Assembly (NCBI GenBank): GCA_035236585.1
Contig: CP141139.1
Span: forward strand, 54,071,217-54,135,216
Length of the DNA stretch: 64,000 nucleotides
Origin: Warburgia ugandensis
Lineage: Eukaryota; Streptophyta; Magnoliopsida; Canellales; Canellaceae
Direction of reading: 5' to 3'
The position numbers and the translations under genes were made by a program. The notes under the pieces were generated by a model that made no database searches, was not told the DNA's origin, and worked only from the letters and a program-made list of their open reading frames with translations. Shown here piece by piece: positions 1 to 64,000 of this stretch. Within the stretch, counting starts at the first letter, position 1, and every line of letters begins with the position of its first letter.

Positions 1-3000
1 TTTCCCCTAGATGAATTGTATGCATGCACACAGTAGGGCTAATCCCTTTGATGTCCGCTATAGTCCACCTTAAGGCTTTCTTATGTTCCCAAAGAACATG
101 AAGAAGCTTACCTTCCTGTTCTTTATCTAGTTCTGAGGGTATGGTTACAGATATGGATTTATTTGGTCCTAAGCAAGAATATTTTAAATTTTTAAGGAGT
201 GGCTTAAGGACTAAGGTAGGTGATTTTTCTACTAAAGGCAGTGGGATAGAATTTGAAGGAGGAAGTGGTTCCACTAGAGGTCCCCATTTGGAGGTATCCA
301 TTATAAGTGCATATAAATGATTATTTACCTCATCAATGGACTTGTTTATATCCAAATCACATTTAAAGTGCGCTAGATGTGCCTAAAGTGGGTCTATAAT
401 ATATGATGGTGGATTAGCATCTTGAAGTAGACTTCTAATTAAATTAACTACATAGGAATCATCTACTTCTAAGTACTGATGATCGGCATTAAAAAAATTG
501 AGCTTGACTTTCATATCATCCAATAATTATTGGGATCTAACTATTAGGGTCTGACAAAGGCTGGGTATATAAGACAATGAAATCTATAAGAATGTAAAAC
601 CAGTCCACTTATATTAGAATATCTCCAACCACACTACGTGAAATCTTTACTAATATATTTGCTAACTACAAAGTCATTTTGGTTGCCTTAAGGTCATTAA
701 GCCTTAGTTGCTCATAAACAAAAAATGGCAACAGATTTACACTGGCCCCTAAATTATTAGTGCCTTATCAATGGCATGGCTTCCAATAACACAAGAAAAG
801 GTAGGACAACATTGATCTCTAAACCTAGGAGGGGCCTGGTGCTAGATTAAAGTGCTCACCTACTTGGGGAGGAAGGCTTTTGTTTGCACAGTAATCTTGG
901 ACTTTTGTGTGCAAAGTTCTTTAAGAAACTTGTCATACTAAGGAATGTCTTTAATTGCATTGAGCAAAGGAATGTTTATTTGAACATAGTTCAACACATC
1001 CATTATCTCATTGAAATTAGTTCCTTTCTTAACCTTGTTTAGTAGCTGAGGGCGTGGAGCTTTAGGTCCATAAGGTGCCTCGACTATAGGCTAAGATGGT
1101 GAGGGAGATTTTTGTCTTTTCTTATTCTCTTATGTTTTTGCTGGTTTATTCTCCTCTATAGTTTCCTAAGTGTAACCCAACTTTGTTATCAACTTGAGAG
1201 CCACTTCTAAGGGTAATGATACACTTTGCTTGCTCTGGGGTCTTTGGATATGTGAACTTGACCCTAATTCAAAAGGCCATTAGGGTTTGGGATAGGCATA
1301 CTAGGAAAGGTTAGTTTCTTTGGTTGTTGAGGGAACTAAAAACCAAATGGCTATTGGGAACTGAAGTCCTAAGAAAGTTTTCTGTGAGGGGTTCATAGAT
1401 GGACCTCCCTGGTAACTATTCTTAGACCATAACAAGAATGCCCTACCCATCTTAGATTATAGGTCATGGAATAAGGATTATTGCAAGGGTTGCAATATGC
1501 ATTCATAGCTTTTGCTTATTCGTAAAGATAATCTATGTATTCTCTATCAGATGGACAAGTTGATGTTAAATGTGCTAGGCTATAGCAAGTAGCACAAATC
1601 CCTTCTGAAGGTTTAGTGGATGCTTTAACAACCATTATAGCATAGAGTTTAGCAATTATTGTATGAAACATATTTTCCACCTTGCCCATTCTTCCATCAA
1701 GGAGTTGAGCTTATATGGCATATCTAAGGTCACTCCTATTTCATATAAGCTTTGTTTCTTTTGAGGATGGGTATTTCTCTCTCTTTTATTGGAATAGTCC
1801 CATTGCGAGGACTTGTAAGCTAAAGTTTGAAAAAAATTCTAGGCCTCTATTTCATTTTTCAATATGAGGTCCCCTACACTAGCTACATCAACCATTTGTC
1901 TATTTTGAGGTGTTAGTGCCACATAGAAGTACTTAACTTGCTATCGTTTTTCAAATCCAAGGTGAGGGATTTTTTGCAACAATTATTCCACCTTTTCCAA
2001 CATTCATAATATTGTTCATCATCTCTTTGCTAGATATTGATAATCTCCATACGAAGGGCATTGGTCTTATGGACTAGGAAGAATTTGTTTAGAAACATTT
2101 TAGACAATTGGTCCCATGTAGCAATGAAATCGACCTCTAAAGAATTCAACCATCATTTGGCCTTAGAGTTCAATGAGAAGGGACATAACCCAAGTCTAAT
2201 GGAATCATCCTATATATTTTGAAATTTGAATGTAGCACAAATATCTAGAAATTCCTTGATATGTAAGTATGGATTCTCTCTCTTAACCATAAAATGTTGG
2301 GAGCAACTGTATCACTCTATGTTTAAGTTCAAAGTGGTTTGTGGTGGAGGGTAGTAAGGTGATGCATGATTGGGTATTTAATTGAAGTGGTGCATAGAAA
2401 TCTCTTATAGCCTTTTGCTCAACTACTGCTAATGGGTCTGCAATGGGGTTAGGAATTTGATTTTTCACCATCACCTATGGGTACATTCAATAATGTTTTG
2501 AGATCTACAACCTTGCATGCATAGGAAAAAAGACTATCTGAATGATGCAACCTAACTCTAAATATGAGTCCTAACTCTATATGATGCACAATCAATTGTA
2601 TTTGTTCATTGTTGAGCTATTTTTATAATCTTTGTAGGGTGGTAGCTTTTATAAATTGATCTAGATAGCTCCTTTTTTGTCCTTCTCGACTATTACATAC
2701 TAGTGTGGTCCTACTTTAAAGTAGTTAATACAATTCTCATGGAAGGAGGCATTTAGACCTCAACAATCATTAATGAAAAGTGTGGGAAAATCACTTAGAT
2801 TTTGCATACCCATTATAACCATGACACTTAGAAGCCACTAGAGTGACAATAAATCTCCTCCTTCTAAAAGGGTCTTACAAGCTCAAAACGTTAAGTCTCT
2901 TACCACTTGATTTTAAATTAAGTTTTTAATGGTTGGGATCATGAACATACAAGGAATTGGTTTGATTACCTAGGTGGGCCAAGGATCTAGTGATGAAATC

Positions 3001-3653
3001 TAATACTTATCTTATCAATGTTCCTATGAGGCCCTACTATCAATGTGTTTCACCCACCATAAAGTAGTAAACATGCAATGTAATATAAGAAAAGGAAACT
3101 AATGCCTACCTATATGCTATATAACAAAGTAACCTTTGTTAAATAGGTATAATCTAATGCAACAACCCTAAGTAAGATGTAAAAAGTATAATGAGTGACC
3201 CTAATATATATGAATTACACTACCAACAAATATGCAAACCACACTAAATGTTACTACATAAGAAAATAAAAGAGAGTGAGGAAAGCTTATAGTAGGGTTT
3301 TTTATGGAGATCAAATGTGGACCACCATACCCTACACTTGGCCTGCATTAGTACAACCCATTTAAAATGAAATAAAGAATTGAAAATTACAATGGAACCT
3401 CACTACAATTACACTCCAAAACCTAATATAAGAAAGCCATTAAATCCTAATTAAGTTGATGAAGCTTTGGCCTATAAGATTGTTGATGCTCGTTTTGCCA
3501 AATTCCCCTCGCACAAAACAAAGAAAGATGGTTAATTTCTAAGTAATTAGAAAAATATGCAGATATGATCAAAAACCACAATACAATGTAGCCTAAGACT
3601 ATGACTTAATATAAAAAATCTAAACAAAGATCAAACCACAAATCAGTTGTGAC

Positions 3654-3671
3654 TCCCTAGCAATGGTGCCA
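3654..3671 (-). promoter_or_regulatory. Primer-binding site, tRNA-Asp type
   Basis: Read on the minus strand this is TGGCACCATTGCTAGGGA. It resembles the Athila-type site complementary to the 3' end of tRNA-Asp and follows the LTR edge directly, which fixes the element's orientation. Confidence 0.75.
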
Positions 3672-3677
3672 AAAACA

Positions 3678-5389
3678 TGGTGTATCTTTAAAATTACTCG
3701 CAAGCCCACAAATCAAAGCAGTAATTTGCACATGAGAGAGGTCAATCCCATGAGAAATTTCACGGAATTTTCAATTGATTGGATCTTATTTACGTTGCTT
3801 ATCATGACCAAAGAAAAATGGTTTTAGTTTAACTAGGAATTTAAGCATCATGGAATGGGAAACATGCATAAAATTAGAAACACGAACTAAAGGAAACTTT
3901 CTAAAAATAAAGATTTTCAATAAAATTGGAAACTTTCCTAACTAACATCCATTCAATAAAAGAAACTAGTGCAAAGCTAGAATGAATGAATCTAGGAAAC
4001 TATAATTGAGGAAACTTGCTAAAAATGAAACTTTCCTAAACTAACACTTTCCTGCACCTAAAACTTTCTAAAACTAAATGAGAAGTTTTCTAAACTAACC
4101 TAAGATGCAAATAACTAAACAAATAATGCTAAAATAACATGAAACAAGGGAACAAAATCCACTTAAAGGAAAGTCACCCAATTACCATGTTTAGGACTCA
4201 TGTAGTTGTGCACATGGTTCATGAGTGAGAGATGGCCAGAAATTATGGATTAAAATCTAACTAACATGAAAACTAATCAAAGCACTCACTAAAATAACTA
4301 AAAATATAAATGGACTTCTAGAGACTTCTAGACATTGCACATGAAACATAAGATGAAAAATTCTAGCAATATGGCCTATATGAAACTCAAATCAAGTAAG
4401 GTAGAGAAAGAAACTTAACAAGCACTTTTCATGGGTTTTTCATGTAGAATGGCAAAAAAGGTAAAGAGAAAAGAGGGAAAAAGATAGGAAAAATGACTTA
4501 GTTTCTCTCTTGATTGGCCCACCTTTATGGCCCCCATTAGCCCTTGTCCCTTATGACGTCAAGGTAGTCTCATAAGCCCTATTAGTCCTTCTCCCTTATA
4601 GTGTCAGGGTGGTACTTTTGATGATGGGTGGGTATTCCCCAAAACTATTAAGCAGGAAAATAACCACGTTTCTCTCTTGATTAGTCCACCTATGCATATC
4701 TTGCAAAATTCCTTTTAATTATCCCATGAAATCCAATTTTAGCATGTGGAGAATTGCTTGAAATCTTCATCCAATAATGCATTTCCATGTGGCATTGGCT
4801 ATGTTGGCTTGATGGATCACTTTGATGGCTCCTTTGGCTTGGCTTGAGTGGCTAATTCCCTTAGCTTTAAGGCTTGAATGGCTTGCATGAGCTAACTTAG
4901 GTTCCCTTATTTTCTGGTTAAACATGGAAACCACATTCATGGCTTCAATTCTCAGGTAAAGGTGGTGGAATTGCATTGGTTTTTGCATGGCCCATTTTAA
5001 TCTCCTTTTATGCTTCCAATTGCTTTCTTGCTTGCATTAAGATGATCTTTAACCTTGAATTAGCTTTGAAATGTTGAAATTTAGATCTTTGGTCTTCTTT
5101 TGATCTTGATCCTCAAATCTTATCTTACTTGATCTCGATCATTGAATCATCTTCTGAACACCTACGAAAGAATAGAAATCCTAATTAAATCCTAAAATAT
5201 TTTCATCATTGACATATATGCTTTGAATATGCTCCTGAACTTTCTAAATATCAAACTTTTGAATTATTAGGTTAGAAACGTACGTGTTATGAAATTCTGA
5301 AAAAAAAAAAAATACATAGGAATAACACTATAATTTATAACAATGGATTACTAATTGGGTGCTTTTTATACAAAATTAAACACTTATCA
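3678..5389 (-). repeat. 5' LTR of the Athila-like element
   Basis: The LTR runs from TG at 3678, next to the primer site, to CA at 5389; on the minus strand it begins TGATAAGTGTTTAATTTTG. The length is about 1.7 kb. Short internal duplications are visible, for example TTTCTCTCTTGATT at about 4500 and again at about 4670. No second LTR is in the window, so the boundaries come from terminal dinucleotides and primer-site position only. Confidence 0.6.
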
Positions 5390-7260
5390 CTACCTCTCTA
5401 ATCTTCATGATTTGATGCACTTATCAAGTCACATGTATTATACATTCTCACTTACCATTCAATGTTCATTATTTCTAATCATATAACTCTAGATCCTTAT
5501 TGATTTGGGTAATTTGGTGTTTAGTTATCAATAATTATAAATTAGGTTCCCTTAATCTTTGTCTAATCTTCGATCTTAGCTATAGATTCTGGATCAACGG
5601 TATATATGACTTAACTTTTCACAATCCTTATTGATCAGTGTTATTATTATTATTCTCCCAATTCCAAAGTTAGTTGATTGATCTAACAGTCAGATCTATT
5701 CTTGATCAATCAAATGAATGGTTCTAATGACTTCTAAAGTCCAATTATTGGATCATTCTCAATACTCTTTTATGTGCCTTAACCATGTATTATGGGTTTC
5801 GTATAACTAAATCCATCATATTTACATTGTTTTCTAAGATTCATATGTGTGTTACTAGTTAATCTATTGATCTAATGGTCATCGGTCAGATCTATAACTC
5901 ATATTTTATTTGATAATTCGAGTCATAATCTATGCTTAATTCAATGATCTAACTATTAGATCTCTCAAATCACTTATCAGATCATCTACTTAATTAACTT
6001 CTAGGGCATGATCACCCTCAGATCTATAACTCATATTTTATTTGATAATTCGAGTCATAATCTATGCTTAATTCAATGATCTAACTATTAGATCTCTCAA
6101 ATCACTTATCAGATCATCTACTTAATTAACTTCTAGGGCATGATCACCCTCTGATCTGGCTGATCTAGATTGTTTTATTATTTTTGGGTTTTGATCTCAT
6201 CATGATGTGATCAAATCTTAAATTTCGTATATAATTGGGTTCATGCTATCAAGACAAATCCAAAGGATGTCTCAGATTAAAATTTGGTTTATATATCCTC
6301 TAAAATTAAAGATACTTAGTTTCATATCAATTTTAATGGTCTAGATCAAAATCTAAATTTAATGTAGAATAAAATGGTGTCGTCATAATGCACTGCATTT
6401 GTGGCATACAATCCGAATGCACCAAGATGCGTTACAATCATATCGAGTGTGCTCATTCTGGTGTGCATCCGCCTAGTGCATCCTGGTTACAAAGCCCATC
6501 AGGGACAATGCACTTCGGCCATCCATTCTTTCTTCTCTAGATTTATGGTCTAGATTGCTTAGATCAAGATGGTTTCAATGCTCTTAAGGTTTTAAGGGTC
6601 CAAGAATCCATTTGACCACTCAAATCATCCATCTGAGCTATCCTTGAAACAAGTATTTTTTTGCTAGTTCGGTTTTTCCTCGATGACATTTCTCTTTCTA
6701 GAAAAACTAACTTGGCCGGTGAGGAGAGGAGAAAAATGGAAAGATTAGAGAAGGGAGCATACCTACACATGTTGTAGGTGGAGTTTTATGGATGATGGGT
6801 CACTAGAGAAATCAAGGAGAAAAAGGGAGGGGTTGAGGGGAATGGTGAAAGGGAAGAGAGATTTGAGAGAAAGGGGGGGATGGGGAAAGGAACCAGATAG
6901 GTGAGAGGAGAAGAAATGGGGAAAATACAATGTAACTGGGGGATTAAAATGAAAAAAAAAAAAAAAAAAAAATGAAAGTTCCACCATCTGTTGCCTGCCA
7001 CCCATTTTTCTTAGGATGGGACAAGGGAGTGCTATTATAAAAAAATGCCCCCTACATTTTACACACTTTTTTATTTTAAAATCAGATAGATGGGCCTCAA
7101 TGGTAAATTATCAAAATACCCATCAACTTCAAATCCTTGTAACTTTTTCATCCAAACTTTGATTTAGGCGTTCTTAATATTGTTGGATTCCTTTTTTTAA
7201 GTACTATCCAATTAGCAATATTTCAACCCTCAATTCATCTTCTACAAATATTAATTTTTT
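5390..7260 (-). repeat. LTR-like region, probably 3' LTR of the adjoining chromovirus
   Basis: This GATC-rich, AT-rich stretch resembles in style the LTRs at 13033-15008 and 21781-23711. It lies just beyond a polypurine-like segment at the 3' end of the minus-strand pol at 7330-8784. It contains a 132-bp tandem duplication and a poly(A) run near 6952-6971. No exact edges were found, and open frames in it look fortuitous. Confidence 0.4.
5887..6150. repeat. Tandem duplication of a 132-bp unit
   Basis: The unit starting CAGATCTATAAC at 5887 is repeated from 6019 with no difference seen by eye across about 130 bases. Near-identity implies a recent local duplication inside much older repeat sequence, or an assembly artefact. 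Confidence 0.9.
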
Positions 7261-7329
7261 TAAAAATCTATCTCAAAAGTTTTGTCCCTTAAATTTTAGT
7301 ACAAAATAGGGATGACTCTATCTCATCTC

Positions 7330-8784
7330 CTCCTCTATCTCCTATGTAACCTCCTATGTAGAGTGGTGCTACTAGAGGACCTTAACTAGTGGAATGTTCT
7401 TGGTCATCAACTCATGGACCTTTCAGGCCAAAATCCATACTGCTCTCTCCTTAAAATTCAAATTAAGTCTCAACTCCCTAATTATTTGCTCAAGCACATG
7501 GGAGGGGTCTAGCACATACTTCTGCAATATTGATACACAAAAAATGTCATTAACATCTATGAGCTATAATCACAAGTCCAACTGATATGGAACAACTCTG
7601 ACCCACCTTAGGATCTCAAAAGGACCGAGGAATCTAGGACTGAGCTTCTCCTTACTTCCAATCCTTATCACTTACTTCATGGAGAAGACCTTCAGGAAAA
7701 CGTAACCCTCAACTACAAACTCCACATCCTTCCACCACTTATCGGCATAGATCTTCTTACAACTATGGGCCACCTGAAGTCACTTCCATATTGTTCGAAC
7801 CTTCACTGCACACTATTCCACCAACTAGACTTCATGAGACATCTCTCTCACACATCACTCCAGCACAGGGGTGATCAACATGTTTGCATTATAGTGCCTT
7901 TTATTGGCCATGTCAATGCTTGTGTGGTAGGTGTTGTTGTATGCAAACTGCACATGTGGTAGATGATCATCCCAACTACCCTTCCAGTCAATTGCACAAG
8001 CCCTCAACATGTCCTTTTTGTGTGCTAGTGGAAAGCTAAGCTAAACATCAACATTGACCTCAAAGCCTCATGGACACTTTGCCAGTACTTTGAGATAAAT
8101 CTACCATCCCTATCAAAGATAATAGTCAAGGGGATACCATGTAAGCTCATAGACTTCTTGACATAAAGTCTCATTAAACAATCCATTGTTTAACTCTGTT
8201 TGATAGGAAGGAAGCAGGTGGACTTCATCAATCTACCTACACTAACCTGTCCCATGTCATGTCTACTCGTAGTCCTTAAGAGAACAGCTATAAAATCCAT
8301 AGTAATATGGTCTTATTTCCACTCTAGGAGATCCAACATCTGGAACAACCCTAAAGGTCTTTGATGCTCGGCCTTGACCCAGTAACAAGTCAAATGCCAT
8401 GCGACTCATTTCCTAATATCCATCTTCATTTATTGTACTAAAAATGTTGTCTCAAATATTAGTACATCTTTGTACCTTTAGGATGAATAATGAACTATGA
8501 AAAGGTAAGCCTTCTAAAAGTAGTTCATGTCTCAACTCTCCAATTGCTAGGACTACTAGCTTGCCTTGGAACTAGATACCACCATATTGTCGTCTATTGA
8601 AGTCTAGCTTCTTTTCCAAGACCTATGTCTCTGTATCTACAACCTATGCCTATAGATCCTATCAATGGATCTCGATCTAATAGATAAGTTGGCAACCACT
8701 GCCCTCAACTTCCTACTCAAGGCATCTACTACAATGTTTGCATTCTGATAAGTATTTAAATTTTCATAAAATCCAGCCAATTAG
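7330..8784 (-). mobile_element. Chromovirus (Ty3/Gypsy) pol fragment: RNase H end, integrase, C-terminal end
   Basis: On the minus strand 8680-8740 encodes an RNase H/tether motif (NIVVDALSRKL). About 8050-8130 encodes an integrase core stretch (FDRDGRFISKYWQSVHEAL), and about 7380-7420 encodes the terminal motif NIPLVKV that follows integrase in chromoviruses. Only the downstream part of pol is present. The fragment ends where the solo LTR at 8785 is inserted, and no continuation was recognised on the far side of that LTR. It is strongly decayed. Confidence 0.75.
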
Positions 8785-11700
8785 TGTAATGACTCCATTT
8801 TTGTAACCTTGAAATCCCATGTTGGTAATGAAAAGTTCACTTTTTGGAGATAAGGGTATTTTGGTCATTTCACTATTTACCCTAACTAGACCTAGAAATT
8901 TAGTCCTTAGAATGGTACCCTTAGGTGCGTCTCAGAAAAACGAATCCAACAAGACCAGAATCACCCAAAACGGATTACAATGAGCAAGTTATGGCCCTTT
9001 GAAGTTCAAGGGCAAAATTGTAATTAAAATTAAAACGAATTGGTATGAGAAAACAGGGACCCATTTTGATACAGGCGCCCCCTTCTTCCCAAATGTACTG
9101 CATCACCAACATTCTAGAATGTCAGTGTGCAAGGGAGAAACCACCACCATTCTGGAGGTTTCTCCACCGCCATTCCATGGCGGTAGAAACTCCCCTCCAG
9201 AACCCTTTGTAAGCTCTATAAATAGAGCTCTTGGGTGCCTCCAATGGTAGCCCAAAACCCAAGGAAAAACTGATCTGGGAGTTGTGTGCAAGAGGAGAAA
9301 ATGTGAAAAATACCCGGCCACGAACCAGGTATGCCTTAAACAACTCCAAACCCATCTCCCCCTCAGTCTTAGGATGAATATCCCTAAGTTTTTGCATGAG
9401 AAACCATGCAAAATGGGGCTCTAGGGAGCCACAATAGACCCAGGGTAGGTGCCTGGGGCGTACTGGTTTGACATGGTCGAACCAGGGTGTCTCGAGGATG
9501 CCCAGGTCACCACGGAACCAAAACGCACCCATGCGTTAAAGGAAAAGTCGACGGGCGCGTCCACGCAAACGAGGAAAGAGGGCAGAGGCTTGGTGCCGTG
9601 ACAAATGCACCGCTGACGTGGGAAGCGTTAGCATCCAAGGTTCCCGTCTCGTATGGGCCTACCATGGTGACACCGCACGTTCTACATAAGCGGAACGGGC
9701 AACCTGATGACTCCCAGGAGCATGCAACCGCACGTGCGGGCTGGTTGCCGCTCGACAAAGACGCAAGTGCGTCCCGAGAGCGGTGACGCAGGGCTCGTAT
9801 GGGCCTTCTATGTATTCTTAACACTAAAATACCCATAACTTGAGTTCTAGGACTCCGATTGAGGTGCCGCGAAAGGCGTTGTGTCCATATCGATGGCGCA
9901 GACACACCCAAACCATAAAATGCCTGATCAAGCCCCTATCTAAGGCTAGAATGACCCTTAAACCATGATAGTGGTGTGGGGCCACTAAACCTTTGCAAAC
10001 CTGACTATACCAAGGCCTAGTTAGGGACCTTAGGAGGCCCTTAAGCATGGGAATGAACCCTTAATGCCTAAGTAGTGAGGTAAACTATTCTAGAACCTAT
10101 AAAAATAGGCCACGCTAACCTTTTTCCCCTAAACCATGTCTAGGAACGTATGAGGACCAGGGGACTAACGCGATCAAAGCAAGTAGGTGTCTTATCGCTA
10201 CTAGACTTTTGAAAGGAACCCATGATGCTTTGAGACTGCATGTTTTGAGCCATGGTTGCTTTTCTAATGCATGTTTTAAGTTCTTAAGTTTCATGTCCTG
10301 TCTTTATGATATATAAACTTATGTTACATCCTTATGCACATGACCTGCTTTTGAGTTAATGTAAGAACTAGTATGCAAATGTGTCTTCATGTTTTATGGC
10401 TTTAAACACGATACTAGCATAAAGTGATTTTTATGCATTGCTCGCATATCTTGAAAAGAAATGCATAAATTGCCTAATTTACGAAGATTGCATATCCTCG
10501 AGGGTTGCCAAAAGACATTGGAGTGCCCAAAAGATGCTGGTTAGGTAGTCGTGAGGGCCAGGCAGTGTGAGGTACCCAAAGAGGACATTGGAAATGATTG
10601 CATAAATTGCATGATTTGTGATAATTGAGCTTTGGCTTTATCTTAGATGCTTTTGGGCTAGTAAGCTCGCGGGCGCTATGCCGAGAGGTTCAGGGTGGCC
10701 TCCCAGCCTCTACCACTATAGGTGGAAAGGGTACCACGCCAAAAAGGCTTGTCCTTACTTCGATTGCTGTGTGGTAACAAGGACTACCACTGGTGTCACG
10801 AAACCCGTCGAAGTGTCATATGCCCCGTGGAGGCTATGACCGAGTGTCCCTAGGTACCCGAGGACCACACAGCGCTGAGGTCGTGGGCATAGTGTGCCCT
10901 GTGTTTTCGAAGATTTACTTGCATGCATGTGGCATGACATAAGTATGGTCGACCATAGATCCATGAGTTGGATTCAGTTGAGCATCTTATGCATATCATA
11001 ATATATTTTCATAATATCTATGTTACTTTCGACTTGGATTATGTGATTCTTTAAGTCATCATTATTCTATTTTACAAAGAGGACATTGGAAATGATTGCA
11101 TAAATTGCATGATTTGTGATAATTGAGCTTTGGCTTTATCTTAGATGCTTTTGGGCTAGTAAGCTCGCGGGCGCTATGCCGAGAGGTTCAGGGTGGCCTC
11201 CCAGCCTCTACCACTATAGGTGGAAAGGGTACCACGCCAAAAAGGCTTGTCCTTACTTCGATTGCTGTGTGGTAACAAGGACTACCACTGGTGTCACGAA
11301 ACCCGTCGAAGTGTCATATGCCCCGTGGAGGCTATGACCGAGTGTCCCTAGGTACCCGAGGACCACACGGCGCTGAGGTCGTGGGCATAGTGTGCCCTAT
11401 GTTTTCGAAGATTTACTTGCATGCATGTGGCATGACATAAGTATGGTCGACCATAGATCCATGAGTTGGATTCAGTTGAGCATCTTATGCATATCATAAT
11501 ATATTTTCATAATATCTATGTTACTTTCGACTTGGATTATGTGATTCTTTAAGTCATCACTATTCTATTTTAACAATGGCTTTTAATATCAATATTGAAC
11601 ATGAGTGTCCAAACATGCACATGGTTTAAAGAACATATGGTTTAAAACATAGCATGCATTGTAAAACTAGTAGTGATAGACTCCTACTGAGTATAATGTG

Positions 11701-12058
11701 TACTCATCCAATCCTTAACATTTTTCAGATAAAGTAAACACTTAAGGACAGGATACACCCGTGACAGAGAACATCCAAATTAAGTAAAAGTAAGTAAACC
11801 CCTACCTTATCTTTTAGTGAATGTTACTTGATTGTAGTTACTCTCTATAGCTAGGGCTGTCACTAACACTTTCTTGGGAATAGAGTTGATTTAAAACTAT
11901 GCCATGGCTATATGATTTGAAAATGTGTTCTGACACTCAGGGTTTTATATGAAAGATTGCTTTCCAAAACAAAAGATTTTCATGCATTTCATATTTCTAA
12001 AATAAGAGATCTCGGCCTTTTTATGAAATTTACATCATATAAAACCCGGGTCATCACA
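8785..12058 (+). mobile_element. Solo LTR, 3.27 kb, with target-site duplication ATTAG
   Basis: The segment starts TGTAATGACTCC and ends GGGTCATCACA, so its termini form a short inverted repeat as LTR ends do. It is flanked by ATTAG at 8780-8784 and again at 12059-12063. A TATA-like box (CTATAAATAG) lies near 9215. There is no primer site, gag or pol inside, which fits unequal recombination between the two LTRs of one element. Orientation is inferred from the TATA-like box. The part around 9400-9800 is rich in GC and CpG for this window, and open frames on both strands there are by-products of that composition. Confidence 0.85.
10577..11572. repeat. Tandem duplication of a 498-bp unit inside the solo LTR
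   Basis: Copy 1 (10577-11074) and copy 2 (11075-11572) both start CAAAGAGGACATTGG and differ at only a handful of bases by eye. Each contains the same 73-codon open frame starting MIIELWLYLRCFW. That frame has no recognisable domain and is probably not a gene. Confidence 0.95.
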
Positions 12059-12063
12059 ATTAG

Positions 12064-13032
12064 TTACCCATGTGTTATAACTTATGGGGGTAAATTAGGG
12101 CTTTTAGACCAAAATTCATAACCCATGTATTTTTCTCCTAATAACCCAATAGTATGTTATTTTATGGGTCAAAAAGCTACTCCAAGGTAACTATATGATT
12201 AGTCAAGTTTTCTAAGATTTAATTAGGATTTTTTACTTTTTGTAAGATGTAAGATAGTAATCCCACGGCCAAGATCGATCGGAAAGAAATTGAAGACCTA
12301 GATCAAAAGATCAAGTCAAAGCCTCAGTATCATCACTTCAACATAAACCAAAGGCCAAGTTCATCTTGTGGACCAGTAATAGATGTGATTAAAGGAGCTA
12401 AATATGGCCAAAGTGGGCCCATGAAGTAAGTCATGCATTCCCACCACCTTTGCATGGAAGCCACTTAAGCTACCTTATCCATACAAGCCATGAAAGGTGG
12501 CAAGCTAAGGAATTCAAGCCAAACCATTCAAGATACTCAAGCAAGGGGTTGAAGACATGCAAACAAGCCAAATAAGCTTCCTATGCCAGCCATTGAGCAT
12601 AGCCAATGGAACCTTCAAAGTTAGCCATCTAAGCCATCAAGCTAAGCTAAATGGAAAGCGAGGATCGGATGAGATTCAGGAGAGTTATCCATGAGTTATT
12701 TTAGAGATAATTAAGGGAAAATCTATTAGAATAAGATGGAATGTGGACCAATGGGATATGATCAACCAATTTTTAGTTTTTTTCTCACTTTTTCCTTAAT
12801 TTCTACCTCACCCTTAAGATGCACTATGAATTTCCAAAACTATATCTCATTCCACCTCTTAGGAAACTTCCCAACTAACCAAATTTCTCAACCTAACACC
12901 TCCCACCACTTTCCTAACCTATCCCCACTCACTTTCCTAAAACAACAAGCCTTCAATGGTTTTGGAAGGGGGGAGATGCTCCTTCCTTAAAAGGTGGCAT
13001 CTCCCACCTACTTCCCTTCCTTAATCCCAGGC
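12064..13032. repeat. Unassigned repeat between solo LTR and chromovirus LTR
   Basis: The pol homology to the left does not resume here, and homology to the right-hand LTR of the next element begins only near 13033. Runs rich in CAAGCCA-like words (about 12480-12640) recall, on the opposite strand, a stretch of the Athila-like LTR (about 4780-4880). It may be an old LTR fragment of that kind. No gene is visible. Confidence 0.3.
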
Positions 13033-15008
13033 ACACTAAACAATTAAGAGAACATTTACAACAGAATATAATAAGTCACATGCTCATTTGAATATATCAC
13101 ATTTGTCAATTTTGATCCAATGATCATATTTTGATTTCTATTCATTTTTCATCCCATTAAGGGTTTTAACCTTAATCTTTCATTTTTATTTAGATCTATC
13201 ACATTATCTTAATGTGAAATTATCACTAGATCATTGATGCATCTATTATATTATCTGATCTTTCTTGATCCAAACGATCAAGAAGATCTTAAGTCATTTT
13301 ATCCGAATCAAGGGCATAGATTTCAATCTACCCCAAATTAGCCACATCAAGCTTATCAATCCATATGATCTTAACTTTAGATCATTAGTAAAACTGATTT
13401 TAATGGTCTGATCATGCTTGCTTGCTCAGATCAAGTAGATCCACGATCATTTTTAAGATTATCTTCTATTAAGGTTAAATTTCTTAATTCACCCCAAATC
13501 AGTCACATCTAACTATTAATTCATTATTCCCTCATCGCTAGATCACAAATGGAGCAGAAATCCAAGGTCTGATCATGTCAAATTTGAATGATCTTGGGAA
13601 TTAGTACCTATTTTTCTAATTTATAGAATTTTTCAATGAATAAAACCTAAATTTTATGTTTCCATTAGATTCTACTCTTCACCAAGAATCCATAGCTTCC
13701 TTTTTATCTTGATTTAGGGTTAAAAGGAGCTTTGAATTGAATTTTTAAGTTCTCATATCCAAATAAGGGCCCAATTTAAATCTGGGTTCACAGATTGACA
13801 GATCGATCAGGGGCCCACCCCCTCCTCATTCCACTGGTGATAGCTGGTGTACAGGGAGGGGTGACCTGGGATAGCTGAGACGATCTAATCTGGACGTTCA
13901 GATCAGCTCCTCCCTCGATCTCCCATATCTGAATGATCCACTGTCTCAAATTTCATCCTCTAAGGTTTTTGGACCCCAGGAATCCATCCAACGGCTCAAA
14001 AACTCCAAACAATTACATTTTCCTCTAGTTTTTAGGTTTGATTACCGGTACTAGATTCACCGGAGAAATCTTACCAAAAAATTCAATCTAGTGATATTCT
14101 TGCCTTAATAACTACTGGAATAGTTAGAGGGGAGGATGAGGAACCTACCTCAAGTGTCTAGAATTGAAGAATCAAGTTGGAAGAAGAGATCCACACTAGA
14201 AAATATACAGTCATCAAACTTACTATTTTTTGATGATTTCACAGGCTAATACACCTTTGATCATTGAGAAATCTTAGGGCTTTCATAGATCAGGTCAGCC
14301 CCAACCAATCCAACAGTAAAGATTGAATTCTAACGGTCCAATGTGGATGACTAATTGAATTAGGGTTTTCAGGCAAAAAATCCTATTCCATTGGGGACGA
14401 CAAGTCTTCACATGTGCCCGACAACCCACGAGGGAATATTCCCTCTAGTCTATGGCTATAAAGGAAAAAAAAAAAAAAGGGAAAAAGAGAGAGGAAAAGA
14501 AGGAAAGAGAAAGGAAGAGGGAGAGGGAGAGGGAGAATGGGAGAGTTTTCGGGATGTTTTGCAATTTCATGCAGTCTGTAGGAGGGGTATTTATAGGGTT
14601 ATTTTTGCATTATTTTAATTAAAATTTTAATTATTTTTATTTTAAATGATTTTTTCACTTTTCTTATTAAAATCAAAAGAGACTCCTCATCATGTTAATT
14701 CTTCATCATTGATATTCCCTAAGCTGGCTATTCACCAGCTTATTCAATTTTTGTAGACCCCACACAAAAGTGAATTGACCATTTTACCCCTATGATAAAT
14801 ATAAATTCATAAAAATTATGAAAAATAGGAATTTTTCACCCGAGCTCATATTTCAGCGTGCTTATAGTCATTCTGATTGGTTTTCCATAAATGATTCCCA
14901 ATATCTATGTTTCAAGGCCTTATTCTTTTTTTAAAAAATAATATTATATTGAATATAATATTCCACCTCAATTTTTATAATAATTCCAAATTTTTTGGGA
15001 TTTTCACA
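13033..15008 (-). repeat. Partial 3' LTR of the chromovirus
   Basis: This segment aligns by eye with 21781-23711 over about 1.95 kb in the same orientation. On the minus strand it begins TGTGAAAATCCC at 15008. A minus-strand TATA-like box lies near 14590 (plus-strand TATTTATAGGG), followed downstream by a purine-rich tract (about 14464-14540). The counterpart of 19451-21780 is missing at its left end. Confidence 0.8.
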
Positions 15009-18000
15009 TTATTCACCCGTTACAAAAATTTCATCCTTGAAATTTTCTTACACTATAACTACTCAAACAATCCAAGATGAGATTTTCTCATTTCCTCTTC
15101 TACCATAATACTTGGACTAAAGGATTTACTTTGGTTAGTAATTTCTGTTCTTTTCTATCAAGATTTCAAATTGCCTTCTCTTCAAAGGTTAAATATGGTC
15201 TTAGTTCTTCCGTCATTTTCTGAAGTACGTGTGTAATGTCAGGTATGTATTTACATAACATGGACATGAAACACATTATGTACTTCAACTGATTGTGGAG
15301 GTAAAGCTAACATGTAAGCCACTATACGAATCCTTTCTAATATTTTAAAAGGACCAATATATCTAGGATTGAGTTTTCCCTTGGTTCTGAACCTCATAAT
15401 CCCTTTTACTGAAGAAACCTTCAAGAATACATGATCCCCAATTTCAAATTCCAAGTCTCTGTGTCTTCTATTAGCATAACTCTTTTGATGACTGTGAGCT
15501 ATTAACAACCTTTTTCTTATTATCCCAACTTTCTCTACACACTGTTCTGCTAATTCTGACTTCATCAATCTTCTTTCTCCAACATTATTCCAATATGTCA
15601 ATGATTAGCAAGGTCACCCATACAATGCCTCATATGGCGCCATATCAATACTTGCATGAAAATTGTTAATATACAAAAATTCTATTAAAGGAAGATGCTT
15701 GTCCCAATTTCCTTTCCAATCCAAAGCACATGCTCTCAATATATCTTCTAAGGTTTGAATGGTTCTTTCTGACTGAACATCGGTCTGAGATGAAATGATG
15801 TATTAAACTTAAGAGTTGTACCTAATGCTTGTTGCACACTCTTCCAGCATCTAGAGGTAAACCTCCCATCTCTATATGAGATGACTGACAAAGGAATTCC
15901 ATGACGACTCACTATTTCTCTTACATACAGTTTAGCTAAACTGTCAACTGACTGAGTTTGTTTAATTGGAAGAAAATGAGCTGACTTTGTCAATCTATCG
16001 ACTATTCCCCAAATCATATCATGTCCTTCTCTTGTCTTTTGTAATCCCACCACAAAATCCATTATGATATGATCCCATTTCCATTCAAGTAAGTCTAATG
16101 TCTATAACATCCCAGCTAGTCTTTGATGTTCAATTTTCACTTGTTGACATGTTAAACATTTTGTTGCATAGTCTCCTATATCTCTCTTTCATACCTTCCC
16201 ACCAAAAGTTTCTTTTTAAATTATGATACATTTTTATACCCCCTGGGTGGATAGAGAATATTGACTAATGAGCTTCCTGTAATAATTCTTTCCTCAAATA
16301 TGAATCTGATGGAACAACCAATCTTTCCTGACAACGAATGCCCCATCTAAACCCTTGTGAAAACCATTCTTAGCACATAATTCCTGAGTTATTGTATCAC
16401 CTTCTTGTGCTTGTATTACACGATCTACAAAGGCTGATTTAATGGTGGTGTTGGTAAGTATTGATTTTGTCTTTCTACTTAGTGCATCGGCAACTATGTT
16501 CGCCTTCCCAGGATCGTATTGAATGGTGAAATCAGTCTTTGATATACTTCAACCATCTAACACTACAGCCACAGGTTCTATGTCATGTACAAGATAATTC
16601 ATTTTATGCTTCTTTAATTGACGAGAAGCATATGCAATGACTTTACCATTTTGCATTAATACACAACCTAGACCCTTTCCTGAAGCATCACAGTAAATTT
16701 CATATCCTTATCTTCCATATGGTAATGTCAATACTAGTGCCATAGTCAACCTCTTTTTCAATTCTTGGAAACTATTTTCACATTCTTTAGTCCAAGTATA
16801 TTGTACACTTTTCTGGTCAATGTAGTTAAAGGTAGGGCTATACAAGAAAATCCTTCAATGAATCTTCGGTAATATCCCGCAAATCTAAGAAAACTACAGA
16901 TTTCTGTTATTGTCTTAGGTTTTTCCCAATTCATCACTACCTCAACCTTTGTTGGGTCCACCTCAACCCCATTTTCAGAAATTAAATGACCCAAAAATTT
17001 GACTTTCTCTAACCAGAATTCACACTTACTAAATTTTGCAAACAATTTGTGATTTCTAAGTATGTTCAACACAATTTGTAAGTGTTCTTGATGTTCCTCT
17101 ATACTACCAATAAAGACAATTACAAACTTGTCAAGGAAATCCTTGAATATTCTATTCATCAAATCCATAAGAACTATCAGTGCATTTGTTACCCCAAAAG
17201 GCATGACCAAAAATTCATAATTTCCATATCTAGTTCTGAACGTTATCTTTGATATATCCTCATTCCTGATATGCAATTGATGAATCCTGATCTAAGGTCA
17301 ATCTTAGAAAAGACCTTAGCATATTTGAGTTGATTGAAGAGATCATCGATGCGGGGTAGAGGATATTTATTCTTTATAGTCACACTATTGAACATTCTAT
17401 AATCCATACATAGTCTCATTGAACCATCTTTCTTCTTCACAAATATAACTGGTGCTCCCCAAGGTGAACTACTTGGTCTTACAAACCCTCTATCTAGCAA
17501 CTCTTGTAACTGACTTTTTAATTCCTTCAACTTGGCTAGGGCCATCCTATAAGGTGCTTTAGAGATTGGAGTTGTACCCGGTAACAATTCAATAGTAAAC
17601 TCAATTTCTCTATGAGGTAGTAACCCTGGTAATTCTTTTGGGAAAACATCCTGAAAGTTTCTAACCAAATTAATTTCTTCTATCTTAGGTAATTCCACAT
17701 CTAAAGCATCCACCATTTCTAAAAATGCTTTACAAGCCTTGGAGATGTGGTTTGCAGCTTTCATGGCTAATATGATGCATGTGTCTAATTTGTATTGTCT
17801 TCGATGAAATATCAAAATTTCTTCTCCGAGTATTCTAAATGTGGATTTCTTTTTACAATAGTCTAACATTACCCAGTACTTTGCTAACCAATCCATCCCC
17901 AAAATAATGTCAAAATCTACCATGTTTAATAATATAAGATCTATATCCATTCTTTTTCCCAATACTTCAACAGGCACATTTTGAATGAATTTTTTACTCT

Positions 18001-19436
18001 TACTGACTCATTGACTGGAGTTATCACATCTAATTCAAATCCCAATTCTTTCAATAGTAGATTCATACTTGATGCAAATTCACATGAGATAAATAAGTGT
18101 GTAGATCCAGAATCAAATAGTACTTTTGTATAGTTATCAAATATAAGTAATGTACCTTCAATCACCGCATTTGAGGTTTGGGCTTGACCAATAGCAAATA
18201 CTCTTCCTTGTAGCCACAGAATATTCTCTTGTTTCCCTTCCTTGATTACCAGTTGTTTATTGCAATTATTTTCCATGTGTCCCAATTCCCCACATTTCTA
18301 ACATCTAAGTGGAGGTCTTTGTTGTATTGGACTTGTTTATATATACCCAGAGTGACATCTTCTACATCTAGGACAAAGCCTCTAATTTTGTCCAAAGGAA
18401 GAATTCCCTTGAATTCTTAGTGGCCTGAAATTATTCCTAGGCCCTTTGCCTTTCTTAAAAGGTCTTGGATTAAAGTTTTCCTTAAAATCTTCATCAAATC
18501 TGGAAGCCATTTCTATGCATTCTACTAAAGTCGTGGGTTTGGTACCCAACACCTTAGTTCTTAATCCTGGATGAAGTCCTCGCAAGAATCTACCAGTAGT
18601 CTGCCTATCCATACCACAGATATGTGGTGCAAACCTCTTCAATTGTACGAATTTATTTTCATATTCTACAACAGACATATTCCCTTATTGTAGATCTAGA
18701 AATTCTTTTTTCTTTCTTGCTTGAACATGAAGAGGAAAGTATTTGTTGTTAAAGACCTCTTTAAATTCTTCGCAAGAGATATTTTCTAGGTTTGAGAAGA
18801 AATTCTTCTTTGCCAATCTCCACCAAAAGGCAGCTTCTTGTTTCATAATATAAGTGGCCATTTTGACTTTTACCTCTTAGGGAGTTTGTAAAACTTCAAA
18901 AGTTTTCTCCACCTCATATATTCATTCCTTGGCTTTTTCAACATCGCCCTTTCCATTATAACCTATCACCATTTTCTGAAATCTTTCCACCTTTTTCTCC
19001 AACTTCTTTGGTGATAATTGAGAATTTTCAGTTACTCCCGTAGGTACAGGTGAAAAATGACCCTGTATTGGTGTTGGAGTATTATTTTTTTGAACAGGTG
19101 TGCTGGGCCCCGCTTCATGCTGAGCTAGAGCTGGTGCTAGTGCTGGTGCACTTCATACTGCTATAGGCTCTATAGGCGCCTGAGATTGTTGAAGATGGGG
19201 AAGAAGACCTTACAGTACTCCTATTATAATTTTCACGTCATTATTTTCTTGGGATGAATTCTTCATAGTGGAATCACTAGTCCTTTAAGCTGTCCTCCTA
19301 GTACTTTTAAGTGGCATCTACTCATACATCAAAATTTCTATATAAGGATTCTATTTCACTAATTCTATCATATTCCAAAATTTGGATTGTCATCTTAATA
19401 TTAGACATATAGGGGCTACAAGTGACTAGATGAACC

Positions 19437-19448
19437 GCTCTGATACCA
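19437..19448 (-). promoter_or_regulatory. Primer-binding site, initiator tRNA-Met type
   Basis: On the minus strand the sequence is TGGTATCAGAGC, the usual plant Ty3/Gypsy and Copia primer site. It lies two bases inside the LTR edge at 19451. Confidence 0.9.
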
Positions 19449-19450
19449 AC

Positions 19451-22400
19451 TGTGCCGACCCAGGTTTTTAAAACCCATTTTCACAAATATTTGTAAAGGT
19501 AGGGCCTTGATTTTGAAAAAAATTTAAATTCAAACAGCGAAAACATATTTTCTTTAAATTTGATTTGTTCAAAACCTGAGTGACACCTCAAATTGCTTAC
19601 CATACATAGATATTTGTATAAAATAAAATTTCCAATGAATATCAATAGAAATACTTTTATTAAAATCAAGATCAATCCAATGGTTCACATACATAGCCCC
19701 AGTAGTCATTACATACCTTGTCCAAATATTACAATCCAAATTACAAAACAATCAATACAATCTTTTCCAAAGTAAATACCCTGAGCTATAGTTCAGTGAT
19801 GATTATCCAAAAGTCTTGAGCTTTCAATCTTCCTTAACTGCATCTGAGATATTGTAAACATTCAAATATTTACAATATCTCAGCAAGCTATGATTGGTAG
19901 GGGATTTAAAAAATATATTCAATATATCTCAAATCAATAGTTCATTATATCCATGATATAAATCAAATTACACAATTGAATAACCATTTTATCCTTCACT
20001 CATCATATGAATTATATGTATATATTACATATAAATAAAACCATTAAAAATCATGAGTATAGTCAATACTATCAATAATATCTCATTTCTAAATTGATTT
20101 CAATATTAACACTAGGTGTTAATATATAATCATACCGTATTGGGAACCATCCTCCAATACAACATCGGTATTAACTTTTATAGGCATCTCATCAAGCCAT
20201 AATCAATTGCATCATAATGCAAAATAATCAAAGGACTAACATGCTTGTAGTCTCAATTCGTAAAGCATGACAGGATAACTGCTTAATACTCCACTAATAC
20301 CACGGTGGAAAATACAGATCCATGTTCGTATAGAGGGAACCATGGCTATCACAGTGGCTGCCTTACCATAATTGCCCCACCCAATGTTTTGCCCTCTTTA
20401 GGCATGGTATCATCATCATAATCAGTTTCGGAGAGTAGGTGGACAAACCCTTATAACTATCCTAGCATTGGCATTCCCAGGCATAAGCCTGTCTTAAAAC
20501 AAAACCATAAGCTTCCATGTTTGTATGGAAAATAATATTTTATACTTACAGACTAGGTGTCTGGTTATAATATGACATGCCTATAACTCATTTCCTTAAG
20601 ATTTGGGGGTCCAACTTATATAGTTCAAATCTTCTCATTCTACCCATTAAGTAATTTCATAATTACTTAATCAATTCCTTTGTACTCATTTCCACATCAT
20701 TTGTTACCTTAAGCAATTTCATAATTACTTAATCAATCACTTTGTATTCATTTCAACATCATTTGTTGATTCATACATAATTCTAAGGCAGTTATAATCA
20801 ATCTATAATTATCACTATAAGAACAGTTGTAAAATACATGTATCTTATATATTGAATATATTCTTAAGGTCCACCTACCTTTACTTTCAACCATCCATCT
20901 TCTAATTGATCTTGATCGTCATATCCTTCATGTATCTGTCAAATCATATGTATACAGTCATTCCTCAACTCATTTATACTTCCTAATCTTTCTTTTAATC
21001 ATCCTTACATAGGATGATTTGGATCTTGTTCCTTGGATCATATTGATCAAGGGTCTAATCTATTGATCTACATTCATACTAATTCAAAAACACACATACT
21101 AACATAATATTATGTTTCTTATTATTCTTGATCATTCAAAATCTCCCTATGAATCTTGTTTGGTATTTGATTATCTTAATTACCATTTTTATTAGGATTA
21201 GATAATTTACTATCCTTTTATTATTTTATTATTATTCAACCAGTTAATGTCTTACTGGTTGAAGATAGTATATTTCTTTCCTAACACTTGACAGCTCCTC
21301 CTTATTTCAGAATTGACTAAGGCTTACTAGTTAAAAGCTGAACACAGAGTGGTTAATTCAATTCTCAAGTAAGGAGGCGTTTAGACCTCACAAATATTAC
21401 CAGAAGGTAGGGAAGAGCGAGGCTCTATAAGAGAACCCCCTTAACCACCATGTTCAGCATTTATTGGGGTGACCTTAACACAACCTTCATAAGGTTCCTA
21501 TGAGCATTAAACCCTAAGTACTCTTACTATTTGATTTTAATTAAATTCATGAATATTTAAAATGTCATTCATGAGGTTTGTTATTCTCCTAATTTGGGGC
21601 CAAAGAAATGATATTCCTTATATTGTCCTACTAACTATAGCTCTTACTATCATTAAGTCCATGTCCATATTCATTGTAAATGTTCATCAATATCGGTTTT
21701 CATTCAATTACATTTTTCATGTAATTTACATAACATGAACATTAAAGCATAAATAAGTAAATTAAACAATTAAACTTACTAAGCAATTAAAAGAACATTT
21801 ATAACAAAATATAATAATTCACATGCTCATATGAATATATCACATTTGTGCATTTTGATCCAATGATCATATTTTGATTTCTATTCATTTTTCATCCCAT
21901 TAAGGGTTTTGATCTTGATCTTTTATTTTTCTTCAGATCTATCATATTATCTTAATGTGATATTATCAGTAGATCATTGATGCATCTCATCATATGATCT
22001 GATCTTTCTTGATTCAACCAATTAAGAAGATCCTAAGTCATTTTATCCAAATTAAGGGCATAGATTTCAATCTATCCCAAATTAGCCACATCAGGCTTAT
22101 CAATCCATATGATCTTAACTTTAGATCATTATTAAAACTAATTTTAATAGTCTAATCATACTTGATTACTCAGATCAAGTAGATCTATGATCATTTTTGA
22201 GATTTCTCTTCCATTAAGGTTAAATTTCTTAATTCATCCCAGATCAGTCATATCTAACTCTTAATTCCTTGTTCCCTCATCACTAGATCACTAATGGATC
22301 AAAAATCCAAGGTCTGATCATGTCAGATTTGACTGATCTTGGGAATTAGTACCTCTTTTTGCAATTTACATAATTTTACAAATCCATAGCTTCTTTTTTA

Positions 22401-23711
22401 TCTTGATTTGGAGTTAAAATGAGCTCTAAATTAAATTTTTAAGTTCTCATATCAAAACAAGGGCCCAATTTCTATTTAGGTTCACAGATCGACGAATCGA
22501 TCAGCAGCCCATCCCCGCTACGTTCCACTAGTGATAGCCTATGTATGAGGAGGGGTGACCGGGATAGTGAGATGGTTCGATCTGGACTATCAGATCAGCT
22601 CCTTCCTTGATCTCCCATATCTAAATGATCCACCATCTTAGATTTCATCCCCTAGGGTTTTTGGACCCCAAGAATCCATCAAATGGCTCAAAAACTCCAA
22701 ACAATGATGTTTTATTAGAGTTTTCAGGCTTGATCACCTGTACTAGATTCACAGGAGAAATCTTGCTAAAAAATTCAATCTAATGATCTTCTTGCCTTAA
22801 AAACTACTGGAATAGTTAGAGGGGGAGGATGAGGAACCTACCTGAAGTGTCCAGAATTGAACAATTAAGTTTGAAAAAGAGAGTCATGCCAAAAATATAC
22901 AGTTACCGGACTTACTATATTTTGGTGATTTTACTGGCTAATACACCTCTGATCGCTGTGAAATCTTAGGGCTTTGATAAATTAGGTCAGCCCAAACCCA
23001 TCCAACTGTAAAGATTGAATTCTAATAGTCCAATGTGGATGACTAATTGAATTAAGGTTTTCAAGCAAAAAACCCTATTCCATTGGGGAAGATGAGGCGG
23101 TAGACGTGCCCGATGGCCCATGAGGGAATTTTCCCTCTAGTGCATCTGCAGACACGCTCTGCTGCTGTAAAGGGAAGAGAGAGAAAAAGAAAAAGGGAAA
23201 GAGATGAGAAAAAGAAGGAAAGAGAGAGGGAGAGGGAGAGGGAGAGGGAGAGTCTTGGGGATGTTTTGCAATTTCATGTAGTCTGTAGGAGGGGTATTTA
23301 TATGGTTATTTTTACATTATTTTAATTAATTTTTAAATATTTTTATTTTAAATATTTTTTCCACTTTTCTTATTAAAATCAAAAGAGATTCATCATCATG
23401 TTTATTCTTCATCATTGATATTCCCTGAGCTGGCTGTCCAGCAACTCACCCAACTTTTGTGGACCCCACACAAAAGTAAATTAACCATTATACCCCTATG
23501 GTAAATATAAATTCACAAAAATTATAAAAAATAACCTCAGCGTGCTTACAATCATTTTGACTAGTTTTCCATGAATGATTCCTAATATCTATGTTTCAAG
23601 ACCTTATCTTTTTCAAAAAATAATATTATATTGAATATAATATTTCACCTTAATTTTTTATAAAAATTCCAATTAATTTCAAATAATTCTAGAAAATTTG
23701 GAGTTTTCATA
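19451..23711 (-). repeat. 5' LTR of the chromovirus, about 4.26 kb
   Basis: It starts TGTGCCGACCCAGG beside the primer site and ends near TTTTCATA at 23711, where homology to the left LTR stops. Its first 1.9 kb is also related to both arms of the inverted repeat at 33717-37666. It includes a strong hairpin at 19844-19883. No host gene is visible. Confidence 0.75.
19844..19883. repeat. Perfect hairpin inside the LTR, 15-bp arms
   Basis: CTGAGATATTGTAAA at 19844-19858 is followed by a 10-base loop and its exact reverse complement at 19869-19883. A related hairpin is kept at 37248-37285 in the right arm of the inverted LTR pair, so it belongs to the LTR family. Confidence 0.95.
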
Positions 23712-24418
23712 GGAGTTGACATTCGTTTGGGATTATCTAATGATCCAGTCATTGGATCAACATGAAACTAAAGGGATTTTGTAGAACCCCTCAATCCGAT
23801 CAAATCAAACAGTGCATCTGAAGCTATTGGCTAGCTCAGTAGGGATGATGCATCCCTGGGCGCTCCCGATACAGACATGGGGTTGTCTACTCGAATGCGT
23901 CTAGGGACACGCCCATAGAGAATAAGAAAGAAAGAAAAGAGAATTGGGGAAGATGGAGGCGGATTTTGTTGCTAAGATTTTGAGGCATTCTATGGGACCT
24001 CGTGAAGAACATTAGAAAAAAAAAAAAAAAATTGGGAATTTTATGAGCTATTTATAGAGATTTTTGACTTTTATAGGCATTCATGTTTGATTTCTTTTTA
24101 TTATTAAATTGTCATTGGATTCCCACTACCACCTCCTTCTCCACTAGTAGCGGGTAGTGAGTAAAATTACTATTTTATCCTTTTATTCATAAAAATAGAG
24201 AAAAATAAGGATTTTTCATCCAGACTCAGAATTTGATGTACTTACAGTTATTATGATCACTTTTCTGAGTACATTACAAATATCCAAGTTTTAAGTCCTG
24301 ATTTTATTTTTTATAAGAATGAATTTTCCTAGAACTCAAAGTTCCAGTTCTACTTTTAAAATTTTAACTTTTAATTTTTAATAATTCAATTATATTCATA
24401 AAATTTGGGGTTGTTACA
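23712..24418 (-). repeat. Fragment of a related LTR
   Basis: On the minus strand the segment starts TGTAACAACCCCAAATTTT at 24418, a typical start for this kind of LTR. A TATA-like box (CTATAAATAGC, minus strand) lies near 24050. It is a different copy from the neighbouring LTR and only its 5' part is recognisable. Confidence 0.5.
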
Positions 24419-25557
24419 TCACCTGGGGTGGCAGTTTGGTTTCAGGTATGAGACGAACCCCTTGATTACATGATTCAATGAGATATCTTGTATCCATGTC
24501 AATTGGTATATGTCTCATCATCAATCAAGTGAATCTTATTATGATGGGCGGTAAGGTCCTATCGGTATAGGTGTCTAGTTATGGATTATGGGCATGTTGG
24601 ATATGCTGGTTACCCTAAAGAGTTTAGACATGTGTCCCTGATGGTAGGACTATATGTCATTCTAGTTCTGATTAATCAGTTTTCCACCATGACGTGGACA
24701 TGGATTTTCATATTTGACACTGGATTATGCACATGATCTTGGATTGATGATGGTTTACCGAGTTGGTGATATATTGATTGTTGTTTCATGCACGACTTGG
24801 GTTTGATAATATTTCAGCGTGATTTGCTTCTTGCATATTATCACTTTATTCCATGACAATGTATTTGGCAATTTGCAAAATAAATCCTAAGTTACCATAT
24901 CTTTAACTCAAGACCTATGTATTTAGCCACTTATGGATATATTATAGTACTATTTGTTGTATTTTTGGTAGGCCAACTTATAATAGCCTTCGTCCCTTTG
25001 AGCAGCTAATATACTCACCACCTAGAATCGTCATTTTTAATGAGAAATTCTAGAGAGACTTACAATGAAGGAGAAAGGCAAGGCTAAGGCATCAAGCTCT
25101 TCTTAGATGTATGATAGAGATACCATTTATGAGCTTATTTGATACATTTCAGGTATAAGGAATTCATTTTGGGATCTATATATTTTACTGTTGTTGACAC
25201 TTGAACAATTGTAAGACTTTAAATGGATGGTTTGTACATATTGATGATGTGTGATTCTACCAGGGATCAATGATGATCCTATGGCATGTAGTTTTTAGGT
25301 TAGATCACTATTTTACTCATATGTGGAGGCTTCAAGATGTAGTACCTAGTCTGAAGGAGTATTTCCTAAAATATTTATATAATATCACTCTAAGAACTTT
25401 CCAAAAAATAAGGATGATTTTTGAAGGCATCATTAGGAAGATTTTTGAAGGCAGCTTAGTATAGTAGTTACTGCAGCTTGGAGTGAACTAAAAGGTGACT
25501 CTTGTTGAGTGATACCACGAAGAACATTAGTGATATCTACTCCAATTCATAAGAGAA
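24419..25557. repeat. Unassigned repeat-derived stretch
   Basis: Nothing here encodes a recognisable protein. The texture resembles the transcribed part of long chromovirus LTRs, but no edges, primer site or second copy were found. Confidence 0.3.
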
Positions 25558-26519
25558 TGTTAGTTCAGTTTGTTTTCCATTAATTCATGTATTTAACTTC
25601 TTACAATCTTTTGAATTCTAGATTAATGAAAGTTCAATTTTTATTTCATTAATTGTTAGTTAATAGTTGTTCTTGCATTTGATGTATGTTACTTTAGCTT
25701 TCCATTATTATTAATTATTGTTATTTGCTAGTACTATTAGCATTGCTACAACTTAGAATATTAGTTAGTACTTGTTTTATATTAGCGTAGCACATCACTT
25801 TAAGAGTGTTCAAAATAAGTTAGCATACTTGATTTTAGTATAGATTTAGGAATGAATATTTTTGGATAGATTTTCAAACTTGGGTTAGGATGAAACCACA
25901 TTGATTTTATGTATTTTAATGCTTAAGTAACTTTATATTTAAAAAGTGCCAAAATATCAACTTTAGGATTAGAAAATTAATTTACATGATTAGTATTATT
26001 TTCATAGCATATGTGAGGTATCCTTTATAGTTTAGTATCTAATTATGGTAGATTAATTAATTTAGCATATAAAATTCTTTGATAGTTTGTGCTGGTGAAA
26101 AAAATGATAAGTTATGCTTTGAAAATTATATTAAATTAAACAAAATCCTAGGATTAAGAAAATATAAAAATATCAAGTTTTTTAATGATCTTATGTTCCA
26201 TATCATTAATTCATTGAATCTTTATTAACTTTATTAGTATAAATCTAAATAGTTTAATTTTGAATATATGTGATTTTAATGTGTTGGATTACAAAACCCT
26301 AGTTTTTAGATATGTAAATAATTAAGATCTTTCTTAGTATTTTTAAATTTATTTTTTATTTATTACTTATCCATTGGTTAGGTTAAGGTAATTTAAAGTA
26401 GTTTTTAATTAAAATTCCAAGTTCACAAATTGAGTCCTCGTGGGATCGACTCATACTTGCACATTTTATATTATAATAGATCTATGCACTTATAGTCATT
26501 TAAAACACATCAAGTTTTT

Positions 26520-26537
26520 TGGCACTATTGTAGGGGA
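26520..26537 (+). promoter_or_regulatory. Primer-binding site, tRNA-Asp type
   Basis: The sequence TGGCACTATTGTAGGGGA resembles the site at 3654-3671 and the Athila consensus. It lies seven bases after the inferred LTR end. Confidence 0.65.
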
Positions 26538-27125
26538 CTCACAATGGAGTTTTAATTAAATGTAGATAAAATTATTTTACCACTAATCATAGTTTAGTAA
26601 TTACATGTATAAAAATTTTAGGCAATTTTAGGTGTATTATTGCATTTTCTCTAATTCATATGATTTATTAATACTCTTTTTTTTCTACATGAATTTATTG
26701 AAGGATTTGGAGGAGAATTCAATTATGATGGGGCTTATTATTATTTATTTTTTAGTGAATTGTAGTGAGGATGTAATTGTAATTTTTTAATCATAGTTCA
26801 TTTTAAAAGGATTGTAATAATACAAGTCAAGGGTAAAACATCCTAACTTGGAAATGCAGGTGGTTTGTAGATGGTTGCACTCTTGTACAAGAAGAATTTT
26901 GCTTAAGATCCTACTATAAGCCGTCCTAACTCCTTGCATTTTCTAGATTAGGAATTTGTATGTTAAATAAGTCTTACATGATTGAATGGTAGTTTAATAT
27001 CATAGAGCTTACGTTCATAATTTAATTGTTACACTTTAATTAGCATTAAAGCATTAGTCACACCTACCTAGCATGGGATAGCCTAAGCTTGGTTACAACC
27101 AACAAACATAGGCTATTTAGACAAG

Positions 27126-30100
27126 GGTTCCAATAGTGTGATATTGTTCGCTTTGGCACAGAGTGCCTCACAGTTTTCAAACGAGTCACCGTGTGCATCA
27201 GAGTGCACAGTGGACGATATTGTCCTCTCTGGGTCCCTCAACCTATCTTGGGGTGTCCCCCTCAAGGTATCTTGGGCCCTTAAGGTATCTTGTCGCCCTC
27301 AAGGTTTCACTTCCTTCCCTTATGGGTCAGAACGCGTCATACCTATTAGAGCCAACCGAACTCTTATAACCAGTCCAGATCTCCCTCCCCAGGCGATGTG
27401 GGACTAACTCTCAATACCTCCCCGCCCTTGTTCCCTCAGACTATCTTGGGCCTTAGCCTTAGACTATCTTGGGACATCCCCCTCAAGCCATCTTGGCGAA
27501 CACTTGCGAGTTCACCTTTCCCCCTTTAGGGACATCTGCCCATGCGTGCGGCTAGCCCTCCCCACCATGAGGGAACTGGCTTTGATACCATTTGTAATAG
27601 TCCGGGGTTCCAACAGTGTGATATTGTCTACTTTGGCACAGAGTTCCTCGTAGTTTTAAAATGCATCACACCTGTTAAAGCCAATCGGACTCTCATAACC
27701 AGCCCAGATCTCCCTCCCGAGGCAATGTGGGACTAACTCTCAGTACCTCCCCGCCCTTGTTCCCTCAGACTATCTTGGGCGTGAACCCACTGGTGTTCAC
27801 CAAGATGGCTTGAGGGTGGGCCACGATGGCTTGAGGGGGATGCCCCAAGATAGTCTGAGGCTAAGGCCCAAGACAGTCTGAGGGAACAAGGGTGGAGAGG
27901 TACTGAGAGTTAGTCCCACATCGCCTGGGGAGGGAGATCTGGGCTGATTATAAGAGTTTGGTTGGCTCTAATAGGTGTGATGCATTCTAACCCATAAGGG
28001 AAGGAAGCAAAACCTTGAGGGCGACAAGATACCTTGAGGGGTACACCCCAAGATAGGTTGAGGAAAACCCAAGATAGGTTGAGGGACCCAGAGAGAACAA
28101 TATCGTCTGTTGTGCACTCTAATACACATGATGATGCGTTTTAAAATTTGTGAGGCACTCTGTGCCAAAGCGGACAATATCACACTGTTGGAACCCCGGT
28201 CTGTTAAAAATGGTATCAGAGCCAGTTCCCTCATGGTGGGGAGGGCTAGTCGCATGTGGGCACTCATGTGGAAACACGCGGGGACACGTGTCCCTAAAGG
28301 GGGAAAGGTGAACCCATAAGCATTTGCCAAGATGCCTTGAAGGTGGGGCCAAGATGGCTTGAGGGGGATGCCCCAAGATAGTCTGAGGTTAAGGCCTAAG
28401 ATAGGTTGAGGTGACGAGGGAGGGGAGGTACTGAGAGTTAGTCCCACATAGCCTGGGGAGGGAAATTTGAACTGGTTATAAGAGTCCGATTAGCTCTAAC
28501 AGGTGTGACACATTCTAAAACCGTGAGGCACTCTGTGCCAAAGCAGACAATATCACACTGTTGGAACCCCGGTCTGTTATAAATGGTATCAAAGCTAGTT
28601 ACCTCGTGGTTGAGAGGGCTAGCTGTACGTGGGCACTCGCATGGAAACACGCAGGGACGCATGTCCCTAAAGGGAGAAAGTTGAAGCCGCAGGTGTTTGC
28701 CAAGATGGATTGAGGGTAGGCCAAGATGGCATGACGAGGATGCCCCAATATAGTCTGAGGGTAAGGCCCAAGATAGTCTGAGGGAACAAGGGCGGGAAGG
28801 TATTGAGAGTTAGTCCCACATCACCTGGGGAGGGAGATCTTGGCTGGTTATAAGAGTCCGATTGGCTCTAACAGGTGTGTCGTGTTTTAAAATTGTGAGG
28901 CACTCTGTGCCAAAGCGGACAATATCACACTATTAGAACGCTGGTCTGTTACAAATGGTATCAGAGCCAGTTCCCTCGTGGTGGGGAGGGCTAGTCGCAC
29001 GTGGGCTCTCGCGTGGAAACACGCGGGGACGCGTGTCCCTAAATGGGAAAAGGTGAACCTGTAGGTGTTTGCTAAGATGGCTTGAGGGTAGGCCAAGATG
29101 GCTTGAGGGGGATGCCCCAAGATAGTCTAAGGCTAGGGCCCAAGATAGCCTGAGGGAAGAAGGGGGGAGGTATTGAGAGTTAGTCCCACATTGCCTGAGG
29201 AGGGAGATATGGGCTAGTTATAAGAGTCCAGTTGGCTCTAATAGGTGTGACACAATTTAAAACCGTGAGGCACTCTATGCCAAAGCAAACAATATCACAC
29301 TGTTGGAACCCCTATCTGTTACAAATATTGTCCGATGTGCACTCTGATACACACGGTGACGCGTTCTGACCCGTCAGGGAAGGAAACATAACCTTGAGGG
29401 CGACAAGATACCTTGAGGGGGACACCCCAAGATAGGTTAAGGAAAACCCAAGATAGGTTGAGGGATACAAAGAGGACAATATCGTCTGCTGTGCGCTCTA
29501 ATACACACGGTGACGCGTTTTAAAACCATGAGGCACTTTGTGCCAAAGCAGACAATATCACACTGTTGGAACCCTGGTCTATTACAAATGGTATCAGAGC
29601 CAGTTCCGTGGTGGTGGTGAGGGCTAGCTGCACATCTGCATTCGCATGGAAACACGCCGGGACGCGTGTCCCTAAAGGGGGAAAGGTGAAGCCACAGGCA
29701 TTGGCCAAGATGTCTTGAGGGGGATGCCCCAAGATAGTCTAAGGCTAAGGCCCAAGATAGGTTAAGGTGACAAGGGTGGGGAGGTACTGAGAGTTAGTCC
29801 CACATTGCCTAAGGAGGGAAATCTGGGCTAGTTATAAGAGTCCGGTTGGCTCTAATAGGTGTGACACGTTTTAAAACCGTGAGACACTCTCTGCCAAAGT
29901 GGACAATATCACACTGTTGGAACCCTAATCTATTACAAATGGTATCAGGACCAGTTCCCTCGTGGTGGGGAGGGTTAGCCGCATGTGGGCACTCATGTGG
30001 AAACACGCAGGGACACATGTCCCTAAAGGGGGAAAGGTGAACCCGCAAGTGTTTGCCAAGATGGCTTGAGGGGGATGTCCCAATATAGTCTGAGCCTATG

Positions 30101-31575
30101 GCCCAAGATAGTCTGAGGGAACAAGGGCGGGGAGTTACTAAGAGTTAGTCCCACATTGCCTGGGGAGGGAGATCTTAACTGGTTATAAGAGTCCGGTTGG
30201 CTCTAACAGGTGTGACGCGTTTTAAAATTGTGAGGCACTCTATGCCAAAGCGGACAATATCACACTATTGAAATCCCAATCTGGTGCAAATGGTATCAGA
30301 GCCAGTTCCCTCGTGGTGGGGAGGGCTAGCCGCACATGACCTCTCATGTGGAAACACTAGAGGATGCGTGTCCCTAAAGGGGGAAAGGTGAACCCACAAG
30401 TGTTTGCTAAGATAGCTTGAGGGTAGGCCAAGATGGCTTGAGGGGGATGCCCCAAGATAGTCTGAGGCTAAGGCCCAAGATAGTCTAACGGAACAAGAGT
30501 AGGGAGGTACTGAGAGTTAGTCCCACATCGCCTGGGGAGGGAGATATGAGCTGGTTATAAGAGTCTGGTTGGCTCTAATAGGTGTGACACGTTTTAAAAC
30601 CGTGAGGCACTCTGTGCCAAAGCGGATAATATCACACTGTTGGAACCTTGATCTGTTACAAATATTGTCCGTTGTGTAGTTTGACACACACGGTGACGCA
30701 TTCTGACCTATCAGGGAAGGAAACAAAACCTTGAGGGCGACAAGATACCTTGAGGGGGACACCCTAAGATAGGTTAAGGAAAACCCAAGATAGGTTGAGG
30801 GACCCAAAGAGGACAATATTGTCCGCTGTGCACTCTGATACACAAGGTGACACGTTTTAAAACTGTGAGGCACTCTGTGCCAAAGCGGACAATATCACAC
30901 TGTTGGAACCCTGGTATGTTATAAATGGTATCAGAGCCAATTTTCTCGTGGTGGGGAGGGCTAGCCGCATGTGAGCACTCATGTGGAAACACACGGGGAC
31001 GCATGTCCCTAAGGGGGGAAAGGTGAACCTGCAAGTGTTTGCCAAGATGGCTTGAGGAGGATGTCCCAATATAGTCTGAGGCATGGCCCAAGATAGTATG
31101 AGGGAACAAGGGTGGGGAGGTACTAAGAGTTAGTCCCACATCACCGGGGGAGGGAGATCTGGTCTGGTTATAGGAGTCCGGTTTGCTCTAACAAGTGTGT
31201 CGCGTTTTGACCCGTAAAGGAAAGAAACAAAACCTTGAGGGCGACAAGATACCTTGAGGGGGACAACCCAAGATAGGTTGAGAAAACCCAAGATAGGTTG
31301 AGGGACCCAAAGAGGACAATATCGTCTGCTGTGCACTCTAATACGCACGGTGATGCGTTCTAACCCATTAGGGAAGGAAGCAAAACCTTGAGGGTGACAA
31401 GATACCTTGAGGGCCCAAGATACCTTGAGGGGGACACCCCTAGATAGGTTGAGGAAAACCCAAGATAGGTTGAGGGACCCAAAGAGGACAATATCATCCA
31501 TTGTGCACTCTGATACACGGTGACGTGTTTTAAAACCGTGAGGCATTCTGTGCTAAAGCGGATAATATTGTCTGA
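27126..31575. repeat. Tandem array of TRIM-like terminal-repeat units, polarity switch near 27783
   Basis: About ten plus-strand copies of a unit containing CCAAAGCGGACAATATCACA lie between 27783 and 31575, with two minus-strand copies at 27126-27783. Most units carry TTAGTCCCACATCGCCTGG, then the GGACAATATCACACTGTT block, then ATGGTATCAGAGCCAG, which is an initiator-Met primer site. That is the arrangement of an LTR end plus primer site in a small terminal-repeat retrotransposon. Long units of about 340-380 bp (A) and short ones of about 260 bp (B, lacking the primer-site part) alternate as A-A-A-B. Open frames on both strands are by-products of the GC-rich repeats. No protein domain is visible. 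Confidence 0.8.
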
Positions 31576-32569
31576 CCTATCGAGGCCTAAACCCTTTATT
31601 AAGTAGCATATAGATAATTGCATTAGTCTACTACTTTCTCTTGCATTTTTAGGATGTATTTATTTCTTTAAGGTAATTATATGATTGAACAAACTACCAT
31701 TAGAATGAAGAATTGATTAGTAAGGGCAATAACCCCACAATCAAGGGTGGATTTGATCACCACCTCTTGGCCCACCTAGGTTAATTATCAATGGACACGT
31801 ACCATAAACTTTAATAAATTAATTTAAAATCAATTAGAAGAGACTTGTAGCAGTCCACGAGCTCATAGGAACCACTTAGAAGGAGGTAGATTACTATCAC
31901 TTTAATGGCCGCAAGCTAATCAACTACTTTGGTATTTAAATAACTAGCTTTGCCAACACCTTAGACAACTCAGATTACATATGGCTAACTAAGGAAGATA
32001 TGAAGCAGTTGATGTAGTTAGGATCTAATTGGTAAGCAGTAAGACAAGTCTGAAAGAAAGGAGAAGCTATTTAGGCTAGTATAATCTAACATCTACGCCC
32101 TCAAAAAAAAATTAAGATAAATAAAAAATATTTTCATCTTGTTTGTCTTAGGGATAGATTATTATGCCTCCTTTGGATGTGCATCATTTTTACATATAGG
32201 TCACATCATTTAGTTTAGGTTTCCCCAATCTAGTAAAAAAAGAAAAAGAAAAACAAAAGCAAAAAATAGGAAGGAGAACACTCTTTCATTGTTTGTAGAG
32301 AATATCTTTTCGTTCTATAACAAGTTGAGTCCATTGCACCAAACATTGGCATGTGCACGGCTGTCGATTTTTCTACATAGATTTAGCACTCATAGATCCT
32401 AAGATCGAATGGATTGCTCGGCAAGGGTAAATAAATAATCTTGATATAGATAGCCTTGCAATAGTAATGACAGACAAAGTAATAGAAGTTAATCCACTTA
32501 GAGAATACTCTACTCTAGTTCAATATAATTCACCATCATGTATAGTATTACCTACCACTAATAAAATTT

Positions 32570-32885
32570 GGACTTTATAAGATGGCAAATATAAGACAAT
32601 TTTAATACAACTGTCTTATATATTATAATATTATCAGATGGTTTTGACATAACTATCTTATAAAATTTTTATATAAGATGGTTTTGGTAAACTGCCTTTT
32701 ATTATGTTAATAATATAAGATGGTTTTTTAAAACTGTCTTATATTTTTAAAAGAATATAAGATGATTATCCATAACGGTCTTATATAAAATATTTATAAG
32801 ATGGTTATTGATAACAATCTTATAATATTAACAATATAATGTGGTTTTTAAAACTGTCTTATATTTTTCATGTTTTATAAGTTGT
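32570..32885. repeat. Subterminal repeats of the CACTA element
   Basis: About a dozen copies of a 10-12 bp motif (TATAAGATGGTTTT and its complement AAAACTGTCTTATA) occur in roughly 300 bp, often as inverted pairs. In this superfamily such motifs bind the element's DNA-binding protein. Here that role is inferred from family knowledge. Confidence 0.85.
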
Positions 32886-33344
32886 TCATCCTTTAATTTT
32901 TTACTCTTGGCTGCTTCAATGAAAACTTGAACATTGCATTGAATTTACATGCACTTTGTCCCGAACTTATATTTTCTCAGTTAATATTGGTTGGGTAGTA
33001 TTCATTCTTGTACTTTATCATATGTTTACTTTATTTGATGTTTATGGGTATGAAATTCCTTTTCTTTTTTCTTCTTGCATTTATGTGATATATTTATCTA
33101 TATGGATCAGTGTGTGGAACATTTGTGTTTATGGATTAGTCATGTTTTTGCATCATTCTTACTTTTCCCAATCCTTAACTTGAAAAGTGTTGATTCCTCT
33201 AATATATATTAATTATATATGTTTTTACTAACTATGTACATTTTATGTGCACACTAAGTATTTGGTTAAATGTCCAACCCATGTTATTAACTTTTCATGC
33301 TTAGAAAGTCTTTGCACACATTTGAACTTCAACTTTTGGACAAA

Positions 33345-33716
33345 ATGGACAAATATGCTTAGATGCATGGAAAGATCATCAAGGGAACAAAAAAGTTCAT
33401 TAAGTTTGTACTTAGGGTAGGTGGTTATTGTAATCGAATGCGATGTTCATGCTCGCAATGTGGAAACCTAAAAAAGGTTACTGATGGTGAGTTGAGAGAA
33501 CATTTGTGCTTCAATGGAGTAGATGAAAGTTATCGCCTCTAGATGTGGCATGGAGAGGAATTACCTCATGGGACCTCGATAAGGGCTTAATGTGTACACC
33601 TATGTTTCGATGTGTATAAAATGACTTCGAAGACAACCTAGAACAATTTTAGATTGCAATGGAGGAAGTCGATGAGCCATTGTACGTAGGGTGTCAAGAT
33701 TATACTTGTGACGACC
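33345..33716 (+). pseudogene. CACTA transposase N-terminal domain, broken
   Basis: From ATG at 33345 one frame reads MDKYA, a stop, then a block related to the transposase-associated zinc-binding domain of plant CACTA transposases. It includes NRMRCSCSQCGNLKKV and LREHLCFNGVDESYRL, with the spaced cysteines and histidine in place. A second in-frame stop falls just before the conserved MWHGEE. About 100 bases on, the reading shifts frame and gives EEVDEPLYVGCQDYT, another conserved CACTA block. The fragment ends at the inserted LTR. It cannot encode an active transposase. Confidence 0.85.
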
Positions 33717-36700
33717 CAAGTTTTTGAAATATGTTTTCGTTATTTATTTTCAAATGGTGGTCGACCAATTTTGCAAAAGTTTTGAAAACTTAAGCAGTGG
33801 AAAAAAATTTCTTTGAAATTCTTTTCAGAAAACACGAATGCCACATTTCACTCACATATACATACATAATTTTGTATACAACATATGTTTCCAAAGAAAC
33901 TCATTTTATTAAAATTGCAAGATCAATCTAGTGCTTCACATACACAGCCCATTTATTACATCTTATGTCCAAAATATACAAATCTAAATACAATCAAATC
34001 CTTTCACAAATGTATATAGTCTTGATCAATAGCATGGTCTTTATATCCCCTTGTCGTATTCCTTCAATCCTTCCTTTCTGTATTTGAGATACTGCAAACA
34101 TTTACATCTTATGTCCAAAATATACAAATCTAAATACAATCAAATCCTTTCACTATGCCATACATCATAATGCAAAATACTCAAAGGACTACCATGCTGC
34201 AGTCTGATCCATACTAACATGGTCAGATAACTGCCCTGTTCACCACTGATACCACAATGGAAAAAATTGTGTCACTGCCCATATGGGGAGATAGGACTTT
34301 CACAGTGGGGCCTTCCCATAATTGCCCCACCTCACTTTTAGCCTTTCTTTAGTCAAGGTATCATCATATCATCAAATTTCAGGAAGTAAATGGTCAAACC
34401 CTCATAACTCCCCTAGCATAGCATCACCAGGCTTATACCTGTTAAAACAAAACCACAAGCATCCATGCTTATATATAAAATACTTCTTGTTCATATCAAA
34501 CAATCTATCTGTTTATATTATTACCCTCATATTCAATATCCTTATACTAAGGATATAATTTCATTTCTAAATTTAGGGATTATTCATTTATTATAAATGA
34601 TCCCCATTACCTTTATTTTGGTATTCATATACCAAAATGTTATTTAAGTGTAAGGATACTCATTTGATACAAATGATATCCTTTATTGTTATGTTCTTAT
34701 CTAAGTTTAGGGGTAATCATAAATGATACCCAGGTATTTAATATGTAGTCCATCTAATTTCAACAGTTTATTTCTATCTCAACTACATGAATTATGATTC
34801 AAATGCAACTAAGCATATTATCATTCTTAAGCATTATAATTTCTATGTATAACAACAATTCCATAGACCATAGATCTTGTATTCTTAAAGTTCCACCTAC
34901 CTTGCATGTAATCATTCATCCATTAAAATCTTCCATGATTGACGTATGTAATCTGTAAATACATACATACTGTCATTATCTAAACAACTTGGATAATCTC
35001 ATATTTATATTCCTTATCTAATCTTGTCCTTTGATATAGATCTAGATCTTTCTTGTGTTCCTATCATCCATACAATCTATCTTCCTCAGATATTGTTTAT
35101 CCTATTGATCAATAGATTTGACTATTAGAATGATCTTCTAATCTTTCAGATCTAAGTATTTGTGCATCCATCTCTTTGATCCTGATCTTTCACAGATTCT
35201 TTGATCAACAATTTATACTTGTTGATAAAGATCAAGGGCCTAGATCTTCTATCATCTAGTTCTTCTTTGATCTAAGTTCAGTTGTTTGAACATCCCTAAG
35301 TAGGATGATCTTAATTCTTTTCCTTGAATCATATTTGATCAAGGGTGTGGATTATCTAATCTAATGATCTATATTTGATCTACAACATGCTAATAAGCAT
35401 ACATACTAATACAATACAATGTTATGATTCTTCTTATTCTTGATCATTCAAGATCTCCTTATGTATCTTGTTTGATCTTGATTATCTTACTTACCATGTT
35501 TATTAAGATTAGATATTTTACTAACCTTTTAGGATATTATTATTATTATTCAACAAGTTAATGTTTTATTGGTTGAAGATAGCTTATTTCATCCTAACAT
35601 GAGGATTGTATTAACCACTTTAGAGCAGAACCCAACTAGTAAGTCATAATCAAATCTGGAAATAAGGAGGAGCTGTCTAGATTTAGGAAAGATAATCAAG
35701 ACATTGTTCAATTAGTAGAATACTAAGATTGGTTGGGCTCATTTAGACCATAAAATACAAAGTAGTTAAGATTAAGATGTATCAAATAATCTAGACCATA
35801 AATTGACAATCAAAGGCTAGAATCTAATAATATGACAAGCCTTTAAGTAAGACGACTATGGGCAAGGAAGAACAAAAGTAAGATCATGATGATTAAGGAT
35901 AATCAAAGGTAGATCTAAAATTAACAAACCTTGAAAAATGAAATATATTATAGCTCAAACTGAGATCAATGGAAATTAGACATTAGACAATCCAAGCCAT
36001 TGATCAAAGGTATCCAAAGTAAAGAGATCCATATAGATCAAGATCATTATATTTAAGGATGATCAAAGACCAAACAAGATGTATATATGAAAGTGCGATA
36101 ACGTTATATACACATATGACTTGACAGATACACAAATTTATATGCCGACTAAGATCATTGATCATTCTAAGTATTAGGATCATCTCATTTGAGAAGGTGG
36201 ACCTTTAAGAATGCATTCCTTTAAATTTCAAGATCTATGTTCTAAGTATGATATTATTATGAAGTTTACATAATTTAAACGATTCAATTAGAATGATTAT
36301 AAATGCCTTAAATTGTTTCAAATGTATTCTATGATGATCTTATGCTTAGAATTTCATAGTTATTATTTAAGCATGATCTCAAATTATATTATTTAATTAT
36401 CCATGAATGTAAATTGAGAAATTCCATCCCTAGTACATGAGTACCTAATTAATAAGGATGATGATATTACTAAAAATTTTATATGAACATACAAATAGCC
36501 TGCTAGTATGATTATTATCTTTTATACAAGCATGCAACCTTGCGGGTTTTGTTTTTGATAGGCATAGGCCTCGAGATACTATGTTAGGAGGCTTGTGAGG
36601 GTTTAGCCACCCTCTTAAAATTGATGATATGCATACCATGACCATAGTGAAGCAAAATGTAAGGTGGGGCAATTATGGGAAGGCTAGTCACTATGACAGT

Positions 36701-37666
36701 CTATCTCCCTATATAAACATGACATTGTGTATTTTTCCACTGTAGTATTAGTGAAGTATATAACACTTATTCATGCGAACTAGTATGGATCAGATTGTAG
36801 CATAGTAGTCCTCTATGTATTTTACACTATAATACAGTTGATAGCATAATGAGATGCCCGGTATGAGCTCATTATTAATATTCCCATAAAGAAATATTTT
36901 TTAGCAAAGGTTGGATGATTATGGACCCCATAGAGTGAGGGGTGTGGATATTAAACCTAGTACAGTTTGGGTGTTGATATTATGATATTACAATTGATAC
37001 TATTAACTATGTTCACAAATTTAACTGTTTTACTCAGATAAGGCAAAATTAAATATGATTTATTTCATAAAAGGTTCCACATGAGAAGTTACATGATAGA
37101 ATTACTATACAAAGTATGATTCATGGAAAATGAGTTACTTCATGGAAATTGATGGAAGCATGTTGGAAGTATTACATAATTAGTGGACCATAAGTCATGT
37201 TTTAAATTTTCATATGCTTCTTAAATCCCCTACCAAGTATATCTTGTTGAGATATTGTAAGTGTTTGAATGTTTACAATATCTCAGATATAGATAATAGG
37301 AGTGAAAGGTTACAACTCGAGGATATCAACAACCATACTACTGATCAAGGGTTGTTGGAATCTTGTAATGTGTAGGTAATTTATTTGGATTGTGTTCTTT
37401 GGACATTTCATTTAATAATTACAGGTGGCTGTATATGTGAACCATTGGATGGATCCTGTTTTCAAGAAATGCTTTCCTATTGTGACTCAGTAGAAATCTA
37501 TTTTATATTATGTATAATAAGAGAATTAAAGTGACATTCCAGTTTTTGAAAAAGAAATTGCAAGGAAAATGTTTTTCGCTATTTGATTTTTAAATCTTTC
37601 ATAAAATAAGGGCCGTATCTTTTGAAATATTAAAAAAACTATGTTTTAAAAACTTGGGTTGTCACA
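33717..37666. repeat. Large inverted repeat: two head-to-head LTR copies
   Basis: The left edge is TGTGACGACCCAAG and the right edge CTTGGGTTGTCACA. The left arm (33717-35598) is the reverse complement, clearly but imperfectly, of the right arm (35599-37666). Both arms are related to 19451-21400, the 3' part of the chromovirus LTR above. They are therefore two LTR copies whose 3' ends point outward and whose 5' parts are missing at the centre. Flanking bases (ATACT and CCAAA) do not form a target duplication. No primer site, gag or pol is present, and no gene is seen. Confidence 0.85.
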
Positions 37667-37922
37667 CCAAAATTGGGTAAGGTCGTATAATCAATAAGAA
37701 TTTCACAAGATCAGTAATTTTAGAACTAGAATGCTAGAAAGAGATGCTCTTAGGTTCATCTTTCTTAGCTTGAATTCAAGGACTATAGAACTTTAGAAGT
37801 GGAAGAATCATTGAAGAGCGATGCCAAAATGGGCAAAATCTATAGAGAGAGAGAATATAATGATGATAAATTCGATGAACTCAAAGAGCATGAATAGAAT
37901 AATGCACAAAACTAACAAACTC

Positions 37923-37955
<33 letters not shown>

Positions 37956-39160
37956 CTGGAAAAAAACAGAAATTATTTTTGGTGTAGAATGACCTCGTGG
38001 GACACCCCTTAGAGGAGCTTAGGGTAGCTAGCCCCTTAAAGCAAAAAAAATTGTTACATATGTAACGAAATGAACTAAAATCCATTAAATTAAAATAGTA
38101 ATAAAAGGGTAAACATATTTGAAGTTAAAAAAATTGTTACAGCTATTACAAATGCAAAAGTCCTATTGCATGTAATAAAAAATGAAATAAATAAATTATT
38201 TATGCATAAGAGCCCATAAATGTTATCAATTTAACTTAACAAGTTCAACATCAATCTCCTTCTTAAAACAAATACTATTTTTCCATCATATCATGCATTG
38301 TATATTTCTAATCCACGTCATAACATGTTGTTTCAGATTCATTCATTAGAATCACATATATGTATGCTATGTTTCCTTATAGTAGATGTGCTTGAAATGT
38401 GTGAATGTGGGTATGCTTTTTAAAAAAAAAGAATTTGGTAAATGGTTTACTTTACAAGTTTCTTATTTATTTTTTGACTATTAATCCTAGGTTTTCAATT
38501 ATTAAAAGTAAAACTCAAACTAATTAGGCTTTTAAGTTTAAAAGAATAAGGGGATTTGGTTTGCTCGCACTTCTTATCATTTTAGTTCTTTGAGATATTA
38601 AATTTATGTCTATGCTTTAATGGATTTATTTGGGTTATTAGGGACCTAAGGCCCTTCTTATTTTTGGTGATGATTCCTCTAGGACAATAACTGGAATAAA
38701 CTCTAGAAAATATGAAATTAATTTTCACTTTAGTTTTTCTTCAAATTAGAAGACTAATCTAAACTAAAAGAAACACATTAATTTTATAAAGAATATATCT
38801 AATCACCACTTAAGATAAAATCAAAGATTGTAACATAAGATAAGATAAAATATCCTTTTCAAACTTGGGCACCTTAAAAATATCTACAACTTACATTCAC
38901 CTTGCGGAGGAAGAAGAAGTGGGAAGTAGACGCCTGCAAAAGAGTGGACCGTCCACTAACTTGAGCCATCGATGAGGTTAATCATAGCCGTTAGTTGGGC
39001 AAGGAATGAAGCTGGTACACGGTAACGACTTTGGCCTGAATCTCGTTTATTTGAGGAAGAAAACTTAATCGATGGCGAGGAGCCACCAGGCGGGATCCCC
39101 AATGAAGTTTTAGCTGGAGTAAACATAAACAAACCCACGCACACTCTGGAAGAGCAGCGT
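37667..39160. other. Intergenic stretch upstream of PFP-beta, no gene seen
   Basis: The stretch is AT-rich with a GA microsatellite at about 37924-37951. No coding region or recognisable element was found to 38880. From about 38900 GC content rises towards the PFP-beta promoter. Confidence 0.5.
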
Positions 39161-39165
39161 GTTTG

Positions 39166-39171
39166 TATAAA
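39166..39171 (+). promoter_or_regulatory. TATA box of PFP-beta
   Basis: TATAAA lies 97 bases before the ATG at 39268, in a GC-richer stretch (TATAAAGGGGCG). Transcription would be expected to start about 30 bases downstream, leaving a short 5' untranslated leader of roughly 70 bases. Inferred from position and sequence only. Confidence 0.65.
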
Positions 39172-39267
39172 GGGGCGTGGAGAGTAGGTTTGTTCAGCCG
39201 CGTTGGTGGTGTTGCCTTCTGCTTTTCTCCCGGGTAGCCCCTTCTTCCTTCTTGCACCGCATCCAGC

Positions 39268-42200
39268 ATGAGTCCCGCAACCACGCCGGGCCGCCTCGCG
39301 GAAGTGTACAGCGAAGTCCAGACCAGCCGTCTCAACTATCCTCTTCCCCTTCCTTCCGTTCTCAAAGGCTCTTTCAAGATCGTCGATGGACCTCAGAGCT
39401 CCGCCGCAGGAAATCCTGGTCGGTATCTTCTTCATCTGTTGGACTGATATCGTCAATACTTGTTTTCTGTATCCACCATCATCATATTTGCCTTTCCTGC
39501 TGTACGCAGATGAGATCGCAAAGCTCTTCCCCAAACTCTTTGGGCAGCCGTCGGTCACGCTGGCTGCTAGCGATGACTCGTTAGCGGATCATAAGTTGAA
39601 GATCGGCGTTGTACTTTCTGGCGGGCAGGCTCCCGGTGGCCACAATGTCATCTCTGGAATCTTTGGTCTGCTTTCCTTTCTCGAACCTCTCCAATCATCA
39701 TGATCTGCTCTTTATGGCAGTGTGGATGTCTCATGAAAATGCTTTTTTATGCCCTTTTCTTCGTCACTTGCAGATTACTTGCAGGATCGGGCAAAAGGCA
39801 GCATCCTTTACGGATTCAAGGGAGGTCCTGCGGGCATCATGAAATGTAAATACGTAGAGCTGACACCAGATTTTATCTTTCCTTACAGAAATCAGGTGTG
39901 ACCCTCATTTCCCCCCCTTTTCTTTTTCCTGGCTTATGGACCTTTGTGTAGTCTAGATCTCATGAGCACTCCAACATGGTGAGGAGAGGAAATACAAGTT
40001 CTTTGGAAATATTAGAAAACAAACAGGTGGAGTCCGCAAATCATCAATGGCATTATAATCAATTAAGATGTATCAATCTTTATGTGTTGCTGAAACAACT
40101 TGTTCGAAAGATGAGGGCTATGTGCTTATAATGGAGGCTAGATGACCGAAGGAACTACTTTTGTATATCACGATTTGCATGAGAGCTGCTGGAAGAGGAT
40201 ATTCTTGCTTATTAGGAGATGTAGTTAGAAATATATTTTGATGAGTGTCCTGTAAATTGCATAACCTAGATGTCTACAAATTCTATATCAATCTCTCGTT
40301 CAATAATGAGAGAACACAACACTTCTTATTCTTAATATAGTGCCAAAGCGTGTGTTCTAACCGAACTTTTCATTGTGAAGGATCAGAAGTGGGGACTCCT
40401 TGTTTGTACGGTTTGACTAGTGACGGTCTATATAAGCTCCAGGTGTCTCCTACCATTCCAAGGACCCACGTACATTGGCATTTCTTAGTGGACATGTCTC
40501 TCTTGCCCAATGGCATGCACACTTGGGCCATCTAAACTCTTGTGTCCTTATGAAGATTTTTATCATCGTCATCATCATTCCCATTAGGGTCGGCCCCTTT
40601 TGAAGATTTTAAGAGAAAATAATTTTAGCTATAGTTCAATAAAGTCTCCGTCTTCTTATGTCTTTTCCTGTTTTGCTTGTTCACATGGGAAATACTCTTG
40701 TCTTCATTTGCCTAGTATGGCATTGTAAGCTCCCATCTGTTAGATCTTATTTACTCAGATGTATGGGGTCTCAATCATGTATCATCAATTGATGGCCATT
40801 GCTACTTAATAATATTTGTGGATAATTATTCTAAATTTTGTTAGAGTTTTCCTCTAATTTGCAAATCTGATGCTCTTAAGACGTTCATTCAGCTTTGATT
40901 ATTTGTTGAATGAAAATTTGACTGCAAGATTAAAGCAATGCAATCAGACTGGGGAGGAGAGTATTGTTAAGTCAACCACTACTTTGAAATCTTATGGCTT
41001 TGAGCATAAGATTGCCTGTCCCTGCACTCATGAATAGAATGGGCAGCTGAGCATAAATTCGACATTTAATTGAAATTGGCTTATCAATCATGGCTCACAC
41101 CAATGTCCTGCTAAAGTTTTGACACTATTCTCTTGAAACTGCTATGTATCTAGTCAATGCTGTCTCCTATCATCAATTGGTCTACTCCTTATGAAGTCTT
41201 GTTTCATAAAGAGCCTAATGACTCTTACCTAAGAATATTTGTTGTGCCGCCTTCCTGTTTACTAGGCCCTGCAATAATTATTAGTTTGATTTTTGGACCC
41301 TTTTTTATTCTTAGGCTACAATCCTTCTCATTTTAGTCATAGATGTTGCCACCTACAATCAAGCTGCATATACATTGGGCCCCATGTATGTTTTGATGAA
41401 GCCTCTTTACCATTTTATAAAATGTCCATATTAGGGCCTCCACCATCAATGGCATGCATAATCCTTGGACTTCCTATAGTTGATACTGTTCAAACAGCAC
41501 ATGTGGCATCATCTTCAAGTGATCTCAACCGCAGGTTAGACAAGGTGGAACCTATGTGCTATAGAGAAGCAACTAAGGATCCGTCGTGGTGGACCGCCAT
41601 GATCGAAGAAATTAATGTACTCTTACAAAATGATATGTGGGTCCTTGTTTCAAATGTTGGTAGCCTCAACATCATAGGCCGCAAATGGATATTCAAGATC
41701 AAGTGACAATTTGACGGTTTTAGTGAAAAGATTAAAGCTCCTTTAGTTGCAAAAAGGGTACAATCAGAAGCCAGTATTGATTATTCCTAGACATTTAGTC
41801 CTGTTGTCAAACCAGTGACAATCCAAACTAGTTTTTCTATTGCACCATCAAACAATTGGAAGATTTCATAGCTGGATATGTCAAATGCGTTCCTACAGAG
41901 CGATACGAATGAAACTGTGCCTAGAATTCATTGATGAATCCCTTCCTAATCATGTCTGTCTCTTGCAGAGGTCTCATTCGGGTTTGAAATAGGACCCACA
42001 AGCTCTGTTTTCGAAATTGAGTACGTAGCTTTAATGGCTCGGATTTGCTAGTTTTTGCACAGATATTTTGTTGTTTACCTACAGGAGAAATGGTGTTATT
42101 CTCTATGTATTAGTCAACGTGGATGACATCGTTCTCACATGGAGTGATTCACGAGCAATCACAACCATCATCCAACTGTTACAAAGGGAGTCCACACTCA

Positions 42201-45200
42201 AGGTTTTGGGAGATCTGTCATTGTCTAATTCTAGTCAGCATGGACTTGTTCTCTCTTAGAAGAAGTGCATTCTTGATCTATTATGGAGGACGAAGATGGC
42301 TGGTGCAAAACCAATCTCCACTCCCATTTCTTCTTCCATCAAGCTTACTAAATGGGGTGGCTGTCCAATGAAAGATCATTGCATTTATAGCAGCACGGTA
42401 GGTGCTCTTCATTATTTCTATTACCATGACCGAATATCTCATACGCTGTCAATAAAGTCTGCCTGTTTATGCAATCTTCCATGGACGATCATTGGCAAGC
42501 ATTAAAAAACGATTCTGCGCTATCTCAAGAATTCTCTCCTACAGGCTTACAAATTTTCAGATCTTCTTCTGCTCATCTTCAAGTATTCTCTGATGCCGAC
42601 TGGGCAGGATGCCTAGATGATCAGTGCTCCACTAGTAGTTATGCTGTATTCCTTGCTCAAAATTTAATCTTATGCTTCAACAATTGCAAGGTCAACAGCT
42701 GAGTCCGAATATAGGGGTTTTGCCAATGCCACTGCAGAATAGGCACGGATCAAGTCTGTTTTACATGAACTTGCCATACCTTGTGGAGCTCCACTATGGC
42801 TTTGATGTGAAAACATTGGTGCCATGTACCTCATTGTCAATTTGATGTTCCATGCAAGTGCCAAGCTTATAGAGGTGGATTTTTACTTCGTGTGAGATCT
42901 TGTTTCAAAAGGGACTCCTTCAAGTTTGTTTTATATCTATAAAAGGATCAATTGACAGATGTATTCACAAAGCCATTACCCTCTGCATGTTTCATTTTAT
43001 TGTGTGACAAGTCGAATGCTTGCAAGTTGGAACCTTCGACCTGATGGGGCATATTAGGAGATGTAAATATAAATATATTCCAAGGACTGTTTTGTAAATT
43101 GTATACGCTGATGTCTATAAATATGATATCAATCTTTCATTCAATAGTGAGAAAATACAACAATTCTTGATTCTTAATATTGCTCAACTTCTTGATTCAT
43201 TTTATAGTTTACGAGCCTTAATGGTATCTGGCTTACCTTCACCAATTTGCAAATTTATGTTTTTGCATGAAATATATGTTTTAGCGAGTAAAATGAATAT
43301 ATATTTGCTACGTTGCTTATTCTAATCGTTTCCTTTGTATTTTCTATTTGTTAGTAATCTTTTGAATTTATATAAAAAAAATACTTGCTTTTGTTAACAA
43401 AATTTCAGAACAGGTGGAAAACTGATATATTCAATTTCATAAGAAAGTGGAATGGAGGCTTGAATGGACTTGAACAACCAAGTTTGGGGCCCTATCGTTG
43501 AGGCGCTTGTGAAGCTTATTGATGGAAAAGAGATATTTTGTCCTTGGGTGAAGATGACATCTACTAAGCTTTTTGTCTCTATCTACCAACTTATTCTGTT
43601 AATTCTCCTCCATGTTAGCACCTTTAGTTGAATTTCTCACTCCAAAAGCATCTCTAATGATGCAAGAAAGAAGATATCAGGTACTAACATTTGGTCTTGG
43701 GAGTTTGGATAGGCTGTGAACTGGAAAAGATGGGTGTCCCCAGGGTAGTACAGCCAAAGATAACTGAACCGGGTCATCTTAGATAGTGGTTGCAAAGGTT
43801 AATAGAGAATGGTGCAGCCTGTGAAAGGAGATAATTGTTAAAGGACTATTGTATTAAGGAGTACAATTAGTATAATATCTGGTAGCAGTGGGCTTCCACA
43901 ATTATCTGGTTGAGTATAGTTGGCCTATTCACTGAGGAACTGTTTTATGTGGGCTTAGTTATCTATGGATGAAGCTATCCCATGCAAGCATTGGTTATTA
44001 CAATCTTTAACTAAGCTTCATTAAAGTTCTAGGATAGAAAAAGTCCTCTAAAGTCTGTTAAACCTCATTTCTAGCAGCAAGTATATATGGAAACTTGGCA
44101 GACCTGGTGGACAAATTCTTTGCACTTTTCAAGCATCTGCAGTGGTATGCTTGTCAAAATACAAGATGCAACTTTTTATTTTCTTGAATTAGATGTACAC
44201 CCACAAGTAACCTTGATTGGCTGACCTTCCATGGTCGAGGCCCCTTCTTTACCCACTAGGTTAGAACACTGTGGCTAAGGTTTTCCCTTACTGTAGAACA
44301 GATTTTGCATATCTGGTAGTAATGTGCTTGTTACATGCTTTATTCTTTAGTGTTCTGTTTTGTTCTCTTTTTAGGACTGTTAAACTTTCTTCTTGCCGTT
44401 TATTTTTTAACAATTTTTTTTCTGCTTGGTAGAAAAGTCAAATTCTTCAAAATATATGGCTTTAGGAATTTGTTGAAAGAAATTTAAAGTTCGTCATTGG
44501 ATAGAAGTGGTGAGGAAAGATTTAAAAACTTTGGGACTAAATGAAGCCATGGTATTTAATAGAGTGGAATGGAGGAATAAGATTCATGTGGCCGACCCCT
44601 AATTGGGATAAGGTCTTGATGATGATGATGATGATTGGATGGATAAACAGTAATTCTCATCCTCAGAGGTTCTTGTACTGATATTAGGAAGTAGATCCTA
44701 TATTGTCCCCTTCTAAAAGCAGGTTGTTCTCACACATATTTGTAAGGCAATTCAGTGATGTATCAGATTTTGGAAAGCTGTAGCTATTTAGTTTTTTGAC
44801 GTAGTATCCTGATGTCGAGCAATATTTAGTTTGGGCAGTTCCAAGTTCCAACCCTTTATTATTCCAGTGTGCTTTCATTTTTGTGGCTATGATGCTGGTC
44901 TTCTGAGTTTCTTTTTTCTGTCAGTGGAATTTTGGAACTGTTAAATATGTATAGATTTTCAGTTTAAATATATTTAAATCTATTTTATCACCATAGAGAA
45001 TATTTAGATTTATTAACGGTAGAGTTGTCGTCATGTGAGCTTGAGGTCGCAATTTCAAGGCTTGGAAACAGCCTCTTGCAAAATGCAAGGTAAGGTTGTG
45101 TACTTTAGACCCTTGTGGTCTGCCCCTTCTCTGGACCCTGCATATGCGGGAGCTTCGTGCATTGTGCTGCCCTTTTTCTTTTTAAATTAGGTAAAATGCT

Positions 45201-46207
45201 CATTATCTAGTACTCTTGTCTTTGTTTGGCATAACCAAATTAGAAGGCAAATGGTTTGAAAGAGAGTTACAAAATCTGTGAAGCTTGTGGAATCCAAAAA
45301 GATCAGCCAAGTTCTTGTATGTGGGTTTTTTGAATAATCTCACCAATGACAATAAGACTGTCGGGAATTGCAAAGTCTTGAGTTTTGTTCAATCAGTTCT
45401 CTGTTTGGACAAAAGAAAGCAACTTAGCTGATCTTTGTGTCCAATACACTATCTATCATAGGTGTGCTGGACTTGTACACATACATATATGTGTGTGTGT
45501 GTGCAAAGAATTTTTGTTATATAGTCTGGCTTACTTGATTACGGGTTATATCTTATCTTCAATTTGAACTTTATAAACAGGGTGGGTTTGATATGATCTG
45601 TAGTGGAAGGGACAAGATTGAAACTTCAGAGCAGGTGCCTTTCCTCTATACTTGTAACAGAGAGTCCATTTCTATCATTGCATGTATTTCCTATGTTTTT
45701 CTATTGAATAAACTTTCTTATTCCAAGGCATATTGTTTGGTTACTTTTTCAAGCTTCTTAACTAAATTCACATGCTAATTGTTGTCAGTTCAAGCAAGCT
45801 GAAGACACGGCATTGAAGCTTGACTTGGATGGCCTTGTCGTTATTGGAGGAGATGATTCAAATACTAATGCATGTCTCCTGGCTGAGAACTTCAGGTGCA
45901 CAATGTGATTCATCTCGTGTGGGAATATTAAGTTCTATATAATAGGGACATGCTACTTTAGTAATCTGATTCAACTTGACTTGTCGTCTAGGTGCAGGGT
46001 TTTACTTTCAGATTCTGTTCTATGGTTTTTCTGAAAATTAAACTTTGTCCTTATTTTGTGGAAAAGTGTTACTTATCCTCCCAATATGTATGGATTGATA
46101 GGCTAAAGAATATCAAAACTCGTGTTATTGGATGCCCAAAGACAATTGATGGTGATTTGAAATGCAAGGAGGTTCCAACAAGTTTTGGATTTGATACAGC
46201 TTGCAAG
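39268..46207 (+). CDS. PFP-beta: Pyrophosphate-fructose 6-phosphate 1-phosphotransferase, beta subunit (exons 1-6)
   Basis: The cytosolic enzyme reversibly converts fructose 6-phosphate plus pyrophosphate to fructose 1,6-bisphosphate plus phosphate. Beta is the catalytic subunit, paired with a regulatory alpha subunit and activated by fructose 2,6-bisphosphate (family knowledge). Exons are 39268-39418, 39510-39665, 39774-39895, 45581-45634, 45789-45895 and 46102-46207. All junctions are GT-AG and phases match, giving 232 uninterrupted codons. The start gives [18 protein letters not shown], like known plant N-termini. Motifs seen are GGQAPGGHN (residues 88-96), GGPAGIMK (119-126), GGDDSNTNA (181-189, whose second Asp sets pyrophosphate preference in the family) and PKTIDGDL (209-216, catalytic loop). 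Family members are about 565 residues, so some 40% is visible. The next exon, expected to start near IYSEMIGNVM, was not found before 64000. The gene is probably functional with a very large intron 6, though a truncated locus cannot be excluded. Confidence 0.93.
40210..43179 (+). mobile_element. Copia (Ty1) retrotransposon with both LTRs and target duplication TTGCT
   Basis: Two 128-bp LTRs (40210-40337 and 43052-43179) start TATTAGGAGATGTA and end TTCTTAATA. TTGCT flanks the unit at 40205-40209 and 43180-43184. Inside, in Copia order, are an integrase stretch (about 40735-40920, DLIYSDVWG), the start of reverse transcriptase (about 41570-41705, ending GRKWIFKIK), later reverse transcriptase (about 42085-42240) and RNase H (about 42590-42700, [10 protein letters not shown]). 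At under 3 kb it is shorter than a usual autonomous Copia element, so coding parts are missing as well as broken. The LTRs differ at roughly a fifth of positions by eye, so it is old. It lies sense within PFP-beta intron 3. Confidence 0.9.
40561..40600 (-). mobile_element. 40-bp tail of an RTE-type LINE with 10-bp target duplication
   Basis: On the minus strand the insert reads GGGGCCGACCCTAATGGGAA followed by GAT-like repeats, the characteristic 3' end of plant RTE LINEs seen also at 44588-44637. It is flanked by TGAAGATTTT at 40551-40560 and 40601-40610. It is an extreme 5' truncation inserted within the Copia internal region. Confidence 0.8.
44498..44637 (+). mobile_element. 5'-truncated RTE-clade LINE
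   Basis: One frame reads [18 protein letters not shown] and then [14 protein letters not shown] before a stop. This is the C-terminal end of the RTE open reading frame, just after the reverse transcriptase. It is followed by GCCGACCCCTAATTGGGATA and a (GAT)n tail at about 44617-44636. Only the last 140 bases of an element that is normally over 3 kb are present. Target duplications were not identified. Confidence 0.85.
45015..45178 (+). mobile_element. Au-type SINE, slightly 5'-truncated
   Basis: It matches the copy at 48107-48284 from its A-box region onward, sharing GGAAACAGCCTCTTGCAAAA, GACCCTTGTGGTCTG and the closing GCTGCCCTTTTT. It lacks the first bases GGGAGCCTTGG. It is derived from a tRNA-like polymerase III promoter and carries no protein. 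It lies sense in intron 3. Confidence 0.88.
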
Positions 46208-47103
46208 GTGTTGATTCTTACTGACTTGAGATGTCATGCTTTTACCGTCTATTCACCTGCTTTATGTTTTCATGAACTAATTCAATGGAGTAATCGTGTA
46301 CTCTTCTCGAAGTTATGAACTTGACATACTATCATTTGCAATAGTGTTGCCTGTAATTGGTGTCATTTTCCTGTTGTCATGAAAGCACCAATTTTAGCAG
46401 AATCAATGTATTATTTAGATAGTAGTGTCCAATATGAAGTACAGACTTGAATTCACTGCATCAGACAATATATCTAGAAGACTTTAGAAAAGGATAATTT
46501 CATTCTGGAGCAAAGAAAGATTTAACTGCAAGTGTCAGAATGCTAATGTTGCATATGCTTGCCTGTCAAAGAAAAACAAAAAAGGAAAAATGAAATCTGA
46601 ATACGTGCTTGCCTGTCAAACTTCTGTGAAATTTAGCTTGGGGTTTGATGCTTGAACTTTATTATGTGACAATTCAGTGACAACTAAGATGCCATGTAAT
46701 CCAGTTATTCATCTCAGAAACAATCAAATTGATATTGGCTTCCACTATACTATATTCATGGGGAAGTGCAGAACTGAGAAGTAATTCCTCGTTATGTCGT
46801 GGTTTATCATGTCTAAGTGTGTTCCTTAAAAGATCTCTTTGCAAAGAGATATCCCTTCTTGATTAGCATACTTGCCTAGCAAGCTTAGTATGTTTATTAG
46901 GTTTTGGTGTATATGTGTTCTATCGTGGATTTGGGTAGGAGCATATTTGGTAATATAGTATGTGAGAGTATTTTGAAACTCCTGTAATATGTGCATAGAC
47001 ATACACATATGTATGTTTATATATTTATTAAATGGATGTAAGTATGTATGTGTACGCGTGCATGTATGTATTTATACATGTATATATTTATATTTGTATT
47101 GAA

Positions 47104-47284
47104 GGGAGCCTTGGCGCAACGTTAGATTTGTCATCGTGTGACCTGGAGGTCACGTGTCCGAGACATGGAAACAGCATCTTGAAAAAATGCAAGGAAAGGC
47201 TATGTGCTATAGTCTCTTGGCAGTCCACCCCATCCATGGACCTAGATATATAGCAGGAGCTTCATGCACCAGGATGCCCTTTTT
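47104..47284 (+). mobile_element. Au-type SINE, full length
   Basis: It starts GGGAGCCTTGGCGCAACG, which holds the A-box-like part, and has a B-box-like GGTCACGTGTCCGAGAC about 50 bases on. It ends in TGCCCTTTTT. It is the most divergent of the four copies in the window. Similar words on each side (TTTGTATTGA and ATTGTATTTGA) may be a decayed target duplication. Confidence 0.9.
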
Positions 47285-48106
47285 AATATTTATAATTGTA
47301 TTTGAGGAATGATAAATACAAGGGCACACTTGAAGAGACCCAGGACATTATTGGTGCCACTTCATTTCAAGATATTAGCTTGCTTTGCTTTTCAATTTAT
47401 CCTAGTTTTCTTTTATTTAGAGTGAAATAGACAAAATTCATCTCTTTACGTCCTTGCGTATTCCCTTACTTTCAGCCCATAATCTCCCTCTCTCTCTCTC
47501 TCTTGACGTCAGTGCTTTCTCTATTATGATGTGGACACTGATACAGGAGTCTAGACATGCGATGGATACGAGTAGGTAACACGTCAGCTCCTTAGAAATC
47601 AGAGATAGAGACGCTGTTAATAAATAAATAGATAATTCAAAAAAGCTGAATTAAAAATAAATAAATAGAGAAGGAGCCAAATAAAATGCAGCAGCTACCA
47701 CTGAAAGCTATAATGAAAATCCAAAGTCCCACATGAGAGGTTGCTGTTGACTTGGATGCTTGCCAGTATGCTTGGAGTTCTAGACAAGTGTTGGCATGAG
47801 TGTCGTGTCAATGGGTCTCTAACACGAATATGAGAGGGAAATAGAAGTGTTCGGCAAATTATAGCTTCTCTAAGATGTTTTTTCACTTGGTCAAACCCCA
47901 TCAACTTTAATTTTTAAGCATGATTACTCAAACAATTCCAGGATTTTGTTCAAAGTTACTCAACTTGAACAAATCAAGTATTAGTTGCTTGTCTTTCTCC
48001 TTCTCATAAGCCAAAAAGGGTAGAAAATATTGAAATCCTTGAAGTAAACCATGATTGCCGTGGTTGGGTCTTTAAATGGTTTTCAGTTCCCTTTGCTAAT
48101 CAGAAG

Positions 48107-48284
48107 GGGAGCCTTGGTGCAACGGTAAAAGTTGTTGTCATGTGACCTTGAGGTCATGGGTGCAAGGCGTGGAAACAGCCTCTTGCAAAATGCAAGGTAA
48201 GGTTGTGTACTTTAGGCCCTTGTGGTCTGCCCCTTTCTCGAACCCCATATAGGCGGGAGCTTCATGCACCGGGGCTGCCCTTTT
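48107..48284 (+). mobile_element. Au-type SINE, full length
   Basis: It starts GGGGAGCCTTGGTGCAACGG and has a B-box-like GGTCATGGGTGCAAGGC. It continues through GGAAACAGCCTCTTGC and GACCT-like spacing to GGGGCTGCCCTTTT. It is about 178 bases, the usual length for this family, and has no coding capacity. Confidence 0.92.
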
Positions 48285-49227
48285 GGTTTTCATCAAATAG
48301 AAATGCAAGAGGAAGACGTAAAACCAAAAATTTCAATGGAAGGATGGAGCAAGGAACAAGGTGATTTCAACATTACATAGAGAGAGAGAGAATTGTGTGG
48401 GCACATAGGCACACACAAAAGTATTCCTTCTGATGAATAATTACGAGCATACCATCAAGTGCACCCTTGTATTCATCATTCCTAAACCAAAGGCCCCTAT
48501 TTTGGCATGAAGAGTCCTCTTATATGATCCCACCTGTCCATTGGCTTGCTTCTATTTTGAATGTCTAGAAGTTCAAAAAGCATGCTTGTTGGATGATTCT
48601 AACATTTGAAGAATTCTACTTTTGGTTACATCAAATAAATGGTTAGAGGTTTGAAAGAATGGTCTAAATTCAACAAGCAAAGGTTCCTTTTTAAGGTGCT
48701 AGAATCATCCAAATGTAGTATTTTTTGGTTGGATGATACTAAAAGCAAGAAAATCAAATGAACACGCTAGATGATCCAAAGGTGGCTCCGTCATGGGAAA
48801 TTAGGGTGTTCTGGTTTGGGCACTTTGGCTTAGCATCTCTCTCTCTCTCTCTCCCCCTCACACACACACACACACACGCACATGTTCCCTTGTTTAATTG
48901 GATGGTTTCCCTCGGTTTCTAGTGGTCCATTTATCGTCTGTTGCCATTAAAATCAAAGTGGGCTCCCGTCCATTGTGCATTTTAGATGGTGGTAAAGTGA
49001 GACCACATAATGACCTCTTCCTCATCATGTCAACTTATTTAGTAAGATATACTGACCCTTTTCCTTTTTAAAGCTTCCCTTGTGAGACTGAACCAAAAGT
49101 GGTTTGTTACGAGTCTATTCAAATCCATCCAAGAACTAAAAATTGTACAAAATGCCATGGTCGATCAAATCAATCCTCTTTGGAAAGCATCCTGGGCATT
49201 CTAAGAGATGCCATCTTTCAATTGTTC

Positions 49228-49230
<3 letters not shown>

Positions 49231-49276
<46 letters not shown>
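49231..49276. repeat. (TC)23 microsatellite
   Basis: There are 46 uninterrupted bases of alternating TC, the longest simple repeat in the window. Confidence 0.98.
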
Positions 49277-49280
<4 letters not shown>

Positions 49281-50292
49281 AGGATGAATGAGCATGACAA
49301 GAGATTGTTAAGGTAGTGGTAGGTACTGAAAATTTGGAAAGGGATCAACAAGTAATTGAATGTATTCTTTTTCTATGTGAATTAGCCAAGCAAGGAGCCA
49401 CTGGACTCCCTATCTCTTAAAGTGGGCTGGGAGAATAGCATAATTTGCTCCCTTCCCATTTGCTTCTAATAGTTTCAACTATCCTAGAAAAATTGTTGGC
49501 CAACTATCTCTCTCTACACACAGATATATATATATATATATATGGAGGTGATATTCCCACACCCCTTTGGTACTAATACTACACCCTCTTTTGGAGTTTT
49601 ATTGTTCTTTTATCTAAGGGGCCTTTGTCGTGATAATTTGAACCATTCATCTTAGGTGTTTTGTAGTAGATGATTGTATTGATGCTTTTTTTTCTTGAGT
49701 TGCAAAATCAATGGTAGAAAAGTTAATGCCGTTAAAAACAACTAAAAAAATCAATATTCAAATCGTTTAAAATGCGTGATTTTTGAGACATGGCCTATCT
49801 ATAGCAAGATGCTTAAGATGAAGTGCCTAATTTCTAAAAAATAGTCAATCATAGATGTACTTCTACTATAAAACTCCAAAAGATATTGTGGCATTAGTAT
49901 GAAAGGGGTTTGGGAATATTAGCTTCCTTCACATATGTATTCATTTTCTCAGTACAATTATAGGATGGATCTAAGCTGTTCATCATGTTCGTGGACAAAA
50001 TTTAGCATGCATGAAATCAATGCATTCAAAAGATCCTAACCATGTTTTGGGTTTGAAAAATCAATGGAAATTGATGCATACTAAAAGTTTTTGTAGATGT
50101 AATGGAGTACCCCAAAATTCCAAGATTGATGGTAGATCAATAGAGATCAAGGATGATCAAGCAACGGACGGTCAAGATCAACACTAAACCCTCTTGATTC
50201 AAAATGTTTTGTACCTGTTAAATCATATCGGAGTGGACAACTTGAGTCTTGAAAGAATGAACGGTTTACATTGGTTGAATTGTCTTGGAACC

Positions 50293-50969
50293 TGATAGAA
50301 AACGAGTAGAACCAGCAGTAGTATGAGGAATTCTGATTGATACTATTTTGTTACAGAGATCAAAAGAATAGTAATGGAAGCTAGCAGATACACCCTCTGG
50401 GATGTGTACAATGATTGCTTATCGAGAAGAAGAAAGAAAGGAACAAACTGTCCCTAGCTTTCAAGGAGCTAGGCCCTCCCACTCTTGTCTACTCTTCCCC
50501 CTCTTCCTCTGCTCCCACTCCCCTTTACCTCCTTTCCCTTTCCCTTTTCCGGCCCGTACTCTCGTTCTCCCTGATTCCCTTGGATTCCTTCTAACTGAAT
50601 TCCATAACCACCTATTCCCCTTGTGCTAATTGTTAGAAAGAATAAGGACAATTGGCACAAGGAGAATAGGTGGTTATGGAATTCAGTTAGAGAGGATCAA
50701 AGGGAATTAGGGTGAGCGGGAGTATGGGTGGGGAAGGAGGTAAAGGGGAGTGGGAGCAGAGGGGAAAGAGCAGACATGAGTAGTGGGAGGGCCTAGCTCC
50801 TCGAAAGCTAGGGACATTTTGTTCCTTTCTTCTTCTTGATAAGCAATTCTCTATACACATCCCAGAGGTTGTATCTGCTAGCTTCCATTACTGTTCTTTT
50901 AATCTTTGTAACTGAATATTATCAATCAGAATTCCTTATACTACTATTGGTTATGCTTGTTTTCTATCA
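50293..50969. repeat. Inverted LTR pair (head-to-head palindrome)
   Basis: The left arm (about 50293-50633) is the reverse complement of the right arm (about 50648-50969), with a spacer of about 14 bases. The outer ends are TGATAGAAAAC and GTTTTCTATCA. The right arm is the 5' LTR proper, followed by the primer site; the left arm is an extra inverted copy. Compared with the 3' LTR starting at 55675, both arms lack about the first 110 bases of the LTR at the centre. Confidence 0.9.
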
Positions 50970-53900
50970 ATTGGTATTAAAGCAATTCGATTGTGGGGTA
51001 TGGTTAAAACCAGGATGGAAAGGACCGAAACACTAAAGAAGGAGATCGAGGGAGTTAGAGGGGAGATCGGCAATTACAAACCAACGTTATAGCTTTCGAT
51101 GAATACCTATTGGAAATCCGAGAGTGGATCAAATGAAGAGAGATGTCAGAAGAGGAGTGCAGATGTTACTTGAACACGGAGGTCAGTGAGACCTCTGACA
51201 GGGGCAAGCAGAGTCAATTTGTGTCGATGGACCAGACCCATCAAGATCCTCAATTCCTGAGGCTGGACCTACTAGTATTCGACATAATGACCCTTATGGG
51301 TGTCTTTGTCGAGGAGAGGGATATTTCTTGGTGAACTAGATCACTGACAAGAAGGTAGTTGCAGCGTTTGTCTGCTTAGAAGGAGACACGCTTCACTGGT
51401 TTTTGTGGGTAGAATCCAGGACTCCCTTCCGATCATGGACTTCCTTCCTATCATGCCTACTCTAGCATTTCCGGCTATCTTCGGTTGTTTGAGCTCCTTT
51501 CTGGTCCCCTCGTAGAACTTTCCAACGAATTGCTGAAGGGGGCTTTTGCAAATGGGCTCGAGGAGGAGATTAAGGCCAAAGTCAAGATCTTTAGGTCTGC
51601 AACGTTAACTTGGCTTATGGAATTGGCCCACAAAATAGAAAAGAAGAACATCCTGTTGGACCATATAAAGGCCTGCCCACATAGGGTAGATAATGGGGCT
51701 GAGGGTATCGGGGCCAAGCTCACTTCACTCGAAACCCCTATTGATGGAAGGGGGGTACTAAGGGCAAAATCGTAATTTGCCCCTTCTTCACTTCCCACAG
51801 TGCTGATTGCCCCAAGGGTTTCCACACAGAGTTCGATTGTGAGGCACGCGTTGATGATCTGGCCACCGGACAAAGGGAATCTCTTCGGCAACTCACCAAC
51901 CCGAACTATAGCAGCGGCTCACCTAGGGTTTATGCTACAGATGTGATGAGAAATCATCTTGGGCATCGTTGCAAAAAATGACATCTTTAGGTGTTGCTAC
52001 TCGTCGACAAGGAGGAAGATGAGATAGAAGCTGCTATAACTCTTCTGTCAATCGCGGGTGACCATCGGGATGGGGATAATCAACCTTTCGAGTTATCCCT
52101 AAACTCTATTTTCTGATTCACAACCAGCTACACCATGAAACTAAAAGGGTTTGTTGGAATCCGGGAGGTCATTGTGTTGATCGACAGTGGTGCTTCTCAC
52201 AACTTCCTCGCAAAACACTTAGTCATCGAACTCCAGTTACTTGTGTACTGTTCTCGATGACTTGGAGTACAAGTTGGGGACGGCCACTGCATTAGAGGTG
52301 AGGGTGTGTGCTGGGGAATTAAGATAAGTTTGCCAGGTATTATAGTAACTCAAGACTTCCATCCTTTTGATCTTGGTGGAGCAGATGTAGTCCTCGGGAT
52401 GGCTTGGTTGAAAACTTTGGCAGAGATTGCATCCAATTTTCGTGACCTTACGTTGCAATTCATGGTTGAAGGTTGTCAGATCAATCTCAAGGGAGATCCA
52501 ACTCTCTCTTATTCTTTGGTTTCCCTTAAATCCATTCTTAGAGTTATTTCTAAAGTTGATTTAAGATATATGTTTGAGTTCTAGGGTATTGATGCTGGCC
52601 AATCTTAACCCCCAGAAGATTGTCAACCGGCCTTGGTTTCTCTCTTGCAGAGATTTTCACATGTTTTTGCTCGATATTTGGGACTACCAGTAGCTCGTTC
52701 CCATGACCACGCCATCAGATTGGTAGAGGGAACATAGCCTCCACACAACAGGCCATACTGTTATCCGCATTCTTAGAAAGATGAAATTGAGAAAATCATT
52801 AGAGAAATGCTGATTTTGGGAATCATTTGACCCAGTAAGAGCCCCTTCTCTAGCCTGGTGTTATTGGTTAAAAAGAAAGATGGTGGATGGAGGTTATGTG
52901 TAGGCTATTGGGCCCTAAACCAGGTGACCATGCCTGACAAGTTTTCCATCCTTACCATTGATGAACTCTTAGATGAATTAGGTGGGGCAACCATTTTCTC
53001 CAAGTTAGACCTTAAATTTGGTTACTATCGAATTCGCATTAAGGAAGAGGACATAACAAAGACCGCTTTCAAAAGTCATGATGAGCACTATGAATTTTTG
53101 GTTATGCCTTTTGGCTTAACCAACTTAACGACATTTTAGGCACTCATGAATGAGATATTTCAACCTCATCTACCTAAGTTTGTCTTCGCCTTCTTCGATG
53201 ATATATTGATTTATAGCTGTATCTTCGCTTTGCACCTAGAGTACATCACAATTGTCTTGCAAATAATTGGGGAACACTAGCTAATTGCAAACAGGAAGAA
53301 GTGCTTGTTTGCGCAGTCTTCGTTGGAATACTTGGGGCATCTTATTTTTGTAGATGGAGTAGCAACTAATACCTTCAAGATAGATTGTATGCTTTCTTGG
53401 CCCATTCCTAATGACGTCAAGGCACTTCGAGGATTTTTGGGGCTTACTGGTTATTATAGAAGGTTCGTTACGAACTACGGCCTCCTTGCTGCTCGCTTAA
53501 CCAAGTTACTCAAGAAGGATGGTTTCATATGGACAATGGAAGCCCAGAAGGTGTTCGATGCATTGAAACAAGCCATGACCACTATTCCTATATTGGCCGT
53601 ACTTGATTTTTCCAAAACCTTTGTGTTGGAAATCGATGCATCAAGCAAAGGAATTGGTGCTGTACTCATGCAAGAAGGCCACTAGTGGCTTTCTTTAGCT
53701 AAAGCCCTCCGACCTCAATCCCAGTATAAGTCAATTTACGAAAGGGAACCGATGGCCATGGTCATTGCAGTACACAAGTGGCAACATTACCTCCCGGGGT
53801 GACATTTTATCATCCACACCGATTAGAAGAGCCTCAGATTTTGATGGAATAGCAGCTGCTTAATGAAAAGAAACAGAAATGGTTGACCAAACTCATAGGG

Positions 53901-55221
53901 TTTGACTTTGTAATCCAATATAAGGTAGGTTTTGAAAGCAGAGTGGCGGATGCTTTGTCCAGGCGCCAGGAGTCTCATGCCTACGACTCCAAAAGTGATC
54001 ATGTAAATGGTGTAGCTCCACCATGGCTTTCCTCGGAGCCCATAGGGGAGCACAACCCACTACTCCAACACCTTGCGATCTCGGTTGCTCAATGTGCTGA
54101 TTTGGATTCCCTGACGGATGAGGTACAAGATAACCTCTAGCTTCGTAGTATTATTCATGACCTCCTAGTAAATCAAGATAGTTACCCAGGCTACACCCTT
54201 AAGTAGGGCTTCTTGCTATTCCATGGAGGACTTCAGAAATCTTCACCTCGCATTGCATCATTGTTACATGAGGTCCACTCCACACTAGGAGGGGGACATT
54301 CCGGTTTCATACACACCTATGAACGCATCTTCAGGGTGCTCCATTGGGAAGGGATGCTCCAGGATATTCAGAAATTTGTTTCTACTTGTCACATTTGTCA
54401 AAGTGTCCCTACCAAGCCGGCTAGGCCACTTCAGCCCCTTCTTATTCCAAAGTTGGTTTGGAATAATTTGTCCATGAATTTCATCAGTAGTCTTCCTAAA
54501 GCTCACAGATTTGACACATTGTTAGTCGTTGTTGATTGCTTTACCAAATTTAGTCACTTTATTCTTCTCAGCCACCCCTACACAGCCAAAGATGTGGCAC
54601 ATACCTTTATCAAGGAAATTATCCGTCTACATGGTTATCTCTAGTCAATTGTCTCTGATAGAGATCGTGTATTCATCAGCCACTTTTGGTTTGAGCTGTT
54701 TAAATAAGCAAGAACTTCACTAAAGATGAGCTCAAGTTATCATCTCCAAATAGATGGACAGACGGAGTTGGTCAATCACTGTTTGGAAATGTATTTACGC
54801 TATTTCATTGGCAACAAGCCCAAAACATGGCCTACTTGGATATGTTGCACCAAAGGTCTTTGCCCTTCCATCCCTTGGATCACCACTTATCAAAGTTCTG
54901 CAGGGATGATACACCTTAAGGCCTTATATGGTCGAGACCCTCCCACCCTCTACTGACATTTAATGGTGGAGAATCCCTTGTGGAAGAGGTTAACCAACAA
55001 GTGGCTGCTCATGATTTAGTTTTAACAGAATTAAAATAGAACTTGGAGCAGCCCAAACTCGTATGAAGAACTAGGAAGATTCACACCATCATATTCTTAC
55101 TTTCTAGCTAGGGATTATATCTATTTGAATCTTCTCACCCCTATCGCCTCAAGTACCTGTCAACACAACTCAATGAGAAATTGCGCCCCTATTATTATGG
55201 GCCATATGCCATACTTGAAAG

Positions 55222-55342
55222 GCATGAAAACTGCCTCTTGCAAAAATGCAATGTAAGGTTGCGTACTATAGACCCTTGTGGTCTGCCCCTTCCCTGGATC
55301 TCCCATAGGTGGAAGCTTCATGCACCAAGGCTGCCCTTTTTT
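55222..55342 (+). mobile_element. 5'-truncated Au-type SINE nested in the older Reina element
   Basis: It contains CTGCCTCTTGCAAAAATGCA, GACCCTTGTGGTCTGCCCC and the ending AAGGCTGCCCTTTTTT, as in the SINEs at 45-48 kb. It is flanked by TATGCCATACTTGAAAGG on the left and TATGCCACACTTGAAGG on the right, a target duplication of about 17 bases. It interrupts the integrase C-terminal region, between GPYAIL and AYRLPQHAELH. Confidence 0.9.
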
Positions 55343-56196
55343 ATGCCACACTTGAAGGAGTGCACAAGTGGCTTATCGACTACCACAGCATGCTGAACTA
55401 CACTCGGTCTTCCATGTCTCCCAGCCCAAGCTAGCTACTACCCGTACCCTAATGCCTCAACCAATACTAGCCTGCCTCGCAGAAGATCTTCAACTTAAGG
55501 TATATCTTGCCGTAGTCAAGGAAGTTAGGCACTCTCCTACAGGACAATTAGAGGTTATCATACAATGGATCTTTTTGAACATGACAACACATGGGAACTC
55601 CTGGATGTCATCAAGATGCAGTTTCTTGACTTCCACCTTGAGGACAAGGTGGCAGTTTTAGGGTGCGGGGGTATTGTTACATCTGTTGCATCTCAAGGTC
55701 GATTAGGGAAGTTCTACTCAAGAAGAGGTTGATTCACACGGTTACTAACATAGGTAACAGAGGGTTCTATTATTTGGAAAGAATAAGGACAACTAGCACA
55801 AGGGGAATAAGTGGTTATGGAATTCAGTTAGAGGGAATCCAAGGGAATCAGGGAGAGCGAGAGTATGGGCGGCAAAAGGGGAAGGAGGTAAAGGGGAGTG
55901 GGAGCAAAGGGGGAAGAGCAGATAGGTGTAGTGGGAAAGAGAAACAAAAAGGAATGTTTTCAGATCCTATGGAAAGAGAAACTCTTTCAATTTGGGGAGT
56001 GCCTCTATTCTAAATGGACACCTAATAGTAGATCTCAGCAAAATCACTTTAAAAGTGATGATAATAAGCAATTCGCTTCCTCAAGTTCTAATGTGAGATG
56101 TTTTATTTTCCAAGGTCTTGGAAACATTGCCTCCGAAAGTCCAAACTGCAAAGTGGTTACTTTGATAGAAGAATCAGAAAGCAAGAAGGAAGAATC

Positions 56197-56701
56197 TGTT
56201 AAACCTCCCATACACCACACGTATTCCAGAAAGAAATAATTGCAAGGAAACAGAAATACACCTGTTGGCAAAAGATTTTTAGATTTCTCCAGAAGATGAT
56301 CCAGGGCAGTAGTTGGTTAGGATATAATTAGTTGTGATGTAGTCAGTTAACAACCAAGTCATGAAGTCAGTTAGGATATATAGATATCCTGTCTGTTACA
56401 AAGTTAGGATATACAGATATCTAGTCTGTTACAGAAGGAGACGGGAATGGAAGGAAAAAGAAAAGATAAAAGGAAGTGAAGAGGGAGGGAGGGGGGAAGA
56501 AAAAGGAGAAGGGAAGGAAAAGGGAGTGGGAAGTGCAGAGGAGGAACTGAGGTTCCTACTTCCTACTAGTTCCAGTAGTTTGTGTTTTGTTCGATTAAAT
56601 TGTAAGGTTACTTGTAATTTCTCCACTTCATCAATAAAGGAACTTCAGCTTCTTTTGAAAAAACTGCTTATTATCAAGTCTCAATTCTTCCTGGCTCAAC
56701 A
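56197..56701 (+). repeat. 5' LTR of the young Reina element
   Basis: It starts TGTTAAACCTCCC and ends GGCTCAACA, followed by one base and then the primer site. It contains two copies of a GGATATA(T/C)AGATATC motif and a purine-rich tract (about 56430-56545). Confidence 0.95.
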
Positions 56702-59700
56702 ATGGTATCAGAGCATGGTTTCATTCTTGGGACATGGTAAGAACCAGATCAGAAAAAGCACAGAACGTGGAAAAAGATTTAGAGAACGTGAGATCGGAAG
56801 TGGGCAGCATGAAAGAAGACCTAGGAAGATTGCAAACCAACGTCGCAGCTATAGGAGAGTACCTGATGGAGATCCCGGCTTGGATGAGACAGAAGCAGGG
56901 TGGGGAAGAAACGCCCTTGAATCAAGCTGGGGATAGAGGACGATAAGCACCGGAGACAGGGGAGTCATCGGGTGGGGATAACCAGGTCCCGCCGGTGATG
57001 CCGGAGATCCCGAGGCTCGAACCCAGATGCCTGGACCTCCCGATCTTCAACGGCAACAACCCTCATGGCTGGCTTTGTCGAGCTAAGCTGTATTTCCAGT
57101 TAAACCGACTCCCGAAAGGGGAGAAGGTGACGACGGCGTCTATGTTTGGAGGGAGAAGCCCTCCACTGGTTTCTCTGGACTGAAGCCCGATCACCGGTCC
57201 ATTCTTGGCAGATTTTCCGGACTGCCCTTCTCCAAAGGTTCCGGCCATCGCAGTCTGACGATGACTACGAGGCCCTGTTGTCACTCCGGCAGGTCGTCTC
57301 CGTCGCCGACTACCGACGAGATTTTGAGCTGATGTCGGGACCCCTGGTGGATCTGCCCGACGACCTGCTAAGGGGGGCTTTTCTAAATGGGCTAAGGGAG
57401 GAGTTAAAGGCCGAGGTGAAGATGTTTCGGCCCGCTTCGCTAGCTGGGCTTATGGACCTGGCCCAGAAGATCAGGAAAAAAATGAAGCCCTTGAACGGGT
57501 ACGAGCCCAAGGGAACAAGAGTGGGCTTGGACCTCGAACATCGTGGGGTCATGGGCCTTCTCAAAAGGGCCTTGCCGTTGAAACTAGCCCACAGGGGCAA
57601 TTTCATAATTTTCCCACGCAAACCTACGCCCGCTCTCTGGAGACAACGAAGGAGCTAGGGTTTCGGGGAGAACGGTCATCCCGCACGGGAGAACCTTCCC
57701 CGACCTGGCGGGACACTTTCCGGCGACTTACAGAGAAAGAACTCCAGCAAAAACGGGCTATGGGGCTTTGCTTTCGACGCGACGAAAAGTTTTCTCCGGG
57801 GCATCGATGCAAGAATCGCCAGTTGCAGGTCCTTCTAGGCGAGGATGGTGACGAAGAGGAAGATCGGGACACCCAGAACCCCGACGATGAAGGCCAGTGC
57901 GAGGAGGAATCGACCCGACTTGAGCTATCCATGCAAGCTCTAGTCGGGATGTTGGTTGCCAACGTTATGAAATTACGTGGGGTTCTGGAACACAGGGAAG
58001 TGGTGGTCCTTGTCGACACGGGGCTTCCCATAATTTTATATCCCGGAGGTTGGTTGACGACCTGCACCTTCCGATCACCAACACCAGGTCGTTCGGAGTA
58101 CAGGTGGGAGACGGATTTTGCATCCGTGGTTCTGGGGTATGCCGGAATCTAGTCATGCGCCTTCCTGGGTTGGTCATCAAACACCATTTCCATCCCTTCG
58201 AACTGACGGAACAGACATGGTTCTTGGCATGGCATGGCTGCGTACTCTTGGCAACGTTTCTGCCAACTACCTTGAGCTCACCATGGAGTTCGTCATGCAG
58301 GGCCAGAGGGTTACTCTTAAGGGCGACCCATCCCTGTCCAGGTCACTCTTATCCTTCAACGCGCTGCAACGTGCCATCCCCTACTTAGGTGCAAGCTACA
58401 TGGTTGAGTACCAAGGCCTTCAGCTAGAGATGGACACGCAACCCCCACCTTCGGACCAACCCTGTCTAAAACTTCTACTAGACCAGTATGCCCATCTCTT
58501 TGATCAGCCATTGAAATTGCCTGTTAACTGACCACAAGATCATGCCATCAGGGTCCCAGACCATACAATACCACCTAATATCAGGCCATACCGTTATCCA
58601 CACTGCCAAAAGAATGAGATTGAGCGGATCATCAAACAATTGTGGGAGGCGGGCATCATTCAGGCCAGCACTAGTCCCTATTCCAGCCTAGTACTCTTAG
58701 TTAAGAAGAAAGATGGAGGTTGGCGTTTTTGCGTGGATTACCGCACCCTTAACAAGATCACCGTTCCAGATAAATTTCCCATCCCAACAATTGATGAACT
58801 ATTGGATGAACTAGGTGGAGCTACTGTTTTCTCTAAACTGGATCTTCAATCCGGCTACTATCAAATTCGCATCAAGAAAGAGGATGTTCCCAAGACGGCA
58901 TTTAGGACGCATGAGGGCCACTACGAGTTTTTGGTCATGCCCTTCGGCTTGACCAATGCACCCTCCACTTTTCAGGCTCTTATGAACGACTTCTTCCGCC
59001 GCTATCTCCGTAAGTTTGTCCTGGTTTTCTTTGATGACATACTTGTTTACAATCCTGATATTCACCTACATTTAGAGCATCTGGAAATGGTACTGAAATT
59101 GTTGGCCTCTCATAACTTAGTTGTTAACAAAAAGAAGTGCTGCTTTGCACAATCTCAATTGGAATATTTAGGCCATATAATCTCAGCAGATGGAGTCGCC
59201 GCTGATAACTCAAAGATAGACTGTATGCTCCACTGGCCTACTCCACAAGATATTACAGCATTAAGGGGTTTTTTGGGCCTTATCGGGTACTATCGCAAAT
59301 TTGTACAAAACTATGGCATTATCGCTGCACCCCTGACCAATCTTCTCAAGAAAGATAGCTTCCATTTGTCAATGGAGGCACAACAAGCCTTCAACAACTT
59401 AAAGCACGCCATGACGACGGTGCCCGTACTAGCTATTCCCAACTTTAACAAGCCATTCATTTTGGAGACTGATGTGTCGGGTAAAGGCATTGGAGCAGTT
59501 CTCATGCAAGAGGGAAGGCCAATTGCCTTCTTCAGCCAATCACTCTTTCCCTGTGCTCAGTCCAAATCGGTATATGAAAGGGAACTTATGGTGGTTGTTC
59601 TCTTTGTTCAGAAGTGGCGCCATTACTTGTTAGGCCAGAAGTTCACTATCTTAACAGATCAAAGGAGCCTCCAATTCCTCCTGCACCAGAACGTCCTTAG

Positions 59701-61317
59701 CAGTTAGCAGCAGAAGTGGCTCATCAAATTACTGGGTTTCAACTTTGACATTCACTACAAACCAGGCAAGCATAATCGGGCAGTTGATGCCCTCTCCAGA
59801 ATAGATAACAAAGGCTTCACTGATGCACGCAACACCTCTGCCCCTGAGGATGCATCAGACCTGATGCACCCTTCTCCTTTCATTGCTCTTTCAATAGTCC
59901 AGCATTCAGCCTTACAAGCTTTACAAGAGGAGATCAGACTCGATGGGACTTTAGACCCCATCCTCCAGGACTTATTGGCTGGCCTGAACCATCACAAAGG
60001 ATTCTCTCTGTGTCATGGCCACTTGCTCTTCTATGATAGACTCGCTATCCCCAAGACTTCTGTTCGAATTCCCACCCTACTCAGGGAATTTCACTCCACT
60101 CCAGCAGGTGGATATTTAGGGACCTTTAGGACATTCAAAAGGCTTTCTAATGTGGTCTTTTGGAAGGGAATGCGAAAGGATGTGCAGCAATTTGTGGCTT
60201 CTTGTGAGGTATGCCAGCGGAATAAATACCAAGCCCTTAAACCTGGAGGTCTTCTTCAGCCTTTACCCATTCTCGAACAAGTCTGGGATGACATTTCTAT
60301 GGATTTTATTGGCGGCTTACCCAAATCTAAGGGGCTGGATACTATTCTGGTGGTAGTAGACCGCCTTTCCAAATACTGCCATTTCCTTCCATTGGGCCAT
60401 CCGTTTTCTGCGCAAGAGGTGGCTGCTCTTTTTATCAAGGACATAGTATGGTTACACGGTTACCCGCGATCCATTGTATCCGACAGGGACCGTTTCTTTA
60501 TTAGCCAATTTTGGGCTAAACTATTCAAAATGGCAGGGACTGAGTTACAGATGAGTACTGCTTACCATCCTCAAACGGATGTCCAAACGGAAGTCGTCAA
60601 TTGGTATCTCGAAACCTATTTGCGCTGCTTCACCTACCACCATCCTAAGCTCTGGCCCAAGTGGATTCCTTGGGCTGAATTCTGGTATAATACTACATTC
60701 CAAGGTGCTGCTGGCATGACCCCTTTTAAAGCACTTTATGGGCGTGATCCTCCTACTGTGTTACGGCTCTCGGATGAGGGGTCAGTCGTGGAGGAAGTCA
60801 ACAGGCAACTTCATGACAGGAATGCAATTTTACAAGAACTGAAGAGTAATCTTCTAAAAGCCCAGGCCAGAATGAAATCCCAAGCAGATAAAGGCCGCGG
60901 GGACATCTAGTTCCAGGTAGGTGACAGAGTTTTTTTAAAACTCCAGCCCTTTAAGTTCAAGAAACTGGCTAAACGACCCAATGAAAAACTTAGCTCCCAG
61001 TTTTACGGTCCCTACACTATTTTGTAGCGCATTGGCGTAGTAGCCTACCGCCTTGATTTACCCTCCACCACTCGGATCCATCCCAATTCAGCCCAATCTC
61101 AACCCCTACCTCCTGGACTCGCTGAGGAAATGGAACTTGTCCTATATCCTGACTCCGTCTAGGAAATCAGGTCATTGCCAAATGGATGCACCGAAGTTTT
61201 GGTGAAATGGAAAAACCTACTTGAGTGTGATAGCACATGGGAGCTCTATGAGGAGTTGGACACTCAATTTCCCTCCTTTCACCTTGAGGACAAGGTGAAA
61301 CTACTTGGGGGGGGTAA

Positions 61318-61822
61318 TGTTAGACCTCCCATACACCACACGTATTCCAGAAAGAAATAATTGCAAGGAAACAGAAATACACCTGTTGGCAAAAGATTTT
61401 CAGATTTCTCCAGAAGATGATCCAGGGCAGTAGTTGGTTAGGATATAATTAGTTGTGATGTAGTCAGTTAACAACCAAGTCATGAAGTCAATTAGGATAT
61501 ACAGATATCCAGTTTGTTACAAAGTTAGGATATACAGATATCTAGTTTGTTACAGAAGGAGACGTGAATGGAAGGAAAAAGAAAAGATAAAAGGAAGTGA
61601 AGAGGGAGGGAGGGGGGAAGAAAAAGGAGAAGGGAAGGAAAAGGGAGTGGGAAGTGCAGAGGAGGAACTGAGGTTCCTACTTCCTACTAGTTCTAGTAGT
61701 TTGTGTTTTGTTCGATTAAATTGTAAGGTTACTTGTAATTTCTCCACTTCATCAATAAAGGAACTTCAGCTTCTTTTGAAAAAACTGCTTATTATCAAGT
61801 CTCAATTCTTCCTGGCTCAACA
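61318..61822 (+). repeat. 3' LTR of the young Reina element
   Basis: It starts TGTTAGACCTCCC right after the polypurine tract and ends GGCTCAACA, followed by the duplicated target GAATC. Confidence 0.95.
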
Positions 61823-62912
61823 GAATCTTAATCAGGCGAGGAAGAAAATGAAGATGCCAGTCATGCCTATCAAGTTGAGATGTTAATAGTGCGAAGAAGT
61901 TTGAGTGCCACTCATAAAGACAATGATGATTGGCTATAGCTACTTTATTTTTCATACAGGAGGCACATCCAATCGCAAGGTATGTGATATTATAATTAAC
62001 AGTAAACTTATGAGAGTGTTTCTTCTATAAACTAATCATTAAGTTGAAGTTAAAAACAAAGACTCATCCTCAGCGATACAATCTTACGTGGCTGGCTAAG
62101 TGACATCAAATTATGGTAACTCGTAAATGCCTAGTCTCTTTTCCTATTGTGAACATGTGTAAGGATGATGTATGGTGTGATGTTATTGCAATGGATGCAT
62201 GCCCATGGCAATATGGCAGAAAAGCCCACCATGATGGATTTAAAAATACTTGCTCGTTTGATTTCAAAGTTGAGAAGATTATTTTGGCACCCTTAAAAAG
62301 TGATTCATTTAAGTAGTAAACAAAAATTTAATTCGTTTTTAGAAGTCTTAAATGCTGCATGTTTTGTTAATGAGGTGGATGATTAATCTTCTGTTGGGAT
62401 TTGCACAAAGACACTTCCAATGTGTTTGATATCTCAAATAAATCTTTCGATGGCAATTCGCACAAATATGTGTCTAGCGTGTTTGAGTTTACTCCAACCT
62501 CATTTAGTTTGTACATGAGTGATCAAGATTATGATAAAGGACCTATTGTTGACAAAAATCTTGATGATGATTTCTTGAATAGTTCCTTGTTTAATGAAGA
62601 CAACGTTATTGACAAAGATTACCAGTCAAACAAGCTAGTTATTGGAGTTTTATGGCTAGCTCAAGGCATCCACTTAAATTTGATGAAATTCGATTGAAAG
62701 AAGGAAACATCAATTTGTTGAAGATACCAACTCAAAATTGTTTAAGAATATAATGGAGGGTCAAAATCTTGCTAGTGTCTCATATGTTATAAACACATCT
62801 ACTTAAGAACTACAAGCATGGAAGTGGTACTCAGCCTCTTAAAGGTCATTATCATTTGAATTATAGAAGAATTTAAACATAGTGACCATTTAATTAGTTA
62901 AAAGCCTAACTG

Positions 62913-63333
62913 ATCTTTGACAGCCATGGAAATTCAATCGTCAAAGTGGATGCTACCCTATCTAATGGCGCATTGACTAGAGCTACAATTCCTCGTGGTG
63001 CGCCCAATGGTACTTATGAAACTCTTGATGGAGCTGCAGACTATCTAGGAAAGAATGTATCAAAGGCTGTTGAAAATGTTAACTCTGTAGTTGATCCTAC
63101 ACTCTTTGGATAGAGCTCAACATATCGGTTTTGGCTTTTTACAACATCAACAGAGGTTCACATATAGGAGTTCAAGATTTTTCCTATTGGTGCATGTTCT
63201 TCCAAAGAAGCCATGAAGATAGATGTTGGAGTATACTATCATTTGAAGGCAAAGGTAAAGAAGACATGCAGTCAGATGCATCAAATGTTGGTAATGAAAG
63301 TGGATTTGTCCTTAACATCCAAGAGGGCAGAAA
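62913..63333 (+). pseudogene. Enolase fragment, intronless, broken
   Basis: 62913-63110 reads [20 protein letters not shown] and continues to [15 protein letters not shown] and PTLFG, matching the N-terminal domain of plant cytosolic enolase (family [28 protein letters not shown]). A stop follows. 63128-63333 then resumes about 70 codons further along the protein: [17 protein letters not shown], a frame change with [20 protein letters not shown], and a return with DASNVG and GFVLNIQEG. Residues around PSGASTG are altered, a short ELR is missing, and the catalytic barrel beyond is absent. No intron interrupts the first block. The fragment lies inside the outer Gypsy element, between its protease-like part and 3' LTR. 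It cannot make an active enzyme. Confidence 0.88.
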
Positions 63334-63607
63334 GAAAAGTTGTTCAATAATACAAATGCTACAACTGATCATACAAGTTGCAATCCTTTTAAAGCTAAGT
63401 ATGGAAAGAACCATTTGAGTTTGATAGACTTTGTCATTGGACTATTGAGATAAAAAAGAAATAAAGATTCAGCCGCTGACCAACACAAAATCTTTTGAAT
63501 TTCAAGAAAGAGATTTATTACGATTTCTTCATACTATTTAAAGTGGGATAGACGATATAGACAATTTGAGGATGAGGTTTTTCAATCCAGGGATTTTGAC
63601 TCAGGAG

Positions 63608-64000
63608 TGTCCCAAAATTTCAAGATAGATGGTGGATTAAGAGAGATCAAGGACAGTCAAGCAATGAACGGTCAAGATCATTGTCAGGCCCTCTTGGATC
63701 AAAATGTTTTGGATGTGTTAGATTGTGGGGAGTGGACAACTTAGAGTCTTGAAAGAATGAATGGTTTAGATTGGCTGGAAGAAGCATTTTGTTACCAAAA
63801 TAAAAAGCGCCTAGATTATATGATGAATGGACGTCTTGGATTAAATGATAGAGGGTGTCTTAGATTATCACATATGGATGTTGAAAGTCATGCTACGAGG
63901 TGTCCCATGGTGCATCCTAGCACATCTCAATTTATTCGTGGTAAAAAAGAGCTACATTGACTTCCTAATTTTGTGGTCAAAACGGTTCTAATTGCCTTCC
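63608..64000 (+). repeat. 3' LTR of the outer Gypsy element, partial
   Basis: It starts TGTCCCAAAATTTCAAGAT and matches 50108-50285 (shared AACGGTCAAGATCA, CAAAATGTTTTG, GAGTGGACAACTT, CTTGAAAGAATGAA). It is preceded by a pol-end and polypurine-like stretch and continues beyond the window. Confidence 0.75.

Follow-up and report, generated by a model that had tools for sequence, protein, structure and literature searches.

Long inverted arms made of repeats are typical of fold-back and multi-TIR Mutator-like elements, and Mutator-like elements are flanked by target-site duplications (TSDs) of about 9 bp. Among LTR retroelements, the sole direct precedent for a mirror or inverted-LTR form found in the open-access literature, as far as its accessible text goes, is maize Zma-SMART, one copy of which consists of two inverted TRIMs with the TSD CTTCA (Gao et al., 2016; PMC4717578). 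In the available part of that report, TA-TRIM structures were checked by PCR and sequencing, and TA-TRIMs resemble the elements described here in their small LTR units and 5-bp TSD; the inverted Zma-SMART pair is a single panel among direct arrays, whereas here the mirror form is the common one among sampled copies, both ends being U5, the arms mixed and the mapped centres private wherever they were searched (PMC4717578). Cassandra, likewise a small non-autonomous element, also forms tandem LTR-internal-LTR units, and its accessible description covers tandem arrays with no mention of inverted ones (PMC7215508), whereas the present arrays are mirrored. Joining of cDNA ends to cDNA, either in place of integration into a chromosome or ahead of it, is known as autointegration or cDNA end-joining in HIV-1 (PMC2644782) and yeast Ty elements (PMC4751563); the available portions of these reports present it as a suicidal pathway or as giving circles, whereas here the joined product is inserted with a TSD.

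The window, a stretch of 64,000 nucleotides from the Warburgia ugandensis genome, holds three inverted pairs of retroelement repeats: a TRIM-like array, a chromovirus-type LTR pair and a Ty3-type LTR pair (Table 1). All three had been listed in an initial annotation and were recovered by self-comparison of the window (inverted-repeat search and self-alignment), the 25 longest inverted arms listed (83–243 nt, 84–92% complementary) all belonging to the TRIM-like array except I20. Our main reading, to which we give a probability of roughly 0.77, is that the TRIM-like array belongs to a large family of non-coding LTR retroelements in which entry into the genome very often takes the form of head-to-head dimers, the other two pairs being most likely separate, ordinary old insertions.

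Table 1. Features of the three inverted pairs and related elements (positions within the window).
Feature	Position	Strand	Remarks
Third chromovirus-type LTR	19450..21389	-	Adjacent primer binding site
TRIM-like array, left arm	27113..27780	-	Leftward units with U5 outward; start approximate owing to decay of the outer U5 end
TRIM-like array centre	27776..27786	.	Left arm cut ~62 nt inside U3; right arm starts 1 nt before U3 start TGAACC
TRIM-like array, right arm	27781..31570	+	Rightward units with U5 outward; end approximate owing to decay or truncation on the outer side
PBS-like TGGTATCAGAGCC	28211..28223	+	Just after LTR 3' end; one of several in array
Polypurine tract TAAAGGGGGAAAGG	28295..28308	+	Followed by TGAACC at 28309, read as true U3 start; one of several in array
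LTR 3' part, single-orientation query	28797..28956	+	Taken from one LTR of array
Chromovirus-type LTR, left arm	33707..35597	-	U3 truncated by 103-106 nt (against three relatives)
Chromovirus-type LTR, right arm	35592..37666	+	U3 truncated by 15 nt (against three relatives)
Ty3-type LTR, left arm	50293..50630	-	Without ~20 nt of 5' end; no primer binding site seen at outer side
Ty3-type complete 5' LTR, right arm	50631..50969	+	Starts TGTTAG, then primer-binding-site-like TTGGTATTAAAGC
Ty3-type internal region, broken	50971..55773	+	Pieces of reverse transcriptase, RNase H and integrase zinc finger, ordered as in Ty3
Ty3-type 3' LTR remnant	55774..55936	+	First ~160 nt; 85% to 5' LTR

The polarity switch of the TRIM-like array, previously placed near 27783, was mapped at 27780/27781, and the right arm comprises eight tandem LTR copies with a recognised 5' half. 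The PBS-like sequence presumably matches initiator tRNA-Met. Four open reading frames of at least 100 aa occur in the array, and no Pfam domain matched any of them at E 0.01; an Rfam scan of the window gave no match at the gathering threshold, so that no 5S-like LTR was seen there, a point of difference from Cassandra. A first LTR model (about 157 nt, starting TGAGAGTTAGTCCCACAT) was dropped, since breakpoints and the conserved tract AAAGGGGGAAAGG/TGAACC put the U3 start about 120 nt upstream. Its starts, where scanned, had the first tract in front in 128 cases and comprised 7 others, all inside arrays as read, and none was found against host DNA in loci L009–L044 and the window. Both outer ends of the window array are decayed, its TSD support coming from its relatives.

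Relatives of the array were sampled across the genome. The single-orientation LTR query found 20 clusters, 19 of which switch polarity, including L012, with arms 1.5 kb apart, and L024, with one arm of about 90 nt; L009–L027 are all of these clusters except the window, while L028, found by a query itself inverted, was left out of the count. A further 14 of 24 loci were bidirectional: 10 of 16 in L029–L044, taken in the genome order of the motif listing except for two places that entered the sample separately (L021 and L060), and 4 of 8 in L053–L060, picked from listed places with a single-orientation look, so that the fraction is, if anything, low. The remaining ten showed one orientation in the fetched stretch, some being cut by its edge and several having a truncated U3 side. 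L042 was first classed among these and reclassed as bidirectional on reading its 39-nt arm; in both L042 and L041 one arm measures just about 40 nt, still ending in U5. Bidirectional loci among L009–L028 are spread over 11 of 14 contigs.

Two conserved 25-mers of the TRIM unit occur at 6,572 and 962 places genome-wide (≤3/25 mismatches). The comparison of head-to-head with tail-to-tail neighbours called for by the initial annotation gave 22 against 3 within 1.5 kb, among 200 listed places of the two motifs; one motif listing contained 12 head-to-head pairs, and the second motif alone showed a weaker excess (9 against 3, P 0.07). Inside the arms, a PBS-like sequence follows 105 of the 183 U5 ends scanned and a polypurine tract precedes 92 of the 119 U3 starts scanned. 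The mirror form is thus the common form of the TRIM-like family in the sampled copies, and the inverted pattern is far above chance for this family.

At 29 loci both outer ends are the LTR 3' (U5) end in inverted orientation, and the copies were therefore filed as TRIM-derived and not as canonical TRIM insertions. These loci were testable for TSDs, five other bidirectional ones (the window, L040, L041, L057 and L058) being omitted with an outer end decayed or beyond the stretch. Exact duplications of width 5 flank 19 of the 29, with outer ends partly chosen by eye with the flanks visible, against one at width 3 and none at width 4 or widths 6–11; three loci carry two mismatches. Position by position, the flanks agree in 25–28 of 29 loci at the five TSD positions and, at six positions outside, in 5–12 on one side and 8–16 on the other. 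Among the first 27 loci read (17 exact, 7 with one mismatch, 3 with two), shifted controls gave no exact TSD at six offsets. Re-paired flanks gave a mean of 0.66 exact TSDs and a maximum of 4 in 5,000 re-pairings, and automatic end calling blind to the TSD called 26 pairs, 11 exact and 4 with one mismatch. A 5-bp TSD around two U5 ends thus indicates, for the relatives of the window copy, that the dimer was inserted as a unit, as an LTR-retrotransposon integrase inserts.

An intact U3 start against non-element DNA was met only twice in the fetched loci (L038 and L035), neither with a clean TSD, the matching 5-mer of L038 lying 2 nt off; in other one-orientation copies, among them L013, L031, L037 and L056, the U3 side is cut short. 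A tentative extension, which we consider possible without favouring it, is that the TRIM-like family may have lost the ability to integrate by its U3 end and may enter only as U5-U5 mirror dimers, making it an obligately palindromic LTR retroelement.

The centres differ from copy to copy. The joint of the window array occurs at a single place genome-wide, as do the centres of L016, L018, L034 and L010, thus 5/5 of those searched (25-mers, ≤3/25 mismatches), in a search that would miss centre copies diverged by more than about 12%, while arms here differ by at least 8%. Dimers therefore seem to be formed anew, and a shared master palindrome is unsupported, with five centres unique within that limit of about 12% divergence. 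In the centre table (28 bidirectional loci; L012, L042, L054, L055, L057 and L058 left out), 10 centres have an arm end no more than 4 nt from the U3 start, where even breaks over 280 positions would give 1.8 of 56 arm ends, the breakpoints being taken from alignments and liable to shift by a few nucleotides in repeats. Several other centres lie away from the U3 start, e.g. in L024, L026 and L043.

A joining step before integration is well supported for the TRIM family by the 5-bp TSDs at two U5 ends together with the private centres, the window copy being judged by its relatives. In the proposed sequence of events, RNA copies of the family would be reverse-transcribed by the enzymes of another element, and two cDNAs, or a cDNA and a fragment of another, would be linked close to their U3 ends in opposite orientations, by end joining or template switching. 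The product would carry a functional U5 end at each side, through which integrase could insert the dimer; joining would precede integration, each dimer arising anew. If integrase drove a U3 end into a second cDNA, the complete arm should lie exactly at TG; the observed offsets run from -4 to +3, so that simple end joining or template switching is an equally good or better fit.

An alternative is that a single minus-strand cDNA snaps back and copies itself into a palindrome, a route that should yield precisely two U5 ends with the centre close to U3. Arms made in this way would start identical, yet at 15 of 19 loci compared neither arm has the other as its nearest relative, each being closer to an arm elsewhere, some distances being inflated by LTR length variants. 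Arms are each other's nearest relatives in three of the 19 (L017, L033 and L034), and some copies could thus be self fold-backs; in L034, however, the arms are unequal at U3, the right one running about 53 nt beyond the U3 start and the left one stopping 55 nt short. L027, 515 bp long with one LTR per arm and a one-mismatch TSD, joins two different U5 types. The frequent pairing of arms of different LTR types speaks against an origin from a single folded cDNA, and as the general origin of the mirror copies self fold-back is unlikely. An explanation of all centres by hairpin self-priming at GGGGGATGCCCC was dropped as a general mechanism because the centres are scattered and the arms differ in type. 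The initial annotation had suggested fold-back, self-integration or template switching; for the TRIM family, single-cDNA fold-back is disfavoured as a general route.

It had also been proposed that one process shaped all three pairs, and this dimer joining on three families is improbable. The geometry is the same, U3 ends meeting in all three. The chromovirus-type arms, oriented by the third LTR because it adjoins a primer binding site, have their U3 sides meeting at the centre, near the 35599 given earlier, and share TCCTAA at the joint, a 6-nt microhomology that dimer joining could explain. Their outer flanks, however, are unlike (ATACT / CCAAA), with no shared TSD. The arms are 67% and 72% identical over two aligned pieces; among the matches listed, the left is 91% identical to other genome copies over query positions 3–1450 of 1894 and the right 82% to the best full-length other copy. 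The pair joins LTRs of different subfamilies, and two insertions followed by a deletion at the 6-bp microhomology are its most likely origin. The name chromovirus is that of the initial annotation and covers LTRs, the only part examined.

The Ty3-type pair (50293–50969, 80.7% self-complementary), whose centre near 50640 was corrected to 50630/50631, was originally labelled Reina; what was checked here is the Ty3 order, the right-hand element carrying reverse transcriptase, RNase H and integrase in the Ty3/gypsy order between its LTRs. A complete arm facing one that is cut near U3 recalls the TRIM copies, but the far end of the element is lost at 55936. The missing 20 nt of the left LTR were looked for beyond the right element, where only that element's own two LTRs were found. 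The 5' part of the LTR, reported missing at the centre of both LTR pairs, is truncated in both chromovirus-type arms and only in the left Ty3-type arm, because the right arm is a complete LTR. An intact LTR beside one that stops about 20 nt short of its end is what nested insertion would give, and one element nested in another LTR is the most likely reading. No further opposite-orientation neighbours of chromovirus- or Ty3-type LTRs were found within 10 kb among the matches listed (40 scored candidates each of 96, 10,868 and 12,622), and both pairs therefore look like single events, against a recurrent dimer process. On present evidence a shared process is not supported, and the assertion that ordinary integration does not give such structures holds for the TRIM-like array, through its relatives' TSDs and private centres, and probably not for the other pairs.

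For the head-to-head dimers of the TRIM-like family, an origin as fold-back DNA transposons, with long terminal inverted repeats of tandem units moved whole by a transposase, is improbable. Terminal inverted repeats built of multiple repeats have been described in Mutator-like elements (work cited in PMC11899658), and here too the long inverted arms are repeat-built and the two outer ends consist of one sequence in opposite orientations. Transposition of the whole unit, however, keeps the centre, yet all five centres searched are unique at ≤3/25 mismatches; the TSD is 5 bp, with 0/29 exact at width 9, and both a primer binding site and polypurine tracts occur within the units. That the arrays arose by ordinary nested insertion, by unequal crossing-over or by later inversion is very improbable: direct tandem TRIM arrays are published, in the available text of two reports (PMC4717578; PMC7215508), and extra polarity switches do occur within L014, L015, L019, L025 and L040, but nested insertion or later inversion would not leave the same 5 bp beside both U5 ends, and inversions would give equal numbers of head-to-head and tail-to-tail neighbours, against the 22 to 3 among 200 listed places. 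An assembly artefact is hardly credible: inverted repeats can be misassembled, but terminal arms compared at 19 loci differ by at least 8%, the bidirectional loci lie on many contigs, and the TSDs differ between loci.

If dimer insertion is correct, LTR-retroelement integration would not need one U3 and one U5 end, a dimer being insertable by two U5 ends, and such two-U5 insertion may be very frequent in a family with thousands of LTR copies. The arrays would then constitute a natural record of cDNA-to-cDNA joining before integration, each private centre being a readable joint, and would offer a simple origin for long inverted repeats, from which hairpin RNA could arise. Counts of TRIM copies that rely on direct repeats would overlook the mirror form.

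Window self-comparison recovered all three inverted repeats claimed in the initial annotation (see the table). The accompanying claim that the 5' part of the LTR (on the U3 side) is absent at the centres of both LTR pairs was upheld for the chromovirus pair, which lacks 103-106 and 15 nt. It failed for the Ty3-type pair: there the right arm is an entire 5' LTR, and a site resembling a primer binding site (PBS) comes next. The window corresponds to C14:54071217-54135216; genome searches covered 1.12 Gb in 14 contigs, whose repeats look plant-like, with the best 40 candidates scored per DNA query.

Inverted repeats and other repeats in the window (window positions)
Feature	Position	Joint	Basis
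TRIM-like array	~27113 to 31570	single polarity switch, 27780/27781	self-comparison
Chromovirus LTR pair	33707-37666	arms meet at 35592-35597	self-comparison
Third chromovirus copy	19450-21389		
Ty3-type LTR pair	50293-50969	arms meet at 50630/50631	self-comparison
3' LTR remnant of right Ty3 element	55774-55936		
505-bp direct repeats, 98.2% identity	56197-56701 and 61318-61822		
132-bp unit, two copies, 99% identity	5886-6157		
498-bp unit, tandem duplicate, 99.4% identity	10577-11572		
Direct 2-kb duplication, 83% identity	13035-14989 and 21778-23672		
316-bp repeat-rich self-complementary stretch, MITE-like look, between TRIM array and chromovirus pair	32572-32882		

The third chromovirus copy, which has a PBS after its 3' end, shows which way the two arms of the chromovirus pair point. 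Across query positions 3-1450 of 1894, the pair's left arm shares 91% identity with several other genome copies, but its 85 genome matches do not include the right arm; among the matches listed for the right arm, the best full-length other copy reached 82% and partial pieces up to 84%. Both arms share TCCTAA at the joint, the outer flanks are unlike (ATACT vs CCAAA), and two insertions plus a microhomology deletion suffice to explain the pair. The right-hand element of the Ty3-type pair is a broken Ty3 element with reverse transcriptase, RNase H and integrase pieces, whose 5' LTR adjoins a reversed LTR lacking ~20 nt. This right LTR is about as similar to a copy on contig C12 (81%, among the matches listed) as to the left arm (82%), so the two arms do not stem from a recent duplication. 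Insertion of one element into the other suffices to explain the pair, though the far edge of the right element, where a target-site duplication would be read, is lost. The 505-bp direct repeats may be the two LTRs of a young element immediately past the truncated 3' LTR of the Ty3-type element.

The TRIM family, a non-coding LTR-retroelement family, was mostly head-to-head (U3 sides meeting) in the samples taken. A 160-nt LTR query, itself containing sequence in one orientation only, returned 20 clusters, of which 19 carried minus-strand units left of plus-strand units (exception L013), with an additional polarity switch in four of these (L014, L015, L019, L025); 14 of 24 further loci were bidirectional. 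A conserved 25-mer occurred at 3,212 forward and 3,360 reverse genome places (≤3 mismatches; backward control, 0 places at the same threshold), and a second at 485 and 477. When the first 100 exact matches to either motif were examined for neighbours within 1.5 kb, the two had the same orientation in 69 cases, lay head-to-head in 22 and tail-to-tail in 3; head-to-head against tail-to-tail stood at 12 vs 0 for the first motif alone and 9 vs 3 for the second (P 0.07). Unlike most sampled copies, L060 (C2:19462300-19466300) is a long array in a single orientation throughout the 4 kb fetched. By eye, sequence resembling the 498-bp unit adjoins the TRIM copy in L039.

Mirror copies inserted as units via two U5 ends, as tested in 29 bidirectional loci with both edges readable (spans 515 to 5,693 bp). 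The LTR 3' end (U5) forms the outer edge on either side (TGTAACAG... / ...CTGTTACA), and LTR-retrotransposon integrase leaves a 5-bp duplication and TG..CA ends. The five bases flanking outside matched exactly in 19 of the 29 loci, against one exact match at width 3 and none at width 4 or at widths 6 to 11; position by position, 25-28 loci matched at these five bases vs 5-16 at surrounding positions. For the first 27 loci, the target-site duplication (TSD) was exact in 17, with one mismatch in seven and two in three, while controls displaced by six offsets yielded none that was exact, and re-pairing the flanks yielded 0.66 exact matches on average. Because some decayed ends had been chosen by eye, ends were also called automatically and blind to the flanks; the resulting 26 pairs, some with wrong ends, included 11 exact TSDs and four with one mismatch.

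Mirror copies seem to arise anew. In the five loci tested (the window array, L016, L018, L034, L010), the centre 25-mer had one genome place each (≤3 mismatches), whereas copying or moving of whole units would repeat the centre, unless all other copies had diverged by more than ~12%. Within arms, AAAGGGGGAAAGG directly followed by TGAACC is recurrent and is read as polypurine tract plus U3 start. One arm terminates within 4 nt of this U3 start at 10 of 28 centres (expected for 56 arm ends spread evenly across 280 positions, 1.8; P about 1e-5); the remaining centres lie elsewhere, and some coincide, by eye, with a few bases common to both arms (CCCTC in L034, for example). One arm each of L041 and L042 consists of only ~40 nt of U5, and L042 nevertheless has an exact TSD, GTAGT. 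A perfect 14-nt palindrome, GGACAATATTGTCC, occurs in the U5 part of some LTR types (e.g. near the left end of L042), and the L042 polarity switch sits, by eye, at a near-copy of it.

When the terminal 170 nt of arms in 19 loci were compared with every other arm, the two arms were mutually nearest in three (L017, L033, L034) and both had closer relatives at other loci in 15, LTR structural variants inflating part of the inter-arm distances. In the 515-bp L027, each arm is a single LTR, and the two are of different U5 types. As arms often differ in kind, a single cDNA copying itself is disfavoured as the general route; it may be the origin of some copies. We instead propose that end joining, or template switching by reverse transcriptase, would link two cDNAs, or a cDNA and a fragment, near U3 ahead of integration, with enzymes presumably supplied in trans. 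In the portions of the open-access literature covered (including PMC7215508, PMC11899658 and PMC6934838; subscription journals were outside the scope), no family combining a predominant mirror form, U5-U5 TSDs and private centres was found. An intact U3 start at the host border is rare: among the loci sampled, just L038 and L035 show one, and both lack a clean TSD; on the boldest reading, this scarcity would reflect a loss of U3 function in the family.
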